Origin: a virus
DNA: 64,000 nucleotides
IMG/VR virus record: IMGVR_UViG_3300043331_001676
Location: 1 to 64,000 of that record
Reading direction: 5' to 3' (one strand)
The translations under genes were made by a program, and so were the position numbers. Under the pieces are notes generated by a model. It worked only from the letters and a program-made list of their open reading frames with translations, had not been told where the DNA came from and ran no database searches. Of this stretch, positions 1-64,000 are shown in pieces. Position 1 is the stretch's first letter. Every line of letters starts with the position of its first letter.

Positions 1-3
1 AGA

Positions 4-495
4 TTATTTTGCCTTTTCACCGTTTACCTCCCGATCAATGGCCACCAGTAGCTGCAAGCGGCGGTACTCCATCCTGAGCCGGGTATAGTCCTGCCACAGC
101 TCGGTCGTATTGGCCGGATCCGGGTCCAGGGCCGGCTGAAGCTGGTTTTTGTCCAGGGGTACGCTGGCGCCCACCGGAAGCTGCGCTGCGGGTCGTTCGA
201 GCAACTGCGGGCTGGATAAGTTCCGCAGTTGCCGCCGGCGTTCGGCCAGGGCCTGGCGGGCGCTCTCTTTGCTCGCCTCCAGCCGGGCCTGTCGTTCCAC
301 CACATCCAGCCGGGCCGCTTGCAGCCGGCTGTAGACCTCGATGCCGTCAATAAATGACCTGTGGATAAGTACGACCAGGTGGCGAAACAGGACCAGGCCG
401 GCGCTAATGGTAAGCAGAACCAGGCTGATGATAAAGGCGATCCTCATCAACTGATTAACGATCAATACCTGCTGTGCCCATTCGATAATTGTCAT
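4..495 (-). CDS. Membrane-anchored coiled-coil protein
   Basis: Not recognised as a named family. The 163-residue product has one hydrophobic segment at about residues 17-42, followed by an Arg/Glu/Gln-rich helical stretch (about 55-100) that looks like a coiled coil facing the cytoplasm, then a Pro-rich linker and a short helix. It is the last gene of the leftward early operon. Its ATG overlaps the stop of the upstream gene (ATGA type), which implies translational coupling, and the stop codon lies inside the window, so the gene is complete. It probably acts with the membrane/coiled-coil protein encoded just upstream. Function unknown. Confidence 0.7.
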   Translation of the reverse strand: MTIIEWAQQVLIVNQLMRIAFIISLVLLTISAGLVLFRHLVVLIHRSFIDGIEVYSRLQAARLDVVERQARLEASKESARQALAERRRQLRNLSSPQLLERPAAQLPVGASVPLDKNQLQPALDPDPANTTELWQDYTRLRMEYRRLQLLVAIDREVNGEKAK

Positions 496-1478
496 TTTTC
501 TTTCCCGTTAGTATAGATGTATTGTCCCCGGCCAACGTGCTCAATGTATCCACGCCCCTGGGCATATTCCATCAAGCTGTAGAACTGCTTACGGGACAAA
601 CCGGCACGTTCCATTCCATCTGCCGGGCCAAAAGGTTCGTGCCTGCTATGTTCCAGAAGGCGGCTTAATTGCTCCTCTCGCTCATGGTTCAACTCCGGCA
701 CTTTCAGGGAACGTTCCGGGGTTATGACGGAACGTTCCGCCTGCTCTCTTTTTGCCTCGGCCCTGGCCAACGCCGCCCGCTGCTTGATGATCTCGGCCTC
801 GGCCCGGCCGGCCTCAGCCTGAGCCTGAATGATAACCGCCTGGGCCTGGCTTTCTCGCTCCCTGGCCTGAGTCTCTCGCTCTCTGAGCGCTGCTTCCTGC
901 TCGGCCAGTTTTAAATCGTTCTCCCGGTTCGCCTGGGCCTCGGCCTTGCGCTCTCGCCGGCGGGCCTCCAGGCGGCGGATATTGTGCTCGGTGGCAAAGA
1001 CCCAGTGGCCAAAGGGGGCCAGCAGGAAGAAACCCAGCAGGGTCCAGCGGGCGATCTGGGCATCCTGGACCCACTCATAGTGGGGCAGAATTTCGCCGAC
1101 AATAACCATGCCCATACCGAGAATGATGTAGGCAGCCAGGGCATAGCCGCCCACATCCTGGTTTAGCCTCGGTTCTTCCTTCTCCTTGGTCAGGTTGAAC
1201 CGCTCGGCGTGCTGGCTGACGATCAGGCAGGCCAGGGCAAAGGATTCCAGGGCCAGGCCGACCAGCAAGGAGACGGCCAGGCGCAGCCAGGCTTCGGTGA
1301 TGGCGGTCAGGATGCTGCCGTAAAGCATGAGGGTGATGATGCTGACCGGGGCCAGGGGGATCATCACCGGCGACAGGATAACGGCATAACCGCCCATGAG
1401 CCGAACCAGCTCGTTGCCGAGGTTGAGCAGAAAGTCAACGATAGTTTCAACCCTTAGCTTCCTGAGATCAGCCCACAT
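492..1478 (-). CDS. Multi-pass membrane protein with coiled coil and C-terminal winged-helix-like domain
   Basis: The start is taken at the ATG at 1478, preceded by a GGAG ribosome site; longer upstream extension in this frame is out-of-frame reading of the previous gene. The 328-residue protein has about four hydrophobic segments in its first 170 residues. A long Ala/Glu/Arg/Gln-rich coiled coil follows (about 170-265). The last 60 residues (containing GLSRKQFYSLMEYAQGRGYI) look like a small helix-turn-helix. This layout is reminiscent of the membrane proteins with cytoplasmic DNA-binding tails seen on mobile elements, but I cannot name a family. It overlaps the gene at 1713 by 11 bases and the gene at 495 by 4. 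Confidence 0.7.
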   Translation of the reverse strand: MWADLRKLRVETIVDFLLNLGNELVRLMGGYAVILSPVMIPLAPVSIITLMLYGSILTAITEAWLRLAVSLLVGLALESFALACLIVSQHAERFNLTKEKEEPRLNQDVGGYALAAYIILGMGMVIVGEILPHYEWVQDAQIARWTLLGFFLLAPFGHWVFATEHNIRRLEARRRERKAEAQANRENDLKLAEQEAALRERETQARERESQAQAVIIQAQAEAGRAEAEIIKQRAALARAEAKREQAERSVITPERSLKVPELNHEREEQLSRLLEHSRHEPFGPADGMERAGLSRKQFYSLMEYAQGRGYIEHVGRGQYIYTNGKEK

Positions 1479-1713
1479 TATCCCTCTCCTCCTTGACCAC
1501 CCAGACGGAATTTTTGACAATGTTTTTGGCCGCCCGGACCTCCAGGCCGGCCACCGGCTCGACCTGGCCCACCTGCTTCTCGTTGACGTAAACGATAGCC
1601 GGCGGGTAGCCGAAGCGGGCCTTAAAGCGGCTAACTCCGCCCGCGAGAACACTATTGATGGATTCGCCAGGCCCATCCGCACCCCACAGCAAGCCTTCCA
1701 GTTTGATCGCCAT
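1468..1713 (-). CDS. Small hypothetical early protein
   Basis: 81 residues, not recognised. The start is the ATG at 1713 (protein begins MAIKLEGLL) with an AGGGAG ribosome site, in preference to a longer in-frame ORF that runs into the previous gene. The sequence is a plain mixture without membrane segments or Cys/His motifs and is probably a small beta-rich domain. It overlaps the next gene (start 1478) by 11 bases, so the two are likely translated together. Confidence 0.65.
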   Translation of the reverse strand: MAIKLEGLLWGADGPGESINSVLAGGVSRFKARFGYPPAIVYVNEKQVGQVEPVAGLEVRAAKNIVKNSVWVVKEERDNVG

Positions 1714-1723
1714 ATAAGTCTCC

Positions 1724-2056
1724 CTAATTCCGCCGCTGCGGGTTGTCCACCCACAGGGTGGTGATGGCCGAATCAAACAGCCCCCGCACCTCGGCCTCGA
1801 TTGCCTGGACCACCTGGGGGCAGCCGGCCGGGTCCAGGATGGTGATGGCAGTAAAGCCGTTATCGCTTTCCAGGATAAAGCCCCGGTGGTAGATGTAGTA
1901 AGTCAGCCGGTGGGGCAGGGCGTCAATGAAGACAAAGATTTGTTTCGGACCGGGCTGGACCCGGTCCATCTGCTCCTGGAAGGTGTCATAGATGCCGGCA
2001 GCCTGCATCTCCCTCACAATCTGCTCGTTTTTGGTCTGAAAGAGGACGGGCTGCAT
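1724..2056 (-). CDS. Hypothetical early protein
   Basis: 110 residues, family not recognised. It is predicted to be a soluble alpha/beta protein with a hydrophobic strand core (KQIFVFIDALPHR) and no catalytic motif that I can see. Its stop is 10 bases before the start of the gene at 1713, and its ATG at 2056 abuts the stop of the gene at 2057, so it belongs to the same leftward transcript. Confidence 0.65.
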   Translation of the reverse strand: MQPVLFQTKNEQIVREMQAAGIYDTFQEQMDRVQPGPKQIFVFIDALPHRLTYYIYHRGFILESDNGFTAITILDPAGCPQVVQAIEAEVRGLFDSAITTLWVDNPQRRN

Positions 2057-2488
2057 TTAAGCCTCACCTTGGCCTCTGCGGGCCACTTCGTCCGGGAACC
2101 TGACGCCGAGGATGCCCAGGGCGCGCCTTGCCGGTTCGGGCAGCGCCAGCAGCCGCTCGATGGCATCTGCCGGCATTTCCAGGTGAAAGACGGTGTACTT
2201 GATCTGGCGCAGCCGGGCTTCGAGCTGGCTGAAATCGGGTAAATCACCCGACCCCAAAAGCCGGTTCGCATCGGCGATCCCGGCCTCCTCTCTGGCCACA
2301 ACGGCGGCCCGCGCGGCCCATTCCCAGGCCAGCCCTTCGGCAGGTCCTTCGAGGGCCTCAGGAGGCTCCTTAGGATGCTGGGTGGCCGCAGCCCGGCCCA
2401 GCTCGCAGGCGGCCAGGGCGCGGTCACGGGGTGTAGCGTTGGGGTTGTTGTAGGTTTCCAGATGTGACCATTCGTCAGGATGCGACAT
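2057..2488 (-). CDS. Hypothetical early protein carrying two dispersed-repeat peptides
   Basis: 143 residues, largely helical, not recognised. Two dispersed DNA repeats of this genome lie inside the frame: the CCTTCGA...CTCAGGA-type repeat near 2341-2372 (peptide EPPEALEGPAEG) and the repeat at 2071-2090, which encodes the C-terminal EVARRGQ peptide. The same EVARRGQ peptide occurs in the ATPase encoded at 4052-5194. The gene overlaps its upstream neighbour by 14 bases. Whether the repeats are functional protein segments or tolerated insertions cannot be told here. Confidence 0.6.
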   Translation of the reverse strand: MSHPDEWSHLETYNNPNATPRDRALAACELGRAAATQHPKEPPEALEGPAEGLAWEWAARAAVVAREEAGIADANRLLGSGDLPDFSQLEARLRQIKYTVFHLEMPADAIERLLALPEPARRALGILGVRFPDEVARRGQGEA

Positions 2489-2984
2489 TATCGGTTTCCT
2501 CCTCGGCCATCTGCTCTTTGATCTGCCGGTTGATTAAAGTAAAGGCTTGCTCGTCTGCGCCGGCAGCCAGTTCCCGGTACTCAACCGCCAGGCCGTAAAT
2601 CTCGGCCAGGAATTCAAAGGCATTTTTCAGTTCTTTGTAGGCATGGCCCCCTGAACCGCTGTAGTCGGTCATCCCACAGGTCAGATAGACAGTGGTTTCG
2701 GTGCGGACCTCGGCAAAGATTTGATGGCCGCCTGCGATCTCTTTTTGCGGGCAGAGCCAGAAGGTCAGGCCGGTAACAGGGCCGTAGCCGCCCGCCAGGG
2801 CGTGGTAGAGCAAAGGGTAGATGTCATCGGACGAAAAGCCGATGAAGTCCACCAGGTCGTCCCGGCTGGGGTCAAAGGGATGCCGGGTCAGGTACCAGGT
2901 TTGACCGTATTCCCTGGCCTCCTTCATATGATCCGGCCGTTTGATGGCCTTGACGATAGTTTTGAGAGCTTGCTGCTTGTTCAT
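2475..2984 (-). CDS. Hypothetical early protein
   Basis: 169 residues, acidic, soluble, not recognised. It shows an alpha/beta pattern with aromatic-rich strands (TWYLTRHPFDP, VTGLTFWLCP) and a Gly/Ser loop (DYSGSGGHAYKEL), and no membrane segment. The position just downstream of the large unknown at 3009-4022 and the Sak4-like ATPase suggests a recombination or DNA-transaction accessory, but only by context. Confidence 0.6.
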   Translation of the reverse strand: MNKQQALKTIVKAIKRPDHMKEAREYGQTWYLTRHPFDPSRDDLVDFIGFSSDDIYPLLYHALAGGYGPVTGLTFWLCPQKEIAGGHQIFAEVRTETTVYLTCGMTDYSGSGGHAYKELKNAFEFLAEIYGLAVEYRELAAGADEQAFTLINRQIKEQMAEEETDNVAS

Positions 2985-3008
2985 GGTTGTTTGGTCCTTT
3001 CTGGTTAA

Positions 3009-4022
3009 TTATTCGACTTGATCCTGGGCGTTTAGCATCGCGCCCTGGCACATCTGCACGTAATCGGCCAGCGCTTGCAATTCGTCACCTAAAGCTTCCT
3101 GAAACAGCTTCAAATCACCCTTCAGTTCCAGAAATCGCGCCCCGGCGACCTCTACCCGTTTCGCCGTCGCCTGCGGCCCCCGGCCATCCGGCTCGGTGAA
3201 CTCCTTGAGCAGGCCGGCCAGCTCGCGCTTGAAGCTGTCAATCACACCGGCCCTGATCTCCTGCTTATTGCGGGCGGCGAAGGCGCTGCCGTCGTCGGCC
3301 ACCTGGTAGACCTGGCAGGTCAGAGGGTTTTGGGTAGTCCGGTACTTTTCCAGGCTGAGCACAAAGGTTTGCAGCGCTTCCAGCTTGTCAGCCGCCCCGG
3401 CGACATTCGCCGGGATGAAGTAAGTCCCATCGGCCAGGCACTTGGCCTTGAGTTTATCAAGGTACTTGCGCAGCCCGCCCCGCACGTCCTGGCCGTCAGC
3501 CATTACAAGCTGGCGGTCGTACTCATCCCGCATCCGGTTGATCAGGACCTTGATATTGCCGTTGGTGGCCGAGAGCGGGTCGAAATCAGGGTGGTACAGG
3601 CCGATGAACTTATCGGTATTGGTGGCGGCGTCGGCGTCGAATTTGAGGATAGCCACCGACTTCATATCGAGCTGCCTGTCCTTCTCGCCGGCAGCCTTGA
3701 CGACCACGCTGCGGACCAGGTGGCGGCAGACGCCGAATTGTTCATCGTTGGCAATAATTTTTGTTTCGACGTAGACCAGGGGATCGCAGCCGAACTGCGA
3801 GCGGATTTTGGCGGCGAAGGCAGCCGGCGGCTGAAGCTTCTGCTTTTTGATGTTGGTCGCCTTCTCCCAGGCATCGTGGGGCCGGGGCGGGAGCGGGACA
3901 TAGGCGGCATCGAAGCCGGCAGCCTGGGCGATTGCAGCAAGATCGGCGTAGGGCGCGGCGATGTCAGCCATACGATAGATGATGAGGTAGCCGAGTTGTT
4001 GAGTATTGTTAGCGGCGGTCAT
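3009..4022 (-). CDS. Hypothetical protein, partner of the Sak4-like ATPase
   Basis: 337 residues, soluble, mixed alpha/beta with a helical C-terminal half. I do not recognise a family. The ATG at 4022 lies 30 bases after the stop of the Sak4-like gene. Proteins of this size often sit beside Sak4-type annealing ATPases in phage early operons, so a role in annealing or single-strand DNA handling is possible. I see no nuclease, helicase or zinc motif. Confidence 0.65.
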   Translation of the reverse strand: MTAANNTQQLGYLIIYRMADIAAPYADLAAIAQAAGFDAAYVPLPPRPHDAWEKATNIKKQKLQPPAAFAAKIRSQFGCDPLVYVETKIIANDEQFGVCRHLVRSVVVKAAGEKDRQLDMKSVAILKFDADAATNTDKFIGLYHPDFDPLSATNGNIKVLINRMRDEYDRQLVMADGQDVRGGLRKYLDKLKAKCLADGTYFIPANVAGAADKLEALQTFVLSLEKYRTTQNPLTCQVYQVADDGSAFAARNKQEIRAGVIDSFKRELAGLLKEFTEPDGRGPQATAKRVEVAGARFLELKGDLKLFQEALGDELQALADYVQMCQGAMLNAQDQVE

Positions 4023-4051
4023 TGCTAGATGCTCCTATGAGACCTGTATGG

Positions 4052-5194
4052 TCAAGGCGATTCCATTAAGGCTTTCACGGCGAAATACATCTCGGTTGAT
4101 TTTTTGGCCTTGTCGCCGTTGGCTGGAAAGCCGGTATAGTTACGTTCTTTTAGTTTGCCCTTGGCCTCAGATTCAGACAGGCCGAAATCCAGGTGTAGCT
4201 GATAAAGTAGATCCTCCAGGGTCTCAAAGCCCCGCTTGGCACGGCGGGCGCCCACGTCTCGCCGCCACAGCCGGCTAAGCTCAGCAGGGGCCGCCTGGCC
4301 TCTGCGGGCCACTTCGCCAGCGTATTTTTCTTTGACTTCGCTATAAGCGTTTTTGGCATGCTGCAAGGCTCCAAATACGCCTTGCTCCATGGCCCACTCG
4401 ATAGCCGCCTCGTCGTTGACAAAGGTATCCGGCCCGGCCTGCTCAATCTGGTCCTGCTCGGCCTGGCTGAGGCCCCCGTAAACTGCTGCCTCGATCTTCT
4501 CCGGCATCCCGGTCCACTTGCCGCTATCATCCCACAGGGTCATTCCGCTGCGGCCCCGGCGCGCCCAGACTACCTTGACCCCCCGGCGCTTTTCATCAGC
4601 CGACTTGACGATATGCAGCTCTACATTGAGCGAGCGATATAGGCGCGCCCGCTCGGTGGCGCTCAAGGTGTGCCGGATCACTTCTTTGGCGTTTTCGTCG
4701 CGGCTATCTTGAAGGTGATAGATCCAGAGTACATCCGTGCCCCAACGGGTTATGGCGTCTTGCAAGAGGCGCATTGTGAGTGCCTTGTCCTTAAACGGAG
4801 TGGTTAGATTTTCCAGGTCTTTGCGGCCCTCTACTTTCTTCTGGCGATTGCGTTCGCGCCGGGCGTCACTTTCTATAACAGCCTCGACCACCTTTGGCGT
4901 AATGATCGCGGTCAGGCTATCTACTACGATGGTCTTTACCCCACTGTCAGGCATATTTTCTCCGAGCAGCTTATGGATTGTCTCAGGTGAGGCGCTATCG
5001 GCGGGATCGTTCGACAGCTCGTACACATCACCCTCGACCAGGTTGACCACCTCGCTAAAGCGATGGTCGGCATCAATCGGTAGCAGCGGAGTGCGCATCT
5101 GGGTAGCAAAGGTGCTTTTGCCATCGCCGGGATAACTTACCAGCGCCCAGTGGCGCGGTGGATATTGGGGCTTGGTCATTTTTTGAAAAGGCAT
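4052..5194 (-). CDS. Sak4-like RecA-fold ATPase (AAA_24), phage recombination
   Basis: 380 residues. A P-loop PGDGKST (residues about 22-28) and a Walker B-like strand ending in VVDS (about 88-93) give the RecA-like fold of the phage nucleotide-binding AAA_24/Sak4 group, whose members assist single-strand annealing and recombination. The core ends near residue 230; the rest is helical and includes the EVARRGQ peptide encoded by the dispersed repeat at 4297-4316. It is the most recognisable gene of the leftward operon. Sak4 is the likeliest subgroup, but a general phage RecA-like ATPase cannot be excluded. Confidence 0.75.
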   Translation of the reverse strand: MPFQKMTKPQYPPRHWALVSYPGDGKSTFATQMRTPLLPIDADHRFSEVVNLVEGDVYELSNDPADSASPETIHKLLGENMPDSGVKTIVVDSLTAIITPKVVEAVIESDARRERNRQKKVEGRKDLENLTTPFKDKALTMRLLQDAITRWGTDVLWIYHLQDSRDENAKEVIRHTLSATERARLYRSLNVELHIVKSADEKRRGVKVVWARRGRSGMTLWDDSGKWTGMPEKIEAAVYGGLSQAEQDQIEQAGPDTFVNDEAAIEWAMEQGVFGALQHAKNAYSEVKEKYAGEVARRGQAAPAELSRLWRRDVGARRAKRGFETLEDLLYQLHLDFGLSESEAKGKLKERNYTGFPANGDKAKKSTEMYFAVKALMESP

Positions 5195-5206
5195 TTTGGA
5201 TACTCC

Positions 5207-5498
5207 TTAGTTGATCTTGAGTTCAGCTAAAATCTCAAACGTCGCGCCCCGGCGGACCTGCTGGCGCAACGCCCCGGCGCAGGCCGGGCAGCGCTTGACA
5301 TCGTAGCAGTCGGTGGGCGTAAGGATGGTCAGGCGGACTGTGGCCGGCTCGTAGCAGCGCAAGAGTAAGGGCAGGTCGGTACCCGGGTTGATAGGCCGGG
5401 TTGGGAAACCAGGCATCACATACGTCACCCATCCCGGCGGGCCGGGGGTGGATAGCGGATAGCGAGCGGTTGGGAAGTCTGGGGGATGCGATGGTCAT
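5207..5498 (-). CDS. Small CPxC-motif protein, reading frame broken by a C5-run indel
   Basis: The ATG at 5498 overlaps the stop of the dNT gene and has a strong AGGAGA ribosome site. Its frame turns into Pro/Arg-rich nonsense, while the +1 frame is open from the ATG and gives a sensible protein with a CPAC motif, ending at 5207. Removing one base from the run of five (5481-5485, G on the + strand) joins the two into about 96 residues. Without correction only a GTG start at 5428 (73 residues) would be available. The product could be half of a zinc site; function unknown. I list the joined span. Confidence 0.55.
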
Positions 5499-6076
5499 AG
5501 TAGGTCTCCTATATTTCGCCAATCGGCCAGGCCCGGCAGGTCGGCCAGGTGTGCGTTCCAGGGCAGGGCAAAGCGGATCACCCGCCGGCCCGCCTCGGAT
5601 AGTTTGGTCAGGGTCGTTGGGCTATCGTCTACGTGCCAGTCAAAGGCCACGCTGCCCTTGTCGGTCGTGTGAATGATTGAACTATAGGGAATATTCCAGC
5701 GTTTGAGCCACGGCTCGGTGAGCCAGGGGCAGGCTGTGGCGGTGGTGATGACCAGGCGGTAATCCCGGCTGAGGCGGCGCAGGGCCGGGACGACGCCAGG
5801 CAAGGGCTTCGCTTCGGCGAAAATCATTGGGTCGGCCCAGGCCCAGCTTGTGAATTCTTGATTATCCAGGCCGAGCAGGTTGCCCAGGGGCGGGTCCCAG
5901 CAGCTAAACATCTGGCGCTGAAGCTTGAGAGAATAGCGGCGCTGGACGGCGGCGATGATAGAGCCGATCTGGTCGCGGATGACGTTGTCCAGGTCCAGGG
6001 AGAGGGTGGATTGGCAGGGCCGAACAGGCCCGAAGGCATGGGCTGGAATGGTTTGCGGGAAGAAGTAGGGCTGCAT
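5495..6076 (-). CDS. HAD-superfamily 5'(3')-deoxyribonucleotidase (NT5C-like)
   Basis: 193 residues. HAD motifs appear in order: LDLDNVI near residue 27 (motif I, nucleophile Asp and general acid Asp), ITTAT near 110 (motif II Thr), and HVDDSP near 148 (motif IV acidic pair). This matches the NT5C family, which dephosphorylates deoxyribonucleoside monophosphates. In phages such enzymes shift nucleotide pools, for example when a modified or altered base is used. It sits in the leftward operon with a 4-base overlap downstream and a 1-base overlap with the gene at 6076-6324. Confidence 0.8.
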   Translation of the reverse strand: MQPYFFPQTIPAHAFGPVRPCQSTLSLDLDNVIRDQIGSIIAAVQRRYSLKLQRQMFSCWDPPLGNLLGLDNQEFTSWAWADPMIFAEAKPLPGVVPALRRLSRDYRLVITTATACPWLTEPWLKRWNIPYSSIIHTTDKGSVAFDWHVDDSPTTLTKLSEAGRRVIRFALPWNAHLADLPGLADWRNIGDLL

Positions 6077-6324
6077 TAGATAATCTCCTGGTGATTGAGA
6101 GCGATTTGTGACCAGGCCAGGCGGTCGTCGGGTTGGGCGACCTGGCCGAGATAGGGCAAGCTGCGTCCTGAGTTTATCGAAGGGTTGGGTTTTTCGGCAG
6201 CGGTCATGGTGACCACGCCCGCGCGAGTGCTGATGAGATGCGCCCAGTAAGCGGCTTCGCCCTGCGGGGCATCGAGGAAACGACCAGAGAAGAAGATACG
6301 GGTGGTGGGCCGGCTCATCCTCAT
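6076..6324 (-). CDS. Small hypothetical protein containing a dispersed repeat
   Basis: 82 residues, not recognised. The middle of the gene (near 6167-6184) contains a divergent copy of the CCTTCGACAGGCTCAGGA-type repeat (encoding about PSINSGRSL), so part of the protein is repeat-derived. The start ATG overlaps the stop of the 51-residue ORF upstream (ATGA), and its stop overlaps the dNT start, giving a coupled cascade. Confidence 0.55.
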   Translation of the reverse strand: MRMSRPTTRIFFSGRFLDAPQGEAAYWAHLISTRAGVVTMTAAEKPNPSINSGRSLPYLGQVAQPDDRLAWSQIALNHQEII

Positions 6325-6476
6325 CGGGGCACCTCGCGTTCTTTGAGTAGCCGCTGGGTTTCCTGCAACTGGTCCAGTGGTCTCAGGCGAGCATAGCCGG
6401 TGGCGGTCCTTAGTTTGCGTTTGAGGCTGGCAATGCGGTTGCGTAAAACTTGCTTGTAGGTTTCATAGCTGTTCAT
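6321..6476 (-). CDS. 51-residue basic helical protein
   Basis: A short complete ORF: ATG at 6476, TGA at 6321. The product begins MNSYETYKQVLRNRIASLKR and is strongly basic and helical. It overlaps by 4 bases with the gene on each side (ATGA junctions), the same coupling used along the operon, which is the main support for its being real. Function unknown; a small DNA- or protein-binding accessory is plausible. Confidence 0.6.
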   Translation of the reverse strand: MNSYETYKQVLRNRIASLKRKLRTATGYARLRPLDQLQETQRLLKEREVPR

Positions 6477-6664
6477 CGGGCGGCCTCCAGGGCGGGGGCC
6501 AGACTTTCAAAAAAGCCAAAGGCTAGCTGGCCGGAGGGACGGGCCAGCCGGGCTTCCTGCTCGCGGCGGTAGCGGTCGGGGTTGCTGCCTTCGGGGACGC
6601 GGACCCAGTCGCCGCTGGAGAGGATAATGATGGTTTTGACGGCTTGCTTGGGTTGTGATACCAT
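6473..6664 (-). CDS. Small hypothetical protein, first gene of the leftward operon
   Basis: 63 residues, beginning MVSQPKQAVKTIIILSSGDW; not recognised. It has a short hydrophobic strand followed by a basic Arg-rich helix. It is the first gene after the promoter at 6789-6818, with an untranslated leader of roughly 115 bases that contains further operator-like sequences. Its stop overlaps the ATG of the 51-residue ORF. Confidence 0.6.
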   Translation of the reverse strand: MVSQPKQAVKTIIILSSGDWVRVPEGSNPDRYRREQEARLARPSGQLAFGFFESLAPALEAAR

Positions 6665-6748
6665 GATGTCTCCTTGTTCTGAAACCCTGTGGTTGCCGTT
6701 TGCTTTGCCGGCGGCGGCAGCCGGAGGGTTTTTTATTGGTTATTTATA

Positions 6749-6774
6749 ATTGCATATAATCAATATTTCGTTGC
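6749..6774 (-). promoter_or_regulatory. Operator-like sites in the leader of the leftward operon
   Basis: On the minus strand the leader reads GCAACGAAATATTG (6761-6774), matching GCAACGATTTATTG on the minus strand at 8702-8715 at 12 of 14 positions. An ATTGCA half-site at 6749-6754 and TGCAAT half-sites at 6821-6826 and 6842-6847 lie nearby. The same half-site forms the palindrome at 8643-8659. These are likely binding sites for one or both XRE regulators. Confidence 0.6.
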
Positions 6775-6788
6775 TGTAATGCAAAAGG

Positions 6789-6818
6789 ATTATATCACAC
6801 AATCCCGAATATTGTCAA
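6789..6818 (-). promoter_or_regulatory. Strong sigma70-type promoter for the leftward early operon
   Basis: On the minus strand: -35 TTGACA (6813-6818), an 18-base spacer and -10 TATAAT (6789-6794), both perfect consensus hexamers. The -35 box is preceded by TTGCATC, giving TTGCATCTTGACAA, identical to the sequence around the -35 box of the rightward promoter at 8662. A repressor bound to the half-site would cover the -35 box of both promoters. Confidence 0.8.
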
Positions 6819-6858
6819 GATGCAATTTTTTCTTTCTTGTATGCAATTCCATCATCCA

Positions 6859-6890
6859 AAAAAATACCCCGGCTTAACCGGGGTATTTTG
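6859..6890 (-). terminator. Rho-independent terminator (possibly bidirectional)
   Basis: The stem AATACCCCGG/CCGGGGTATT with a short TTAAG-type loop is followed on the minus strand by a run of T. It lies directly after the stop of the gene ending at 6904 and before the promoter at 6789-6818, so it separates the PH-domain operon from the early operon. The A/T tracts on both sides could let it work in both directions. Confidence 0.85.
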
Positions 6891-6903
6891 TCTCGAAGTT
6901 GTC

Positions 6904-7161
6904 CTACTCAAGGAAGTCGGGCAATTCGCTCGATTCGGTTCTTGGCCCAATAGTGGAACCGCCGGAGGTTAACCCGGCGTTTAGCTGAGTTGCGGCATCA
7001 AGCAGGTCGCCGGCTAAAGCTTGCTCAACTCCCAATTCGGCCATTATATTCTCAATGCTTGCATTGCCCCTGTATAGCATTATCAGCACCTTGACCAACA
7101 AGGCTACGGCTACCTCTTGATCATTTTTCCATAACGTACCCAGGATGCTCCCGCTCGCCAT
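6904..7161 (-). CDS. Small hypothetical protein downstream of the PH-domain gene
   Basis: Start chosen at the ATG at 7161 with a GGGAAGGG ribosome site, giving 85 residues; a longer form starting at 7272 would overlap the PH-domain gene heavily. The sequence is helical (alternating LLVKVLIML and acidic helices) with a Ser/Gly-rich acidic tail. Not recognised. It is the second and last gene of a two-gene leftward transcript ended by the terminator at 6859-6890. Confidence 0.55.
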   Translation of the reverse strand: MASGSILGTLWKNDQEVAVALLVKVLIMLYRGNASIENIMAELGVEQALAGDLLDAATQLNAGLTSGGSTIGPRTESSELPDFLE

Positions 7162-7198
7162 CAGTCGCCCTTCCCGCAACAATATTTTTGGGTTGTTT

Positions 7199-7564
7199 TT
7201 ATCCCATTCCGAGCACGTACCTGGTAACGATGCTGTAAACCAGGTGGGCTTTATCGGCTCCACGAAACTCAAACGAAAACCTGCCGGCCGCCGTGATCAG
7301 GGTAATTTCACTGGTCTGAAAGATAAGCCCTTCGTCGGCAGAGGCAACACCAATGACCTGGTGGTAGGGGATTGAGACCATTGACTTTTTCTTCAGCAGG
7401 ACACCCTGATCGTAGAAGATAAGGCGGCGATTCGTGATCCCGACAAAGCCGGTGCCGCCACCTTTACAATCGAAAACTGCATGGAGCACTTCTCCCTGCA
7501 CCAGATAGGGAACGACGCGCTTGTATTGGTCTTCCTTGTCATAGGTGGTTTTTAGCTGGTTCAT
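7199..7564 (-). CDS. PH-domain protein (bacterial PH, YokE/bPH-like)
   Basis: 121 residues from the ATG at 7564 (MNQLKTTYD...); TTG starts further upstream are possible. The pattern GxVGITNRRLIFYDQG, then SIPYHQVIGV, then ITLITAAGRFSFEFRG is typical of small bacterial PH domains, which have seven strands and a C-terminal helix and usually bind proteins or membranes. The family is often found in phages and their hosts without a known function. It may be expressed from the prophage, since it lies between the repressor and the early promoter, a common place for lysogeny-expressed cargo. Confidence 0.7.
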   Translation of the reverse strand: MNQLKTTYDKEDQYKRVVPYLVQGEVLHAVFDCKGGGTGFVGITNRRLIFYDQGVLLKKKSMVSIPYHQVIGVASADEGLIFQTSEITLITAAGRFSFEFRGADKAHLVYSIVTRYVLGMG

Positions 7565-7599
7565 ACGGGCCTGCCTATGGGGAGCGTACAACTTCTAAT

Positions 7600-7794
7600 A
7601 AATTCTAACCAAACCCTAACCGCTTTCTCAGGGTTTCCAGTACCTTAGTACCGAAAATTTTCTAGGATTCGCTCTGTGACTATGATAAAATTTCTGATAC
7701 CAGTTGGCTCAGTATTTGATACTATTCGGTCCCAGTCCCCCTCCCCATTAAAAATAACTTATAATAATCCCCTCAAGGCGGAAGGGAATTCGAT
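7600..7794. promoter_or_regulatory. AT-rich intergenic region with operator-like palindromes
   Basis: About 195 bases with no gene. It contains the palindrome AGTAT-TTG-ATACT at 7711-7723, a related GATACC box near 7697, and repeated GGTACT-like words near 7640-7652. A TATAAT-like box near 7759 could serve the small + ORF at 7795. Promoters for the leftward PH-domain gene and perhaps this ORF should lie here, but no pair of hexamers with correct spacing is convincing. Confidence 0.4.
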
Positions 7795-8004
7795 ATGCCC
7801 CATGTGCTTTATCAAACTTTGCTCCATAACCCTATAAACGTTCCATCACATTCTGAATTCGCTTTTCTAATCATTCTCAACCTGGCAGAGAAGGCCGGTG
7901 TATCAGTTAGGGATGTGATTGACTGGCTCAAGTCAGGCCAGCCCGAACCTAGGGAACTTCCTTCCGTTGTTGTTCATTCAATATCTTCTGTAAACGACCG
8001 ATGA
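7795..8004 (+). CDS. Possible small protein convergent with the repressor gene
   Basis: 69 residues beginning MPHVLYQTLLHNPINVPSHS, not recognised. A GGCGGAAGGGA ribosome site precedes the ATG and an AT-rich promoter-like region lies upstream. The protein is helical (LIILNLAEKAGVSVRDVIDWL looks like a helix-turn-helix-like pair) but short. Its last 56 bases overlap the 3' end of the repressor gene on the other strand, so it could be a shadow. Kept at low confidence. Confidence 0.4.
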   Translation: MPHVLYQTLLHNPINVPSHSEFAFLIILNLAEKAGVSVRDVIDWLKSGQPEPRELPSVVVHSISSVNDR

Positions 8005-8608
8005 CCCTCTGGACCATTTCCGGGTCGGCTTCATCAACGGCAAGATATAAATCAATATGTTCTATTGCGCGCCGCCACTCTTCTTTTTTGGCCTCGCTTG
8101 TCCTTGAGCGCTCGCCGCTGGAATTATGCCGGCTCTCCTGTTCGTATTTCTGCCACCTGGCAAAGTCGTAGAGCTGCCTCCGCGAGTATTCATCAAATCC
8201 CTGGACGATGTCCCAGACATCTTCCAGGGTTGGACTGGGTTCATCCAGGTCAGGAATAGATGGTGCTGTTGTTCTGGGCGGCGCCGGCACGCCGGATGCG
8301 CCCCGGATCATAGCCAGGATGGCTTGCTGATACGCAGCCGGCAGAGAGCGAAAGCCGTGCAGTAAGTCCTGCTCGACCCCCTCAGTTTCCGGCGCAGGCG
8401 GCAGCCGGCCGGCCAGCCGAAAAATCTTTTCCGGCGGCTCCCCCAGCGCCTTCGCGATCTTTGAAAGCGCGTCATCGCCCGGCGTAACGTGCTCGCCCAG
8501 GATGCGACTGATCGTACTTGGAGATAGGCCCGAATCCCGCGCCAAATCGGCCGAGCTTATTCCCCGAACTCTTATTTCTTTGCGCAGCCAATCAATAAAT
8601 TGTTCCAT
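7949..8608 (-). CDS. XRE-family transcriptional repressor (CI-like immunity regulator)
   Basis: 219 residues. An XRE helix-turn-helix spans about residues 5-65, with recognition-helix region SGLSPSTISRIL. It is followed by a Pro-rich linker and a helical C-terminal half, without a visible Ser/Lys LexA-type protease domain, so SOS-type self-cleavage is not indicated. It is divergent from a shorter paralogue (8730-9071) with the same N-terminal layout. The pair resembles the CI/Cro arrangement of temperate phages. Operators between and near the two genes are noted separately. Likely keeps the lytic promoters off in the lysogen. Confidence 0.8.
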   Translation of the reverse strand: MEQFIDWLRKEIRVRGISSADLARDSGLSPSTISRILGEHVTPGDDALSKIAKALGEPPEKIFRLAGRLPPAPETEGVEQDLLHGFRSLPAAYQQAILAMIRGASGVPAPPRTTAPSIPDLDEPSPTLEDVWDIVQGFDEYSRRQLYDFARWQKYEQESRHNSSGERSRTSEAKKEEWRRAIEHIDLYLAVDEADPEMVQRVIGRLQKILNEQQRKEVP

Positions 8609-8642
8609 ACAAGTAATCCTAACATAATATCAATTGATTGTG

Positions 8643-8659
8643 TGCAATATTAAATTGCA
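8643..8659. promoter_or_regulatory. Palindromic operator in the regulator intergenic region
   Basis: TGCAAT-N5-ATTGCA, a perfect inverted repeat of 6-base arms immediately before the -35 box at 8662. The half-site TGCAAT recurs at 6821-6826 beside the early promoter. A second, imperfect dyad GCAATAAATCGTTGC lies at 8701-8715, between the -10 box and the start of the + regulator gene. Confidence 0.7.
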
Positions 8660-8661
8660 TC

Positions 8662-8691
8662 TTGACAAGAAATGTGGTTGTGTGGTAATAT
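8662..8691 (+). promoter_or_regulatory. Sigma70-type promoter for the Cro-like regulator and rightward genes
   Basis: -35 TTGACA (8662-8667), 18-base spacer, -10 TAATAT (8686-8691). The -35 box follows an ATTGCA operator half-site exactly as at the leftward early promoter on the other strand (6789-6818). Transcription would start near 8698 and run into the gene at 8730, with an operator dyad at 8701-8715 at the start site. Confidence 0.75.
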
Positions 8692-8729
8692 TCCATAAAC
8701 GCAATAAATCGTTGCAAGGATGGACTAAG

Positions 8730-9071
8730 ATGCAATTTCGAGATTGGTTATCAAGCGAACTGGAACAGCGCGGCTGGACTGCGGCGGAGCTGGCAAAGCG
8801 AGCCAGCATCAACCCCAGCACCTTAAGTCGTATTCTGGACGACAAGGAGCCGCGCCCGGTCGGCGTTGAAGTGGCCCGAAAGATAGCCCTCGGCCTGGGC
8901 GAAGCGCCGGAAAAAGTATTCATCCTGGCCGGCCTGCTGCCCGCCCCATTGGGCGAAGATGATCCCACGGTCCATGAAATTACCAACCTGGTCAAGCAAC
9001 TGCCTGAATCAAAGCGCAGGGAAGTCCTGGAATTTACCCGGTTCAAAGCTACCACCATGCTTGCCGTCTAG
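8730..9071 (+). CDS. XRE-family regulator, Cro-like paralogue of the repressor
   Basis: 113 residues from the ATG at 8730 (MQFRDWLSSELEQRG...); an upstream ATG at 8634 in the same frame lies before the promoter and is not used here. Residues about 1-65 form an XRE helix-turn-helix very similar in layout to the N-terminus of the repressor (WL..E...RG...A.LA...S.LSRIL...P...A.KIA..LGE.PEK.F.LAG.LP), so the two arose by duplication. It lacks the repressor's long C-terminal half. Probable Cro-like regulator of the lytic switch, autoregulated through the dyad at 8701-8715. Confidence 0.75.
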   Translation: MQFRDWLSSELEQRGWTAAELAKRASINPSTLSRILDDKEPRPVGVEVARKIALGLGEAPEKVFILAGLLPAPLGEDDPTVHEITNLVKQLPESKRREVLEFTRFKATTMLAV

Positions 9072-9183
9072 GCAGCCCGGCCCCACGGCCCCGGCTGCTT
9101 TGTATTTTATGCCGGACCCTGCCGCAAGCCGGCAATTTCTCCGACCCCTGGCCAGCCGGGGATAGCAACGAAGTAGGAAGACC

Positions 9184-9432
9184 ATGAAGCTTACTTCTCA
9201 AACCTCTGATTATGCCCTTGAGGAAGTTCCTGGTTCACAGTACCAGACAGTTGAACAGTGCCAGGAAGCGCTTCTTGAGCCACTGGCCCGGTTGATCGCC
9301 GAGATGATCTGCCAGGCCCGGTTAGCAGATGAGGGCAAACGTGATACAATAGAGCCGTGTCCTGAGAACTTCCTGAGCGCAACCGAAGGGTTTATCGAAG
9401 GACCAAAAAACTTCGAGGCGAGCAATGTTTAA
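9184..9432 (+). CDS. Small hypothetical protein before the integrase
   Basis: 82 residues, not recognised; helical and acidic N-terminal two-thirds. Its C-terminal part is encoded by two divergent copies of the CCTTCGACAGGCTCAGGA-type repeat (about 9359-9400), again showing repeat inside coding sequence. AGGA precedes the ATG. Its stop overlaps the integrase start by 8 bases, so the two are probably co-translated. Confidence 0.55.
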   Translation: MKLTSQTSDYALEEVPGSQYQTVEQCQEALLEPLARLIAEMICQARLADEGKRDTIEPCPENFLSATEGFIEGPKNFEASNV

Positions 9433-11032
9433 GTTTCCCCCTTGTCCGCTGCCGCCCTTCTCGCGGGTGTGGCTCTACCTGCGCGATTCCGGCGGCGACA
9501 ACCAGGATTTATCCAGCCAACGGGCTTACGGCCTGGCCTACTGTGAGCATTACCGGCTTCAACTCGTGCGTGGTTTTGAGGATAGCGCCGTAAGCGGTGG
9601 CTCAATCAAGGGTCGGGATGAATTTGAAGCCATGATCGAGCTGGCCCGGACAGGCAAAAACCCTCTCGTAAACGCCATCCTCTATTGGGATACAAAGCGA
9701 TTCGCCCGCAACCAAACTGATTCTCAGTATTATAAAGCCCTGCTGAGGCGACATGGCTATAAACTCATCTCGCTTTCTGATGATATTCCTGATAATGAAC
9801 TCTCGTTCGTGTTTGAGGCGTTTTTAGAGTGGAAAGCCCAAAAGGACAGAGAAGATTTATCAAAGGACATCAAACGAGGGATGTCCCACATTGTAAGCTT
9901 GAGAGACAGCGATGGCAATTATCTGGGCATCTTCCCCGGTGCTCTGCCAACATTCTTCAAAGGCATCCCCTACAATACCGGCATTACCAGAAACGATGGC
10001 AGCGTCAGGATTCTCCAACGCATTATCCCCGACCCCGATACATGGCCCCTGGGCCAGCGGGCCTGGCAAATGCGGGCCGACCGGGCCAGCTACCAGGAGA
10101 TCGAAAGAGCCTTGCAGATTTTTCCGAAAAACCCCAACCCTTCGCCCACCTACTACTATCTTTTCCGCAACGAGATTTACATCGGCCGGCTGCGCTACAG
10201 CGGCCAGGTCTACGAAAACTTCGTGCCGGCCCTGGCTACCCCAGAGCAGTGGGAGCAGGTGCAGGAGTTGAGTTACGAGCGGCCCAGAGCCAATACGTCT
10301 TTTCCGGCCGACAAGCTGCACCCCAAGGCGGGACGCGGGGGTTTCCTGCTCTCCGGCCTGTGCCAGTGCCTTTACTGCGCGGCCAATATTCATGGCTCGA
10401 CCAACCGCCGGCCCGAACGCCAGACCGCCTGGCGTTACTATGTCTGCTCGACCAAGGAGAAGCGGCCCGAGCAGTGCCGGGAGAGCAAGCGGCTGCCGGC
10501 GCACAGGATCGAGCACGAGGTGGTTGATTTTGTGCTTTCACGGGTGCTGACCGTTGACTTCGTGAGCAAACTGGCCGAGCGGGTCAACGCTATCCTGAAC
10601 AATACCGAGGTCATTCAAGACGAGATCGAGCGGCGGCAAAAGCGGTTAGGCGAGCTTCGCCGGGCCGTAAGCAGCTTGCTGGATGCGATTGAGCTGACCC
10701 CATCCACCGACCTTCTGGAGCGCCTGGCCAGGCGGCAGAGAGAACGAGATACCTGCGAGCGAGAGTTAAAACAACTGCAAGCACAGATGAGTACAAACCG
10801 CTATCTGGTTGATGAAACTTCTATCTTGAACCTGCTGACCGAAATGCGATCAACGCTAACGGCCGGGGAAATTAAGGCGAGGCAACTCATACTGCAAGGC
10901 GCAGTGGTCAAAATCGAGCTGGGCCGTGACGCGGGCCGGATCCATTATCGCTTCCCATTGACACGGGTTTATTTAGAGCGGGTAAACTGGCTCGAATTAA
11001 ACCCTGTACAAATTTACGACTTTGAGTATTGA
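9425..11032 (+). CDS. Large serine recombinase (phage integrase)
   Basis: 535 residues. The resolvase domain begins with YLRDSGG, where Ser22 is the expected nucleophile, and continues to about residue 150 with conserved Arg-rich segments (DTKRFARN). The recombinase domain follows (about 170-290), then a zinc ribbon (CLYC...C...C near 320-360), a coiled coil (about 390-460) and a C-terminal domain. This is the domain order of large serine integrases, which join attP and attB without host factors. It is the only integrase seen. A strong terminator overlaps its stop codon. No excision directionality factor is recognised; one of the small neighbours could fill that role. Confidence 0.92.
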   Translation: MFKFPPCPLPPFSRVWLYLRDSGGDNQDLSSQRAYGLAYCEHYRLQLVRGFEDSAVSGGSIKGRDEFEAMIELARTGKNPLVNAILYWDTKRFARNQTDSQYYKALLRRHGYKLISLSDDIPDNELSFVFEAFLEWKAQKDREDLSKDIKRGMSHIVSLRDSDGNYLGIFPGALPTFFKGIPYNTGITRNDGSVRILQRIIPDPDTWPLGQRAWQMRADRASYQEIERALQIFPKNPNPSPTYYYLFRNEIYIGRLRYSGQVYENFVPALATPEQWEQVQELSYERPRANTSFPADKLHPKAGRGGFLLSGLCQCLYCAANIHGSTNRRPERQTAWRYYVCSTKEKRPEQCRESKRLPAHRIEHEVVDFVLSRVLTVDFVSKLAERVNAILNNTEVIQDEIERRQKRLGELRRAVSSLLDAIELTPSTDLLERLARRQRERDTCERELKQLQAQMSTNRYLVDETSILNLLTEMRSTLTAGEIKARQLILQGAVVKIELGRDAGRIHYRFPLTRVYLERVNWLELNPVQIYDFEY

Positions 11033-11068
11033 AGCACGCCGGCGAGGATGACTCGCCCGGCGTGCTTT
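11032..11068 (+). terminator. Rho-independent terminator after the integrase
   Basis: Stem AAGCACGCCGG-CGAG paired with CTCG-CCCGGCGTGCTT around a GATGA loop, followed by TTCTATT. The hairpin begins at the last base of the integrase stop codon. Confidence 0.8.
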
Positions 11069-11069
11069 C

Positions 11070-11313
11070 TATTATACAACAAAAAACAAGAGCCGCTATC
11101 CGCCCACGCCTCCCAGCGCCAGATAGCGACTCTCTCGATGAGTTCAGGACGAGTGCCCTGACTGACTACTTTACGGCATCCGCCGCGTTACCGTCCCCAG
11201 TGGCCGTTCGGCTGAGCCTATCGAAGCCTTTTAACTTTCTTCTAACCACTGTTAAGGTCAATGGTATCACAGTACCACAAGATTTTCAACGATGCGGGAG
11301 GAATACGGGCCTT
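11070..11313. other. Intergenic region after the integrase, possible attP
   Basis: About 245 bases without a convincing gene. It holds a long hairpin (AGAG..GCTATC at about 11088 pairing with GATAGC..CTCT to 11134), two copies of the dispersed CTTCGA/CTCAGG repeat (near 11137 and 11211) and a short dyad TGGTA-N6-TACCA at about 11262-11277. Serine-integrase attP sites usually lie next to the integrase gene, so this is the best place to look, but no core can be named from sequence alone. Confidence 0.35.
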
Positions 11314-11649
11314 ATGCGGGAGGAAACCTTTATCCGATTTATCGTCATCTGCGCCGTGTTGTTCGTATTTTTCGGTATTCCCTACGCCATCCTGATCGCG
11401 CTTCGGCCCTTCCGGCCCAGGCTGACCTGGCTGAGCGTATTTTTCGGCGATATGGTCACCGACATCGCCACAGCCGGCCAGCTCCTGCTCTTCACCGGCG
11501 ACCCGTTCCTGGCCGCCATTCCGATCATCAACCACGTCCTGAGCGGCGGGCCGATGATCCTGGGCCAGATATTAAAGCACGCCCTGCAAAACGGGGACAT
11601 CAATCTTTTGAGGGACGAGGATGACGACGCCGAGGAAGCCGTGGCCTGA
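11314..11649 (+). CDS. Small membrane protein
   Basis: 111 residues from the ATG at 11314, preceded by a GGGAGGA site; the upstream extension of this frame is repeat-containing and unlikely to be translated. A transmembrane helix covers about residues 6-28 (FIVICAVLFVFFGIPYAIL) and a weaker hydrophobic region lies at about 60-90, followed by an acidic tail. Not recognised. It overlaps the next gene by 29 bases. Confidence 0.6.
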   Translation: MREETFIRFIVICAVLFVFFGIPYAILIALRPFRPRLTWLSVFFGDMVTDIATAGQLLLFTGDPFLAAIPIINHVLSGGPMILGQILKHALQNGDINLLRDEDDDAEEAVA

Positions 11650-12079
11650 GTGGGCCGGGGATGACTACCACGCCCTGCGCCGGCAGGCCCGGCGGATCAA
11701 CCGGATGGCCGGGAAGGCGCGCCGGGTCCAGCACAGCAACATCTACGTGACCGCGGAACTTCTCTCCCGCCTGGCCGGGGCCGGCCAGCAGATCACCAAT
11801 ACGGCCCGCAGGCTGGAGCTGGAGAAGGGCGGCAAGAAGTGGCCGGATTGGGCCAACCGGGCGCTGAGTATTGCGAAGAAGAGCGGCAAGTACATCGCCG
11901 CCGGGGCCAGGCACGGCCTGGCCGGCATCGAGGCCGATAACTGGAAGATGGTCCTGAAAGGCATTGATACCGTGATCGAGCAGGCCGGAAAAGTAGAGGC
12001 GGCGCTGCTGGAAGGCCCGCCCCCGTTAGGGGAGCTGGAGCAGGCCGCGCTGTCTATTTTAGAGAGGTCGAAATTGTGA
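11621..12079 (+). CDS. Hypothetical basic helical protein
   Basis: 152 residues, Arg/Lys-rich and helical, not recognised. The ATG follows a GAGGGACGAGG stretch inside the preceding gene. No membrane segment or metal site. A strong hairpin (12086-12106) lies seven bases after its stop codon. Confidence 0.6.
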   Translation: MTTPRKPWPEWAGDDYHALRRQARRINRMAGKARRVQHSNIYVTAELLSRLAGAGQQITNTARRLELEKGGKKWPDWANRALSIAKKSGKYIAAGARHGLAGIEADNWKMVLKGIDTVIEQAGKVEAALLEGPPPLGELEQAALSILERSKL

Positions 12080-12085
12080 CATACT

Positions 12086-12106
12086 CCCCCGGCATGATGC
12101 CGGGGG
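12086..12106. repeat. Perfect hairpin CCCCCGGCAT-G-ATGCCGGGGG
   Basis: Ten-base arms around a single base. It is the first of a group of GC-rich hairpins (others at 12581-12604 and 12649-12679) that flank a pair of small ORFs. Similar short hairpins mark the ends of IS200/IS605-type elements, so this may be a remnant of one, but no transposase or TnpB is present. Confidence 0.6.
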
Positions 12107-12148
12107 CTTCTGATAGCCGAAACTATCGAGTAAAAGCGAGGTAATTTT

Positions 12149-12364
12149 ATGCGAGAGCGAACACTAGAGGAACAAGCCGAGATGGAGCGATTAGTCAAAT
12201 TGTCCAATCAGGCGAGGCGACTTCGGCAAAACCTAGAGCATATCTGTAGCCTTCTTGACGAAAGACACAGGCGAATTTATCACCGCGCTTACTCGCGTGA
12301 AAAACGCCGTGAGAGAAGCATGATTGCCACCTCCAATAGGCTGAAAGAAATGGGGGTTTGGTGA
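12149..12364 (+). CDS. Small helical basic protein
   Basis: 71 residues, highly charged and helical (MRERTLEEQAEMERLVKLSN...), not recognised. GCGAGGTAA precedes the ATG. The last base of its stop codon is the first base of the next gene's ATG. The ORF lies between the hairpins at 12086 and 12581. Confidence 0.6.
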   Translation: MRERTLEEQAEMERLVKLSNQARRLRQNLEHICSLLDERHRRIYHRAYSREKRRERSMIATSNRLKEMGVW

Positions 12365-12567
12365 TGGAAAAGTGTAACTACTGCGGGGTGGAGTATATGC
12401 CAATGTTGAGAGCTACCCGGCCCGGCAATCTGATTTATGTCTGCGAATACCGCTTTACATATAACGAGGATGGGTCTCTTAACGAGATGATTCCGTCAAG
12501 CGAGTGCAAGGACAAAGCAGTTGCGGATGGCTACACTCTGCGGCGTGATTTGACGCCGAGCCGATAG
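12364..12567 (+). CDS. Small protein with a CxxC zinc-ribbon start
   Basis: 67 residues beginning MEKCNYCGVEYMPM. The CNYCG knuckle with later Cys residues (VCEY, SECK) suggests a small zinc-binding fold. Translationally coupled to the upstream gene. Function unknown. Confidence 0.6.
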   Translation: MEKCNYCGVEYMPMLRATRPGNLIYVCEYRFTYNEDGSLNEMIPSSECKDKAVADGYTLRRDLTPSR

Positions 12568-12580
12568 ACAAGCTAATTTT

Positions 12581-12604
12581 CCGCCCGGCTAGAAGCCGGG
12601 ACGG
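12581..12604. repeat. Hairpin CCCGGCT-AGA-AGCCGGG
   Basis: Seven-base perfect arms extended by CCG/CGG. It follows the stop of the CxxC protein gene and may act as a weak terminator or be an IS200/IS605-like end. Confidence 0.5.
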
Positions 12605-12648
12605 GAGCGAACACACATTTTACAGAAAGCGAGGTAAGCCCCGCTCCT

Positions 12649-12679
12649 CCCCTGGCTCGAAGCCAGAGGTTTCCAGGGG
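12649..12679. repeat. Hairpin with alternative pairing
   Basis: CTGGCT-CGA-AGCCAG (12652-12666); the outer CCCCTGG (12649-12655) could instead pair with CCAGGGG (12673-12679). It lies just before the start codon at 12690 and could affect its translation. GCGAGGTAA upstream repeats the ribosome-site sequence seen before the gene at 12149. Confidence 0.5.
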
Positions 12680-12689
12680 CTAGATTTTT

Positions 12690-12917
12690 ATGAGTGATGA
12701 GCTTACCAAAACTGAGGTAAATACGCTGAGCCACGAAGCCCTGCTTGAGCACATCGGCCGCCTGGCCGTAGCCTGCGCGCATCACCCGGAAAACCTGGCT
12801 TTGCTTGAGACTTTCGAGCGAGAGTTTAGACTTGAGCGGGGCCGGATCCGGCTAAAAGAGGCGCTGCCGGTGGCGAAAAGTATATTCCTTGACGGATGGA
12901 AGGCTGAGGAATTGTGA
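12690..12917 (+). CDS. Small hypothetical protein
   Basis: 75 residues, acidic and helical, not recognised. The gene begins after a hairpin and ends overlapping the GTG start of the RecU-like gene, so it is co-translated with it and may be an accessory. Confidence 0.6.
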   Translation: MSDELTKTEVNTLSHEALLEHIGRLAVACAHHPENLALLETFEREFRLERGRIRLKEALPVAKSIFLDGWKAEEL

Positions 12918-13420
12918 GCCGCAAAGCCCAGGCCGTGGGGGCATCTATCGAAGAGTGGGCCGAGATCTCCTTCCGGCGCTACGAAGCCGAGGGGAAGGTT
13001 TCCTGGTCCAGGTGCTACCCGGCCACAAAGACCGTCTATAACGGCAGGATGCAGCGCAAGCAGACCTTCCTCTTACCGGAGGAGGGACCGCCGGATTACT
13101 GCCTTTCGTTAGCCCCGGCTGGCCAGCTCTTGTGGCTGGAGGTCAAGACCTGGGAAGCGGTAGACCTGCACACCGAGCGCAAGCGGCTGCACCAGTACCG
13201 GCAGATGATGGAAGCTTGCCGCGTGGGTGCGCTGGGGGCATACCTGGTGGCGTGGCGAGCTGGTGATTTAGTAGATTGGCGGCTGCATCCGGTGGGTGGC
13301 TTGGAGGCGCTGGACAATGCGCTGGTTTTTCGGCGGTCCGAGGGGCTTCAGATAGTGAGTAGTGTTGAGGGCTGGCCGGAGTGGTGGGGGACGCTGGTCG
13401 AGACGAGAGGGGCACGATGA
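12914..13420 (+). CDS. RecU-like Holliday-junction resolvase (PD-(D/E)XK nuclease)
   Basis: 168 residues, GTG start with GAGGA ribosome site. The core PPDYCL followed by LLWLEVKTWE supplies the Asp and Glu-x-Lys of the PD-(D/E)XK fold, and HQYRQMMEACRVGALGAYLV matches the HQ...M...GG.A..VV segment of RecU. RecU resolves Holliday junctions; in phages it processes branched replication and recombination intermediates before packaging. The N-terminal half contains the basic Gln/Lys region expected for DNA contact. Similarity is judged by motif only, so another resolvase-like nuclease is possible. Confidence 0.7.
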   Translation: MSRKAQAVGASIEEWAEISFRRYEAEGKVSWSRCYPATKTVYNGRMQRKQTFLLPEEGPPDYCLSLAPAGQLLWLEVKTWEAVDLHTERKRLHQYRQMMEACRVGALGAYLVAWRAGDLVDWRLHPVGGLEALDNALVFRRSEGLQIVSSVEGWPEWWGTLVETRGAR

Positions 13421-13506
13421 GCAAACAAAAACCGACCATCAAGTCAAGAAATACCTGTGGAGGAGCTAATTCGTGCCAGGATTGGCGGTGGCCTCAAAGG
13501 GACTGA
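13417..13506 (+). CDS. Possible 29-residue Cys-containing peptide
   Basis: ATG overlaps the stop of the RecU-like gene, with a GAGAGGGG ribosome site. The peptide begins MSKQKPTIKSRNTCGG and has two Cys. It overlaps the next ORF in another frame, so the two could be one gene disrupted by a frameshift. Low confidence. Confidence 0.3.
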   Translation: MSKQKPTIKSRNTCGGANSCQDWRWPQRD

Positions 13507-13771
13507 CATTTTTCCAACTCAGGATCATCTTATAAATACAAAACATTGGTGCCACTTCTGCATCTGGCGGGACCAGGACCAATGCCGGGCACAAAAGGCC
13601 GTGATCTCTGATAGCGCTATATCATCTTGCAAGATTACGGGTGGCCTCAGAACTTTTCCTACCGGGTTCCCGCAGGGAGGCGGCATTACAAGCGGTCGCG
13701 CCGAGAACTTGATGGAGATGATGGCGATAATCCATCCTACCCAGACCACCCCATTTGGTGAGGGCAAATGA
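13457..13771 (+). CDS. Small Cys-rich protein
   Basis: 104 residues from a GTG at 13457, without a good ribosome site. WCHFCIWRDQDQC and a later CKITGG provide four Cys that could bind zinc or an Fe-S cluster. The N-terminal boundary is unsure because the coupled ORF at 13417 is in a different frame. Its stop overlaps the ATG of the Mom-like gene. Confidence 0.45.
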   Translation: MEELIRARIGGGLKGTDIFPTQDHLINTKHWCHFCIWRDQDQCRAQKAVISDSAISSCKITGGLRTFPTGFPQGGGITSGRAENLMEMMAIIHPTQTTPFGEGK

Positions 13772-14421
13772 TAACGCTTAAGCTCGGCACTAAACAGGAC
13801 CTCGACTGGGCGCAGGCCGTCGCCCTAAAGTATCACTACCTGCACCAGCGCGTGGACAACCGGGCCAGACCTATGGTCTACCTGGTTACGATAGCCGGGG
13901 TCCGGCTGGGTCTGGTCATGGTCGGCATCCCCCACGCCACCCGCTGCCGGGGTTGGTGGGGCTATCCTGGCCTGCCGACCCAGTGGCAGGTGCTGGACCT
14001 GTGCCGCATCTGGCTCGACCCGGCCATCCAGGCTGGCGGCGAATTTGCCAGGCCCGGTTATGTCCCCGGCTTCGTGGACCGCCACGGCCAGTTTCGCCCG
14101 ACCGTGGCGAGCTGGGCTATCGGCCAGGTGCTGGAGCGGTTACAGCGGGACTGGATCAGCCTGTGGCCGCCGGTCTTTCCTGAGCGGCCTTATCACATTC
14201 GTCTGGTCATCAGTTATCACGACCCGAAGCATCACAGGGGGACCATCTACCGGCTAATGAAAGCCCTGCCGATGTACACCGACAAAAGCAAGCTGCCTAT
14301 CCCTGGACCATCCGGCAAGTTCGGCTGGTGCTGGCGGCTGCCGGAGCCGGCCTGGGAGTGGCCGGAGGTCGAGATCAGGCAGCCGCGCACCATGCGGCTG
14401 GAGTTGGGGGACTATGGCTAG
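13768..14421 (+). CDS. Mom-like GNAT-fold DNA-modification protein
   Basis: 217 residues. The central motif DLCRIWLDP followed by late SYHDPKHHRGTIYR matches the conserved (E/D)LSRLWL..P and GT.Y...N/K elements of phage Mom-family proteins, an acetyltransferase-like fold. In phage Mu, Mom converts adenine in DNA to a carbamoylmethyl-type modified adenine that blocks many restriction enzymes. Here it starts in overlap with the previous stop, with a GAGGG site. No Com-like regulator is evident, although the Cys-rich small protein just upstream could be one by position (Com is a small zinc protein encoded before Mom). Assignment is from motif memory. Confidence 0.7.
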   Translation: MITLKLGTKQDLDWAQAVALKYHYLHQRVDNRARPMVYLVTIAGVRLGLVMVGIPHATRCRGWWGYPGLPTQWQVLDLCRIWLDPAIQAGGEFARPGYVPGFVDRHGQFRPTVASWAIGQVLERLQRDWISLWPPVFPERPYHIRLVISYHDPKHHRGTIYRLMKALPMYTDKSKLPIPGPSGKFGWCWRLPEPAWEWPEVEIRQPRTMRLELGDYG

Positions 14422-14611
14422 AGTGCTCCGGGGCGCGGTCCCGGCCCACGACCAGAAGCTTGAGCCGGAGGCTCGACTATTGATCGCGGTCTTCCGGCAG
14501 GCCCGGATTGATCTATTTTCAGCCTCGGACCAGATCAGGACCATGGCCGAGCGGTTCCTGGCCTCGTATGGCTACGATGTCGAGGAGATCAGGGCTTGCT
14601 GGAAGCGATAA
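14414..14611 (+). CDS. Small hypothetical protein
   Basis: 65 residues, helical, no recognised family. The ATG lies in the last codons of the Mom-like gene and the stop is 35 bases before the DUF5131 start; the palindrome AACGAGCGTT sits in that gap. Confidence 0.6.
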   Translation: MARVLRGAVPAHDQKLEPEARLLIAVFRQARIDLFSASDQIRTMAERFLASYGYDVEEIRACWKR

Positions 14612-14645
14612 ATCAGAACGAGCGTTTCGAGAAAGGACACTGACG

Positions 14646-15644
14646 ATGGGCGAAAATAGCAAGATTGAATGGTGTGACCACTCCTGGAATCCGTGGATTG
14701 GCTGCGTCAAGGTTAGTCCTGGCTGCAAGTTCTGTTATGCCGAGGAGCTAATGACCCGCAAGGGGCGCTGGGCCAACACATGGGGACCGGCACAGACTTC
14801 CGAACGGATTAAAACCAGTGATGACAACTGGCGCAAGCCCTTGCGGTGGAATCGACAGGCCCAAAAAGAGGGACGGCGGTTCAAGGTCTTTTGCGCGTCG
14901 TTGGCCGACGTGTTTGAAGATAATCCCCAAGTTTATGATTGGCGGCTTCAGCTATTTAGCCTTATTAGCGAGACGCCTAACCTGGATTGGCAGATACTAA
15001 CCAAGCGGCCTGAATTTGCCAGGGCGTTTTTTGAGAAGCGCCCACACTTGCTTTGGCCCAATGTTTGGCTTGGTACGAGTGTCGAAAATCAGGAGCAAGC
15101 CGATAAGCGCATACCCGAATTGCTCAGGACCCCGGCTCAGGTTCGTTTCCTGAGTTGTGAGCCGCTTTTGGAGCCGGTACGGTTGGCTGATGCGTGGTTA
15201 TATGATTATGTAACTGATAGGCGAGACGCTTGTTTTATTGATTGGGTCATTGTTGGCGGCGAATCAGGACCGCAGGCGAGGCCGATGCACCCCGAATGGG
15301 CGTGGCAAATCGAGCGGCAATGTGAAGCGGCAGGCGTAGCCTTTTTCTTTAAGCAGCACGGCGAATTTATTAGCAAACCCGAAATTGCCGATTTGACCGA
15401 AGATGGATGGAAGGTCAGGCCAGAATGGTTGCCGATGATTCAAGGTAGCCGGTGGGGTTGTCTTGACATCAACGGAAAGTACAGGCCGGAAACTACAACC
15501 TGGAATGGGCGGCAAAATGATCCACAGGATGATTATGAGGTTACGGTTTATAAGGTCGGCAAACATAACGCTGGTCGCCTGCTCGATGGCCGGACGTGGG
15601 ACGAGTTCCCCGACACCGCCACGCTTGAGCCGGCCACACTTTAA
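14646..15644 (+). CDS. DUF5131 (phage Gp37/Gp68) three-Cys protein
   Basis: 332 residues from the ATG at 14646; upstream extension of the frame lies over the preceding gene. The N-terminus SKIEWCDHSWNPWIGC followed by C-x6-C-x2-C (GCVKVSPGCKFCYAE) is the hallmark of DUF5131 proteins, together with FCASLADVFED, LTKRPE and WLGTSVENQEQAD. The three Cys resemble a radical-SAM type Fe-S site, and the family is often encoded near a partner called TcmP, which I do not see here. Activity is unproven. In this phage it lies between the Mom-like gene and a DNA methyltransferase, which fits a nucleic-acid modification role. Confidence 0.85.
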   Translation: MGENSKIEWCDHSWNPWIGCVKVSPGCKFCYAEELMTRKGRWANTWGPAQTSERIKTSDDNWRKPLRWNRQAQKEGRRFKVFCASLADVFEDNPQVYDWRLQLFSLISETPNLDWQILTKRPEFARAFFEKRPHLLWPNVWLGTSVENQEQADKRIPELLRTPAQVRFLSCEPLLEPVRLADAWLYDYVTDRRDACFIDWVIVGGESGPQARPMHPEWAWQIERQCEAAGVAFFFKQHGEFISKPEIADLTEDGWKVRPEWLPMIQGSRWGCLDINGKYRPETTTWNGRQNDPQDDYEVTVYKVGKHNAGRLLDGRTWDEFPDTATLEPATL

Positions 15645-15661
15645 TCTCTTGAGGGAGGGTT

Positions 15662-15970
15662 ATGAGTATGCGAATCGGAGACAAAGCCACCTACACGGGC
15701 ACGGCCTACCCCTGGGCCACCGGCCGCGAAGTCGAGATCAAGGGGATCATCCGGGATAACCGGACCATCAAGGATAACGTGCTGCTGGACGCTACAGGCG
15801 GCACCCGGGAGAGCGACCACGTGATCTTCTCGCTGCTGGATGCCGATGGCTTCCGGTTTAGCGCGCCGGATGCGCGGCTGGGGGATTTTGAGGTGCAGCC
15901 GGTGATTGCTCAAGCGCCGCTGGGTGCGGCCGTGGAGGCTGCCGAACCGGAATTCCTAACGCTCGTTTGA
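15662..15970 (+). CDS. Hypothetical protein
   Basis: 102 residues with a good GAGGGAGG ribosome site. A beta-rich sequence in the N-terminal part (GDKATYTGTAYPWATGREVEI) is compatible with a small barrel. Not recognised. AACGCTCGTT occurs at its stop codon (15958-15967). Confidence 0.6.
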   Translation: MSMRIGDKATYTGTAYPWATGREVEIKGIIRDNRTIKDNVLLDATGGTRESDHVIFSLLDADGFRFSAPDARLGDFEVQPVIAQAPLGAAVEAAEPEFLTLV

Positions 15971-15973
15971 ACG

Positions 15974-16002
15974 TTGATTTCGGGATTCGAGTGTGATAGA
16001 CT
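15974..16002 (+). promoter_or_regulatory. Promoter with extended -10, upstream of the DNA methyltransferase
   Basis: -35 TTGATT (15974-15979), 17-base spacer, TGTGATAGACT with -10 TAGACT (15997-16002) and TG extension. The same TGTGATAGACT occurs with the same spacing at 30381-30391, which supports both as a phage promoter class. Confidence 0.6.
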
Positions 16003-16018
16003 GAATAAAATAAAATTG

Positions 16019-16135
16019 CCTTGACCCGTCCTGCCGCCAAGCTAAGCCGGGTCAAGGCTGATGACAGGAGTCCGCAGGTAAGGGCAAACTACCGTCTTTT
16101 GCTATTATACCATGCTTTGCCCCCGACCGGGCAAG
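16019..16135 (+). promoter_or_regulatory. Structured leader before the DNA methyltransferase gene
   Basis: A ten-base perfect stem CCTTGACCCG/CGGGTCAAGG (16019-16028 with 16048-16057) is followed by GGGCAAA (16082-16088), TTTGCCC (16116-16122) and GGGCAAG (16129-16135). The middle segment can pair with either neighbour, so two exclusive hairpins are possible about 45 bases before the ATG at 16180. Nothing else lies between 15971 and 16179. No T-run follows, so any control would more likely be on translation. Confidence 0.5.
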
Positions 16136-16179
16136 TTTGCCGCCTCGCCTGTTGATTCCACAAACGGGATCAGCGATCA

Positions 16180-17730
16180 ATGCCAAAATACAAACCTATA
16201 GGTCAGGGCCAGGGTTGGACCGTTATTAAGGCTGATGTGCTAGATTACCTGGTTGGCTCGCTCTGGCTGCGCCAATACTACGGCGAATATTTCCATTTCC
16301 TGTTTGACGATTGGCCCTATAACCTCGATTCTATCACCCGGCGGTTCGGCCCAGCGGGCAGCGCCCCGGCTCAATTTGGCCGGGACGGGGCCTTTGCCCG
16401 GCAGTCACGCGGATTCATGGGGCAAACCTGGGACACTGATTTGGCCTACCAGCCGGAAACCTGGACCACTATCCTACCCCATCTCTACCCCGGCGCGTTT
16501 ACCGCCAGCTTCAGCCATCCCCGAAAGCAGCACCGACTGGCGCTGGCCCAGGAGTTAGCCAGGTTTGTGATAAATCCGGCGCTGTACCAGATCGGCTGGG
16601 TGTATGCAAGTGGCAAGCCGAGCGGGACGCGCATTGACACACAGATTGACCGGCGAGCTGGGGCCGAGCGGGAAGTGGTGGGGCAGGTAAAACGATGGGG
16701 TCACAATGCAGGGGCCGGCTCCGGCAGCTTCTATGCTAATGGATATCAGGCCACCACCGGCAGAGCGAAACTTGACGTTATTACTACCCCCGCCACCGCC
16801 CTGGCCCAAACCTGGGCCGGCCATCAATACGGCTCACCCCTGGCCCCGGAACTGGAACCGATCATTATCGCTCAAGCTCCCTGGCCAGAGAACAGGCTCG
16901 ATACCATCTTGAAAACCGGCGCAGGCGCGGTCAATATCGAGGCGGGGAAAAATGGGATGCCGGAACGGGGATACCCCGGCCACTTTATCCTCACGCATCA
17001 TCCTGGATGTGGCTACCTGGGCGAGAAGCGGGTCAGGAACGGCAGCGGTGACGTGACCGGCCAGGAGCCGAGCAGCCAGGCTTACGGCAAGACATTAAAC
17101 ACTTACGCCGGGAACTTTAAGCCCAAACCCTATCAAGCCAAAGGGGACCAGGACGGCTATATCAGCGTCCCTGATTACGATTGCCACCCGGATTGCCCGG
17201 CCCGGCGGCTCGACGAGCAGGCGGGCGAAAAGAGTTACCACTTCTACCAGGCCGACTGGACGTATGATATTCAGGAGCGCCTGGCCGGGATCAATCCGCT
17301 TTATTACCAGGGCAAGGTCACTGCGCTTGAGCGCAATGCCGGCTGTGGCCAACTGCCGCTTAAGGAGAGGCGGCGAGTCAATCCGGGCGGGCTGGAACGA
17401 GAGAAGCGATTCGCGAGTACCTGGCAGCACAATGATCACCCTACCCTGAAAAGCATCAAGTTGTGCAAGTGGATTGCTGGCCTGTTTCTGCCGCCGGAGC
17501 AGTACCGGCCCAGGCGGGTCCTTGTGCCGACCTGTGGCACGGGCAGCGAAATGATCGGCTGCCTGCTGGCCGGGTGGGATGAGGTAATTGGGGTGGAATT
17601 AAATGCCGGTTACGCAGAGGTGGCCTGCCGGCGCCTGGAGTGGTGGTCCAGGCATCTGGAATGGGGCCTGAATGATGTGGACCGGATTATGGCCAGCGCC
17701 AGGACGGGCGCGGCCCAGGCAATGTTTTAA
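16180..17730 (+). CDS. Beta-class DNA amino-methyltransferase (N6-adenine/N4-cytosine type)
   Basis: 516 residues. The catalytic motif IV appears near the N-terminus as DWPY (residues 44-47, variant of DPPY), and the AdoMet-binding motif I is C-terminal, PTCGTGSEMIG from residue 450 followed by VIGVELN. This order (catalytic motif first) is that of beta-class methyltransferases that methylate the exocyclic amine of A or C in DNA. The long middle part should hold target recognition and has several Cys (CHPDCPARR, C with H) that may bind zinc. It stands alone without a restriction partner, typical of phage protective methylases. The Trp in place of the first Pro of DPPY is unusual. Confidence 0.8.
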   Translation: MPKYKPIGQGQGWTVIKADVLDYLVGSLWLRQYYGEYFHFLFDDWPYNLDSITRRFGPAGSAPAQFGRDGAFARQSRGFMGQTWDTDLAYQPETWTTILPHLYPGAFTASFSHPRKQHRLALAQELARFVINPALYQIGWVYASGKPSGTRIDTQIDRRAGAEREVVGQVKRWGHNAGAGSGSFYANGYQATTGRAKLDVITTPATALAQTWAGHQYGSPLAPELEPIIIAQAPWPENRLDTILKTGAGAVNIEAGKNGMPERGYPGHFILTHHPGCGYLGEKRVRNGSGDVTGQEPSSQAYGKTLNTYAGNFKPKPYQAKGDQDGYISVPDYDCHPDCPARRLDEQAGEKSYHFYQADWTYDIQERLAGINPLYYQGKVTALERNAGCGQLPLKERRRVNPGGLEREKRFASTWQHNDHPTLKSIKLCKWIAGLFLPPEQYRPRRVLVPTCGTGSEMIGCLLAGWDEVIGVELNAGYAEVACRRLEWWSRHLEWGLNDVDRIMASARTGAAQAMF

Positions 17731-17796
17731 GCGGGTCCTTCGTAAATTCTAAACGAGCGTTTCAAAGTAAGGCGGCGGAGAAAAACAAGGAGTGCA

Positions 17797-18993
17797 ATGA
17801 ATCACGACACATCTATCGAGGCCAGATTTGAAGGACATGAAGTCGTCGAAGCTGGCACAGCTACCATCCCTCACCTGCTTCTGTGGCATTATCGTGACCT
17901 GGGATTGGTGGATGCTCAATTCACCCTGCTCACTCTGATCATTGCCAGGAAGTGGACCAGGGAAGCCCCCTATCCATCCCTGGCCCGGCTGCCCATGACC
18001 GCCAATTTGGACAGCCGGCGGCGCTATGTCCGGGACCTGCGCCAGAAGGGCCTCATTTTTACAAGCCGGCTTTACTGGACCAATAAGGACATAGAGGGAA
18101 ATCCGAGCGCCAGGCCGGGGCGCGTCAGGTCCAATATATGGTATCTGGGCAGCCTTTTTCATAATCTGGTCAGGATTCACCGCTGGCTCCACGAAGGCAA
18201 TCCCGCAGCATCATTTTGCGTTGAAATCCCCCTGACCACGATCAAGATGTTTCTCAAGGGCGATTTTCACGATACACCGGAATATATCATCAACATTATC
18301 AATCAGCAGACTCAGGGTGGGGTCGTTCTCAAGACAGTTACTCTACCGTGCGAAAAACGCACAGTAGGAAAATCTACTATGCGTTTTTCTAGTAGTAGTT
18401 TTTCTAGTAGTAGAAAAACGCATAGTCATGAAGAAGAATCAGAGTCTAAGAAGAATCAAAAGAAAAAGAAGAATAAGGTAAAGGGCGCTGACGCGCCGCC
18501 TCTTCATGGGAGGAACAACCTGCCGGCAGAGGTGGCTATCAAAACCAGGGTTAAGGAAGTCTTTTGTCTAAAGACAGGCTTAAGCATGCCCCGACGCAAA
18601 ACGGATCAAAACTTCTGGTGGTCCAACTTTGGCGAGATCGCCAGTATTGCCGAACAAAACATCGAGCGGGCCGAATGGCTGGTCGAGGAGGTCATTACTT
18701 ACATGACAGATGAGCACCTGACTATTTCCGGCCCGCAAAGCATTGTAAATCTGTGCCGGTCGTTAGCCGCCGGCCAGGTATTAGCAAAAGGAGGTACTAA
18801 GAAAGATGGACAAACTAGACGCAGTAATATCAAAGGTTTACGAGAAAACGGCAGCGATAACCCCATCAAGCCAATCTTCGACCCCGACACCGGGGAAGAT
18901 TACTACGTTGACGCCCGATCCGGGCAGCGGGTCCATCCTGACGGCTGCCCCTGCTACGGGTGCCATCCAGAGCACCGACCCGACCCAGCCTGA
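17797..18993 (+). CDS. Replication initiator with N-terminal winged helix (DnaD/O-like)
   Basis: 398 residues. The N-terminal 90 residues (VDAQFTLLTLIIARKW, then SLARLPMTANLDSRRRYVRDLR) look like the winged helix of phage replication initiators that choose primosomal genes. A Ser/Lys-rich low-complexity linker (about 185-225) is encoded by an iteron-like repeat block at 18352-18482, followed by a helical domain (about 240-330) and a Cys-containing tail (GCPCYGCHPEH). Like lambda O, it probably binds the origin inside its own gene and recruits the helicase loader encoded immediately downstream. The loader gene starts inside this one, 188 bases before its stop. Confidence 0.75.
   Translation: MNHDTSIEARFEGHEVVEAGTATIPHLLLWHYRDLGLVDAQFTLLTLIIARKWTREAPYPSLARLPMTANLDSRRRYVRDLRQKGLIFTSRLYWTNKDIEGNPSARPGRVRSNIWYLGSLFHNLVRIHRWLHEGNPAASFCVEIPLTTIKMFLKGDFHDTPEYIINIINQQTQGGVVLKTVTLPCEKRTVGKSTMRFSSSSFSSSRKTHSHEEESESKKNQKKKKNKVKGADAPPLHGRNNLPAEVAIKTRVKEVFCLKTGLSMPRRKTDQNFWWSNFGEIASIAEQNIERAEWLVEEVITYMTDEHLTISGPQSIVNLCRSLAAGQVLAKGGTKKDGQTRRSNIKGLRENGSDNPIKPIFDPDTGEDYYVDARSGQRVHPDGCPCYGCHPEHRPDPA
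18352..18482 (+). other. Candidate replication origin inside the initiator gene
   Basis: Three GAAAAACGCA-type arms alternate in orientation: GAAAAACGCACAGTAG (18352-18367), its near-perfect complement CTACTATGCGTTTTTC (18374-18389) and GAAAAACGCATAG (18413-18425). Two perfect tandem copies of TTTTTCTAGTAGTAG lie at 18384-18398 and 18399-18413. An A-rich stretch follows (18426-18482), suitable for unwinding. The arrangement, in the low-complexity linker of an initiator gene, is that of lambdoid origins. Confidence 0.7.
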
Positions 18994-19852
18994 TCCCTTC
19001 GATGAACCCTTCGACCGCGCCCTTCGACAGGCTCAGGACAGCGCTCAGGAAGTTCTCAGGGCGCAGCCCTGCCCGGCCTGCGGCGGGACCGGCTTTTTCC
19101 GCCTCGATGCCCCGGTCGGTGCGCCCGGCTTTGGCCGCCTGGAAGCCTGCGATCACCCCAACCATACCCCAGTGAGGTTGGCCCGCCTGTCCGGCCTATC
19201 TAGCCTGCTTCCGGCTGAGGCAAAAAAGCGGCTTAAGGACATAAGGTCCAATAGCAAAAATGGCGAGGTCCTGGAGGCGGCCAGGGAGATGATTCGCAAT
19301 CCGCGCGGCTGGTGGCTGTACCTGTACGGCAAGGCTGGCAACGCCAAGAGCGATGTCCTTCTGGCCGTCCACAACGAGATCAATGCCGCAGGCCGGGGTC
19401 CGGCGCTCTACGTTGAATTCACCCGGCTGCTGAACTGGATCACCGAAGCCCACAACGAGAAGGATTATCGCAGCAAATTCCTGGCCGGCGGGGGCGGGAA
19501 AGAGGGGGGGATGCCCGACAGTCTCGGCTACCAGGCCCGCCTGGACCGGATTACGGCCCTCCCGGTCATCCTCATTGACGAATTCGACAAGGCTCGGATG
19601 ACCGACTTCCGGGAAGAGTTCCTGTTCGAGTTCCTGAACACCCGCTGGCGGCAGGCCGTGGCCGGGGAGACGGCCACCCTGTTTGCCGGCCAGACCGCGC
19701 CCATTGACTGGCCCGACCCGATCCGCAGCCGGATTGAAGACGGGCGTTTCAAAGTCGTCCACAACCTGGCCGGCGATGCCCGACGGGCGATGAAAAGAAC
19801 CCTTCGACCCTTCGACTTCGCTCAGGAAGTTCAAGCTCAGGATGGGAGGTGA
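18806..19852 (+). CDS. DnaC-like helicase loader (AAA+ ATPase)
   Basis: 348 residues, started at the ATG at 18806 behind a strong AGGAGGT. A zinc knuckle CPACGG...CDHPNH lies at about residues 89-115. The P-loop is GKAGNAKS (175-182), with Ala in place of the usual Gly before the Lys, and Walker B is VILIDEFDK (about 255). This is the layout of DnaC/DnaI-type loaders that place the replicative helicase at the origin. Two dispersed CCTTCGACAGGCTCAGGA-type repeats are in frame, at residues about 64-90 (FDRALRQAQDSAQ) and at the extreme C-terminus (FDFAQEVQAQDG). Confidence 0.75.
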   Translation: MDKLDAVISKVYEKTAAITPSSQSSTPTPGKITTLTPDPGSGSILTAAPATGAIQSTDPTQPDPFDEPFDRALRQAQDSAQEVLRAQPCPACGGTGFFRLDAPVGAPGFGRLEACDHPNHTPVRLARLSGLSSLLPAEAKKRLKDIRSNSKNGEVLEAAREMIRNPRGWWLYLYGKAGNAKSDVLLAVHNEINAAGRGPALYVEFTRLLNWITEAHNEKDYRSKFLAGGGGKEGGMPDSLGYQARLDRITALPVILIDEFDKARMTDFREEFLFEFLNTRWRQAVAGETATLFAGQTAPIDWPDPIRSRIEDGRFKVVHNLAGDARRAMKRTLRPFDFAQEVQAQDGR

Positions 19853-19855
19853 ACG

Positions 19856-20266
19856 ATGTGGCTCTTTACAACCTTCGGCTTTTTCTCTGTCGTCAAAAAG
19901 CACGGCGACACAGATTTAACCGTTCGCGCTCGTGTGGCCGCCGACCTGGACAATCTCAGAACGCGCGTTCCCGAACTCTCGGAGACTATTGCCACCCCGG
20001 ACCAGGATTACCCGTACCGGGCCACCGTCTCGGCGGTAAACCTGGCTATCGGCCTGGGTGAGGCGATCCAGGAGATTGACTACGATAACTTCAAGGCCGA
20101 GGGACCCATTGGGCCGACACTGGCCCGGCGGCAGGGCTATTTCCGGGCCGGGATGTACAGCCAGGTCTGGATGGGGCTGCATAACCTGCCTTATGAAGCG
20201 GGAAACCCTTCGACCTTGCTGGCCTCTCCGGGCCACTTCGTCTGGACAGGCCCTGATGTCAAGTAA
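19856..20266 (+). CDS. Conserved hypothetical protein (MWLFTTFGFFSVV family)
   Basis: 136 residues starting MWLFTTFGFFSVVKKHGDTD, with RARVAADLDNLR and PYRATVSAVNLAIGLG later. I recall this N-terminal pattern from a widespread uncharacterised bacterial and phage family. The C-terminal end contains the dispersed repeat at 20221-20240, read as LLASPGHFVW. Likely an alpha/beta domain; function unknown. Overlaps the next gene by 11 bases. Confidence 0.65.
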   Translation: MWLFTTFGFFSVVKKHGDTDLTVRARVAADLDNLRTRVPELSETIATPDQDYPYRATVSAVNLAIGLGEAIQEIDYDNFKAEGPIGPTLARRQGYFRAGMYSQVWMGLHNLPYEAGNPSTLLASPGHFVWTGPDVK

Positions 20267-20483
20267 ACGCCGCCGGCGCAGGCGCGAGTGCGAGGGCAAG
20301 CAGCGCTTCGAGAGTCCCGAAGCGGCAGGCCGGATGATCGGCTGGCTGGCCCGCATTGGCCGGCTCAGGCCCGGCACCCACGCCTACCCCTGCGATTTCG
20401 GCAACCACTGGCACATTGGCCGGGGCAGGAGAGGGCTGCGCCGGCAGCGGATCAAGAGCTGGCAGTGGAATATGGGAGTATGA
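20256..20483 (+). CDS. Small Arg-rich protein
   Basis: 75 residues from the ATG at 20256 (MSSKRRRRRRECEGKQRF...). Very basic at both ends, with a middle YPCDFGNHWHIG motif common in small phage proteins that begin with a Lys/Arg run followed by a helix and C..H residues. Probably nucleic-acid binding. One base separates its stop from the next ATG. Confidence 0.65.
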   Translation: MSSKRRRRRRECEGKQRFESPEAAGRMIGWLARIGRLRPGTHAYPCDFGNHWHIGRGRRGLRRQRIKSWQWNMGV

Positions 20484-20484
20484 G

Positions 20485-21786
20485 ATGACTTTAGTAAAAC
20501 AAACCAACCGCCGTATCTCTTTTTTTGACGACCAGCGCTTAACTCAGAGCGAGGCTATCGAGCTGACCGCGCAGGCGCTTATCTACTACATCGGCCAGTA
20601 CCCGGACGTGGTTGTGTCCTATTCCGGCGGCAAAGACAGCACGTCTTTGCTGACCCTGCTCCTGGTTCTGATCGAAGCCGGGCGGGTGCCCCGGCCCAGG
20701 TCGCTGCGGGTGCTCCTGGCTAATACGCGGGTCGAACTGCCCCTGCTGCACCTGGCGGCCCTCCAGATCATGCAGATCGTGCGAGAAAAGGGCTACCTGG
20801 CACAGGTGGTCGAGCCTCCCCTGGATGACAGGTTTTTTGTGCGCATGTTCGGCTTTGGCTATCCACCCCCACACAATGGCTTTCGCTGGTGCACCGATCT
20901 CTTAAAACTCAAGCCGATGCTGACCGCGCTATTAGCGGCGCGCCAGGCTGCCGGCCAGAAATTTCTGGCCTTGACCGGGATGCGTATTGGGGAATCAGCC
21001 ATGCGCGATCAGCGGATTGTCCTGGCCTGTGGCAGCAAGGATGGCGAGTGCGGCCAGGGAGCTATCCTGGCCCAGGCCCAGGAGAAGGCCAGGAAGGGTG
21101 GGGATAAATTTGGCCTGTACGAAAGCTCCCCGATCTCTTACCTTTTTACCCACACCCCGGCCAGTGAACCCGCCGATGTGCTTTCGCCCTTGCTTCACTG
21201 GCGTGTCTGCCATGTGGCCGACTGGCTGATGCTGGAAGCGCCTTCCTACGGCTTCCCCACCCATCGTGTGCTGGAAGCTTACGGGGCGGGCGTGGGCGAT
21301 AGTGAACCGCTCGAGGCCCGCACCGGCTGCATCGCCTGCCCGGTCGCGGGTAACGGCGATCCGGTCCTGGTCAAGACCACCAGGCTGCCGGGCTGGGAGT
21401 ACCTGCGGCCCCTGCTGCGCCTGCGCGACCTGTACAACGAACTATCCAGGCCGAAGTACCGTCTCAAAAAGTCCGGCGAGCGCAACAAGGACGGCAAGTT
21501 ATCCTCCCGGCCCAACCGGGGCGGACCACTTTTATTTGAGTCACGCCTGTATGGGATGGAGCAGGTATTGCGGATCCAGGCCGAGGTGAATGAAGGCGCG
21601 CGAGCTGCGGGCCGGCCCGAGCTGGTCTTGATCAGCGACGAGGAAAAGACCCGCATCCTGGAACTTATCGAGGCTGAAACCTGGCCTCAGAAATGGAGCG
21701 GGGATGATCTCCGGGGGGATGCGCTGGTAGACCTGGTGGTAGGCGAAGGATTGACCCAGCCGGTTTTGGCCGGGCTGAAAATATAA
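20485..21786 (+). CDS. PP-loop ATP pyrophosphatase, PAPS reductase/DndC-like
   Basis: 433 residues from the ATG at 20485. The PP-loop SGGKDS is at residues 47-52, followed by RWCTD at 134-138 and a CIAC pair at 282-285. PP-loop plus these Cys positions is the pattern of the PAPS-reductase/DndC branch, where ATP activates a substrate for sulfur or other transfer; DndC acts in DNA phosphorothioation. No dndB, D or E gene is visible, so phosphorothioation is not established and a different base or tRNA modification is possible. It lies between replication genes and the ParB-like gene. Confidence 0.75.
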   Translation: MTLVKQTNRRISFFDDQRLTQSEAIELTAQALIYYIGQYPDVVVSYSGGKDSTSLLTLLLVLIEAGRVPRPRSLRVLLANTRVELPLLHLAALQIMQIVREKGYLAQVVEPPLDDRFFVRMFGFGYPPPHNGFRWCTDLLKLKPMLTALLAARQAAGQKFLALTGMRIGESAMRDQRIVLACGSKDGECGQGAILAQAQEKARKGGDKFGLYESSPISYLFTHTPASEPADVLSPLLHWRVCHVADWLMLEAPSYGFPTHRVLEAYGAGVGDSEPLEARTGCIACPVAGNGDPVLVKTTRLPGWEYLRPLLRLRDLYNELSRPKYRLKKSGERNKDGKLSSRPNRGGPLLFESRLYGMEQVLRIQAEVNEGARAAGRPELVLISDEEKTRILELIEAETWPQKWSGDDLRGDALVDLVVGEGLTQPVLAGLKI

Positions 21787-21818
21787 AAGATAGTGAGATA
21801 TTTTACAGGAGGTGCAAT

Positions 21819-22958
21819 ATGACCAATCAAATTCAAACGACGCCAATCACAATACCGCTGGCCAAATTAAAAACAGGCCGGTACCAGCAGCGCAAGGCGT
21901 TTGATGTAGCCGAGATGGGCGGCCTGGCCCGGACAATAAAAGCCGGCAAGCTAATGTTTCCACCTATGGTTATGGCAGTCAACGGCCATTATGAGCTGAT
22001 TGCCGGCGACCGGCGTCGGCGCGCGCTGTATGCCCTGGCCCTGGAATCAGACGGCATGGGGATGGACCAGGCTTTAACCCTGGTTTGCAGTCCGACCGTA
22101 GACCAACTGCCGGACCGCTTCCCGGTGCTGCACAAGATAACAGTGCAGGTCAATCTGAGCCAGGAAACCGACCCTGCCACCCTGCAAACCCTGGCAGCAA
22201 TCGAGAACCTGCAACGGGTTGATTTGACCCCACTGGAGAAAGCAGTGGGGTTTCAAAGTCTGCTCGATGACGGCCTGACCCTGGCCGAGGTTGTCGAGCG
22301 TACCGGCGAAAAAGCCTCTTCCATCAAGCGCTATCTGGCCCTGCTCTCGCTGCCGGAGCCTGTTCAGGAACATTTCGACAAGCGGCGTATCCCCCTTGAT
22401 GTCCTGAAAGAACTGAGCGGGCTGCCCAAAGAAGTACAAATCCAGGTAGCCGAAAAGATGGCAGGCCGCAAAAGTAGTGAAATCAAGGCGCTGGTCAAGA
22501 TGGTTCAGAAGCGGCTGTCTAACTCGCCTCGTGCAACCCCCGGTAACGGATTATCAACGCTGCCGGCGTCGGAAACGGAAGGGGTATCGCTCGGTCTGGA
22601 TAGTACAGAAGTGGAAGCCAATGCGATAGAAACCCGGCCCGCCTCGATTCGGGAGCAGTTGGCCGGGGCGAAGGAGATAATCTCCAAACTCACCATGCAG
22701 CTTCACCTGGATAGCCGGTTACTTAGAATGTGCGCGGAAGAGTTAATTGCTTGCACTCCCGACTCGCGCGTAGCGCTGATAGCCAACGCCAGAGCTGAGC
22801 AAATCGAGCGGTCAATCAAGCTGCGCAAGCGGCAGCCGCCGGTGGCCCAGGTGCAGCGTGGTCTAAAGATCGAGCGCTTCATGGAGAAGCGGCAGCGTGG
22901 CATCAGGCTTCGTCCTGAAGCTCAGCCCGAAGGGAGGCGAGATGCCCAACCTGGTTGA
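21819..22958 (+). CDS. ParB-like DNA-binding protein
   Basis: 379 residues. ParB/Srx motifs occur in order: YQQRKAFD, a box II variant YELIAGDRRRRAL (about residues 54-66) and IENLQRVDLTPLEKA (about 127-141), followed by the helix-turn-helix region VVERTGEKASSIKRYLALL. The C-terminal third is different and ends in a repeat-derived peptide (LRPEAQPEGRR). No ParA partner is in the window. Phage ParB-like proteins may act in plasmid-like maintenance, as CTPase DNA clamps, or as transcription regulators. GGAGGTG precedes the start. Confidence 0.8.
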   Translation: MTNQIQTTPITIPLAKLKTGRYQQRKAFDVAEMGGLARTIKAGKLMFPPMVMAVNGHYELIAGDRRRRALYALALESDGMGMDQALTLVCSPTVDQLPDRFPVLHKITVQVNLSQETDPATLQTLAAIENLQRVDLTPLEKAVGFQSLLDDGLTLAEVVERTGEKASSIKRYLALLSLPEPVQEHFDKRRIPLDVLKELSGLPKEVQIQVAEKMAGRKSSEIKALVKMVQKRLSNSPRATPGNGLSTLPASETEGVSLGLDSTEVEANAIETRPASIREQLAGAKEIISKLTMQLHLDSRLLRMCAEELIACTPDSRVALIANARAEQIERSIKLRKRQPPVAQVQRGLKIERFMEKRQRGIRLRPEAQPEGRRDAQPG

Positions 22959-24303
22959 TGAAGCAGTCCGCCAACTTGATACAGCCCTGGTCTGGCTCGA
23001 AGTACCGCAAGGCAACCGTCGCTATGGGTGGCATCGGCAGGAAGATGCGGTTCTGCGCCGGTGGTGGGGGAAAATTCCCCGGCCCGAACTGGCCCGGCGC
23101 GTTACCGGCGCGCTGCGTCAGGCAACCGGAGACAATCAAGCCGAACGGAGCATCAATGCCTGCATGAACCGGGCCGCTGAATTGGCCCTTGTCGCCTATG
23201 ACGGTGAGCCGGGGGAAACTTATCTCAAGCGGCTTTGCGAGGAGTCGAATGCCCCCTATGAAATGGCGCACAAGTCGGTCAGAGACGGCGAACTGGCCGC
23301 GACGAAAAAAGGCAAGAAACTGTACGTCACCGACCTGGCCTGGGCGCTGTGGCTGACAAGCTACCGTGAACGGCTGCTCACTCAAGGCGAGGTTCTGAAC
23401 GCGCTTGAAGGCGAAGTGGTCCTGACCAAGCGTGAGGCAATGAAATTTACCTGCCTGTCTGAAACTCATCTCGCCCGGTATTTACAGACCGGGGTTATCC
23501 AGGCGTGGCTGCTGCCGGGTATCAAAACCGGCAGGCCGGGAGAGTGGCTGGTGAGTAAAGCTTCAGCCGAAGCTTTTGTTCAGGCGCGTTCAGAAGGCCG
23601 GCTGCGGGCGCTGCTAGATCAAAACCCGAAGTATGTAGCCTTGAGAAACCAATTGACCGGCCAAATTGGCGGGCTGCGCCGGGCCGGCCGGTTAAACGAT
23701 GCCGACCCTCTGACAGAGCCGCAAAGCCTTTACCATCCCGGCTGCTTCACCATCAAGCAGGTGGCCTCTCACCTGGACCTATCTACCCAGGCCGTGCACG
23801 AGGCAATTGCCACTGGCCGGGTCAAAGCAAAAATCATCGTTAAAGGCGGCCGGCCACGCTACGCGATCACGCCGGAGGAGGCCCGGCGCTACGCCGGGCA
23901 GGTAAAGAGCCAGTCTGATACCGCTATCCGGCGCGACACCTGGTATCTGCGCCAGATTAAAGAGGCGAGACTGCTTACGGTACGCGACCTGGCCGAGCGC
24001 TGGCATAGATCGGAAGCGACGGTTCTTTTATGGGCCAAAAAAGCGGGTCTGCCGCGCCGCCGCTGGGGCCGGTACTGGGTCTTTGAACCGGAAGCTCTTG
24101 CTTCATTTGAAGCCACTAATTTCTTGACCCTGAGCGACCTGGCCCAGCGGTGGGGTAAATCTCCCGCTACGGCCGGGTTGTGGACCCGGCAGGCCGGATT
24201 ACCCAGACGCCGGTGGGGCCGGGGGTGGGTATTTGAGCTTGACGTTATCACCTCGTTTGAAACCAGGAAGGGAATTCAGGGTGAAGCAGTTAGATTTTCT
24301 TGA
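22942..24303 (+). CDS. Multi-helix-turn-helix DNA-binding protein with duplicated C-terminal domain
   Basis: 453 residues from the ATG at 22942 behind GGGAGG, inside the end of the ParB-like gene. At least four helix-turn-helix-like units are present: LTKREAMKFTCLSETHLARY, FTIKQVASHLDLSTQAVHEA, LTVRDLAERWHRSEATVLLW and LTLSDLAQRWGKSPATAGLW. The last two are followed by nearly identical KAGLPRRRWGR..VFE blocks, so the C-terminal unit is a tandem duplication of a MerR/excisionase-like wing. Coupled to ParB, it may be the companion that positions it or a late-gene regulator. Family not named. Confidence 0.7.
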   Translation: MPNLVDEAVRQLDTALVWLEVPQGNRRYGWHRQEDAVLRRWWGKIPRPELARRVTGALRQATGDNQAERSINACMNRAAELALVAYDGEPGETYLKRLCEESNAPYEMAHKSVRDGELAATKKGKKLYVTDLAWALWLTSYRERLLTQGEVLNALEGEVVLTKREAMKFTCLSETHLARYLQTGVIQAWLLPGIKTGRPGEWLVSKASAEAFVQARSEGRLRALLDQNPKYVALRNQLTGQIGGLRRAGRLNDADPLTEPQSLYHPGCFTIKQVASHLDLSTQAVHEAIATGRVKAKIIVKGGRPRYAITPEEARRYAGQVKSQSDTAIRRDTWYLRQIKEARLLTVRDLAERWHRSEATVLLWAKKAGLPRRRWGRYWVFEPEALASFEATNFLTLSDLAQRWGKSPATAGLWTRQAGLPRRRWGRGWVFELDVITSFETRKGIQGEAVRFS

Positions 24304-24574
24304 GATCGTGCAAAAGACCTCGTTCGACTTCAAACACCACCCTGATCCCGAAATGGTTTTTGGTGATTTAAAAGTGGGCGACTGGTTTCAGATAATTACC
24401 TGGGTTAGCGGGGAATGGCACACGATTTCTGAGGTTTTTGTTCGGGTGGATCAATCTGATGTTTCATTTCCTAACAGCATCGCTCTTGAACGCGACAGGC
24501 GGTATCCTTACCGGCTCGCCACAACCTCATTTTTTAAAGATGTGCCGGTCAGGCTGGTAATAAAATCTGCATAA
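24281..24574 (+). CDS. Hypothetical protein
   Basis: 97 residues from a GTG at 24281 after AATTCAGG, overlapping the previous gene by 23 bases. Beta-rich (GDWFQIITWVSGEWHTISEVFV) with alternating hydrophobics, possibly a small barrel. Not recognised. Confidence 0.55.
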   Translation: MKQLDFLEIVQKTSFDFKHHPDPEMVFGDLKVGDWFQIITWVSGEWHTISEVFVRVDQSDVSFPNSIALERDRRYPYRLATTSFFKDVPVRLVIKSA

Positions 24575-24604
24575 TTCAAGTAAAAAGAGACGAAGGATCC
24601 CAAT

Positions 24605-24865
24605 ATGTCCCCTCTCCGAATCCAGCAAAAAATAGTCCACCTCAGCCGGCTGCTCAGAGACCTCTCGATGCGCTATACCATCGCCTGCCTGGGGGATGAG
24701 CACGAGGAGGCCCGCCGGCTGGGGGCCGAGGCTCACGAGATCCGTTTTGAGATTTTGCGGCTCAAGCGCGCCTACCAGGATGAAGTGTCGCTCAGGGCAG
24801 AGCAGGCGGCGGCGGTGGCCGAAGCCTGCCGGATCATGGGAGCCGTGGCAGATACCCGGTCATAA
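24605..24865 (+). CDS. Small helical protein
   Basis: 86 residues, two amphipathic helices with Arg/Glu-rich surfaces; coiled-coil-like; not recognised. GAAGGA precedes the start. Lies between the HTH gene and the Cas4-like nuclease. Confidence 0.6.
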   Translation: MSPLRIQQKIVHLSRLLRDLSMRYTIACLGDEHEEARRLGAEAHEIRFEILRLKRAYQDEVSLRAEQAAAVAEACRIMGAVADTRS

Positions 24866-24892
24866 TCTTTATCCAAAGCACAAGGAGGCTTT

Positions 24893-25504
24893 ATGAACGC
24901 AATCACTCTCAAGCAAAGCCTGGTCGAGGCATTACGCGATAAATCCGGCCTGGAGCAGCACCGGCCCTACCTGGGGATGAGCAGTATCTACTACTGCCCG
25001 CGCAAGCTCTATTTTGATTTTGTCGAGGGCCGGCAGTCATTTACGGATAGGGATCACTATTACTGCTGGCTGGGCTATATGTACGAGGACAGGCTCAAGC
25101 AGCTTCTGGGCGAACAGGTCCAGTATAGGCCCATCGAGATCGTGGCCGAGTGGGATGCGCGCTTCCGGGGACACGCCGACTACCAGTTCGACAGCGCCCT
25201 GGTCGAGATCAAGTCTACCAACTGGGACAAGTATCAGAAGATCGTCGCCGACCGCAGGCCCGACCCGGCTCACGTGGCCCAGGTCCAGATGTATCTCCGC
25301 CACGGCGGCTGGCCGGCCTGCTTCATGATCTATATCGCGCGGGATGTGCCGCCGCGCGAGTGGCAGGCATTCCCGCTCTGGATTTTTGAGATCGGGCCGG
25401 ACCCGGCCCTGGCTGACACGCTGGACCAGAAGGCCCGTCGTATCCTGATGGCCGTAGATAAAGGGCTTCCGCCGAACTGCATTTGTAACTGGTGCCGGCG
25501 GTAG
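24893..25504 (+). CDS. Cas4-like 4Fe-4S PD-(D/E)XK nuclease
   Basis: 203 residues. CPRKLYF (Cys35) near the N-terminus and CICNWC near residues 195-200 provide four Cys for an iron-sulfur cluster. The nuclease core GHADYQF...ALVEIKST gives the Asp and Glu-x-Lys, and QVQMYLRHGG is the QxxxY-type helix of the RecB/Cas4 group. Such enzymes are 5'-3' or end-processing exonucleases; in phages they often replace lambda Exo beside an annealing protein, so a partnership with the Sak4-like ATPase (4052-5194) is plausible. No CRISPR array or other cas gene is present. AAGGAGG ribosome site. Confidence 0.85.
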   Translation: MNAITLKQSLVEALRDKSGLEQHRPYLGMSSIYYCPRKLYFDFVEGRQSFTDRDHYYCWLGYMYEDRLKQLLGEQVQYRPIEIVAEWDARFRGHADYQFDSALVEIKSTNWDKYQKIVADRRPDPAHVAQVQMYLRHGGWPACFMIYIARDVPPREWQAFPLWIFEIGPDPALADTLDQKARRILMAVDKGLPPNCICNWCRR

Positions 25505-25555
25505 GGTGGAATTCCAAACGCGCGTTTTGATTTCTTGTAGCCATAGGATTATCCG

Positions 25556-26209
25556 ATGAAGAACCCACAGATAGACACCTTACTGCAAGCAGCCAGAGCC
25601 ACTAACATTCCAGCCGCCTGGTCTGGCGGCTGGTTTGTCGAGAAAACCCAACTCAAATTGCCGCAGCCTGTCTCGTACAGAGGGGGGATAAGGCTCCTGT
25701 CACCCGGAATCTACACGGCTCTTTTCCGAATGACCGACTCGACCATGATGAATTGGCCGCCGGGCGAGGTCGTAATGGAAGATACGCCCTTCGAGTTAAA
25801 AACCCATCTTGAGTTTATGCTCAAAGCAAGGGGCAGCATCCTTGTGACCGGCCTCGGCCTGGGCTGCGTCACGCGCGGCCTGCTGGCAAATCCAGCCGTG
25901 AACCATGTCACCTGCATCGAGAAATCAGCCGACGTTCTAAAGCTGGTGCAGCCTTATATGCCCCAGACCAACCGGCTGTCCATCATCCACGCCGATGCCC
26001 TGGAGTGGACAACGACGACAACTCAAACCTTTGACTACGCCTGGCACGACATATGGTCGAATCGAGATGCCGGCGAGCCTCATCTTGATGAGCTGCACAC
26101 TCATCTAATTTTCAACTGCCGCGACAAAGTGAGGAACCAGGGCGCGTGGAAATACGCACGAGAAGCCAAACGGTTCCTGGCAGCTAAACAGATGAAGCTG
26201 ATGGCTTAA
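25556..26209 (+). CDS. Class I SAM-dependent methyltransferase (spermidine-synthase-like fold)
   Basis: 217 residues. Motif I is SILVTGLGLGCVTRG (about residues 98-108), followed by an acidic strand end VTCIEKS and the DALEW and FDYAWHDIW motifs, the latter being where a catalytic or substrate-binding Asp sits. The closest fold class is spermidine-synthase-like methyltransferases common on phages. The substrate cannot be told. AACGCGCGTT (25517-25526) lies in the gap before the gene. Confidence 0.7.
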   Translation: MKNPQIDTLLQAARATNIPAAWSGGWFVEKTQLKLPQPVSYRGGIRLLSPGIYTALFRMTDSTMMNWPPGEVVMEDTPFELKTHLEFMLKARGSILVTGLGLGCVTRGLLANPAVNHVTCIEKSADVLKLVQPYMPQTNRLSIIHADALEWTTTTTQTFDYAWHDIWSNRDAGEPHLDELHTHLIFNCRDKVRNQGAWKYAREAKRFLAAKQMKLMA

Positions 26210-26222
26210 TATCAAAATCCGG

Positions 26223-26471
26223 GCCGGTGAGGCAGCAAGCCGCCGGCAACACCCAGGCTGCAAAACAAAGACCCCCACACCAGGAATAACCCGGTGTAGG
26301 GGACGGTCACAGAACGACCGGAGCGGGCAGAGCGGGGAGTATGGGAAGGGTCGGGAGAGTACGCTCGCCTTCACGGTCGAGAGTACGGCACTAACGAGAG
26401 TGCCGGGAGGGTGATTGTGACTGATCTCATCCTACAACCAATTGGTTTGCTGTTCAACCCCAATTATTGGG
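26223..26471 (+). ncRNA. Candidate structured RNA between two genes
   Basis: The 330-base gap from 26210 holds no credible gene but five hairpins: GCCGG..GGC-N5-GCC..CCGGC (26223-26247), CCCCACACC with GGTGTAGGGG (about 26273-26302), CGGTC-ACAGAAC-GACCG (26304-26320), GGCACT-AACGAG-AGTGCC (26387-26404) and CCCCAA-TTA-TTGGGG (26457-26471). GAGAGTACG occurs twice (near 26355 and 26380). Dense local pairing without coding potential suggests a noncoding RNA or a long leader for the genes from 26538. Confidence 0.5.
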
Positions 26472-26537
26472 GGTACTAAGGATAAGTTCGCAGGCCGGTC
26501 TCCCAGAATTATAAACGAGTGTTAGGAGATTTAAGTG

Positions 26538-26918
26538 ATGCCATTTTCTCAAGAGGACCTTATCAGGGGCTTCGGCGACAAACTGTTTGGCCTGCTCACA
26601 ATGACCCAGGCCGACCTGGAAGCGATCCAGGCGCGGGTAGAGGCGGCGACACCGGGGCCGTGGGAAGGGCGACCAAGGCTTTTGCATAATGGTCGGGAGA
26701 TAAGCTGCGAGATCGTGGGGAATATACATCCCGGCTGGGCTACCCCGGTCTGTCAGCTTTCACCCGGCTTTGCCTGGTACGAAAATGACAAAGATTTTTT
26801 GACCAGTGCCCGCACCGACATCCCCGCCCTCCTGGCCGAGATCGAGGCCCTGCGCCGGGCCTGCTACCATTACGCTACCCAGATGGGGCGATGGGGTGAG
26901 AAGGGCAAGAAAAAATGA
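26538..26918 (+). CDS. Phage protein of the EAxxATPGPW type
   Basis: 126 residues from the ATG at 26538 (GTG at 26535 also possible) behind GGAG. The pattern EAATPGPWE...DKDFLTSARTDIPALLAEIEALR is seen in many phage and prophage proteins of unknown function (Ea22-like end). Overlaps the TGT-like gene by 4 bases, so the two are co-translated. Confidence 0.7.
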   Translation: MPFSQEDLIRGFGDKLFGLLTMTQADLEAIQARVEAATPGPWEGRPRLLHNGREISCEIVGNIHPGWATPVCQLSPGFAWYENDKDFLTSARTDIPALLAEIEALRRACYHYATQMGRWGEKGKKK

Positions 26919-28033
26919 CCGGCTACTTCGGCGTCATCGGCAACCGCGACTACATCAAGATCAAGGGTGAGCGCCGGCCCTTCTGGGAGTTCCTGGACCG
27001 GCAGCCGGCCGGCTGGCTGTGCTCGCTGGCCTACAGTAGAACTGATGTGCCGGCTGCGCCGATGATCTGGGACTGCGGAGCCTGGAGCTACAAGGCCCAG
27101 GAATCGCCCCGGCTGGGCAAAACAGAAGTCACCCCGGCCTGGGCTGCCGGCCAGTATACCCAACTGGCCCGCCCCGGCGATTTCGCCGTCGCCCCCGACC
27201 ATATGCTTATCCCCTTCGCGGGGGTGGACATCGAGGCTCGCCGGCACTTCAACCGCGCCTCGGCCCTGACCTTCATCGAACTCTGCCCGGCCCACCTGCG
27301 CCCGATGGCCGCCGTCCACGGCCTGAGTTTGGCTGAACGAATCGAGAACGCGCGTTTTCTTATGGATGCCGGCTACCACACGCTGGCCCTGGGCGGCCTC
27401 GCGGGGCAGGCGAATAAACGACAGATGATTTTTGAAGTGGTCGGCGCGATCCGCCGTGAATTCCCCGGCGTCTGGCTGCATGTCCTGGGCCTGTCGTCGC
27501 CGGGCTATGCGGCTGAGTGGCAGCGAATAGGGGTGGACAGTTTCGACGGGGCCAGCCACTTCAAGCAAGCCTTCACTGCCGGCAAGTTCTTTATGGAGCA
27601 GGACGGCAAGCTCGCCGGCTACCAGGCGGCCCGGCCTGGCCAGCCTGTCACGGCCCCGGCTTGCGACTGCCTGGCCTGCCTGCGGCTGCGGGCTGAAGGC
27701 GTGGACACCCGGAGCTACGGCTCCAACGAGCATAATATGGGCCGGGCCGCGCACAATCTGAACCAGTTGATGAGGGCTATTGACATCCAGGCCGTGCGCT
27801 CCCCCAGTTTCCCGCTAGATTGCCCGACCGGGGCAGCCGGCCGGCGAGATAACCGCTTGCCGCGCCACTGCGCGGGCTGCCGGTCCTTTCAGGAGAAGGG
27901 CGGCCTACGATGTGTGTACCCTGATTTTGCCAACGATCATCTTGAATTCATCCAGGCTCACCTGGCTCGGACTGGATCGCTGAAAGAGATCGAGTGGACC
28001 CTGCGTGGTGATAACCGGCCCGGGGTCAGGTAA
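26915..28033 (+). CDS. TGT-superfamily transglycosylase, DpdA-like (7-deazaguanine insertion)
   Basis: 372 residues. Three signatures of tRNA-guanine transglycosylase are visible: GGLAG at 160-164 (substrate loop), DSFD at 208-211 corresponding to the region of the nucleophilic Asp, and a zinc site C250-x-C252-x2-C255-x24-H280. A second Cys/His cluster (PRHCAGC...C) lies near 310-330. Length and an APD motif near 93-95 fit the DpdA branch, which swaps guanine in DNA for a 7-deazaguanine such as preQ0. No queuosine-pathway synthesis gene (queC, D, E, folE) is in the window, so the base would come from the host. DNA rather than tRNA as target is inferred from phage context. Confidence 0.75.
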   Translation: MTGYFGVIGNRDYIKIKGERRPFWEFLDRQPAGWLCSLAYSRTDVPAAPMIWDCGAWSYKAQESPRLGKTEVTPAWAAGQYTQLARPGDFAVAPDHMLIPFAGVDIEARRHFNRASALTFIELCPAHLRPMAAVHGLSLAERIENARFLMDAGYHTLALGGLAGQANKRQMIFEVVGAIRREFPGVWLHVLGLSSPGYAAEWQRIGVDSFDGASHFKQAFTAGKFFMEQDGKLAGYQAARPGQPVTAPACDCLACLRLRAEGVDTRSYGSNEHNMGRAAHNLNQLMRAIDIQAVRSPSFPLDCPTGAAGRRDNRLPRHCAGCRSFQEKGGLRCVYPDFANDHLEFIQAHLARTGSLKEIEWTLRGDNRPGVR

Positions 28034-28047
28034 TTGGAGTTAAAGTT

Positions 28048-28404
28048 ATGAGCACCCTCGACCAATACCGCTTAGGCTACGCGCTCAAAAGCAAGCGGTC
28101 CGGCCTGGACCTGAACCTGCGCGAGGTGGCCGCTGCCACCGGCATCAGCACTTCGACCCTGTCGCGGGTCGAGAACGGCAAGGGCCACCTGCTGCAAATA
28201 GATACCTTTCTGGCCCTGTGCGACTGGCTGGGGGCGGACCCGGCCAGCTTCATCGTGCCCGGTACGGAAGCAAACAGCGCACCCGAAATGGGCGACCTGG
28301 AGGAGATTGAGGTCCGGCTGCGGGCCTGCCTGGAAGCGCCGGCGCTGTGTAAGGCTATCGCCGAAGTCATCCGGCTGATCAGGCTTGAGCAAGCAAATTC
28401 ATAA
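28048..28404 (+). CDS. XRE-family regulator
   Basis: 118 residues. Helix-turn-helix at about residues 22-45 (LREVAAATGISTSTLSRVE), followed by a short helical tail. It lies between the TGT-like gene and its neighbour and may control this group. It is a different subgroup from the immunity regulators at 7949-9071. Confidence 0.8.
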   Translation: MSTLDQYRLGYALKSKRSGLDLNLREVAAATGISTSTLSRVENGKGHLLQIDTFLALCDWLGADPASFIVPGTEANSAPEMGDLEEIEVRLRACLEAPALCKAIAEVIRLIRLEQANS

Positions 28405-28421
28405 GAACGGAGGATCATCGA

Positions 28422-29126
28422 ATGTTACCTGTACTGATCGGCTGCCGGGGCAATGACCCAGATGCGCCCAAACTGCTGAAAGCTGAGGGCTGGCGTTATG
28501 GTTTTCGGAGTGATGCAACGCCTTACGGCTGGCCTTACTTCGTAGACATCAAATGGTGTGATTATATTTGGTCTAGCCATTTGGCAGTCATTCGTGAATG
28601 GCGGCCCGTAATAGCGATGGTAGCCGATTATGAATCTCTGACTCGGCAATCTTTTATGTTAGCCCAGATTCGTGACATCTCTTCTCTGGGTGTTCGGCCT
28701 ATGGTTTGCCCCAAGTTTTCAGGCGCAGTAGCCGACATTCCAAAAGGTTGCATTGTGGCTGTTTCTGTACCAACCGATTATGCCGGCTTCTTACCTGAAC
28801 CAAGCGAGGTCAAGGGGCGAGAGTTGCATCTTCTCGGCGGCCATCCTGACCAATTTAGGGTGCTGATTCAGCGATATAATCAAAGCAAAGTAGTAAGTAT
28901 TGATTGTTCGGCTATTTTTCAAAAGGCGCAATTTGGGGCTTTTTGGAGCGCAAAACGAAACACATGGAGACATGTGAAGCATCGCTTTTCTACTCACGCA
29001 CTTACCAGAATGAGTGCAAGGCAAGTCACTACATATCTGGGTCAACCCCCTAAGTTATTCCTAAAACAGAGGAAGCGGCTGTACCAGGTTGGCTTCGAGC
29101 TGAAGCCTTCATTGTTTCAAATTTAA
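28422..29126 (+). CDS. Uncharacterised phage protein next to TGT-like gene (DUF6610-like?)
   Basis: 234 residues, strong GGAGG site. Repeated beta-strand/helix units with LHLLGGHPDQFRVLIQRY and VVSIDCSAI suggest a TIM-barrel-like protein. From memory this resembles an uncharacterised family (possibly DUF6610) found beside TGT-like genes; I cannot confirm the name. Base composition is clearly AT-richer than neighbours, a sign of separate transfer. A role as partner of the transglycosylase is an inference from proximity. Confidence 0.5.
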   Translation: MLPVLIGCRGNDPDAPKLLKAEGWRYGFRSDATPYGWPYFVDIKWCDYIWSSHLAVIREWRPVIAMVADYESLTRQSFMLAQIRDISSLGVRPMVCPKFSGAVADIPKGCIVAVSVPTDYAGFLPEPSEVKGRELHLLGGHPDQFRVLIQRYNQSKVVSIDCSAIFQKAQFGAFWSAKRNTWRHVKHRFSTHALTRMSARQVTTYLGQPPKLFLKQRKRLYQVGFELKPSLFQI

Positions 29127-29134
29127 CCCTGATT

Positions 29135-29854
29135 ATGGAGAAGCAATTTATGGAGAAGCAATCAACAAACTTTAAAAAGCACAAAGACGATGAATTTTTT
29201 GACCGCATTGACCTGATAGAAAAACGCACCGGCCAGCCGCTGATCCGGCTGATCGTCGTTCCCCGCTACAAGACAAGCGGCTTAAGTGGGGACGAGTGGC
29301 GCATTAGCGGGCAGATTCAAATCAACAAAGGAAGCCGTTGGGAGCACTTTGACCGGCACTTCCTCGACCTGGAAACGGCGACGATAGGGCTGTATCCGGC
29401 CATCTTTGGCCATCCCAGGTTGCACCAGGTCAGCATTGCCCACGCCGACTTTTACCGTAAAGGGGTTAAGGTCTACGAGTCCACATACGACGGCAAGCTG
29501 CTGCCCCTGATTCACGTCGCCGGCCACCTGCCCTGGGCCTTCATCCTGGCCCGTGAAAATGTGGAGCCGGGAAATTGGGACGAGTTCTGTTTTCAGCCCA
29601 GTTGCTCAGCCGAGGCGGTTTCGACCTATCAGTTGAAATACGAGTATTGCCACCGGGGCCATAAAACCAAGCCTGTAACCGGCCCATATCATCGCCGGTT
29701 CTGCAAGCGGCATTTGAGGCGTGGCAACTGCGGCCTGGAAGATGCGGATGAGAATTACATCGTCATCGAAGGCCTCGGTCCCGACCAGGCCGAGGGCTGG
29801 GAGGAAGACGCCAGGCCGGCTGTATTTGGCGGGTTTATTGATTTAGCAAAGTAG
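29135..29854 (+). CDS. Hypothetical protein with a Cys/His cluster
   Basis: 239 residues, or 234 from the second ATG at 29150: the start is tandemly duplicated (ATGGAGAAGCAA twice within 29135-29161). A C-terminal set CxxxxC...CHRGHK...RFCKRH...C (about residues 155-205) suggests a zinc-binding domain. The N-terminal part is alpha/beta. Not recognised. Confidence 0.6.
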   Translation: MEKQFMEKQSTNFKKHKDDEFFDRIDLIEKRTGQPLIRLIVVPRYKTSGLSGDEWRISGQIQINKGSRWEHFDRHFLDLETATIGLYPAIFGHPRLHQVSIAHADFYRKGVKVYESTYDGKLLPLIHVAGHLPWAFILARENVEPGNWDEFCFQPSCSAEAVSTYQLKYEYCHRGHKTKPVTGPYHRRFCKRHLRRGNCGLEDADENYIVIEGLGPDQAEGWEEDARPAVFGGFIDLAK

Positions 29855-29876
29855 TTAGCCAGGAGGAAAACCAGGA

Positions 29877-30128
29877 ATGAACATTGACACAGGCCATTTG
29901 GTAGACACATCGGGAATGACGCCGGAGGAGCTGCTGGGGCTGCGCCAGGTCGGCTATGAGGAAGTCCCGCCCGGGCTCAGCCGGGCGGCCCGGCGGGCGC
30001 TGGCGGGCAAGAAGGAAACAAAGATCAGCCTGACTTCAGGCGGCCAGCTTTCCCGGTGGGCGGCGGCGAAGCGGAAGGCGCGCCGGAAGATGGCGAAGGA
30101 GTCGAGAAGGAAGAATAGGGGGAAATGA
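29877..30128 (+). CDS. Small basic protein
   Basis: 83 residues. An acidic N-terminal half (MTPEELLGLRQVGYEEVP) and a very basic tail (AAAKRKARRKMAKESRRKN) suggest nucleic-acid binding. AGGAGG site. Its stop overlaps the next start. Not recognised. Confidence 0.6.
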   Translation: MNIDTGHLVDTSGMTPEELLGLRQVGYEEVPPGLSRAARRALAGKKETKISLTSGGQLSRWAAAKRKARRKMAKESRRKNRGK

Positions 30129-30189
30129 TCGTCATCTTCAAGTGCGCCAGCGAGGGGGAAATGATCGTCATCTTCAAGTGCGCCAGCGA
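30118..30189 (+). repeat. Perfect 36-base tandem duplication over a start codon
   Basis: Two identical 36-base units, 30118-30153 and 30154-30189, each with GGGGGA, ATG and the first codons of the same gene (MIVIFKCASE). The duplication keeps frame and doubles both ribosome site and start codon. Confidence 0.9.
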
Positions 30190-30370
30190 GCACTGCCTCC
30201 AGCAGTTTACCGAGGAATGGCCGCTCTCCTCCCTTTTGGGTCACTTTCTCCAGGGCCGAGTGGTACAGTGTCCGACCTGCGGCCTTCGGCAACTGCTGCA
30301 TCCACCGCAGCCGGCCACGGCCATCGTGGTCAGTATTGATCCGGTTGACCCCAAAAAACCTATTGCCTAA
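30125..30370 (+). CDS. Small zinc-binding protein with duplicated N-terminus
   Basis: 81 residues from the ATG at 30125, or 69 from the duplicate at 30161. MIVIFKCASE is repeated. Later CPTCG with the earlier FKC and EHC residues provides a likely zinc ribbon. Probably the original gene started at the second copy. Not recognised as a family. Confidence 0.6.
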   Translation: MIVIFKCASEGEMIVIFKCASEHCLQQFTEEWPLSSLLGHFLQGRVVQCPTCGLRQLLHPPQPATAIVVSIDPVDPKKPIA

Positions 30371-30391
30371 TCTTTCCACCTGTGATAGACT
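30363..30391 (+). promoter_or_regulatory. Promoter with extended -10 before the small RNA and late region
   Basis: -35 TTGCCT (30363-30368), 17-base spacer, TGTGATAGACT with -10 TAGACT (30386-30391). Downstream sequence AACCAAGCGGCGG is shared with the promoter at 42962-42990, whose transcript also begins at AAGCGGCGG. Confidence 0.6.
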
Positions 30392-30394
30392 CAT

Positions 30395-30518
30395 AACCAA
30401 GCGGCGGGTAGTCCATCATTGGCTACTCTTGCCGCTTCGTTTTAAAAGCGCCAAAGCTTTTGGGACGAAATCTAAAAGCACCTCGGACAACCCGCCGCCG
30501 TCCGAGGTGTGCTTTTTT
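30395..30518 (+). ncRNA. Candidate small RNA with three hairpins
   Basis: Transcript expected from the promoter at 30363-30391. Hairpins: AAGCGGC...GCCGCTT (about 30397-30438), AAAAGC-GCCAA-AGCTTTT (about 30444-30461) and the terminator at 30477-30518. No ORF with a ribosome site is seen. It could be a regulatory RNA or a leader whose terminator controls the late operon. Confidence 0.45.
30477..30518 (+). terminator. Rho-independent terminator
   Basis: AGCACCTCGGAC paired with GTCCGAGGTGTGCT around an 11-base loop, then a run of six T. It separates the early rightward genes from the late region. Confidence 0.85.
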
Positions 30519-30522
30519 AAAA

Positions 30523-30550
30523 GGATGAAGGATGAAGGATGAAGGATGAA
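30523..30550 (+). repeat. Four tandem GGATGAA repeats
   Basis: Four perfect 7-base units directly after the terminator, of the same nature as the GTAGTAG and CCGTCTA repeats in other gaps. Contains GGATG words but no obvious start. Confidence 0.85.
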
Positions 30551-30590
30551 ATAAAGAAAATGTTCCCCCTCACTCCTCATCCCTCTAAAG

Positions 30591-31193
30591 ATGGCCGATG
30601 TCAATGACCTCCAGGAGGCGCTGAACGCGCCCCCGCCAACCCAGGCCCAGATCATCGAGACCTGGCTGGCGTTAAAGGAGGCTCACGAGAAGGCGGAGCA
30701 GGCGGCCAGGGAAGCGGCTGAACGCAGCCGGCGGGCTGAAACGGCGGCCAAAAACCAGATCAGGATCCACGAGACGCTGCTGTCGGAGCTGGGCCGGATC
30801 ATCCAGCAAAACGCCCTGTGGATCGCGGCCATCGGCGAATTCCAGGAGGAGATCAGCCAGAAGCTGGAGCAGGGCGATTACCGACTATCCCTGATCCTGG
30901 AGGGAACCCGGATCAGGCTTGAGGGGGCCAGGGCCGATAAGGAGCGACTGGCCCAACTCATCGAGGAGATCAAGCTCTCAGAGCTTGATCTGATCGAGAC
31001 TGAGGAGGTTGGGCTGCGCAGGCGGATCAGGCTGCACCACAAAAACCTGAGCAGCCTGGAGATCCAGAAGGCGGCTTTTGGTTCGATGTCCACGCCGCTC
31101 TACATCCTCAACCAGATCGCCGATGAGGAGGATAAAATCAAGGAACTTGAGGCCAGGCTGGCCGAACTTATGAAAGACAGGAATACCCCATGA
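30591..31193 (+). CDS. Coiled-coil protein with a helical end like STAND-effector linkers
   Basis: 200 residues, nearly all helical, Glu/Arg-rich coiled coil through about residue 150. The C-terminal LEIQKAAFGSMSTPLYILNQ followed by IADEEDKIKELEARLAEL resembles a helical module I know from multi-domain signalling and defence NTPases of filamentous bacteria and Chloroflexota. It is the first protein gene after the terminator. Function unknown. Confidence 0.6.
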   Translation: MADVNDLQEALNAPPPTQAQIIETWLALKEAHEKAEQAAREAAERSRRAETAAKNQIRIHETLLSELGRIIQQNALWIAAIGEFQEEISQKLEQGDYRLSLILEGTRIRLEGARADKERLAQLIEEIKLSELDLIETEEVGLRRRIRLHHKNLSSLEIQKAAFGSMSTPLYILNQIADEEDKIKELEARLAELMKDRNTP

Positions 31194-31285
31194 TCCTGCT
31201 AAAAAACAATCTCCCTTTCTTCTGGCAATGTCCACTTGACTTTTTGAAACTGAAGGTGGTGCTGAGGCGTGTCTTCTGTCGTTGA
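31190..31285 (+). CDS. Possible 31-residue coupled ORF
   Basis: ATG overlaps the stop of the coiled-coil gene and the ORF ends inside the start of the TadE-like gene. Begins MILLKNNLPFFWQ. No family; might only serve to couple translation of the next gene. Confidence 0.25.
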   Translation: MILLKNNLPFFWQCPLDFLKLKVVLRRVFCR

Positions 31286-32297
31286 ACTTATGGATGCCCT
31301 GCTCCTCCTGCTGGGCTTTATCCTATTTACGCAGTTTCTGTATGCCGGCTTTTACGCCTGGAGGGACCTGCTGGCCGGCCAGAACGGCTTCATCCGGGCT
31401 ATCGCCCTGTTTTCCCTGGGAGGCGTCCTGGCCGGCTCGCGGACCATTGCCGAGGTCGTGCTGCAAAACCTGGACATGAATACCCAGCCCTATATCAACC
31501 TGCTACTGAAACTCTGGCAGGCCGGCGTCTATGGCCTGGTTACCTTCTCGCTGCACCTGATGATCCAGAAGCTCAGAGATGAGCGAAAGAACGAAGAGGG
31601 GCAGGTCCCTCGATCCCACTCAGGACAGGCCCTGGTCGAGATGGCCCTGATCCTGCCCATCCTGATTTTCATATTGATCGGCGTCTTTGAGGTCGGCTAC
31701 GCTCTGCGCTCCTACATCGTCCTGGCCAATGCCAACCGGGAGGCGGCCCGCTTTGCCGTCCGGCCCCGGGTGCTCGATTACAAACTGCCCGACCCCGGCT
31801 ATGCCAAGATCTGGACGCACACCCTTAACTCTATCGAGGGCCAGATTGCGTTCGAGCGCGGCGGGGAGATGCTGGTGAGCCGGGTCTTTGTGGACGCCGG
31901 CATGGCCTGCCCGCTCACGGGCACGTGCAACTGCGACCAGGCCATGCGGGCCCCCTTCACCCCGACGATCCTGCTTAACCCGGTCCTGTATCCGACCCAT
32001 ACGGCCCGCTTCCCGGCCACCCTTCGGGCTGAGCCTCAGGACGAAGCCTCGACCCGCCAGAGCCGGGTCCTCAGCCCCGACTTTTATCTGTACCTGGTCG
32101 CGCAGAACCGGCGGCATAATTGCGAACTGATCCAGAAGGGAGTCCTGCCGGTGGTGGACGACCTGATCGTGGTCGAGATGTGGTACGAGCAGCCGCAACT
32201 GTTCGGATTTCCACTCATCTCTAACCCCTATACCGACCCCGTGCCGATGTACACCCACACGGTCATGCGGCGCATCGAAGCCGTGAGGAGTCCATGA
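31269..32297 (+). CDS. TadE-like pseudopilin-type membrane protein
   Basis: 342 residues, GTG start. The first 100 residues hold three hydrophobic segments. After a short polar linker comes SGQALVEMALILPILIFILI (about residues 117-136) with Glu-x-Ala..LP, the TadE/TadG prepilin-like motif, followed by ANREAARFA and a globular region with CPLTGTCNC. TadE-like proteins are minor pilin-type parts of Tad pili; on a phage the role is unknown, perhaps envelope interaction. Joining extra membrane segments to TadE is unusual. It overlaps the next gene by 4 bases. Confidence 0.7.
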   Translation: MSSVVELMDALLLLLGFILFTQFLYAGFYAWRDLLAGQNGFIRAIALFSLGGVLAGSRTIAEVVLQNLDMNTQPYINLLLKLWQAGVYGLVTFSLHLMIQKLRDERKNEEGQVPRSHSGQALVEMALILPILIFILIGVFEVGYALRSYIVLANANREAARFAVRPRVLDYKLPDPGYAKIWTHTLNSIEGQIAFERGGEMLVSRVFVDAGMACPLTGTCNCDQAMRAPFTPTILLNPVLYPTHTARFPATLRAEPQDEASTRQSRVLSPDFYLYLVAQNRRHNCELIQKGVLPVVDDLIVVEMWYEQPQLFGFPLISNPYTDPVPMYTHTVMRRIEAVRSP

Positions 32298-32803
32298 GTT
32301 CTACCCTGTTCGGCCCCCTGAACAAGACCCTGCGCCGGATGGTCAACGATAGCGCCAATTACCAACGCGGCGTGCTGGACCTGGTCAAAAACATTGGCCG
32401 GTCTGAAACCAACCGGGAGCAGTTCGAGCGGGACCTGAATAAATTAAACGAGAGCGCGCTGGCGATGATCCGGGACAATATGGCCCTGGCTGCCAGCTCG
32501 CGGGAGCTTGAGGAAGCGCCTTCGATTGCCGATGATATAGCCGATCTGACCATCAAACTACAGTTGATGGATTACGCCCAGCGGCTGGATTACATCGGCC
32601 TGGCCCGCTTCCTGGAAAATATTGACCCCGAACTGTTTGAGCCGACCTTAAAAGAGCTGTCCACTTACGAGGGCGGGGAGGAGCGGATCCGGGCGCTGCT
32701 CGCGGCTATCGGGAAGGTGCTGCTGAAAGATAGCCAACCCGCCGGGGAAGCGGGCCAGGCTGTCGAGGTATTGCCGGCAGAGGATTCCCAAACGAGCGTT
32801 TGA
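32294..32803 (+). CDS. Hypothetical helical protein
   Basis: 169 residues, helical, acidic; not recognised. Follows the TadE-like gene with a 4-base overlap and precedes the small terminase gene. AACGAGCGTT lies across its last codons (32791-32800). Confidence 0.6.
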   Translation: MSSTLFGPLNKTLRRMVNDSANYQRGVLDLVKNIGRSETNREQFERDLNKLNESALAMIRDNMALAASSRELEEAPSIADDIADLTIKLQLMDYAQRLDYIGLARFLENIDPELFEPTLKELSTYEGGEERIRALLAAIGKVLLKDSQPAGEAGQAVEVLPAEDSQTSV

Positions 32804-32824
32804 AGTTTCTCAAGGAGAGACATT

Positions 32825-33400
32825 ATGGCAGGAGGCAGGCCGTCCAAATTGGACGCCTCAACCCAACAGATCATCTGCGCGGCCATCCGGCGCGGTCTGG
32901 GCTACGAGCCGGCGGCGCGAATGGCCGGCATCCGCTATTCTACTCTGCGCAACTGGATCAACCGGGCCGAGGCCGAACTGGAGCGGCTGAAAAAGTCCAG
33001 GACCCGCCTTTATGCTTCGGAAAAGCCATTTGTGGAGTTTTTGGATGAACTCCAAAGGGCTGAGGCCGAGGGTGAAAATACCAATGCCGACATCATCAAT
33101 GATGCGGCCCGGGGCGGGCAGCAGGTCACCAAAACCGAGAAGTACGAAAAGCGGATTTGGGATAAAAAAACCGGGGCCTTTGTTGTCATCGAACAAACGG
33201 AGACGACAAAAATAGAGACGGCTGCCCCCGACTGGCGCGCGGCAGCCTTCATCCTGGAGCGCCGGCACGCCGACCGCTGGGGCCGGCAGGTAAGGACCGA
33301 GATCAGCGGGCCAGGCGGCAAGCCGGTACCGATTCAGATCACTTCTATTGAGGTAGTAGCCCCGGCAGGGCCGGACGATGCAAACGGCGACGACGAATGA
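32825..33400 (+). CDS. Terminase small subunit
   Basis: 191 residues. GRPSKLDASTQQIICAAIRR followed by GYEPAARMAGIRYSTLRNWI is the N-terminal helix-turn-helix of many small terminases, followed by a central helical region and a C-terminal tail. It recognises phage DNA for packaging and works with the large subunit, whose gene overlaps its end by 23 bases. AAGGAGAG site. Confidence 0.85.
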   Translation: MAGGRPSKLDASTQQIICAAIRRGLGYEPAARMAGIRYSTLRNWINRAEAELERLKKSRTRLYASEKPFVEFLDELQRAEAEGENTNADIINDAARGGQQVTKTEKYEKRIWDKKTGAFVVIEQTETTKIETAAPDWRAAAFILERRHADRWGRQVRTEISGPGGKPVPIQITSIEVVAPAGPDDANGDDE

Positions 33401-34700
33401 ACTGGTTGAAATTACCCCGGAAGGTAAACTCAGGCTTCACTTCCACCATGGCCAGTGGCAGGCGTGGCACAGCAGCCGGCGCATCGTCGGCGTCATTGCC
33501 GGCACTCAATCCGGCAAAACCGTTTTTGGTTCTCCGTGGCTTCATCGAGAGATCCAGCAGCGCGGCCCCGGTGATTACATGGTGGTCACGCCTACTTTCC
33601 CCCTGCTCGAACTCAAGGCCCTGCCCGAATTTCGCCGCTATTTTGAGGACATCCTGGCCCTGGGGACTTACCGGGCATCCCCGGTCCGAATTTTCAACTT
33701 CTCCGAATCCGGCCAACTGCGCACCTTTGGCAACAGCGGCTACGACTATCGCACAAACGTTTTTTTTGGCTACGCGGCTGAGCCTGAGAGCCTGGAAAGC
33801 GCTACGGCCAAGGCGGCCTGGCTGGACGAAGCCGGGCAGAAGCGATTCAAGGTTGACTCCTGGGAGGCGATCCGCCGCCGGCTGTCCATCCACCGGGGCC
33901 GGGTCCTCATCACGACCACGCCCTACAACCTGGGCTGGCTCAAGCAGCGGGTGTGGGATAAGTGGAAAGAAGGCGATCCCAACATTGACGTTATTCGCTT
34001 TGTGTCTATCACTAACCCGCTTTTTAGCCGGGAGGAGTGGGACGACGCCAGGCGGAATCTGCCCCGCTGGAAATTCGATATGTTCTACCGGGCCATCTTT
34101 ACCCGCCCGGCGGGGCTTATCTACGATGTTTTTGATGAGACCCGGCACAGGATTCCGCGCGGGCAGATTACTGTCCAGGATGACTGGCCGCGCTACCTGG
34201 GCCTCGACTTCGGCGGGGTGAACACAGTCGGCCTGTTCTATGCCCAGATACCGGGCACAAGCAAGCTCTACCTCTACCGGGAATATAAGGCCGGGGGGCG
34301 GACGGCCAGGGAGCATGTCGAGCATCTGCTCGAGGGCGAGCCAGTCGTCCCCTTCTGCGTGGGCGGCTCCAGGTCCGAAGGGCAGTGGCGCAGGGAATTT
34401 CTGGCAGCCGGCTTGCGGGTCAGAGGCCCGGCAGTCACCGATGTCGAGGTGGGTATTGACCGGGTCTATGGCCGGCATAAGGCCGACGAGATTTTGGTCT
34501 CTGGGGACTGCACCGGCTACCTGGACGAGAAGTTGACCTACAGCCGGGTGCTGGATGAGAACGGCGAGCCGACCGAAGAGATCGAGGACAAGAGCGAATT
34601 CCATTTTATGGATGCTGAGCGCTACGTTCTGGGCTGGCTGACCCGGCCCAGGCAGCAGCAGGGTGGAGGCCGCTCGCATTCTTCGCGCTCGCTGCGCTAA
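33378..34700 (+). CDS. Terminase large subunit
   Basis: 440 residues. Walker A GTQSGKT at 42-48, Walker B-type AAWLDEAGQ near 146-154, and the nuclease-domain start YLGLDFGGVN near 272-281. This ATPase-nuclease motor cuts concatemers and drives DNA into the prohead. The length is normal. The last residues (GGRSHSSRSLR) come from a repeat-like GCTCGC/GCGCTCG stretch just before the portal gene. Confidence 0.93.
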   Translation: MQTATTNELVEITPEGKLRLHFHHGQWQAWHSSRRIVGVIAGTQSGKTVFGSPWLHREIQQRGPGDYMVVTPTFPLLELKALPEFRRYFEDILALGTYRASPVRIFNFSESGQLRTFGNSGYDYRTNVFFGYAAEPESLESATAKAAWLDEAGQKRFKVDSWEAIRRRLSIHRGRVLITTTPYNLGWLKQRVWDKWKEGDPNIDVIRFVSITNPLFSREEWDDARRNLPRWKFDMFYRAIFTRPAGLIYDVFDETRHRIPRGQITVQDDWPRYLGLDFGGVNTVGLFYAQIPGTSKLYLYREYKAGGRTAREHVEHLLEGEPVVPFCVGGSRSEGQWRREFLAAGLRVRGPAVTDVEVGIDRVYGRHKADEILVSGDCTGYLDEKLTYSRVLDENGEPTEEIEDKSEFHFMDAERYVLGWLTRPRQQQGGGRSHSSRSLR

Positions 34701-34710
34701 AGGAGCACTT

Positions 34711-36354
34711 ATGGACTTTGAAACGCTGGACCTCAAAAAAGCCACCGAGCTGATCCCGGATGCCAGCGCCGATTGGCTCAAGGTCAACAAGAAGTTTTAT
34801 GAGGGCGACCACTGGCAGGACGCCGGCGGCTGGTCCGGCCCCACCCCGGAGGATGATCACCCGCTGCGTAAGGACCTGATGCTGGAGATCCAGCGCGGCT
34901 TTGTCTCCAAGAACACGGTGGCCGAAGTGACGAACCGGCACGTGGGCGGGGTGATTGGCCGCGAGCCGATGTGGGCGATGGCCCTCATCCGGCCCCTGGC
35001 CGAGGGGGAGGAGCCGAGCGCCGAGGAGCAGGCCCTGATAGACGAGGCCGAGGCGCTGCTCACGGACTGGTGGGACGATTCCAGCCGGGGGGTATCCTGG
35101 CGCGACCAGACCGACCACGGCGTTCACAGCATCCTGCAAGACGCCGTGGCCACGGCCCTGTGGGCCAAACGGGGCGCGCTCAGGCTGTTTGTGCCCCCCG
35201 GCCAGCTTCAGGCCGATCCCACTGACCCCACCGGCCGGATCGTGCCCCGGGCCGATCTCAAAACGAGCGTTATGAGAATACACCTGGACCACCCCGACCC
35301 AACCCAGGCGGCAGTGATCCTGGACCGGGAAACGATGGCCCAGGCCGGGATTTATCTGTACGAGAAGGATAAGCAGAAGTTCGCCGAGGTTGTATACCTG
35401 GACGAGCAGGGCAACACGGTCATTCGGATCGTCGGAGCAGGTGAAACCAAGCAGGATGCCCCTTCGCCGGCCTTCAGCCTGACCCTGGGCGGCCAGCTCA
35501 CGATGCACGAGATAGCCCGCGAGCGGCTCATCACCGACCAGGTCATCCAGAATCAGAAGGCCCTCAACCTGGCCCTGACGATGCTCAGCCGCAACGTGGT
35601 CCTGGGCGGCTTTCTGGAACGGACCTATCTCAACGCCCAACTGCCCGGCAGAGAGGAGGATGATCCCAACCGGCCCGGCCAGAAGCGCTTTGTGCCGGAA
35701 CGGCTGCACGTGGGGGCCGGGGCGACCAACTTTATCAGCGGCGTTGTGACCGGCATTGACCAGAACGGGAATGATGTCATCGCCACGCCGCAGCTTATCT
35801 ACCGCGACCCGGTCCCCGTGACCACCTTCCGCGACACCAAGGCAGAGAGCTACCGCACCATCCTGGAAGAAGTTCAGCAGCTCCACGCCCTGATCTCAGG
35901 TGACGCGACGAGCACCGGCGAGAGCCGCAAGCAGGCCCGGTCAGATTTCGAGGAGAGCTTGTCCGACACCAAAACCCAGGTCGAAGCGGCCATTCGCTGG
36001 CTCCTGGAGACGGTGCTGGCCATGGCGGCCACTTTCGCCGGCCAGCCGGGCCGCTACGCCAGCCTGCGGGCCAGCGTTACCTGCCGGCTCAACCTGGGGC
36101 CGATCAGTTCCGAGGACCAGCGGGTCGCCAAAGAGCTGGTCGAGGCCGAGATCATCAGCCGGGAAACCGGCCGTAATTGGGTTGGCGTGGACGATGTGGA
36201 TGCCGAGGCGGCAAAGATCGAGGCCGAACAGGAGGTTATCGGAAAGCGGACCCAGGCGAATATAGCGGCGGGCGTGCTGGGTGCGCAGCGGGCGCTGGCC
36301 GGGGGCGGGGGTAATGGCCTGGAGCGGGGAACGGATCAAGATGAGGATGAGTAG
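34711..36354 (+). CDS. Portal protein
   Basis: 547 residues from the ATG at 34711 (AGGAGCAC site). Position after the terminase and features such as WLKVNKKFYEGDHW at the start, RNVVLGGFLERTYLN in the middle and a Glu/Ala-rich helical C-terminus fit a SPP1/HK97-type portal, the ring at the packaging vertex. The protein is somewhat long. AACGAGCGTT occurs inside the gene (35262-35271), where it is read as TSV. Confidence 0.8.
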   Translation: MDFETLDLKKATELIPDASADWLKVNKKFYEGDHWQDAGGWSGPTPEDDHPLRKDLMLEIQRGFVSKNTVAEVTNRHVGGVIGREPMWAMALIRPLAEGEEPSAEEQALIDEAEALLTDWWDDSSRGVSWRDQTDHGVHSILQDAVATALWAKRGALRLFVPPGQLQADPTDPTGRIVPRADLKTSVMRIHLDHPDPTQAAVILDRETMAQAGIYLYEKDKQKFAEVVYLDEQGNTVIRIVGAGETKQDAPSPAFSLTLGGQLTMHEIARERLITDQVIQNQKALNLALTMLSRNVVLGGFLERTYLNAQLPGREEDDPNRPGQKRFVPERLHVGAGATNFISGVVTGIDQNGNDVIATPQLIYRDPVPVTTFRDTKAESYRTILEEVQQLHALISGDATSTGESRKQARSDFEESLSDTKTQVEAAIRWLLETVLAMAATFAGQPGRYASLRASVTCRLNLGPISSEDQRVAKELVEAEIISRETGRNWVGVDDVDAEAAKIEAEQEVIGKRTQANIAAGVLGAQRALAGGGGNGLERGTDQDEDE

Positions 36355-36611
36355 TGGCCGGCCCTTCGGCAAGCTCAGGAGGAACCGAGATAGACCTTCA
36401 AGCTGTTTTTACCCAGTTTACCAACCTTGAGCAGCGTTACCTGCCGGGCGCGCCGGCTGAGCACGACATCCTGCTGATCCTGGAAAATGCGCTGATTGGT
36501 GGGGAGTTGATGTTACTAAAGGATTTGACCGGATCTTGCGACCATCTAAGGCTGCTGCGCAACGCGCTGCGGATTGCCTACCAGGTGGGGAAAAGTGAGG
36601 CCGAAGCGTGA
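36354..36611 (+). CDS. Small hypothetical protein
   Basis: 85 residues, GTG start overlapping the portal stop. Its first residues (MAGPSASSGGTEI) are encoded by a dispersed CCTTCGGCAAGCTCAGGA repeat. Helical remainder; not recognised. Overlaps the next gene by 4 bases. Confidence 0.55.
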   Translation: MAGPSASSGGTEIDLQAVFTQFTNLEQRYLPGAPAEHDILLILENALIGGELMLLKDLTGSCDHLRLLRNALRIAYQVGKSEAEA

Positions 36612-37006
36612 ACGCGGCCCAGTTCCACCAGGAAATGTTTGAAGCAAAGTTTGAGGCGCTCTGTCACAAGTGGACAGGTTTGTTGAACCTGGGCAACTGG
36701 GCCATTGATTATTGGGTGGCCGAAGTAATTGATGAGGACGGTACAGTTGAGGGTAAATGTCACGTCAAAACCCAGCTCGGCCACCGGGCCACGGTCACTT
36801 TTGCCAGCCGGATCGGCTTTGAGGATGACCTGATGCGAGAAGAGTTGATTGTTCACGAGCACCTACACGTTGTCCTGGACGAGCTGGGCCAGTTCGTCTA
36901 CCAACATCTGCCCAGAGAGCACCACGATTACTTTACCCGGCTGATGGAGATTGCGGTAAGCGACCTGGGCCGGGTACTGGTCAGGCTGAGTAGCGCCCAG
37001 GAATGA
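36608..37006 (+). CDS. Putative zinc metallopeptidase-like protein (HExxH)
   Basis: 132 residues, GTG start. HEHLH at residues 83-87 fits HExxH in a helix (LIVHEHLHVVLDELG), typical of minimal gluzincin-like domains, and an acidic helix follows. The protein could mature head proteins or be a structural relative without activity. Another HExxH motif occurs in the MuF-like protein downstream. Confidence 0.6.
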   Translation: MNAAQFHQEMFEAKFEALCHKWTGLLNLGNWAIDYWVAEVIDEDGTVEGKCHVKTQLGHRATVTFASRIGFEDDLMREELIVHEHLHVVLDELGQFVYQHLPREHHDYFTRLMEIAVSDLGRVLVRLSSAQE

Positions 37007-37113
37007 ACCCTTCGACGGGTTCGACAGGTCCTTCGAGGGCCTCAGGAGGCTCCTCACCGCAGGCAAGCTCACCCCCGTGAGAAGCCGGGGGCAGGTGATG
37101 AAAGGAGATCAGA
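37007..37113 (+). repeat. Dispersed repeat cluster and hairpin
   Basis: Contains TTCGACGGGTTCGACAGG and CCTTCGAGGGCCTCAGGA-type copies and a hairpin GCTCAC-CCCC-GTGAG..GC whose CCCCC can alternatively pair with GGGGG at about 37085. The next gene's ribosome site (AAGGAG) follows. Confidence 0.6.
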
Positions 37114-37656
37114 ATGCAAGCTTATGAGCCATTGAATGTCCTGCCGCCTGACATTCAGCAAGATTGGATGGCTAGTTTACAAAAGGCTGTACCAACCGAA
37201 AAAGGTGTCTTTCGGCTGGTGGGCATCCGCCGGACCAAGCCCAAATCTTTTGAGGAGCAGCGGGTTATTGTTCTGGTCGTTGATGAGAACGGCTTTCTGA
37301 TGCCGAACGTCCGGGTCGCCTTCTCTTACAGCACGGCTGACGGGTACGTGCTCACCCCCGATTTTCTGTGGAGTCCGCCCCCGCCCAGCAAAGCCTTCAT
37401 CGTGCCGACTGCCGGCAGCGGGCAGATTGACCAGGTGCAGGGCAGCGCGGTCAGGCCCGGCGAGCCGGGCGGGATCACGGTTTATATGCTTGAGCCGGAG
37501 TATTCCAGCGATGTGGTGACGGGGGCGGGCATGCTGGCCGATCACACCGGTCTGCACCTGATTTATCAACTTCGCCGCACGGGCATTGTGCCTTTGATGG
37601 AGCGGATCGCCAACCTTGAGGCGCGGGTGGTCGCGCTTGAAGCGTTACAAAATTAA
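37114..37656 (+). CDS. Hypothetical protein with Ig/carbohydrate-binding-like beta domain
   Basis: 180 residues. The core RVIVLVVDENGFLMPNVRVA, with AFSYSTADGYVLTP and PGGITVYMLEP, looks like a beta-sandwich domain that I recall from Chloroflexi and phage proteins where a ligand-binding fold is followed by a C-terminal heptad helix (LMERIANLEARVVALEAL). It may form trimers. Not further identified. Confidence 0.6.
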   Translation: MQAYEPLNVLPPDIQQDWMASLQKAVPTEKGVFRLVGIRRTKPKSFEEQRVIVLVVDENGFLMPNVRVAFSYSTADGYVLTPDFLWSPPPPSKAFIVPTAGSGQIDQVQGSAVRPGEPGGITVYMLEPEYSSDVVTGAGMLADHTGLHLIYQLRRTGIVPLMERIANLEARVVALEALQN

Positions 37657-37680
37657 ACCAAAACATCTTGGAGGTCAACG

Positions 37681-37992
37681 ATGTACCCAACTTTTGAGAA
37701 CCCGGCAACTTTACCTACAGCCGATGGTGGTCAGGTCAGGCAGACGCAAGTTTCCAGGGAGTGCGTGGGGCTGGTCGAGCAAACCGAAATACTGATGAAG
37801 CTGATCAGTAGTCTTGAGGACCGGCTGCACCCTATCCTTCGGCCCCATCCCACGCCACCCAATGGACGTATTTCGGAGGAGGAAAAAAGGGAACCGCTGG
37901 CGGCCCACGCCGAGTTCCTGCGTGTCCGAAACGCCCAGTTGAATGCCGGTATCCACATTCTGGAAGGCATCCCTAACCGGCTGGAGCTATAA
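37681..37992 (+). CDS. Small hypothetical protein
   Basis: 103 residues, soluble and helical, GGAGG site. Not recognised. Lies in a run of small genes between the portal and the MuF-like gene. Confidence 0.6.
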   Translation: MYPTFENPATLPTADGGQVRQTQVSRECVGLVEQTEILMKLISSLEDRLHPILRPHPTPPNGRISEEEKREPLAAHAEFLRVRNAQLNAGIHILEGIPNRLEL

Positions 37993-37995
37993 GCG

Positions 37996-38373
37996 ATGAA
38001 ACGCAACCGCAAAGCTGAAGCCTTGAGGGATCAGCGCCGGCTCAGCCGGCAGGAAGCCGAGCGCAAGCAGGTGGCAATTCTTCTGACCGAGATGGAGCAG
38101 GCGGCAAGCCAGGTGCTGGCCGAGCACTTCAGCTTCACCGAGGAGCAAATCGCCCAATTTCTTGAACTCCTGCGCGCCCGCTACCGCGACATCCAGGCCC
38201 AGCCGCCTATCTTTAGCCAGGAGAAGCGGCTGGGGGTGGCCGCGCAAAAGTTCGGCCTGGCCGCCTTGCAGATACTCATCGAGGCTTACGGGTTCACCCC
38301 GGAACTGGCCGACGCCTGGCTAAAGAAGCTGATCGAGCAGGGGCATAGGAATCGAGCAGGAGAGAAAAAATGA
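37996..38373 (+). CDS. Small helical protein
   Basis: 125 residues, very basic N-terminus (MKRNRKAEALRDQRRLSRQ) and helical body; not recognised. It could be a scaffold-like or DNA-associated head protein by position. Confidence 0.6.
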   Translation: MKRNRKAEALRDQRRLSRQEAERKQVAILLTEMEQAASQVLAEHFSFTEEQIAQFLELLRARYRDIQAQPPIFSQEKRLGVAAQKFGLAALQILIEAYGFTPELADAWLKKLIEQGHRNRAGEKK

Positions 38374-38452
38374 GCCGGTTTCTATGTATTAACAGGGGTG
38401 AATGGCAAAGCCGGGAAGGTGAGCCGGCCTTGTTCACCAGGCGGACATTATA

Positions 38453-38482
38453 AATGTAACTTAAGCTTTATTAAGTTACATT
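38453..38482. promoter_or_regulatory. Long perfect inverted repeat, operator or recombination site
   Basis: AATGTAACTTAA (38453-38464), six bases GCTTTA, and TTAAGTTACATT (38471-38482): 12-base perfect arms. It is AT-rich in a GC-rich genome and lies just before the gene at 38500. Six-base spacing and an arm TTAAGTTACAT close to XerD-type TTATGTTAAAT recall dif-like sites, but a regulator dyad is as likely. The gap from 38374 holds no gene. Confidence 0.6.
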
Positions 38483-38499
38483 AACATAAGGATAACAAA

Positions 38500-38742
38500 A
38501 TGGTAGCAGTCTTAACCAAAACCGACCCACTGGAAGCCCTGAAACGGGCCAATGCCAAGGAAAGCTACGAGTGGCTGGCTACCAACAGTCCAGACCATTT
38601 CGATGCAGTTACGGTAGCAATAGAGCAAGGCGTCACGCCGGATGACGTTTATAGAGCCGTATATCGTGATACCTATAGACACGAGATCGCCCACCGCTGC
38701 CGGCTGGCGGCCCGCTGGATGACCATCCAGGCTTCGTCGTGA
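38500..38742 (+). CDS. Small hypothetical protein
   Basis: 80 residues, AGGA site, helical with a conserved-looking TPDDVYRAVYRDTYRHEIAHR. Unknown. The HEIAH string is an HExxH match but in a tiny helical protein, so I do not call an enzyme. The gene is controlled, if at all, by the inverted repeat 18 bases upstream. Confidence 0.55.
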   Translation: MVAVLTKTDPLEALKRANAKESYEWLATNSPDHFDAVTVAIEQGVTPDDVYRAVYRDTYRHEIAHRCRLAARWMTIQASS

Positions 38743-38813
38743 GCGCTCAGCCGAACGGCCGGGCAGGCCGCGGCCGCGTAAGACTTTCAAACGCTCGTTT
38801 GGAATTCTAGCCA

Positions 38814-40832
38814 ATGCCCGACCCCTTCGACGCAGCCCTTCGACTGGCTCAGGAGGAGCCTCAGGATGTACCCCTGATTGTCCAGCTCACCCGGCAATTC
38901 CAGGCTTCCCTTGACGCCAGAAATAGCGCGGCCATGCAGCAGATGGCCGCCGAGTGGCTCAAGGTCGAGGACCGGCTGCGTGCCGAGATCGAGCTTTTGG
39001 CCGCCGAGCTGGCCAGCCCACCTGGCCAGCCGCTCAAGCTCGACCCCGTGACCGAAATGGTGGTCAGGATGCGGGAGGCCGGCTACGCCCCGGACCGTAT
39101 CCAGCAGCTTCTCGCCTCTCAGGGCATCTTCAAAATCCCCGACATCCCCCAGCCGCAGGCCAAGGAACTTAAAGCCTGGCAACTCGCCAAACTCCAGCGC
39201 TATGTCCGGCTGCTGGCCCAGGTGCAGCAGGAGATCGAGCGCTTCACGGGCCAGACCGCCACGCCGGTGATTGACCAACTGCTGGCCGATAGCGCCTTCG
39301 CCGGCCTCGAAGATGCCCTGACCCTCATCAATGCCACGATCACCGCGAGCGGCGGCAACGCCATTGACTTTGGCTTCGACCGGCTGGGCATCGAGGCGGT
39401 CCAGAATATCGTGGCTGTAGCTTCAGCCGGCAAGCCGCTCGGCGACCTGCTCCAGGCGGCCTACCCGCTGGCTGCCGGCGGGATCACGGATAGGCTGATC
39501 TACGGCACGGCTGCCGGCTGGAACCCGCGCAAGACGGCCAGGGCGATCATTAACGAGGGCCTGGCGCAGGGGCTGAATCATATTCTGCTTGTCGCGCGGG
39601 ATCAGCAGGTAAGGAATTACCGCGAGGCCAGCCGGCAGCAGTATCTAAAAAGCGGGGTCGTCCAGCAATATCGCCGGCTGGCGGCCAGGCAGTCGCGTTC
39701 GTGCCTGGCCTGCCTGGCCCTGGATGGCACGATCCAGGACGTGGCCGAACTTATGGCCCTACACCCCCAGGATAGATGCTCGATCATCCCTCTCGTCCCC
39801 GGCTTTGATCCTATTCCCACCGAAAGCGGCGAAGCCTGGTTCAATAGGCAGCCCGCCGAGGTGCAGCGGCGGATGATGGGGCCGGGTAGGTATAATGCCT
39901 GGAAAGCCGGCAAGTTCAAGTTCAATCAGTTAGCTACGATCAAGCCCAACGCTACCTGGGGGCCATCGGCGCAGGTAACGCCGCTTAAGGACCTGCTCAA
40001 GGGCCGGGGAGGATTTACCCCTGCTACACCACCTGAGCCGCAGCCTATTCCAACCCCCGGCCAGACGCAGCCGCTAACCGGCCCGGCTGCCCGCAAGCTG
40101 ATCGAGGCGATGAGTCAGGAAAGCCAGTTGGCCCAGTACCGGACGCAGATTGCGGACCAGGAGCGATTGGCTGAGGCTGCCTTTAAGGCCGGTGACGTTG
40201 CCAGCGCGACGGCGCTCCTTGATCAATCAACCGAAGTCCTGGTGCAGCTCAGGCAGGCCGAGGAGGAGGTCAAGACGCGGATCCGGGAGAATTTGCTCTA
40301 TGTCCAGACCCCGGCTACCTTCCAGGTCAATTTTGCCAGCCGGTTCAACAGAGAGCTAAAAGCCCGCTACCAGGTCGGCCTGGATGCTTTTGCCAGGATG
40401 GTCGGCTTAAGAACACTGGATGGCCAGACCGTCCAGGTCAAGGCCAGGCGCGGCGGTGGCCGGGCTTACTATGACCGGATGGCAATTGTTCTATCCAGGG
40501 GAACGGGTGAGCGGGTGGTCATCCATGAGGCCGGCCACTGGCTGGAAGACCTGGACCCGGAAGTGCATCGGAAGGCTCTGGAATTCTATGATCGCCGGAC
40601 CCAGGGCGAGCAGGTGGAATGGCTGGGGCCGGGCTACAGCCGCTGGGAGGTAACTCGGCGGGACAAGTTCTTGAGCGATTATATGGGTAAAGAGTATAAG
40701 GATCGCCGGGGCGAACGGTACGCGACCGAGATTATTTCAATGGGGATGGAATATATGTGGGATGACCCGGTCCGACTGGCGACAGAAGACCCGGATTACT
40801 TTGACTTTATCTTTGAGGTGCTGCGGGGTTAG
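38814..40832 (+). CDS. MuF-like head protein with C-terminal metallopeptidase-type domain
   Basis: 672 residues. The region around residues 255-360 (ARDQQVRNYREASRQQY, SRSCLACLALDGT, HPQDRCS) matches the minor head protein domain of Mu gpF (MuF). Residues from about 490 form another domain with VVIHEAGHWLED, where H571-E572-x-x-H575 is a zinc peptidase motif. MuF with C-terminal enzyme or toxin domains is known in phage-derived polymorphic proteins that may enter the cell with DNA. The N-terminal residues (FDAALRLAQEEPQD) come from the dispersed repeat. Confidence 0.75.
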   Translation: MPDPFDAALRLAQEEPQDVPLIVQLTRQFQASLDARNSAAMQQMAAEWLKVEDRLRAEIELLAAELASPPGQPLKLDPVTEMVVRMREAGYAPDRIQQLLASQGIFKIPDIPQPQAKELKAWQLAKLQRYVRLLAQVQQEIERFTGQTATPVIDQLLADSAFAGLEDALTLINATITASGGNAIDFGFDRLGIEAVQNIVAVASAGKPLGDLLQAAYPLAAGGITDRLIYGTAAGWNPRKTARAIINEGLAQGLNHILLVARDQQVRNYREASRQQYLKSGVVQQYRRLAARQSRSCLACLALDGTIQDVAELMALHPQDRCSIIPLVPGFDPIPTESGEAWFNRQPAEVQRRMMGPGRYNAWKAGKFKFNQLATIKPNATWGPSAQVTPLKDLLKGRGGFTPATPPEPQPIPTPGQTQPLTGPAARKLIEAMSQESQLAQYRTQIADQERLAEAAFKAGDVASATALLDQSTEVLVQLRQAEEEVKTRIRENLLYVQTPATFQVNFASRFNRELKARYQVGLDAFARMVGLRTLDGQTVQVKARRGGGRAYYDRMAIVLSRGTGERVVIHEAGHWLEDLDPEVHRKALEFYDRRTQGEQVEWLGPGYSRWEVTRRDKFLSDYMGKEYKDRRGERYATEIISMGMEYMWDDPVRLATEDPDYFDFIFEVLRG

Positions 40833-41062
40833 AGAATACGACCTTCCGGCTCTTCTGCCGGGGCCTCGGCAGCGACGATCACGCCGCCGAGCCGGCCCAC
40901 CGCATCCTGGGCGGCGGTCAGGTCCGGGTTGGGGTCGGCACCGGAAGGGCCGGCGGGGTTGAGCATGGCGTTCAGTGCGGCCTCCAGCGACGGGTCGGCG
41001 CTGGTCCAGCGGTAATCGGTTATGGTGGCCTCAAGCGGGCCGATGCGGATGGTTGCGCTCAC
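40829..41062 (-). CDS. Small hypothetical protein on the opposite strand
   Basis: 77 residues, GTG start, acidic, with TADPSLEAALNAML and a Pro/Ala tail. It ends 4 bases inside the MuF-like gene's 3' end, so the two are convergent. A coding look rather than a shadow because the rest of its length lies in a gap. Not recognised. Confidence 0.5.
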   Translation of the reverse strand: MSATIRIGPLEATITDYRWTSADPSLEAALNAMLNPAGPSGADPNPDLTAAQDAVGRLGGVIVAAEAPAEEPEGRIL

Positions 41063-41167
41063 AAGTTTCCAGATATTCCCTTCCTGAGTAGTATATCATA
41101 TCCCGATCCCCAAAATCAACTTTGAAACGCGCGTTGCAAAATAGGTTATTATGAGAGGCGGGTTAAA

Positions 41168-41395
41168 ATGAGCGATGGACTTAACTTTGCAAAGCTGGCT
41201 GAAGCGTGGGACGCTATTTGCCCGCCGCCTTACTACGCAATCGGCGAATACATAGAGCCGGGCAAGGTGCTCTGGGTAAGCGAAGGCAGGCATTACCCGG
41301 AATACATCGTTTGCCACCCGGATGATCTTGAAATGTTTAAGCGCAATATCGTGGGCCGGCGACTGGCCCCCTTGCAGGATTGGCGGCCGGCGTAG
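41168..41395 (+). CDS. Small hypothetical protein
   Basis: 75 residues, GAGGCGGG site; strand-rich (PPPYYAIGEYIEPGKVLWVS). Its stop at 41395 lies 7 bases before the corrected end of the convergent DUF4041/GIY-YIG gene at 41403, which supports both. AACGCGCGTT is at 41126-41135 upstream. Not recognised. Confidence 0.6.
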   Translation: MSDGLNFAKLAEAWDAICPPPYYAIGEYIEPGKVLWVSEGRHYPEYIVCHPDDLEMFKRNIVGRRLAPLQDWRPA

Positions 41396-41402
41396 GCTTC
41401 GG

Positions 41403-42794
41403 TCATGCTGCCAGTTCTGGCACCCGAACCTGCTCAGGAGTGATGGGTATCGCCTGCCCCTCCCATTTTGGGCCACAAGTGCCTGGGTTTTGCGGTACTC
41501 GTCGGCCTGAGCGATCAGGGTAAATTCTATCTCCCCGTGATTTTGACGGACAACCTCCTGGATTTCGGCCAGGCTAACCCTGAAGAATTCCTTGCGTAAG
41601 TTGACCTGGTTGATACGCCTGGAGTCGAAACAGTTGTGTAGCTTCGTCTCCAGGGTAGGCGCGTCCTCGCAGAAGATTAGGGCGTGAATGTCGAAGGGGA
41701 ACGGCACGGAAGCGTCGCCCAACTCCTGGATGCGCTCCTCCGGCACAAGCCGGCGCGTCATCCCGATCTTGTATATATCCTCGCCAAAAGAGCCGATGTT
41801 TGAAATGATATAGACATGGCCTGATCGGGTCATCTGGGCGCGGGACATAGCCCGCTCTTTTTGCTCCTGGGCCTCTATTAGCCGCTGCTGAAGCAGCTCG
41901 ATTTGTGCCTGTAGCTTGTCGTGTCTTGCTCCGGTGGCCTGCTCCATTTCAATGCGAGCCTGCTCTAGGGCCTCTTGATACCGCCGCTCTTCCTTCTCGG
42001 CATCCTGCTGCGCTTTTTCTATCTCGCGGCGAGCAATCTCTTCTTGCCGCATCTGCTCGCGGATCTGGCGCTGCTCTTCCTTCTCGGCGTATAGTTTCTC
42101 CTGGTATTCGTGGACCAGGTGCAATTCTTCGATCTTCAGGTCAAAATAGGCTTCATTGATCCAGCAGGTTTTGGTTTTGCCGAGTTTGTTGATGGCATCA
42201 TATAGCGATTTAATGCGCTCTCCGATCCGCTGAATGTTGTCATATTTCACCTTCATAATCAGAGCATCGCACTCCCCGTTGAAGGCTCGCAGCATGAGCT
42301 TCATCTCTTCTTCAACCATCTTGCGGCCTTCCTTCTTGCTGCCGTGAACCGTCCATTCCGTGCCGCAAATGACGGCCTGTTTGGCCTGGATCATTTGCTT
42401 CTGGCGCTGGTGGATTTTATCTATTTCCAGCTTATATCGCTCGGAGGAGCCAAAGTCATATTTTGGTTCATATAAACCGTAGCTTTGAATGTCCAATTCA
42501 CCATCCAGGCTTTTCAACTGGGCATTTAGCTCGGCAATAGCCTTTTTTGATCTTCACCCCTTCTTCTTTCAGCCGATCCTGTTCGGCCTTCAATTGTTCA
42601 TTCTTTTCAGTCAACTTATTGCTGACACTTCTGATTTTGTCCTGCTCGGCCTCAAGGTCGCTAATACCCTTGTACCTGTGCAGCCGCTTCCTCATACCAA
42701 GAAGCTCGTACACCAACCAGCCGATAACGACCAGTGCCGCGATAAACAGTGCGGCTACAAAGAAAGCGATTAAAAAAGATTGCATATTAGACAT
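41403..42794 (-). pseudogene. SNIPE-like TM/DUF4041/GIY-YIG nuclease gene with two frameshifts
   Basis: The gene is split over three frames. The first (from ATG at 42794, AGGAG site) has a transmembrane helix at about residues 5-33 and a coiled coil. Skipping one base of the A6 run (42543-42548, T on + strand) continues into the DUF4041 region (ELDIQSYGLYEPKYDFG) and a GIY-YIG domain (GHVYIISNI...DIYKIGMTRR, later RKEFF). A second shift near 41465-41480 gives a natural end (GQAIPITPEQVRVPELAA) at 41403 instead of a 120-residue antisense tail. The corrected product, about 463 residues, matches SNIPE, a membrane nuclease that cuts incoming phage DNA. As cargo it would exclude competing phages. 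Inactive unless the shifts are sequencing errors. Confidence 0.7.
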
Positions 42795-42961
42795 TTTTTA
42801 CGCTCCTACACGTGTCTAAAATGGCCTGAAGTGCCGGCTTCTTCCCCATCCTTATTATAAAATTGCCAGGTGTGTATTCGGTTTGAATCCACGTTCGATA
42901 TATTTTCGGCGGGACTAAATTCCTACACCCTGCCACGTTAAGCCTGTTCAAAATCACCCTA

Positions 42962-42990
42962 TTGCCAACTTCTGTGTCTTATGGTAAAAT
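42962..42990 (+). promoter_or_regulatory. Promoter for the leader and small gene at 43115
   Basis: -35 TTGCCA (42962-42967), 17-base spacer, -10 TAAAAT (42985-42990). Followed by ATCCAAGCGGCGG, matching the start of the transcript from the promoter at 30363-30391. Confidence 0.6.
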
Positions 42991-43114
42991 AAATCCAAGC
43001 GGCGGCCTCTGTGGGGGATTCGCCGTTTTTTTGTCCCCCAGGGAGATGCGACGAAGGACCCAACGGGCCGAATCTGGCCCGTAGAGGCCAAGTGCTAATG
43101 CCTGGAGAAGTCAC
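42991..43114 (+). promoter_or_regulatory. Leader with alternative hairpins
   Basis: CGGCG (near 43000) can pair with CGCCG before a run of seven T (terminator-like), while GGGGGA (43013-43018) can pair with TCCCCC across the same T-run; the two pairings exclude each other. The leader also holds the repeat GGACCCAACGGGCCGAATC (43056-43074) and the repeat GGCCCGTAGAGGCC. This is compatible with attenuation. Confidence 0.4.
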
Positions 43115-43261
43115 GTGCCGGAATGGCTACTAAAGCTCGCTCGTCGTTTGATGGCCTTACCAGAGGGTCGCTATCAAATAACAGTGACTATCGGGCCGGG
43201 CAATTATTATGACTGCACAGTGACCGAACTCGGCAAAGTTGAGATTTTAGGCAAAAAGTAA
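43115..43261 (+). CDS. 48-residue protein
   Basis: GTG start at 43115 with GGAGAAG seven bases upstream; stop TAA at 43259-43261. The product begins MPEWLLKLARRLMALPEGRY and is followed by a beta-hairpin-like QITVTIGPGN. It has its own promoter and leader and is followed after 53 bases by a strong terminator, so it is a separate small transcription unit between the SNIPE-like cargo and the head genes. Function unknown. Confidence 0.6.
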   Translation: MPEWLLKLARRLMALPEGRYQITVTIGPGNYYDCTVTELGKVEILGKK

Positions 43262-43314
43262 CTTTGCCTGGCCCGGCCACCATACCGGGTAACAGCACCA
43301 GGAACGTTAGATAC

Positions 43315-43352
43315 ACGGGGCTAAGACAACTGTCTTAGCCCCGTTTCTTTTT
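43315..43352 (+). terminator. Strong rho-independent terminator
   Basis: ACGGGGCTAAGACA paired with TGTCTTAGCCCCGT (14 bases, two-base loop before opening), followed by TTCTTTTTAT. Confidence 0.9.
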
Positions 43353-43372
43353 ATCACTCAGGGAGTGCAACT

Positions 43373-44221
43373 ATGTTCGTTCGCCAAAACTTACTGACCC
43401 GGCTCTTTTGGTTTCTTGTCCCGCTTCTGGCCATCTACCAAAGCGACCCGCCAGCCCTGCCGCCGGCTGCCCCACCCGCTCCCCCAGCCCCAGCCCCACC
43501 TACCTCCCCACCCGCCGACCCGGGTGCCGGCGTGCAGGCCCTGATCGCTCGCCACAACAACGACCTGATGCGGGTGATTGACCATCTGTACGGCGACAAC
43601 TTTAGCCTGCGGGAAAAGAACCGGACCCTGAAGGAGCAGGTAAAGGACCTGGGAGAGAAAGCGCCGAAGGATGGCGCGGTGGTCCTGACCAAGGCCGAGG
43701 CCGATCTACTGGAGAGCTACAAGGCCCTCGGCGACATCGAAACGCTAAAGACCGCTCAAAGTGAGCGGGATCAATTCAAGGGAGAGCTAGGAGCGCTCCG
43801 CAAAGACGGCATCCTGCGGGACGTGGCCGAGGTTAGCTCATTCAAGTTCCCGGTACTCAAGACGCTGAGTGAGAACAAAGCGCTCAACGGCGAGACCGAA
43901 CTTGAATTCGAGATCAAAGAAGTCGAGAAGGACGGCCAGAGAAAGAAGGTGGCCTTTGTCAAGAACGGCCCTTCGACAGGCTCAGGACAGGCTTCAGGCG
44001 AAGCCAAACCCCTGGCCGACTACGCCACCGAAAAGTGGGCCGACTTCCTGCCCTCGCTGCAAGCCCAGCCCCAGCCACAAACGAACGGCGTGCCGTATCC
44101 AAGCCAGACAACCGGCGGGCCGCCAGCGCCATCCAACGTCCTGGCCGACTTCAAGAAGCAGAGCCAGGAAGCCCGCGCGGCGCAGCCCAACCCATTGAAT
44201 CCGGTAGTAGGTAGTAAGTAG
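43373..44221 (+). CDS. Scaffold-like head assembly protein
   Basis: 282 residues. A hydrophobic start (LFWFLVPLLAIYQS) and a Pro/Ala-rich stretch are followed by a long coiled coil (about 65-130, acidic/basic) and a Pro/Gln-rich tail, before the decoration and capsid genes. This is the place and make-up of phage scaffold proteins. The C-terminal half includes a CCTTCGACAGGCTCAGGA repeat (peptide PSTGSGQASG), and the last codons are GTAGTAG repeats. The hydrophobic N-terminus is unusual for a scaffold; the ATG at 43373 has GGGAG. Confidence 0.6.
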   Translation: MFVRQNLLTRLFWFLVPLLAIYQSDPPALPPAAPPAPPAPAPPTSPPADPGAGVQALIARHNNDLMRVIDHLYGDNFSLREKNRTLKEQVKDLGEKAPKDGAVVLTKAEADLLESYKALGDIETLKTAQSERDQFKGELGALRKDGILRDVAEVSSFKFPVLKTLSENKALNGETELEFEIKEVEKDGQRKKVAFVKNGPSTGSGQASGEAKPLADYATEKWADFLPSLQAQPQPQTNGVPYPSQTTGGPPAPSNVLADFKKQSQEARAAQPNPLNPVVGSK

Positions 44222-44271
44222 TAGGGAGTAGGGGAATTTCCCCGTCTACCGTCTACCGTCTACCGTCTACC
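44202..44271 (+). repeat. GTAGTAGG / TCTACCG tandem repeats
   Basis: GTAGTAGGTAGTAAGTAG-type repeats, then CCGTCTA tandem units in the gap before the decoration gene; the two types are partly complementary and can pair. Related blocks at 48315-48360 and 49874-49988. Confidence 0.8.
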
Positions 44272-44294
44272 TCCCAAGAAGGAGATCTCCTATT

Positions 44295-44954
44295 ATGACC
44301 CGACAGACCTTTTATGTTACCAAACCACCCTTTGTGGTTGATTCCAAATCCATTGACCGCAACAGCGGCCGGCAGATAGATTGGTCGGTCGTGCCCGATA
44401 GCTATCGGATGGGCGCGGTCAAGGTCGCGGCTGCGACCGTCGCCGATTCCGGCGCGACCACCATGGCCATTACGGCCATCACCGGCGCGATCCCCAGCGG
44501 TACGAACCTTTATTTCGGCCAGGCCGGCGAATTCGCCCGGCTGGCTGCTGCGGCGGCTGCCGGCGCGACCGCGCTGACCGTGGATGCCCTGGGCACCACG
44601 ATTGAGAGCGGCGACGTGGCCTACTACCCCGGCACCGGGGCCAAGACCCTGCCTGCCGGCAAGCTCCTGGTCGAATTGTCCAGTGGCAAGGTAGCCACTC
44701 GCGCTGAACGGCCCGGTTCTGAGGCGGCCTTTGGGTTTCTCGAAACCAACGCTATCGAGAACGAACCCAGCCACGCCCTGACCGGCTACGGCGTCATCGT
44801 CGGCGGGGTGCTGTTTGAGAACCTGCTGCCGGATGCGGCTGCCGGCACCACCGGCGCGCTGACCGATGCCTACAAGCAGGAGCTGGTCGGCAACACCTCC
44901 AACCCCAAGTCCACCGGCTTTGTCTTTGAACAATACGCCGATAACCGCAGTTAG
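44295..44954 (+). CDS. Head decoration/stabilisation-like protein
   Basis: 219 residues, AAGGAG site. Beta-rich, Ala/Gly/Thr-rich (VADSGATTMAITAITGAIPS) and located directly before the capsid gene, as lambda gpD-type or other capsid-stabilising proteins are. No motif fixes it, so the assignment depends on order. Confidence 0.6.
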   Translation: MTRQTFYVTKPPFVVDSKSIDRNSGRQIDWSVVPDSYRMGAVKVAAATVADSGATTMAITAITGAIPSGTNLYFGQAGEFARLAAAAAAGATALTVDALGTTIESGDVAYYPGTGAKTLPAGKLLVELSSGKVATRAERPGSEAAFGFLETNAIENEPSHALTGYGVIVGGVLFENLLPDAAAGTTGALTDAYKQELVGNTSNPKSTGFVFEQYADNRS

Positions 44955-44991
44955 CCAGGGGCTAAAGCAAAGAAAGATAAGGAGATAAACC

Positions 44992-46107
44992 ATGAACTTC
45001 AATTTTGCTCAAGCCCTGGCCGCCCTGCCCCCAGACGCGGCTTTCCAGATCGCCAACGAGGCCCGGCCCCCGGCCAGCTACCTGTTTGCGACACTGCTGC
45101 CGGAGCGGCCGGTCTATGACTACCAGGCCAAGGCCGGCTCGATGACCGTGCGGACGACAATGGCCGGCCTGGCCGCGATGGACTCGCCCTATCCTGAAGG
45201 CGGACTGATCGAGGTCGAGACCTTCAGTGAGAATACTGCCAAGGTCGCCAACCGGGTCCGGCTGCCTGAAGCCGCGCTCCGCCAGCTTCAGAATATGGTC
45301 AAGGAGCTGATGCTCAGTAACCAGCCGACCCTGGAAGTCCTCCAGCGCGAGGCCCTCAACTTCGTGGACAAGCTCATCGTCCAGGCCCACCTGGACACCT
45401 TTGAGTGGCTGCGCGGCAAGGCTCTGGTGACTGGCGCAATCAATTGGACCTTCAACAAGAAGCAACTGTTGGTGGATTACGGCATTCCCTCGGCCAACCT
45501 GCTGACCAACCGGACCGGCAATGATGCCTACAGCGGCAGCGCCTCCAAGTTCTGGGACGATGTCCAGTCGGCCCGGCGCAAGCTCAAACGCGCCATCCGG
45601 GCGGCCATCGCCCACCCGGACACGATTGACGACATCGTGTACAACAGCGCTAACTCCATCTGGAATGCGAGCGAGGGCAGCGGCGGGGCGATCACCATCA
45701 CCCGGCGCGCCGGCGGGCAGAGTACGGCAGACCGGGCCGAGGAGACCGAACTATACCGGATCACCCTGATCCCTTACGGCCTGGAAGGCGAGATCTTCGA
45801 CCTGGCCAACCCCGGCCAGACCGTGACCGTGCCCTTCATGCCGCGCGGCAAGGTGCTCTTTATCGGCAACGAGGCCCGCCCCCGCTTCATCGTGGGCGAA
45901 GGCTCGACGCCGGAAGTGCAGAACGCGCTGGGCTACACCCACCTGGCCCCGACCGTCGAGGGCGGCGGACGGCCCGGACGCTGGAGCCGGGTCTACACGC
46001 CCGAAGCCGAGCCGTGGGCGCTGGAGGCTCAGGGAGTAAGTAATGGCCTCCCCGTGATCGAAAATGTTAATTTGATCGTGGTTAGTTCCACGGACATGAG
46101 TGCGTAA
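44992..46107 (+). CDS. Major capsid protein (lambda gpE-like)
   Basis: 371 residues, AAGGAG site. INWTFNKKQLLVDYGIP (about residues 149-165) is typical of the gpE family, together with the N-terminal FATLLPERPVYDY and the late RGKVLFIGNEARPRFIVGEG. This is the main shell protein with the HK97 fold. A strong hairpin lies just after the stop (46118-46149), as is common behind capsid genes. Confidence 0.85.
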   Translation: MNFNFAQALAALPPDAAFQIANEARPPASYLFATLLPERPVYDYQAKAGSMTVRTTMAGLAAMDSPYPEGGLIEVETFSENTAKVANRVRLPEAALRQLQNMVKELMLSNQPTLEVLQREALNFVDKLIVQAHLDTFEWLRGKALVTGAINWTFNKKQLLVDYGIPSANLLTNRTGNDAYSGSASKFWDDVQSARRKLKRAIRAAIAHPDTIDDIVYNSANSIWNASEGSGGAITITRRAGGQSTADRAEETELYRITLIPYGLEGEIFDLANPGQTVTVPFMPRGKVLFIGNEARPRFIVGEGSTPEVQNALGYTHLAPTVEGGGRPGRWSRVYTPEAEPWALEAQGVSNGLPVIENVNLIVVSSTDMSA

Positions 46108-46117
46108 GTTTCAAAGA

Positions 46118-46149
46118 GGTGGCAGCCGCTCACAGTAGCGGCCGCCACC
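46118..46149 (+). terminator. Strong hairpin after the capsid gene (no T-run)
   Basis: GGTGGC-A-GCCGCT, loop CACAGT, AGCGGC-C-GCCACC. It lacks a T tract, so it may protect the capsid mRNA 3' end or reduce downstream expression rather than stop transcription. A second hairpin CACACCC-CTAAA-GGGTGTG lies at 46169-46187. Confidence 0.6.
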
Positions 46150-46208
46150 GCCTTAAAGCGTCCATTCTCACACCCCTAAAGGGTGTGCCAGGGGCAGGGA
46201 GAATTGTT

Positions 46209-47108
46209 ATGGAGCAGACATTCAAGATCATGCTGGCCCGCTTCCCCGGCGGGGATGCCGAGCACCCGGCCGAGGTGAACTGGATCATCAACACCCTGCT
46301 GTTTTGCAAGGATGATCCGCGCATCGGCGGCCTGGAGCACTTCTTTCTCAACGACACGCCGGTGACGATGTCGCGCAACCGCTGCGTCCGCGAGGCGATT
46401 GCGAGGGGTGTGGACATCCTGCTCATGGTGGACAGCGACATGGGGCCGGACCTGGTCAATGCCGACCACTGGTTCTGGCCCAGTGCGCTGGATTTCATCG
46501 CCAGCCGCTGGCACATCGCGCCAACGATCATCGCCGCGCCCTACTGCGGCCCGCCGCCGCACGAGAATGTCTACATCTTCCGCTGGCGCAAGTACCAATC
46601 CGACCACGCCAACCCCGACTACAAGCTGGACCAGTTCACCCGCGAAGAGGCGGCGGAGCGCAAGGGCATCGAGGCCGTGGCTGCTCTGCCGACAGGACTT
46701 ATCGCCATTGATATGCGGGTTTTTACCGGCTTCAAAGCAGGTGATGAGCTTCTCAGGCTCCCCACGCCCTGGTTCTACTACGAGTGGTCGGACGAGTATC
46801 AGAGCCACAAAGCCTCAACCGAGGACGTGACCTTTACCCGTGACGTGCACCTGCTCTTTGGCGCGCACGGCCTGGACACCGTCTTTGTGGATTGGGACGC
46901 CTGGGCGGTCCACTTCAAGACCAAGGGTGTGCCGAAGCCGGCGATGGTTGATCCCGGCGGGCTGGCCCGGCTATTCAAGCAGCGGGCCAGCGAAGTGGCC
47001 CGTAGGAGTGCCGGCCCAATGGGTCCCCAGGCGCTCGGTTCTGTGCCAGCAAACGGCCAGGAGCATGAGCCGCTCACGGTCAACGTTCCTGCCTTTATGC
47101 GACCGTAA
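46209..47108 (+). CDS. GT-A-type glycosyltransferase-like protein
   Basis: 299 residues from the ATG at 46209 (GGGAG site); the frame upstream crosses a hairpin and is not used. SRNRCVREAIARGVDILLMV then DSDMGPD (residues about 78-84) is the DxD metal-binding region of GT-A glycosyltransferases, and a later TEDVTF fits the catalytic acidic residue of the fold. It may glycosylate capsid, tail or host surface. Located between capsid and connector genes. The C-terminal EVARRSAGPM comes from the dispersed repeat at 46991-47006. Confidence 0.7.
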   Translation: MEQTFKIMLARFPGGDAEHPAEVNWIINTLLFCKDDPRIGGLEHFFLNDTPVTMSRNRCVREAIARGVDILLMVDSDMGPDLVNADHWFWPSALDFIASRWHIAPTIIAAPYCGPPPHENVYIFRWRKYQSDHANPDYKLDQFTREEAAERKGIEAVAALPTGLIAIDMRVFTGFKAGDELLRLPTPWFYYEWSDEYQSHKASTEDVTFTRDVHLLFGAHGLDTVFVDWDAWAVHFKTKGVPKPAMVDPGGLARLFKQRASEVARRSAGPMGPQALGSVPANGQEHEPLTVNVPAFMRP

Positions 47109-47126
47109 ACAGAAAGAGGTCCTTAA

Positions 47127-47501
47127 ATGCCTAAAGTCAACCTAACCGGAACCTATGGCTATCGCAACCCGGCCACCCGCGAGATGGTTTACTACGGCCC
47201 CGGTATGGGGATTGAGGTACCGCAAGGGCTGGTAGATACCCTGGGGCTGGACGTGCTGCCGGAAGCCGAGGTCAAGGCTGCACCAGTCGCAGTTACCAAC
47301 AAGGCGGGGCAGGAACCGGCGACCGCAGGGAGGGACGGCGATCTGCCCGAAGATTTTCCGGGCCGTAAGTTCCTGGTCCAGGCGGGCCATACCACCCTGG
47401 CCGATGTCAAAACGCTGTCCATTGACCAGCTCATTGAGGTGAGGGGCATCGGCACCCGGCTGGCCGAGCAAATCCTGCAAAAGGTGAATGAAGATGCTTA
47501 A
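47127..47501 (+). CDS. Head protein with C-terminal helix-hairpin-helix
   Basis: 124 residues. N-terminal part TGTYGYRNPATREMVYYGPG; C-terminal LADVKTLSIDQLIEVRGIG resembles a helix-hairpin-helix (SAP/HhH type) that binds DNA or mediates contacts. Small proteins with this layout are found between capsid and head-tail genes in siphophages. Overlaps the next gene by 14 bases. Confidence 0.6.
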   Translation: MPKVNLTGTYGYRNPATREMVYYGPGMGIEVPQGLVDTLGLDVLPEAEVKAAPVAVTNKAGQEPATAGRDGDLPEDFPGRKFLVQAGHTTLADVKTLSIDQLIEVRGIGTRLAEQILQKVNEDA

Positions 47502-47949
47502 CAAAATTTTGTTTGCCCTGATCCTGATCCTACTTCTGGCTTTTCCGGCGATGGCCCAAGATGCCGACACGCCTCCGGCAACCGCAGCCGAGGGCTTGCA
47601 GTGGCTGGCTGCGGGCCTGGCCGCGCTGGCCGGCCTGCTGGCCTACGCTGTGACCGACGCCATAAAGCGCATCCCCTGGCTGAATGATGAGGAGAAATCA
47701 AAAATCTCCGGCCCGATGGCGAACCTGGTGGCGGCAGTGGTTTCGATTGCCAGCGGCTACCTGGTGGGTAGCTTTGGCCAGGTAGCCGGGTTCCTGGACG
47801 AGAGCGGCCTGTGGCAGGTGGTTGTCTTTGCCTGGCCGGCAGCCAAAGCCTGGTTTGAGGTCACGCCCCGGCATAACTATGTCGAGCTTCAATCGGTACT
47901 GGAAGAGGTCAGAGAGGTCGAAGCGTGGCCCTCGAACCAACAGTCCTGA
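47488..47949 (+). CDS. Small membrane protein with signal peptide, holin-like candidate
   Basis: 153 residues. A signal peptide-like start (KILFALILILLLAFPAMAQ) with cleavage likely after AQ, and two further hydrophobic segments (about 30-48 and 68-98). Position in the head-tail region is unusual for a holin, but no other lysis gene is recognised in the window. Function open. Confidence 0.5.
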   Translation: MKMLNKILFALILILLLAFPAMAQDADTPPATAAEGLQWLAAGLAALAGLLAYAVTDAIKRIPWLNDEEKSKISGPMANLVAAVVSIASGYLVGSFGQVAGFLDESGLWQVVVFAWPAAKAWFEVTPRHNYVELQSVLEEVREVEAWPSNQQS

Positions 47950-48317
47950 TCGAACCGCAGGGCCGGCTGCAGGCCGGCCTCTTTCCCGACGGCGACATTG
48001 TCACCAGGGTGACCGCCTGGCTGGCCACAGCCTACACCAAAGTTGGCGGGATCACGGGCAGCCTGCAAGATGCCGCCGCCACAGCTTACACCTATTACCT
48101 GGCCTACAGCCACGTGGCCGACCGGCTGGCGAATGAACCCAACAGCGTCAGTGTGGACAGCGCGGCCAATGTCAGCAAGGCGGTCGGCCAGGACCGGATC
48201 GCTTACTTCAGCCGGCTGGCCCAGAAGTATCTGGACGAGTACGAGGGCTATCTCTCGACCCCGGCCAACCCGGAGCGGCCCCGGTCAGGGTGGGTCAGAA
48301 ACCAGCCGGTGTTTTAG
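47925..48317 (+). CDS. Head-tail connector-like protein
   Basis: 130 residues, GTG start, overlapping the membrane protein gene by 25 bases. Helical with TAWLATAYTKVGG and DAAATAYTYYLAYSHVADR, similar in size and place to gp6/gp16-type adaptor proteins. Named from context. Confidence 0.55.
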   Translation: MALEPTVLIEPQGRLQAGLFPDGDIVTRVTAWLATAYTKVGGITGSLQDAAATAYTYYLAYSHVADRLANEPNSVSVDSAANVSKAVGQDRIAYFSRLAQKYLDEYEGYLSTPANPERPRSGWVRNQPVF

Positions 48318-48360
48318 GTAGTAGGTACGAAGTGGCCCGTAGAGGCCAGTAGGTAGTAAG
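48315..48360 (+). repeat. GTAGTAGG repeats with dispersed repeat
   Basis: GTAGGTAGTAGG-type words around CGAAGTGGCCCGTAGAGGCC (48328-48347), which is the reverse complement of the repeat at 2071-2090 with one change. Confidence 0.8.
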
Positions 48361-48361
48361 T

Positions 48362-48796
48362 GTGTTCATCTCTAACGCGACCTTGCAGAGCCTAAGACAG
48401 ATCCACCAATCGGCAATGATGGATGAGGCGGAGCTGTATAAGCGCTTCGTGGGCGGGCCGGACCAGTACAATATGCCGGAGCCGGACCGGTACACCTACC
48501 TGGCTACTCTACCCTGCGCCTTCCGGCCCTCTCCCGGCAGCAGCGCGGCCAGCTCGGAGGGGATGACCAGAAGCGAGGTACCGCTCCTGGACGGCCTGAT
48601 CTCCTTCAACTTCGATGTCGAGCGCGCCCACGAGGTTGATTTGAGCAACTTCGACCGGGTCAAGATAGTGAAACTTCACGGTGAGCGGCTGGATAAACCG
48701 CTGCTGTTCGACCTGGCCGGGCCGGCGCGCCGGGATAATCTGGCCAATATTTTTCCGCTCAAGCGGGTGACTGAAAGGGAAGCCGAGGATGGATGA
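48362..48796 (+). CDS. Head completion/stopper-like protein
   Basis: 144 residues, GTG start. Its LLDGLISFNFDVERAHEVDL followed by FDRVKIVKLHG suggests a small beta-barrel of the head-tail stopper (gp16/gpFII type). From gene order; overlaps the next gene by 8 bases. Confidence 0.5.
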   Translation: MFISNATLQSLRQIHQSAMMDEAELYKRFVGGPDQYNMPEPDRYTYLATLPCAFRPSPGSSAASSEGMTRSEVPLLDGLISFNFDVERAHEVDLSNFDRVKIVKLHGERLDKPLLFDLAGPARRDNLANIFPLKRVTEREAEDG

Positions 48797-49022
48797 GAAC
48801 AAGTGGCAGGTCATTGTGGCCGAGTGCGAGAAGTTGAGCGAGGCTACCGGCGCGAAGGTGCTGCCGCTTCAGCCACCGGCAGAAGGCCAGCCGGTGGGCC
48901 TGGAATGGGCCGACCCCTGGGTGCGCGAGGGGCGCTACCTGGACTGGCTGACCAGTTTTTTAATGCGGGTCAACGGCGCGCTTCAGCGCGAAGACCAGGA
49001 ACCAGAGGCCGGGAGTAGATGA
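48789..49022 (+). CDS. Small hypothetical tail-region protein
   Basis: 77 residues, acidic, not recognised. Its stop overlaps the next start (ATGA). Confidence 0.55.
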   Translation: MDENKWQVIVAECEKLSEATGAKVLPLQPPAEGQPVGLEWADPWVREGRYLDWLTSFLMRVNGALQREDQEPEAGSR

Positions 49023-49447
49023 CCGCCGAAGCCAAGGTCAACTGGTATGAGGACAAGGTCCGGCTGGTAATTGACGAAAAAACCGGCCAGACCCTGCTCA
49101 ATGCCGCTTTTCGCATCGAGGAGCGGACCAAGGTCAATATCAACCAGGCTCCCGGCGCAAGTGGGCAAGGATTGATTGACACCAGCTTTATGCTCAACTC
49201 GACCTACGTGGTTGGGCCGAAGGTGAGTACCTATGACCAGGCGCTAAGGTCCGGGATGTACACCAACCGGGCCGGCGAAGAAGTCGAGCGCAACCTGGCC
49301 CCCCAGGCGGACCTGCCCAGGGATGCGGCAGCGCTGGTTGCCGTGGGGGCCGAATATGCCGTTTTTCAGGAGATCATCCATCACTTTTTCTTTCAGGCTA
49401 TTGAGGATACCTCAAGGGAGCTTGGCGGACTGATCGAGAAATTTTGA
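49019..49447 (+). CDS. HK97 gp10-like minor tail/neck protein
   Basis: 142 residues. NAAFRIEERTKVNINQ and GLIDTSFMLNSTYV, with a late YAVFQEIIHHFFFQAIE, match the pattern of gp10-type proteins (N-terminal helix, loop and a C-terminal helical pair) that join head and tail. Confidence 0.65.
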   Translation: MTAEAKVNWYEDKVRLVIDEKTGQTLLNAAFRIEERTKVNINQAPGASGQGLIDTSFMLNSTYVVGPKVSTYDQALRSGMYTNRAGEEVERNLAPQADLPRDAAALVAVGAEYAVFQEIIHHFFFQAIEDTSRELGGLIEKF

Positions 49448-49458
49448 TGAGCGACCTG

Positions 49459-49490
49459 TAGTGAGCCTGTCGAATAGTGAGCCTGTCGAA
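49459..49490 (+). repeat. Two tandem dispersed-repeat copies
   Basis: AGTGAGCCTGTCGAA repeated twice in the 45-base gap before the gene at 49493, the reverse-complement form of TTCGACAGGCTC. Confidence 0.85.
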
Positions 49491-49492
49491 CT

Positions 49493-49876
49493 ATGCGCGA
49501 CACCGACGCGGCCCTGACCGCTTTTTTACTGGCCCGACCCGGCCTGACTGCCGTAGCCGGGCAGCGGATCCACGCCAGCCTTTACCTGCCGAAGGGCTAT
49601 AAGCCGGATGATGGGCCGGCGCTCATTTTTAACCCGCGCGGCGGGGGGCAGGATTATTCCAGGCTGGTCCTGTCGCCATCGTACCAATTCAGAAGCTTTG
49701 GCCTGACCCAGGCCGAGGCCCGCCGGCTGGACCGGGCGCTTTACGATGCACTCAATGACGCGCAGTGCTATCCAATCAAGATGGCCCGGATGGAATCCAT
49801 CGGCCAACTTTTTCAGGAACCGGACACAGGGTGGCCGTTCGTTCTGACATTTTATCGAATTGATTTCTGCAATTAG
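49493..49876 (+). CDS. Tail terminator/completion-like protein
   Basis: 127 residues. AVAGQRIHASLYLPKGY at the start and WPFVLTFYRIDF at the end follow the pattern of DUF3168/gp17-type tail completion proteins (a domain that caps the tail tube). Position before the major tail protein agrees. Confidence 0.6.
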   Translation: MRDTDAALTAFLLARPGLTAVAGQRIHASLYLPKGYKPDDGPALIFNPRGGGQDYSRLVLSPSYQFRSFGLTQAEARRLDRALYDALNDAQCYPIKMARMESIGQLFQEPDTGWPFVLTFYRIDFCN

Positions 49877-49988
49877 GTAGTAGGTAGTAGGTAGTAGGTA
49901 GTAGGGGTTTCCTGTACCCCAGGGGGGACCCAACGGGCCGAATCAGGCGAAGCGCTCTCTACCGTTCTACTGTCTACCGTCTACCGCC
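49874..49988 (+). repeat. GTAGTAGG and TCTACCG tandem repeats
   Basis: Several GTAGTAGGTAGTAGG units at 49874-49905, the repeat GGACCCAACGGGCCGAATC (49926-49944, identical to 43056-43074) and TCTACCGTCTACCG units to 49988. The 129-base gap to the next gene holds only these repeats and a ribosome site. Confidence 0.85.
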
Positions 49989-50005
49989 CAAGAAGGAGAC
50001 CTACT

Positions 50006-50341
50006 ATGGCACGAACAGCCTTATCTGTGCAAACCATCGTCCAGGGCGGGATGACGCCCAGTTACGTTGCGGCCAATACCGACGGCCACTCGTTTGTCAA
50101 CAACGGCAATACCTACCTGGCGATCATCAACAACCATACCTCGGCCACCATGACGGCCACCATCGCCCACCCGGGCCAGATTGACGGCCTGGAGGTGGCC
50201 GACCAGGTGGTGTCGGTGGCCGGCGCCAGTACCAAGTACATTGGACCGTTTTCGGCCCGCTTCCACCAGCCGGGGACCAACGACGTGAACGTGGACGTGA
50301 GCTCGACCGCTGCCTCGGTCGGCGCGTTCAGGATCGGCTAG
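50006..50341 (+). CDS. Small beta-rich structural protein
   Basis: 111 residues, GGAG site. Thr/Ser/Val-rich beta sequence (TYLAIINNHTSATMTATIAH), ending GAFRIG; typical of decoration or tail-tube-associated jelly-roll proteins. Named from look and place. Confidence 0.6.
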   Translation: MARTALSVQTIVQGGMTPSYVAANTDGHSFVNNGNTYLAIINNHTSATMTATIAHPGQIDGLEVADQVVSVAGASTKYIGPFSARFHQPGTNDVNVDVSSTAASVGAFRIG

Positions 50342-50350
50342 GAGGATCAT

Positions 50351-50935
50351 ATGGCTGTAGCAGACATCCTGATTACCCCGGTCTGGGTCTGGTCCAGTCC
50401 GGTTGGCACGCCCAGGCCCTACGAGAGCGTGGCCTACGGCGCTGCCTGGCCCGGCTGGAAGCGGCTGGGCTATACCAACAGCCCGCTGACCTCCAATCTG
50501 GAGCGAGAGCGAACCAACAAGATGGTCGAGCAGGCTATGAGCAAGGTCGGCAGCCAGGTGACCGGCGAAACGTTGACCTTTGAAACGGCCCTGGCCGAGT
50601 TCACCCTGGCCAACCTGCAACTGCTCTGGCCGGGTATACTGACGATCACGCCGGCAGCGGTCGGCCAGCCGGGAACCGAGCGGCTGGTTGGGGGCAACAA
50701 AGCCTGCCTTTCGACGCTCCAATGGGGCTTTGAGGGCCTGTACCAGAACGAGGATTGCAGCGTAAGTTTGCCGCTGCGCTTCTGGTGCATTGGTGAGGCC
50801 GAGATGGGCGGCCAGCTCGAATTCGGCAAGGCGACCCAGACGGGGCTGCCGCTCAGGGTCGAGGCCAGCTTCGACTTTGCTACCGGCCAGCTCTACGAGT
50901 GGTTCAAGGTGGTAGCCCCGGCGCTGTCCGCCTAG
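50351..50935 (+). CDS. Major tail (tube) protein
   Basis: 194 residues, AGGAGGATC site. Located before the chaperone genes and tape measure, with tail-tube-like TGETLTFETALAEFTLANLQ and LPLRFWCIGEAEMGG. A terminator follows directly, so it may be made at a higher level than the distal genes. Confidence 0.7.
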   Translation: MAVADILITPVWVWSSPVGTPRPYESVAYGAAWPGWKRLGYTNSPLTSNLERERTNKMVEQAMSKVGSQVTGETLTFETALAEFTLANLQLLWPGILTITPAAVGQPGTERLVGGNKACLSTLQWGFEGLYQNEDCSVSLPLRFWCIGEAEMGGQLEFGKATQTGLPLRVEASFDFATGQLYEWFKVVAPALSA

Positions 50936-50959
50936 TTCTGAACGCTCTTTTTTAAATCA

Positions 50960-50995
50960 AGCCGGAGCCGGCCCTTTCCGGCCTCCGGCTTTTTA
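50960..50995 (+). terminator. Rho-independent terminator after the major tail protein
   Basis: AGCCGGAG-CCGG paired with CCGG-CCTCCGGCT, loop CCCTTT, followed by TTTTT. The downstream genes would need read-through or another promoter. Confidence 0.85.
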
Positions 50996-51017
50996 ATTTC
51001 CTAAGAGGAGATACAAA

Positions 51018-51536
51018 GTGGCTGACGAACCAAAGGAAACAAAAGTTGTTCCAATCGAATACGCCGAGCTTGGGTTCGGCGAAAAAGTCTACCAGGTGCC
51101 GGCAGCGGGCCTGATCCGGTCAGAGACCTGGCGGGCCAGGCTGCAACAGGAGATCGATGCCCTGGTGGGCCTGCTCAAGGAGCAGGGCGGGATTTTTGAA
51201 AATATTGACCCGGGTAATCTGAAAGAAACCCTATCCGGCCTGAGCGCCATCGAGCTTGTGCCGGTAGTTGCTGCGGCGTTTGCCCAACTCAATGTCTCGA
51301 TGTCGAGCCTGGGTGAGATCATCTGCCTGTATAGCCCTGATTTGGAAAGGGACCGGGATTACATCCTGGAGCACACCACGACCAGGCAGGCTATTGCCGC
51401 AGTGATGGAGATGGTCAAGTTTGAATTCCCTTTTGGTATGGTCTTCGGCCAGAACGGGAAGACGCCTGGCCCGCCGGCAGCTACGACGTTGCCGAACTCG
51501 CTTACGCGGCCTGGCAAATCCCGCCGCAGGAATTAG
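51018..51536 (+). CDS. Tail assembly chaperone (G-type, 0-frame product)
   Basis: 172 residues, GTG start behind GAGGAG. Helical protein of the size and place of lambda gpG, needed with its frameshifted partner for tape-measure-guided tail assembly. The 0-frame stop is at 51536. The last 30 residues (after FPFGMVFGQN) are Pro/Thr/Arg-rich and less conserved-looking than the -1 frame. Confidence 0.75.
   Translation: MADEPKETKVVPIEYAELGFGEKVYQVPAAGLIRSETWRARLQQEIDALVGLLKEQGGIFENIDPGNLKETLSGLSAIELVPVVAAAFAQLNVSMSSLGEIICLYSPDLERDRDYILEHTTTRQAIAAVMEMVKFEFPFGMVFGQNGKTPGPPAATTLPNSLTRPGKSRRRN
51428..51434 (+). promoter_or_regulatory. Programmed -1 ribosomal frameshift site C_CCT_TTT
   Basis: In the 0 frame codons TTC CCT TTT the heptamer C CCT TTT (51428-51434) fits X XXY YYZ. 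After slipping back one base, reading continues in an open frame to 51742. Confidence 0.75.
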
Positions 51537-51742
51537 ACCGGATGGACAGCCTGACCGTCCAGCGCCTGGTTTTCGCCTGGATGCGCCGCAAGCGATGGGA
51601 GAGCCGGCTGCTGGCCGGGGAGATAGCCGCTCTATTTACACCCCCCGGCGCAAAGCCGGCAGGACGCAACTCCGCTCCGGCCCGGACCGTGGGCAGGATC
51701 AGCGGCGGCGAAATGTTAGCGATGATGGGAGTAACGCTTTGA
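51434..51742 (+). CDS. Tail chaperone extension (GT-type) in the -1 frame
   Basis: The extension after the shift reads WYGLRPEREDAWPAGSYDVA, then ELAYAAWQIPPQEL and MDSLTVQRLVFAWMRRKRWE, with a Pro/Ala tail, giving a fusion of about 241 residues with the first 139 codons of the chaperone. There is no start with a ribosome site at its head, only an internal ATG at 51542, so expression through the slippery site is the natural reading. In lambda the equivalent gpGT contacts the tape measure and tube protein. Confidence 0.7.
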   Translation, partial: WYGLRPEREDAWPAGSYDVAELAYAAWQIPPQELDRMDSLTVQRLVFAWMRRKRWESRLLAGEIAALFTPPGAKPAGRNSAPARTVGRISGGEMLAMMGVTL

Positions 51743-52413
51743 TCACTTTTAACGCCCCTATCGGCCAATACCTCGACCCGGCGGGCCTGGAGCACCTACA
51801 CCTGAGCCTGACCATCGGCCTGCCCCCCGACGCCTCCCTGCCCGAAGCGCCGGGCCGGACCTGCCTGCCGGGGATGCTTGAGCTGATGGGCGCGCGGGTG
51901 GGCGTGGAGGTGGGGGTGCAGCGGGGCGAGTTCTCGGCTTATCTGCTGGCCAACTGGCCGGGCAAGCTGTGGCTGGTGGACCCCTGGCAGGCGCAGGGGC
52001 CGGAGTATGTGGACGTGGCCAACGTATCGAATACTGAGCACGAGGCCAACTACCAGGCCACCCTGGAGGCGATGCGGCCCTTTGCCGGCCGCTACGACAT
52101 CATCCGGGGCTACTCGGCCTGCGCTGCCGGCTTCTTTGAAGATAGCGCCCTGGATTTTGTTTACCTGGACGGCAACCACGGCTACGAAGCTGTGACCCTG
52201 GACCTGAACGCCTGGTGGCCCAAGCTCAGGGTCGGCGGGCTGCTGGCCGGCCACGATTTTTTAGATTACGACGGCCCGCTGGGGTCGTTCCGGGTCCGCC
52301 AGGCGGTGCTGGAGTTTGCTGCCGACCTATCCCCGGTTTCCCACGGGGAAAGGGAACGGCGGGTTTACGCCTCCCGCGAGCCGTGGCCGTCGCTGTGGTA
52401 CATCGTGAAGTGA
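51739..52413 (+). CDS. Class I methyltransferase (Methyltransf_24-like)
   Basis: 224 residues from a TTG at 51739, four bases inside the previous frame, with a GGGAG site. GARVGVEVGVQRGEFSAYLL is motif I, KLWLVDPWQ the acidic strand, and DFVYLDGNHGYEAVTLDL the motif typical of Methyltransf_24 enzymes acting on sugars or small groups. It lies between tail chaperones and tape measure, so it may modify a virion component together with the glycosyltransferase at 46209. Confidence 0.7.
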   Translation: MITFNAPIGQYLDPAGLEHLHLSLTIGLPPDASLPEAPGRTCLPGMLELMGARVGVEVGVQRGEFSAYLLANWPGKLWLVDPWQAQGPEYVDVANVSNTEHEANYQATLEAMRPFAGRYDIIRGYSACAAGFFEDSALDFVYLDGNHGYEAVTLDLNAWWPKLRVGGLLAGHDFLDYDGPLGSFRVRQAVLEFAADLSPVSHGERERRVYASREPWPSLWYIVK

Positions 52414-52772
52414 TGAGTGGGTTAAACTTCGACATCTTCCAGGCCCCGGAGATCCGGGATCTGCTCAAGACCAAGGCTCACCTGCTACGGGCCGGCCTGT
52501 CGGCGGATCACGTGGTCATCGAGACCTTTAGCCAGATCGTGGCCGTCTACCGCCGCCGGGTTGGGTTGGAGACATTCCTGAGTCAGATGTTGGGCGAGAT
52601 AGCCACAACTCCGATTCAGGACTGTCAACTGTACCGGGCCAGCGGCGAGCCGGTTGATACTCATGGCGCTCACGGCCAGCCGGTCCAAAGATTTATCGCC
52701 CGTGGCTTTTCTGATCGAAGCCTGCTGGCGGGCCTTCGGGTGGTGGCCGGCGGGCAAGAGCGGTATCTGTAA
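52413..52772 (+). CDS. Small hypothetical tail protein
   Basis: 119 residues from the ATG at 52413 overlapping the previous stop. Helical, no recognised family. It precedes the inserted endonuclease and may belong with tape-measure assembly. Confidence 0.55.
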   Translation: MSGLNFDIFQAPEIRDLLKTKAHLLRAGLSADHVVIETFSQIVAVYRRRVGLETFLSQMLGEIATTPIQDCQLYRASGEPVDTHGAHGQPVQRFIARGFSDRSLLAGLRVVAGGQERYL

Positions 52773-52794
52773 TCTGGAAACGAGCGTTTGAAGT

Positions 52795-54036
52795 TTACAG
52801 CAAAGAGAGCTGACTGCCCTGAAAAGGGGTAATTTGTTTGGGATTGTGAATACGGGTCGTGCGCGTGATAGGTCTAAATGGTGTGCCGGTGTGAAGTTCG
52901 ATGGAGGTCTTTAGGATAGTTTCGATATGACGGTACTCAGTATATGGAATACGAATCAGGATAAAGTTGTGATCCTGGGCAAATTTTGCCTTGATTGCAT
53001 CGCGCCGTTGGGTTTCTTTTAGGTTCTCCCGTCCTCCATAAAATTCAAGGTCTTTAAAGTGATGAGGGCCATCGTATTCTACCAAAAATTGCAACTTGCC
53101 GATTCGAAAATAAAAATCAAATCGCAACATTCTTTTCTCTCGAAGAACACTAAAGCTTTTTTGGTGAACAAAATGAACTTTCCAGGATTTAAGCAGATAA
53201 AGGATACGTTGCTCTCCCTGAGAAGCAGAACACTTAGGGCAACCTTGACCTTGTCCAACATGATTTCCCGGTGTTTGCCAGAAGCTTCCGTGTTGAGAGC
53301 ATATAATTTCAACCTTGACCTTTCCACGCCTATAGACAACTTTGGAATAATCGTACATGTCACCATGTATTCTCCGGGCTTCCTGGATAAAAACATCTTG
53401 CTTCTTGGTATTCTTTATACTTGCCTGATTTTTTCCACATCCAGGGCAACCATGTCCTTTAAGAAAATCGTGGGGACGTGCCCAAAAAGCCCCATGTTCA
53501 TGGCAGATAATTTTCACCCTAAACTTATCGCCATTGTACATAACTTCAGAGTAATTATATCTATTCCCAAAAACAGCCATGCACCCTTTGATAAAGCTGT
53601 CCTGAGTCCTGATTCTGGTTTGCGCCCCCTTTTCCTTACCGCATTTAGGACAACCGGCTCCACGAAGATGGTTACTGGGCACTTGCCAAAAACTCCCATG
53701 TTTAGGGCAAACGATTTCAACCTTAATTTTATTGCCTCTGTATTTTATCTTAGAGTAATCATATTTGCTTGCGTGAATGGATTTAGATTCCTGAACAAAA
53801 GAATCGTGAGACCTCCTTTGTACTTTGGAACGCTGCTCGTTGGCACATATAGGGCAGCCATGACCCTTATGCCCCAGATGATCATGGGGTGTCTGCCAAA
53901 AACTTCCGTGCTGAGGGCAGATGATCTCGACCGGGATTCTGTTGTTCGTGTATTTCACATTGGAATAATCGTACCTATCTCCATGTACCTGTCTGGATTT
54001 TGCAATAAAGTCATCTCTGGTCATCTGTTTCGGCAT
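52795..54036 (-). CDS. Zinc-ribbon-repeat endonuclease, homing-type cargo (DUF723-like)
   Basis: 413 residues from the ATG at 54036, read against the late genes. Four repeats of the pattern HGxxYDYSxVxYxxxxxxVxIxCxxHGxFWQxPxxH..GxGCPxC (about 60 residues each) are DUF723-type zinc-ribbon units. The C-terminal RFDFYFRIGKLQFLVEYDGP, followed by KAKFAQDHNFILIRIPY, is a Vsr/DUF2726-like nuclease core. Such proteins are free-standing mobile endonucleases. Base composition is clearly AT-richer than the flanks. Start chosen because residues upstream look non-coding. Confidence 0.8.
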   Translation of the reverse strand: MPKQMTRDDFIAKSRQVHGDRYDYSNVKYTNNRIPVEIICPQHGSFWQTPHDHLGHKGHGCPICANEQRSKVQRRSHDSFVQESKSIHASKYDYSKIKYRGNKIKVEIVCPKHGSFWQVPSNHLRGAGCPKCGKEKGAQTRIRTQDSFIKGCMAVFGNRYNYSEVMYNGDKFRVKIICHEHGAFWARPHDFLKGHGCPGCGKNQASIKNTKKQDVFIQEARRIHGDMYDYSKVVYRRGKVKVEIICSQHGSFWQTPGNHVGQGQGCPKCSASQGEQRILYLLKSWKVHFVHQKSFSVLREKRMLRFDFYFRIGKLQFLVEYDGPHHFKDLEFYGGRENLKETQRRDAIKAKFAQDHNFILIRIPYTEYRHIETILKTSIELHTGTPFRPITRTTRIHNPKQITPFQGSQLSLL

Positions 54037-54079
54037 ATTTTTAACCCGTACAAAAAAGCACTCCTGACGTTGATTGCCT

Positions 54080-54175
54080 GATTGTTGCCACACAAGAGGA
54101 ATCACGCCAGGGGTGCTCATCTGGAATAATAGCAAGCCCTAATTATTTCGGCAATTCTCTTGTGTGGCAACAATC
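54080..54175. repeat. 22-base inverted repeat upstream of the endonuclease
   Basis: GATTGTTGCCACACAAGAG(G)AAT at 54080-54102 and its reverse complement at 54154-54175, one bulged base, 51 bases apart. This may be a promoter/operator pair, a miniature element end, or part of the endonuclease insertion. AACGAGCGTT copies flank the whole insert (52779-52788 and 54212-54221). Confidence 0.75.
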
Positions 54176-54237
54176 ATTATAGCACATTTGAGCTACGAAT
54201 TTCAACTATTAAACGAGCGTTACGAAAAAGGTGATTC

Positions 54238-57081
54238 TTGGCACTTACATTGGGTGATTTAGTCGTTTTCCTTCGCGGGAATAGCGATCATTTAAATAAA
54301 AGCCTCGATTCCGCCGAGCAGAAGTCCCGCTCTGTGGCCGGCAACATCTCCGGCTTCTTTCAGAACGCCTTCTCCTTTATGACCGGACAGGTCATCACCA
54401 ATGCCTTAAGTGGCATTGTGAATAGCCTGGGCGCGGTCAAAGACGCCATGATCGGCGGCAATACTGCCTTCGAACAATATGAAACTCAATTCGCTGTTCT
54501 TTTAGGCAATGCGGATTTGGCCCAAGCCCGCCTGCAAGAATTGGCTGAATTTGGACAGAGGACACCTTTTGAATTACCGGAACTAACACAGGCCGACCGC
54601 ATTCTGCAATCCTTCGGCCTGCACGCCCCGGACGTTACCGCTCACTTCAAACAGATGGGCATTGACATCCGCACCATCACCGGGGATATCGCCGCCGGGA
54701 CCGGCGCTTCCTTCCAGGAAATTGCCACCCTTATTGGCCGCTTCAGCGCCGGGGCCACCGGCGAGGCTATCCAGCGCTTCCAGGAACTGGGCATCACCAC
54801 GCGGGCCGAGATGGCGGCGATGGGGGTTGAGTTCTCCAAATCAGGCGAACTAACCTCACCTCTGAATGAGGCTATGGACGTGGTGCTGCAACTGATGCAG
54901 CAGAAGTTCGGCGGGATGATGGAGGCCCAGAGCCAGACCCTGGGCGGGATGTGGTCTAATTTTCAGGACTGGGTCGGCAACGTGGCCCGGACCCTGGGCG
55001 AACCCATTTTCGACCGGCTCAAAGAGGGCCTGCAAGGCTTCCTGGAGCTGGTCCAACCCGGCTCGCCGGTAGATAACGCGGTCAAGGAATTTGCCAATAC
55101 CATCCGCCTGAGCCTGGACCTGATCGGCACGTTATTTCAGGCCCTGACCGGCGGCGGCCTGGGCGCGACCATCGAGAGCTGGGCCACTTCCCTTGTCAGC
55201 GCCCTGGAGCGGGTCAACGCCTTCCTGCGCCAGCTCAAGGACGAAATCCTGGGGCTGACCGCTGGCGACATACTGGGCGAGCTGGGGCCGGGGCTGGACG
55301 CCTTAAACCAGCAGATGAACCAGTCCCTGGCCGACCTGTCCAACCGGCACAACCAGACCATCTCCAGCTTGCAATCCCAACTGACCAATGCCGCCGATAA
55401 GTTGGGCCAGGACCTGGCCGCGATCAACGAGAAGTACGCCGATAAGATCGCCGATCTACAGGAGCGCCTGGTTGAGACGGCGGAGAGTTTTAGCGAACGG
55501 CTGAACGACCTGGCCGAAGCGCACGGCAAGCGCCGGGCCAAACTGGAAGAGCAGATCGCCAAAGCCGTTGCTGACCGGGAAGAAAAGCTGACCGAGCTGA
55601 AGGCCGAGCACGAGCGCCGGCGGCGGCAGCTCTCGACCGACCTGATGCTGGCCGAGAGCGAAGAGGAATATCTGCGCATCCAGGCCCAAATGCGGACCGA
55701 GGATGAAAAGTACGCCGAGCAAAAGAGCAAGGCCGAGAAGGCCGGCGACGAGCAGATTAGCGAGCTTCAGGCCCGGCTGGCCGAAGAGGACGCCGAGTAC
55801 GCCAAGCAGGAGGCCCGGCTTAAGGCGCAGCGCGATAAGGCCCTGGCCGATCTGAACGAACAACTGAGCAAGGTTGAAGCCGCCAAGGCCAAAGAAGTGG
55901 CCGAGGTCCAGAAGGCTTATGACCAGCAAGTGGCTGCGCTCAACGCCAAGATCGCCGCCGAGAATGCGGCCTACGCCCAGCAGCAGGAAGAGATCAGGGC
56001 GATGTACGCCCAGCGCATGGCCGATTTCGAGGCGGAAATTAACGCCCGTGCGGCGGCCATCGGCCAGGGGCCGGCGGCCCAGGTCGGGGCGATGATCCGG
56101 GACTGGATTGCCCGCTTTGATGAATTCAAGGCCAGTGCGGCGGCAGCCTGGGCTGAGGTCCAGCGGATCGTCGGCATCTTCCAGGAGCAGGGCCTTGGCG
56201 CGGGCCTGAGCGCCCTGGTAGAGCTAGCCACCCAGAAGCTGAACGACTTGACTACAGCCATCAACACCTGGGTCGCCGATCCGGCAGTGGTCGAGCAGTT
56301 CCGCACCTGGGGCCGCAACGCCGGGCAGGCCCTGGTAGATGGGATTGTGTCGCTCTTGACGGGGGAGGGCACCCAGAGCCTGGCCGGGGGTCTTTCCTCG
56401 GCCCTGCTGGGTGCCTGGGTCGCGATCAATACCCTGCCGATTGAGCTGGCAACCTACTTTGTGGAGGGCTTTATCGGGGCCGTGACCTCGGAGGAATCGG
56501 TCGAGCGGCTCAAGACCAGCATCGGTTCGGCCTTGCAGCAGGCCAGTGAGTGGTGGGGTCGGACCCTGGCCGAGTGGGCCGACAGCATCGCCGTGTGGCT
56601 GGCCGAGACCGCCGAGCGCTGGGGCAATGTTCTGACAGAGTTCAATTGGGGCAGCGTGGCCCAGAGCGTGGTGGATGGGGTCGGCGGGCCGTTATTATCC
56701 GGCTTAAGGGACCTGGCTTCTCAGGCCGCGGACGCCCTGCGCGGTATGGCCCAGCAGGGGATGGAGGCGATAGACGCCAACTCGCCCAGCAAGCTGTGGA
56801 TGCCGGTCGGTGAAGCGATGCCCGCCGGCGCCAGCGTGGGTTTTGAGAAAGGCTTGCCCGGTTTGCGCCAGACCATTGCCAAGAGTATGGAAGGGCTGGT
56901 CCCGCCGGCCAACCCGGCTTCGGCCTCGGCTATCGGCGGCTGGGTAACGAACAATATCAGCCTGCTTCAAACTAATAATCTACCCCAGGCCCCGGCGGGC
57001 TTTGACCGGCAGGGTCTGATGAACGACATTCAGCAGCAAACGCTGAATTTGCTGGAGCGGGTTTACACAACGGAGAGTTGA
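54238..57081 (+). CDS. Tail tape measure protein
   Basis: 947 residues, TTG start with AAGGTG. The N-terminal LVVFLRGNSDHLNKSLDSAE and the FEQYETQFAVLLGN/ADRILQSFG segments are typical of tape measure N-terminal domains. A very long Ala/Glu/Lys/Gln coiled coil covers about 370-600, then a region with ANSPSKLWMPVGEAMPAG, a motif common near tape measure C-termini. It sets tail length, about 0.14 micrometres if 1.5 Angstrom per residue holds. Confidence 0.9.
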   Translation: MALTLGDLVVFLRGNSDHLNKSLDSAEQKSRSVAGNISGFFQNAFSFMTGQVITNALSGIVNSLGAVKDAMIGGNTAFEQYETQFAVLLGNADLAQARLQELAEFGQRTPFELPELTQADRILQSFGLHAPDVTAHFKQMGIDIRTITGDIAAGTGASFQEIATLIGRFSAGATGEAIQRFQELGITTRAEMAAMGVEFSKSGELTSPLNEAMDVVLQLMQQKFGGMMEAQSQTLGGMWSNFQDWVGNVARTLGEPIFDRLKEGLQGFLELVQPGSPVDNAVKEFANTIRLSLDLIGTLFQALTGGGLGATIESWATSLVSALERVNAFLRQLKDEILGLTAGDILGELGPGLDALNQQMNQSLADLSNRHNQTISSLQSQLTNAADKLGQDLAAINEKYADKIADLQERLVETAESFSERLNDLAEAHGKRRAKLEEQIAKAVADREEKLTELKAEHERRRRQLSTDLMLAESEEEYLRIQAQMRTEDEKYAEQKSKAEKAGDEQISELQARLAEEDAEYAKQEARLKAQRDKALADLNEQLSKVEAAKAKEVAEVQKAYDQQVAALNAKIAAENAAYAQQQEEIRAMYAQRMADFEAEINARAAAIGQGPAAQVGAMIRDWIARFDEFKASAAAAWAEVQRIVGIFQEQGLGAGLSALVELATQKLNDLTTAINTWVADPAVVEQFRTWGRNAGQALVDGIVSLLTGEGTQSLAGGLSSALLGAWVAINTLPIELATYFVEGFIGAVTSEESVERLKTSIGSALQQASEWWGRTLAEWADSIAVWLAETAERWGNVLTEFNWGSVAQSVVDGVGGPLLSGLRDLASQAADALRGMAQQGMEAIDANSPSKLWMPVGEAMPAGASVGFEKGLPGLRQTIAKSMEGLVPPANPASASAIGGWVTNNISLLQTNNLPQAPAGFDRQGLMNDIQQQTLNLLERVYTTES

Positions 57082-57082
57082 A

Positions 57083-57493
57083 ATGAGCTATCCCCAGTAC
57101 AGCATCGGCCTGACCTATCCGCCCCAGAGTTTTGCCGCCTACAATCCCCCTATCCCCTGGCCGATGAAGTCCACGCCAGAGCTATATTCCGTTACCTTCC
57201 CTAGAGGCGACGGGACAATTTTCGGCGGGGGCTTTCCCTATACAACCCTCGTATTTCAATTTATTGACCAGGGTTCATTGAACCACCTGCTGAACCTCCT
57301 CACTATTGGCGGCGTTTTACACAAGTCTCGCTCCGGCATCTACCTCAAAACCCTTACCCCGGAAGATCAATCGCAGTTTGCAGTTTATACGACCATAATG
57401 ATGCTGCCCGACAAACTGGCCGACTACCGGCAGCCGGGTGGTTTTTATGCGGGCGTGCCTTTTGAATTTCGCCACCTTGAGCCATACCCCTGA
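57083..57493 (+). CDS. Distal-tail-like small protein
   Basis: 136 residues, beta-rich with GLTYPPQSFAAYNPPIPWPM. Follows the tape measure directly (GAGAG site) where distal tail (Dit-type) proteins lie, though it is short for a Dit. Named from order. Confidence 0.55.
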   Translation: MSYPQYSIGLTYPPQSFAAYNPPIPWPMKSTPELYSVTFPRGDGTIFGGGFPYTTLVFQFIDQGSLNHLLNLLTIGGVLHKSRSGIYLKTLTPEDQSQFAVYTTIMMLPDKLADYRQPGGFYAGVPFEFRHLEPYP

Positions 57494-57501
57494 GCTGACC
57501 A

Positions 57502-60264
57502 ATGGCCGATTTACTGACCAGCGACCAGAAGACCAAGCAGCGTAGCGACGGCCACCGCAGTAAGTTCTACTTGTCCGTGGCCAGGCCGGTTGTTCTACTG
57601 ACTGCGACGGTCAACAACGGCTCGATTGCGATGGGCGCGACGACCATTGCCGTGGACAATGGTACCTCGATTGACCCGGCCCGCATCCGGGACAATACCA
57701 TGTTGCACGTGGTCACGGCCTACGGTGTGTACAAGGTGCGGATCATGTCGGCCTCGTTGTCCGGGTCAAACCCCAACCGGACCGGCACAATCGAGACGGA
57801 CTGCAACTCGATTCCGTGGGCCGACAACCAGACGGTCACGGTCTACGAGATGTTCGAGCCGTGCGTCATCCCGCCCACGTTTGACGCTACGACCGGCATC
57901 TCGACCAAGCGCCGGCAGACCTTCGCCGGCCAGACCGCGCAGCCCGGCCCTATCTGCAAGGCCGGCGTCCACCGGGCCGGCTTTGTCGAGGGCAGCCTGG
58001 TCTTTACCTTGAACGGCGTAGCTGAGGCGATGGCTCCGGGCGCGACCATCGTCTCGTGGGCCTGGTCCGCGACCATCGGCGCGATTGCTGCTCCGACCAG
58101 CCAGAATACGACCCTGACCCTGAACGCGCCGGGCGAGGGCTGGCTGTTTTTGACCGTGACCGATTCCAACGGCAAGACGCACACGGCGGTCCGCCACGTC
58201 TGGGGCCACGACCCGGACCCGGAGTCCGCCGACTACCCGTATAGCGACTTCTCAGTCGGCCAGATTTCGCTGACCTTCGACGGCGGGATGCAAATCCCGA
58301 TCAAGGTGACCGGCGTGGCCGACTTCACCGAGTTCGTGGACGGGGCGCTGGTCATGCTCTGGCGCGAGAGCTGGTTCGGCAGCGAGGCCGGCGCGATCAG
58401 CTTCATCACGAACGGCGCGGAGCAGTTGTTCCTGGGCTACATCGCCAAGGATACGATTGTGACCGACTCGGAGCACGGCACGGTCTCGTTTGAGGCCCAC
58501 GCCATGCCGGGCGTCATGAAGACCATGAATATGCAGGCGCTCAGTATCCACGCCGAGAGCACCTTGCAGTATTGGTTCCAGATGCCGACGTTTATGACCA
58601 TGCGCCACATGCTGTACTGGCTGCTTTACTGGCATAGCAATGTCCTGGAGCTGACCGACTGGTTCCTGCCGGCCAGCACAATCAAGAAAAAGTTATTCTC
58701 GTTCAACGAGGGATCGCTCTACAGCCAGGCCCAGGACTGCGCCGGCAAGTTGTTGGCCCAGATCGGCTGCGACTGGGCGGGCCGTATGTTCGTCGAGCAG
58801 GATGTCCAACTCCTGCCGACTGTGGCCGAACGGGATGCCATCGAGGTTGTCAGCGACATTACCAGCCGGGACTGGCGGGGCGAGCAGACCATCATCCGCC
58901 GCCAGCACAATGAAGCGGCAAAAGTCGAGGTCAAGGGCTTCGCCTTCGACGGGGTGAATGTCATCCCGCACTGTTCGGTCGCCCCGTCCCGTATCCCGGC
59001 CACTCGCGGCAGCAAGCGCAGCGTGGATGGCCTGATGGTGGTAAACCAGCTCTATACCGACCAGCTCGCGGGCCGGCTGTACGGCAAGGCCAACAACGAG
59101 TACGAGGATGTCAGGATGCCGTTCGCCGGGGATTACTCGGTCTGCTGCCCGTTCCCGCAGCGTTGGTGGCGCATGAGCCTGGCAGCCGGCGACACCGGGC
59201 GCGGGATCACCGAGACCGACCTGCGCATGCTGCCCAGAGTGGTCAACCTGGAGCTGGACATGGAGAACGGCTGCGTCATCGCCGACGCGGTTTTTGAGCC
59301 AGAGGTCAATGTCCCGGACGGAATCGCCGTGACCTGCCCGGGTACCGGCGACGACCCGCCCGCAGCCAGTCCGCCCTGGCCGCCGACCCCGCCTCCCGGT
59401 GGTGGCGGTTCAATCGGCTTGCCGGCGTTGCTCACCTTCAGCAGCGCCCAGTACCGCGATGACAACGCCGCCGAGTGGAGCGAGTGGAACGCCGCCGTGG
59501 CCACAGGCGGGTATGTTGACCCGTTCTGGAAGCAGAAGCAGGGATCGGCCAACCCGGCCCAGGCCCTGGCCTGGATGAACACCGATGCCGCCACGATCAG
59601 CCAGGTCACGGCCAGCGGGATCACGCCCCGGCAGCCGGCCACGGACCCGCCGAACAGTTGGGGCGACGATCCGGCCCCGACCATCGAGGAGTGCCACATC
59701 GTCCGCAGCATCGGCAGCCGCTTTGTCCAGAATAAGCATTATGCCCTGGTTGGCTTTACCAACGGCTCGAATGAGTGGCGCGGCTGGCTCGCCGTGACCG
59801 AGAACGACTGGCAGGACGTTGAGTGGGTGACCCTGTTTGAGGGCGGCAACGGCGAGACCCGGCCTTTGTGGCTGGCCGAGGATGGGCAGGACGGCTCGCT
59901 GCTGTACGTGACCGTCTGGCAGGATGGGACGCTGTATCTGGACAGGTGGACCACGGCCACCATGACCCTGACCGCCTCGGTTGACCTGGGTGACGTGGCC
60001 GACATCGCCGACATAGATGCCTTTGTCTGGTGGGCCGGTGTGGCAACTGCGCCCGGAGACAAGAACCTGGTCTTTGTTTTTGGCCGGTTGAACGACCCGG
60101 CTGGCCTGGGAACGCAGCATATCGTCAAGAGCCAGAATGGAGGAGCGACGTTGCAAAGCGTGATTGGCAATTGGGGCAGCGACTATTGTGCTGATTTTCA
60201 CGTCAGCGAGACTTCGGGCGGCAACCGCAAGTGGTATGCCGTCCGGGTAGCGGCAGGGAACTGA
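57502..60264 (+). CDS. Large baseplate/tail hub protein with Ig/PKD-like domain
   Basis: 920 residues. A PKD/Ig-like stretch lies at about residues 175-235 (IVSWAWSATIGAIAAP, then LFLTVTDSNGKTHTAV). A central mixed domain follows (to about 600), with Trp-rich CPFPQRWWRMSLAAGDTG near 550. A Pro/Gly linker (about 615-640, PPWPPTPPPGGGGS) leads to a beta-propeller-like C-terminal part with repeated W and D-rich strands. Position after tape measure and Dit-like gene fits the tail hub or baseplate/adhesin. No lytic domain is obvious. Confidence 0.65.
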   Translation: MADLLTSDQKTKQRSDGHRSKFYLSVARPVVLLTATVNNGSIAMGATTIAVDNGTSIDPARIRDNTMLHVVTAYGVYKVRIMSASLSGSNPNRTGTIETDCNSIPWADNQTVTVYEMFEPCVIPPTFDATTGISTKRRQTFAGQTAQPGPICKAGVHRAGFVEGSLVFTLNGVAEAMAPGATIVSWAWSATIGAIAAPTSQNTTLTLNAPGEGWLFLTVTDSNGKTHTAVRHVWGHDPDPESADYPYSDFSVGQISLTFDGGMQIPIKVTGVADFTEFVDGALVMLWRESWFGSEAGAISFITNGAEQLFLGYIAKDTIVTDSEHGTVSFEAHAMPGVMKTMNMQALSIHAESTLQYWFQMPTFMTMRHMLYWLLYWHSNVLELTDWFLPASTIKKKLFSFNEGSLYSQAQDCAGKLLAQIGCDWAGRMFVEQDVQLLPTVAERDAIEVVSDITSRDWRGEQTIIRRQHNEAAKVEVKGFAFDGVNVIPHCSVAPSRIPATRGSKRSVDGLMVVNQLYTDQLAGRLYGKANNEYEDVRMPFAGDYSVCCPFPQRWWRMSLAAGDTGRGITETDLRMLPRVVNLELDMENGCVIADAVFEPEVNVPDGIAVTCPGTGDDPPAASPPWPPTPPPGGGGSIGLPALLTFSSAQYRDDNAAEWSEWNAAVATGGYVDPFWKQKQGSANPAQALAWMNTDAATISQVTASGITPRQPATDPPNSWGDDPAPTIEECHIVRSIGSRFVQNKHYALVGFTNGSNEWRGWLAVTENDWQDVEWVTLFEGGNGETRPLWLAEDGQDGSLLYVTVWQDGTLYLDRWTTATMTLTASVDLGDVADIADIDAFVWWAGVATAPGDKNLVFVFGRLNDPAGLGTQHIVKSQNGGATLQSVIGNWGSDYCADFHVSETSGGNRKWYAVRVAAGN

Positions 60265-60269
60265 TCAAG

Positions 60270-61514
60270 ATGGCTGATTTCAACACGTTAGTCACAGATG
60301 TTTTTAGCGGCAGCACGCCGGTCTCCAACGGGGTGGACAAGCTGTACAACGTATCCGGCAAGACGGTCCAGGAGTGGGATTTGGCGACCGGCCTCTCGAC
60401 GTCGCTGGACCAGGTGGGAGACGACAACGACGGCCTGGCCTTCGTGGCCTGGTTTAAGGGGGCGTTGTACGCCCTCTGGACCGACGAAAGCCCGTTCGAT
60501 GTAGGCATTTCGGTCTGGGACGGCGACTCGTGGAGCCGCGTCTGGACGCCCGACCCGGCCATCAATAGCGCGTTAGCTACGGGTATCTGGGCTACGGCCA
60601 GCCAATTAGTAGCCCTGCCCGGCGCTTACGAGAACCCCGGCTCGGTCCGGCAGGGCTGCGTCTATTCGTCGAACGGCAGCAGTTGGAGCCAGGGGACGGT
60701 GGAGGGCGACAGTGGCTTGATCTTGATACCGGACGGCCCGGTGCTGACCCACGACTCGATTTATCTGAAAGGGTCGTCGGAACACCTGAACCCGCTGGCC
60801 GACGCGCACCTGTACCGCTGGAGCGGCAGCGACTGGGTGAACGTGGTGGACAGCTTTGGCTCGATGTTCAGCGGCACACCGTATCCGTATCTGATCGCGG
60901 TGAGTTGGGACAAGTTCTGGCGCTTTGAGGCGGCCACGCCGGAGACCCGCTACGCCGAGACTGTCACCGGGAGCTGGACGACGACGCCCGACAACGAGTC
61001 GGCCTTGACCATGCTGCCGGTCTACCAGATCAACATGCCCCGAACGTATGGCGCGGCCTCCGGCTTCAGCTTCTTGCAGGCGTGGCTGGACGATACCGAG
61101 GAGTGGGAAGCCGGCGTGTTTGACACCTGGGTGTTGGCGACTTACGGCAGCAACGTCCAGTTTCTGGTCAGGGTGGCCAGCGGTGATGTCTACATGGGCG
61201 TCCAGAAGGCCAGCCCATTTGCCTACAACCTGCTGAAGCGCAGCGCCCCGTTACCGTTCTCGGAGGACCCGAACGTGAGCAAGTTCTACCAGGGCGTCGA
61301 GGGCCTGACCTTACGCTCCAGCCTGCCGTTCAAGAGCGTCCGGCCCGGCAACATGGCCGTGCGCGGCGACGGCAAGGTGGCCATCGGCAACGGCGGCGGG
61401 ACCGGGCCGGCTGTGGTGACCGGCCAGGCCGGCGACAACTACGCCACGTGGACCGACAGGACCGGCAATCATCCCGCCCTGACAAATGGGGTGGTCTGGA
61501 TCAACGGTGAGTAA
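60270..61514 (+). CDS. Beta-propeller-like tail protein
   Basis: 414 residues from the ATG at 60270. Repeated strands with GVDKLYNVSGKTVQEWDL, FVAWFKGALYALWTDE and LYRWSGSDWVNVVDS suggest a propeller of Trp/Asp repeats, related to the C-terminal part of the preceding hub protein. Likely part of the adsorption apparatus. Its stop overlaps the next start. Confidence 0.6.
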   Translation: MADFNTLVTDVFSGSTPVSNGVDKLYNVSGKTVQEWDLATGLSTSLDQVGDDNDGLAFVAWFKGALYALWTDESPFDVGISVWDGDSWSRVWTPDPAINSALATGIWATASQLVALPGAYENPGSVRQGCVYSSNGSSWSQGTVEGDSGLILIPDGPVLTHDSIYLKGSSEHLNPLADAHLYRWSGSDWVNVVDSFGSMFSGTPYPYLIAVSWDKFWRFEAATPETRYAETVTGSWTTTPDNESALTMLPVYQINMPRTYGAASGFSFLQAWLDDTEEWEAGVFDTWVLATYGSNVQFLVRVASGDVYMGVQKASPFAYNLLKRSAPLPFSEDPNVSKFYQGVEGLTLRSSLPFKSVRPGNMAVRGDGKVAIGNGGGTGPAVVTGQAGDNYATWTDRTGNHPALTNGVVWINGE

Positions 61515-62356
61515 TGGATATTAGAGACGTAAGAAAGGCCAGGCAGCGGCATGAGCGGCAGTTCGCCCAGGAGACGGTCGTCTTCAACGGCGACACGGTG
61601 GCCCTGAACGGCACGACCGCCGTCATCGGGGTGCCGAACCACGTCTACGTGCAGCCGTGGGAAGGCGGCGACCCGTTTGCCGTCTTTAACCGCAACGTCA
61701 AGGCCAACCGGCCCAGAGTGGCCGTCCAGGTCGGTTTCGCGCCGTATTCCTCGGTGTTGGAGATTTTGAGGACGGTCATTGACACGTCCTACCTGATCGA
61801 GGCCATCGAGGGCCTGGATGTCGGGCCGCATGCCGGCAGCCACCGGGTAGACGGCGACGACCCGCTGTTTGTTGAGGAGCGAGCTATCCTGTCGCTCCTG
61901 ACCTACCCGACCGGCCAGGAGGCCATCGAGGTCCACGTCTCCAATTATGGCTATTGGGCTGATAGCGGGGTCTGGCAGGTCTTTCCAGGCTACCAGAATT
62001 TTAGCCTGGCCGCGTACCAGCCGGGTTCAGGCTCCCTGCTGGCCCTGGTGTACCTGGACCTGACCACGAACACGCTCGGCGTGGCCGTGGGCGAGACGAT
62101 TGCCCAGGACACCCTGGCCATCATCCCCCCACCGCCCGGCTTGCCGGCGACCCCTGGGAGTGCCACGCCGAGCGCCTTTGTCCGGCTGCGGGCCAGCGCG
62201 ACCGAGATAGGATGGGGTGAGATTTTTGGAGCGCGGGACATTCTGTCTACGTCGGGCCGGCTGCTGACGCTGCGCCAGGATATGATAGAGCTGCTGGCTT
62301 CACAGGAAAATGAATTTGATTTGGCCCTGACGGCGCATGCCGTAAACGGCTGGTAA
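61514..62356 (+). CDS. Tail fibre/baseplate protein
   Basis: 280 residues. Begins with a charged helix (RDVRKARQRHERQFAQE), then beta-rich segments and a Pro-rich part (IIPPPPGLPATPGSATP) and a helical end. Probably a fibre adaptor. Not recognised as a family. Confidence 0.55.
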   Translation: MDIRDVRKARQRHERQFAQETVVFNGDTVALNGTTAVIGVPNHVYVQPWEGGDPFAVFNRNVKANRPRVAVQVGFAPYSSVLEILRTVIDTSYLIEAIEGLDVGPHAGSHRVDGDDPLFVEERAILSLLTYPTGQEAIEVHVSNYGYWADSGVWQVFPGYQNFSLAAYQPGSGSLLALVYLDLTTNTLGVAVGETIAQDTLAIIPPPPGLPATPGSATPSAFVRLRASATEIGWGEIFGARDILSTSGRLLTLRQDMIELLASQENEFDLALTAHAVNGW

Positions 62357-62368
62357 GGAGAGGCATTT

Positions 62369-62863
62369 ATGTACGGAAACACCGGGCCGGGAGACGGAAC
62401 CGGCACAAGTAAGTTCGTCCGGGTCAACAGCCGGGGCGAGCTGATGGATGGCCGGGTGGCCGAGTTGCAGTCCGAGGAGACGCTAAACGACAGCGACAAA
62501 ACGCTGACGGTGCCGGCAGGCTCCGAGTGGGAGGTGCTGTCCATTTACGTCGAGTTGGTGACCACGGCCACCGTGGGCAACCGGCAGATGGCAATCTATT
62601 TCACGGATGAGGCGGATGACATCATCGGCCAGGTGCGGGCCGGGGCGGTGCAGGCGGCCAGCCTGACCCGCTTTTACCAGTTTGCAGCCGGCTTGCCGGA
62701 TTTGGCCGCGTTCCGGGACACCGACTGGCTTTCGACCCCGCTGCCGGCTGGCCTGGTCCTGCCGGCTGGCTACAAGATCAGGGTTTTTGATAAGGCGGCC
62801 ATAGACGCGGCGGCGGACGATATGGATGTCCAGGTGATGGTCAAGGAGAGGCTGGTACCGTAA
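62369..62863 (+). CDS. Beta-sandwich tail protein
   Basis: 164 residues, AAGGAGAGG site. SDKTLTVPAGSEWEVLSIYV, followed by VGNRQMAIYFTDEADDIIG and a last YKIRVFDKAA, forms a beta-sandwich pattern common in phage receptor-binding and decoration proteins. The related gene at 63087-63476 shows a similar pattern, suggesting duplication of the fold. Confidence 0.6.
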   Translation: MYGNTGPGDGTGTSKFVRVNSRGELMDGRVAELQSEETLNDSDKTLTVPAGSEWEVLSIYVELVTTATVGNRQMAIYFTDEADDIIGQVRAGAVQAASLTRFYQFAAGLPDLAAFRDTDWLSTPLPAGLVLPAGYKIRVFDKAAIDAAADDMDVQVMVKERLVP

Positions 62864-63078
62864 TGGCGCAGTTGATCCATGCCCGTAGCCTGTATATCGG
62901 CACGTCCGCCGAGCGCACAGCGACCACGCCGCCCGCCGACGCGGCTGGCCTGGGTTGGTGGGACACCGACCAGGAGACGATGTACTTCTGGTCCGGCACG
63001 GCCTGGGAGGCCGGAAGCGGGATTGGCGGTCAGACGCCGCCAGCACTCAAGATTTGGATAAGTAGGAATTTCAGGTGA
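62863..63078 (+). CDS. Small tail protein with TPPADAAGLGWWDTD motif
   Basis: 71 residues, TAATG overlap with the previous gene. TYFWSGTAWEAGSG-like end (MYFWSGTAWEAGSG) and WWDTDQET resemble the capping repeats at phage fibre tips, where x-G-xx-WWD-T appears. Function as fibre tip unit inferred. Confidence 0.6.
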   Translation: MAQLIHARSLYIGTSAERTATTPPADAAGLGWWDTDQETMYFWSGTAWEAGSGIGGQTPPALKIWISRNFR

Positions 63079-63086
63079 GGTGAAGT

Positions 63087-63476
63087 ATGCCAGCAAATAT
63101 TGATCCAATTTTTACGCTGACGCCGGTCATCGGCATGGCCGCGTTCGATTCGGCCAACACGAACCGGGACGGCTCCGGGACGTTGGCCGACCTGGTGACC
63201 GGGGCAACCAATGGGACGTTGGTCGAGTACGTTGTTTTCAAGGCCACTGTCTCGACCACGGCGGGTATGATTCGGCTGTTTATCCATGACGGTACGAACA
63301 ACAGGCTGCTGGATGAGCTAGAGGTAGACGCCATCACCGTCAGCGCCACGCAGAAGGCTTGGAAGGGTATCTATTACCCCGACTGGTCGCTGGTGCTGCC
63401 GGTCAACCATATATTGAGGGTTGCCACGCACATAGGCGAGATGTTCCACGCCGTCGCCTTTGGAGGCAATTACTGA
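63087..63476 (+). CDS. Beta-rich tail protein
   Basis: 129 residues, GAGGTG site. NTNRDGSGTLADLVTGATNG is followed by strands such as VEYVVFKATVSTTAGMIRLF and NRLLDELEV. A common structural fold of phage tail decoration proteins; its stop overlaps the next start. Confidence 0.6.
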   Translation: MPANIDPIFTLTPVIGMAAFDSANTNRDGSGTLADLVTGATNGTLVEYVVFKATVSTTAGMIRLFIHDGTNNRLLDELEVDAITVSATQKAWKGIYYPDWSLVLPVNHILRVATHIGEMFHAVAFGGNY

Positions 63477-64000
63477 TGACCAGGATGCCGGTGCTGCGCG
63501 GCCAGAAACAGCACGTGCAGTCGTTCTCGTACAACCGCAAAGAGGTCTACGAGCCGAGCAGCGAGATCGTCATTGACAGGTCCTCGCACCATGCTCACTT
63601 CAATGACCTGCTGGCGGCGATTTTGTGGAAAAAGGCGCATTTGCCGCAGCACCAGGTTGTGTTTCGCCTGGGGCCGGGCGAATGGATTTTCAACGGCAGC
63701 ATTGCTCTGCCTGGAATCAGCCTCAAGGGCAGCGGCAGAGGCGTGACGATTATCAGGCTGTTCAAGGGAGCTATGAGTATCCTGGTCAATCCTGAGATCA
63801 GCCAGGACGCGGAGACTGGCATTGTCCTGTCCGACTTTTCGCTGTATGTAGAAGATTCGGTGTCTACAATTCTGGCGCTTGGGATGGCTATTTCGGGTGG
63901 AGCGACCAAAACCGTATTATGTCACAACGTTGATCTGAACCTGGCGGTCGGCGCTGCGGCCTCGGCCTACGGGTTTTATAATGTCGCCAATCAAGTGACG
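63476..64000 (+). CDS. Tail spike-like protein with right-handed beta-helix (partial, runs off the window)
   Basis: ATG at 63476 overlaps the previous stop (TGATG); the frame is open to the window end, 175 codons. N-terminal VVFRLGPGEWIFNGSIALPG followed by GISLKGSGRGVTIIRLFKG is the start of a pectate-lyase/tail-spike beta-helix, where short strands and GxG turns repeat. Likely the receptor-binding or polysaccharide-degrading spike. The C-terminus is outside the window. Confidence 0.7.
   Translation, partial: MTRMPVLRGQKQHVQSFSYNRKEVYEPSSEIVIDRSSHHAHFNDLLAAILWKKAHLPQHQVVFRLGPGEWIFNGSIALPGISLKGSGRGVTIIRLFKGAMSILVNPEISQDAETGIVLSDFSLYVEDSVSTILALGMAISGGATKTVLCHNVDLNLAVGAAASAYGFYNVANQVT

Follow-up and report, generated by a model that had tools for sequence, protein, structure and literature searches.

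A temperate phage locus pairing a DpdA-type transglycosylase with a DUF6610 protein: a predicted 7-deazaguanine DNA-modification module

Modification of phage DNA with 7-deazaguanine is already known, and the DpdA proteins of bacteria (PDB 7ui4) and of phages 9g, CAjan and Rosebush, with their TGT-superfamily core and catalytic aspartates, are found in systems in which preQ0 genes or DUF6884 co-occur. DUF6884 (DpdC) works on modified DNA (PMC11888242), and phages with a singleton DpdA have also been described (PMC6884629). The halovirus HVTV-1 has about 30% dPreQ1 in its DNA without a recognised DpdA, and insertion by a host DpdA was proposed in the 2019 paper (PMC6884629). Relatives of DUF6610, a family that Pfam lists as of unknown function, lie inside the preQ1 operons of the haloviruses HVTV-1 and HCTV-1 (gp69/gp64), and in the mycobacteriophages Knocker and Funsized a single operon combines DUF6610 with QueF, DpdA, QueC, QueD, QueE and FolE.

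Here we describe a locus in a tailed phage (IMG/VR record IMGVR_UViG_3300043331_001676, 79 kb), of which the first 64,000 nucleotides are the window analysed. The phage is classed as temperate because it encodes a large serine integrase. An initial annotation had proposed a stacked repertoire of nucleobase-modification genes; several modification-type genes are indeed present in the interval, and all six of the open reading frames it named lie at about the positions it gave, with uneven support for their assignments. The features considered are as follows.

9425..11032, + strand: large serine integrase
13768..14421, + strand: Mom-like protein, a weak assignment (Pfam/PHROG)
14508..15644, + strand: DUF5131 protein (phage Gp37/Gp68-type, cysteine-rich, radical-SAM-like), likely start ATG 14646
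16180..17730, + strand: beta-class phage DNA methyltransferase, with a C-terminal HPT.K motif and then a SAM motif
20356..21786, + strand: PP-loop (SGGKDS) PAPS-reductase/DndC-like phage protein, likely start ATG 20485
21819..22958, + strand: ParB-type protein, immediately following the PP-loop gene
25556..26209, + strand: class I SAM methyltransferase (phrog_15480)
26535..26918, + strand: 127-aa protein with no Pfam match, overlapping the start of the DpdA-type gene by 4 nt in the same tight gene cluster
26915..28033, + strand: DpdA-type transglycosylase (TGT superfamily), from Pfam, NCBIfam and PDB profile matches and conserved residues
28048..28404, + strand: HTH (XRE-like) gene between the DpdA-type and DUF6610 genes
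28422..29126, + strand: DUF6610 protein of 234 aa, a predicted second, divergent TGT-superfamily enzyme, from Pfam, conserved residues and a model
29135..29854, + strand: 239-aa protein with no significant family, 8 nt downstream of DUF6610

The DpdA-type gene and its precursor supply

The proposal of a TGT-like gene is strongly supported, and its nearest relative is DpdA. The protein encoded at 26915-28033 scores 27.1 bits against Pfam TGT (cut-off 26.3) and matches the NCBIfam DpdA model with an E value of 1.4e-20, while in the PDB the top match of its family profile is 7ui4, a DNA-guanine transglycosylase (E 3.4e-23, against about 0.002 for tRNA TGT). Because its 73.5 bits fall below the 200-bit equivalog cut-off of the NCBIfam model, which appears to have been built on the bacterial dpd-island DpdA, we name the protein DpdA-type and not an equivalog. 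The catalytic aspartates D53 and D211, the base-recognition aspartate D95 and the zinc ligands C250, C252, C255 and H280 are invariant in the family alignment (12/12); the core and catalytic aspartates are common to the known DpdA proteins cited above, and the zinc site is also found in this clade. Placement of the predicted enzyme with DpdA, a DNA-guanine transglycosylase, is the strongest part of the case.

Relatives of this protein carry a fused DUF6884 or are followed by a separate DUF6884, by QueD, or by QueE-FolE-QueC-QueD, the neighbouring QueD and QueC having been verified by profile. Where the relatives have DUF6884, the window protein has a cysteine-rich C-terminal tail. At E 1e-5 none of 50,697 phage records matches it, and a pattern-based scan of the genome collection with the DpdA alignment, a method that overlooks distant relatives, returned one MAG contig.

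Unlike known DpdA systems, the window phage pairs its DpdA with DUF6610 and has no DUF6884 and no preQ0 genes. Pfam and profile searches found no QueC, QueD or QueF in it, BLAST with phage QueE and FolE gave no match, an Rfam search gave no preQ1 riboswitch, and no YhhQ preQ0 transporter was found. A QueC-like BLAST match of 54 aa at 60030-60194 (33 bits, no PP-loop) falls within a tail gene but in a different frame and is attributed to chance, and the PP-loop gene was rejected as a QueC substitute, having no Pfam QueC match. Since no preQ0 synthesis genes were found, host preQ0 or preQ1 is the likely substrate, probably supplied by queuosine synthesis in whatever host the phage infects.

DUF6610 and its viral relatives

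The gene at 28422-29126, at the end of the interval, was absent from the initial list. Its product matches Pfam PF20314 (DUF6610) with an E value of 4.4e-26 and 92.2 bits against a cut-off of 27. Three aspartates (D42, D69 and D161) are invariant in 17/17 sequences at positions that are TGT-like in spacing as judged by alignments, not superposition, and an H-x-L-G-G motif (H136, L138-G140) is equally invariant. The structure model (mf5ee123db205) is a TIM barrel with 93 residues at pLDDT >= 90; a PDB fold search with it places TGT at ranks 15-16, below generic TIM barrels. An hhalign comparison with DpdA, centred on the nucleophile motif, gave P 2.3e-4 and 25-50% probability, again with generic TIM barrels above TGT. 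The DUF6610-DpdA profile-profile score exceeds 99 of 100 column shuffles, the one high-scoring shuffle seemingly being due to an artefact of the alignment; against 38.9, the reversed control scored 28.6. The DpdA-family profile also picks up the DUF6610 protein of the related phage G001 (E 0.003). By alignment, DUF6610 lacks the C-x-C-x2-C-H zinc site, as do phage DpdA1 proteins. Sequence and model together make it probable that DUF6610 belongs to the TGT superfamily as a second, divergent member.

Pattern-based scans with DUF6610, which overlook distant relatives, gave no relatives in the genome collection, and IMG/VR scans returned G001 and haloviruses. The HVTV-1 and HCTV-1 proteins have the same domain and the same invariant aspartates as the window protein. 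HVTV-1 has a gene set dedicated to 7-deazaguanine DNA, whereas the window phage is a bacteriophage with no preQ1 operon, and its DUF6610 protein, 25% identical to the halovirus protein, adjoins a DpdA, unlike its halovirus counterpart. Two other unannotated HVTV-1 proteins, gp83 and gp66, were considered as alternative transglycosylases and are not TGT-like. In HRTV-5, which has a DUF6610 gene, the stretch read contains no annotated preQ0 genes, so the link between DUF6610 and 7-deazaguanine is not universal. Cui et al. (2023, NAR) reportedly named an archaeal-virus-specific DpdA4, which is possibly the DUF6610 protein of HVTV-1 and HCTV-1.

The DpdA and DUF6610 pair recurs in G001, a 99-kb phage that lacks the intervening HTH gene and has a 4-nt overlap between the pair (identity 59% and 67%, respectively); a DUF5131 gene there overlaps DUF6610. 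The pair is also found in Knocker and Funsized, there within one operon; in those phages DUF6610 has a ParB-like part fused at its N-terminus, the QueF, QueC, QueD, QueE and FolE set is complete, and DpdA is of a different subfamily from that of the window. Because the window phage (G000) and G001 are related, the pair is supported by two independent lineages. Microbacterium phage Megan likewise has two transglycosylase genes in tandem, but both of these, unlike those of the window, are canonical DpdA-like genes within a preQ0 operon.

Other modification-type genes of the interval

Support for the remaining genes varies. The DUF5131 assignment is strong (Pfam E 3.9e-87), and that of the beta-class methyltransferase is good: its relatives occur in 403 phage records and often bear the annotation DNA methylase. 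The second SAM methyltransferase has the class I fold (phrog_15480, E 1.9e-29), evidence that does not imply DNA as its target. The Mom-like label is weakly borne out: there is a PHROG Mom-like match (E 1.2e-4), but the Pfam Mom match (E 0.02) reaches 15 bits against a cut-off of 27.1, and the structure model (pLDDT 44) is too poor for fold comparison. The PP-loop protein shares the SGGKDS motif and a distant similarity with DndC of Dnd phosphorothioation, but it scores far under the NCBIfam cut-off (85.9 versus 290.4 bits), and the phage PAPS-reductase-like family phrog_12882 fits better (E 7.7e-108), so that DndC is retained as distant kin only.

Across relatives, the Mom-like gene, the two methyltransferases and the remaining genes are not conserved as a single set. 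The best interpretation of the Mom-like, methyltransferase, PP-loop and DUF5131 genes is that each serves anti-restriction or DNA metabolism on its own and that they have gathered in one region; those near DpdA and DUF6610 look like independent additions.

A predicted two-enzyme module and its alternatives

We think it reasonably likely that two adjacent, divergent TGT-superfamily enzymes form the core of the locus and together make up a 7-deazaguanine DNA-modification module, their activity being predicted from sequence; for this pair, the earlier forecast of DNA hypermodification holds up well. What is observed is the genes with their conserved residues, and a pair that recurs in particular neighbourhoods; the enzyme activity, the DNA target, the substrate and the division of labour are predictions. 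After replication, each enzyme would remove guanine at chosen positions of the phage DNA and insert 7-deazaguanine in its place, with an aspartate (D211 in the DpdA-type protein, D161 in DUF6610) forming a covalent intermediate as it does in TGT, and host restriction enzymes would then be unable to cut the modified DNA. The DpdA-type enzyme might insert preQ0 and DUF6610 might prefer preQ1 or another sequence context, a guess made because DUF6610 accompanies QueF in two unrelated viral lineages. A bolder version, possible but speculative, makes the pair one two-part DNA transglycosylase, or two enzymes placing preQ0 and preQ1 at different contexts, in a phage living wholly on host queuosine precursors and perhaps also bearing an adenine modification by the Mom-like protein.

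An unlikely alternative leaves base insertion to DpdA and makes DUF6610, in this case no transglycosylase, a tailoring or accessory enzyme in place of DpdC, acting on the inserted base or aiding the binding of DpdA to DNA. The position after DpdA is occupied in other members of the clade by DUF6884, fused or overlapping, and in the window phage and G001, neither of which has DUF6884 (PF21818), by DUF6610; Knocker, moreover, has a normal DpdA besides DUF6610. Against this stand the three invariant TGT-like aspartates and HVTV-1, with DUF6610, QueF and dPreQ1 and no recognised DpdA, where DUF6610 must therefore be the inserting enzyme unless a host DpdA is. That the TGT-like genes act instead on tRNA or protein, for example as a queuosine boost or in a conjugation resembling that by CBASS Cap10, is improbable: TGT-family enzymes can be redirected, as shown by Cap10, which acts in protein modification (PMC11996544), and the HMM matches of the window DpdA lie below the NCBIfam cut-off, but among solved structures the closest to it is that of a DNA-guanine transglycosylase and not of a tRNA TGT, and its kin are fused to DpdC, the partner that works on modified DNA.

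Very improbable is the cooperation of the PP-loop and TGT-like enzymes in one new base chemistry, as originally envisaged. G001 does keep the PP-loop gene (47% identity), DpdA and DUF6610, with no homologue of Mom or of the two methyltransferases, but there about 42 kb separate the PP-loop gene, which is near a C5 methyltransferase, from DpdA and DUF6610. Kin of the PP-loop gene adjoin C5-cytosine methyltransferases in the unrelated phages Dobby, RR1-A and phiC725A, where no transglycosylase is annotated in the stretches read, and in a further genome, G010, the PP-loop gene is next to a Mom homologue and no DpdA was found.

Returning to the two-enzyme module, we infer that the locus belongs to the already known phage 7-deazaguanine DNA modification, with its activity, substrate and target as predicted above. 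DUF6610 is present in the 7-deazaguanine operons of archaeal and bacterial viruses alike. If it is a DNA transglycosylase, it would explain base insertion in viruses such as HVTV-1, in which DpdA went unrecognised in 2019, and two divergent base-exchange enzymes would be paired in one phage.

Modification-type genes of the window phage

The virus is a temperate tailed phage with terminase, portal, major head and tape-measure genes; its parent IMG/VR record spans 79,023 bases, of which the window covers 1-64000, and such records are possibly fragments. Neither tRNAs nor, in an Rfam search, Rfam families were found in the window. The genes discussed here are:

5495-6076 (-), NT5C-type 5'-deoxynucleotidase, of possible use in reshaping the dNTP pool
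9425-11032, large serine integrase
13768-14421, Mom-like protein
14508-15644, DUF5131 protein
16180-17730, DNA methyltransferase
20356-21786, PP-loop protein
25556-26209, second SAM methyltransferase
26915-28033 (+), TGT-like protein
28048-28404, HTH protein
28422-29126 (+), DUF6610 protein

Of the modification genes listed in the initial annotation, profile matches or wide similarity bear out those for the DUF5131, PP-loop and TGT-like proteins and for the DNA methyltransferase at 16180. The second methyltransferase has a class I fold and belongs to a phage family; nothing points to its target. Support for the Mom-like call is weak, with Pfam Mom at 15 bits where 27.1 are required and PHROG Mom-like at E 1.2e-4; phage record G010 holds a relative at 59% that shares the motif S-Y-H-D-P..H.G.IYR, and the structure model (pLDDT 44) is too poor to use. 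The last gene in the annotated interval, DUF6610, had not been named.

A DpdA-type gene from a clade tied to 7-deazaguanine

By sequence, the TGT-like gene belongs to the DpdA type. A profile built from its protein and ten relatives matches 7ui4, a solved DNA-guanine transglycosylase, at E 3.4e-23, versus about 0.002 for tRNA-guanine transglycosylases. Catalytic D53 and D211, base-recognition D95 and zinc ligands C250, C252, C255 and H280 are each invariant in 12 of 12 sequences. Among its IMG/VR relatives, DUF6884, the DpdC domain, is fused C-terminally to DpdA at loci L004 and L018 (Pfam) and L005, L007 and L031 (BLAST), and is the next, overlapping gene at L009 and L019; QueD follows DpdA at L004 and L005, and a QueE-FolE-QueC-QueD run does so at L020. 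Because relatives carry DUF6884 or adjoin Que genes, the clade is, on this genomic evidence, tied to 7-deazaguanine DNA modification. In the window phage, profile searches found no QueC, QueD, QueF, DUF6884 or YhhQ, and searches with phage QueE and FolE as queries were negative. Where relatives have DUF6884, the C-terminal tail of the window DpdA contains a cysteine-rich stretch of its own (CPTG...CAGC...RCVYP, 27815-28030).

Tandem or paired TGT-family genes were seen elsewhere. The L031 MAG contig encodes a second one (10259-11248) 8.5 kb from its fusion (446-1783), and Microbacterium phage Megan has two tandem DpdA-like genes ahead of QueC, aspartate motifs intact in both (L071:670-2543).

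DUF6610 as a likely TGT relative

The AlphaFold2 model of DUF6610 is a TIM barrel (mean pLDDT 75, 93 residues at 90 or more), for which a PDB fold search placed TGT structures at ranks 15-16, under generic TIM barrels. Across 17 diverse sequences D42, D69, D161, H136, L138, G139 and G140 are invariant, in the same order as DpdA D53, D95, H189-x-L-G and D211, and the nucleophile motif SxD resembles SVDS/SFDG of DpdA proteins. Profile-profile alignment gave a local match at this motif pair (score 38.9, P 2.3e-4), compared with 28.6 for the reversed profile; of 100 column shuffles, 99 stayed at or below 18.9 and one outlier reached 131 over 16 columns. A DpdA-family profile also picked up the DUF6610 of G001, a related 99-kb phage (IMG/VR 3300037504_000682), at E 0.003. 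Homology to the TGT superfamily is likely, not proven.

At E 1e-5, the isolated-phage matches to window DUF6610 are haloviruses. In HVTV-1 and HCTV-1 the gene directly follows folE in a queC, queD, queE, folE run, with queF upstream in HVTV-1, and HVTV-1 gp69 as query recovered mycobacteriophage Knocker. Knocker gp1 carries DUF6610 (Pfam E 1.6e-31), and behind it lie QueF, DpdA, an unknown gene, QueC, QueD, QueE and FolE; Funsized has this set minus the unknown gene. DUF6610 therefore accompanies QueF, and so preQ1, in two unrelated virus groups. About 30% dPreQ1 was measured in the DNA of HVTV-1, a virus in which DpdA was not found and for which the host enzyme was suggested (Hutinet et al. 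2019; PMC6884629); TGT-like features were not found in two other unannotated HVTV-1 proteins.

On haloarchaeal plasmids (L038, L062, L064, L065, L066), ArdC-like ssDNA-binding genes lie within a few genes of DUF6610, which fits an anti-restriction role, and a 7-kb stretch of a Natronosalvus halobius plasmid (L037:1245-8205) holds genes for DUF6610, DUF6884 and a cytosine methyltransferase. Cui et al. reportedly named DpdA4 of archaeal viruses in 2023.

Gene modules and the predicted working of the pair

G001 has head and tail genes in common with the window phage, and its DpdA and DUF6610 are 59% and 67% identical to the window proteins. The two genes overlap by 4 nt in G001; in the window the HTH gene separates them, within a tightly packed stretch from 26535 to 29854, where neighbouring genes lie no more than 17 nt apart or overlap by 4 nt. 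Evidence for the pair comes from two independent virus lineages. In the window/G001 clade DUF6610 occupies, judging by gene order, the place of DUF6884 elsewhere. In G001 the end of the DUF6610 gene overlaps a DUF5131 gene, so that DpdA, DUF6610 and DUF5131 form one overlapping run (L030:8973-11520); DUF5131, also present in the window phage, may share their pathway.

The initial annotation had raised a chemistry combining PP-loop and TGT steps. The PP-loop family, phrog_12882, adjoins C5-cytosine methyltransferase genes in Pseudomonas phages Dobby and phiC725A and Rhizobium phage RR1-A (L059, L060, L061), neighbours that suggest a cytosine-linked role. G001 keeps a PP-loop homologue near such a gene (L052:12858-17364), about 42 kb from DpdA/DUF6610; by BLAST, neither Mom nor either of the two window methyltransferases has a homologue in G001. 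The PP-loop gene of G010 adjoins the Mom homologue, DpdA was not found there, and in record G003 a Mom-like stretch follows DpdA; the pattern scans for relatives reached near ones only. With neighbours varying among phages in this way, the PP-loop, Mom and DpdA genes are mix-and-match modules rather than a single fixed pathway, and the joint chemistry is therefore unlikely.

Most likely, with activity, substrate and target all predicted, the DpdA and DUF6610 enzymes would each flip out guanine at their own preferred sites after replication, the nucleophile aspartate of each forming a covalent link as guanine is released; a 7-deazaguanine base, drawn from the host's queuosine pathway, would then be accepted. 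As a guess, labour might be divided by substrate (preQ0 for DpdA, preQ1 for DUF6610), by sequence context or within a heteromer. DNA so modified would resist restriction, an effect demonstrated in other phages (PMC6884629).
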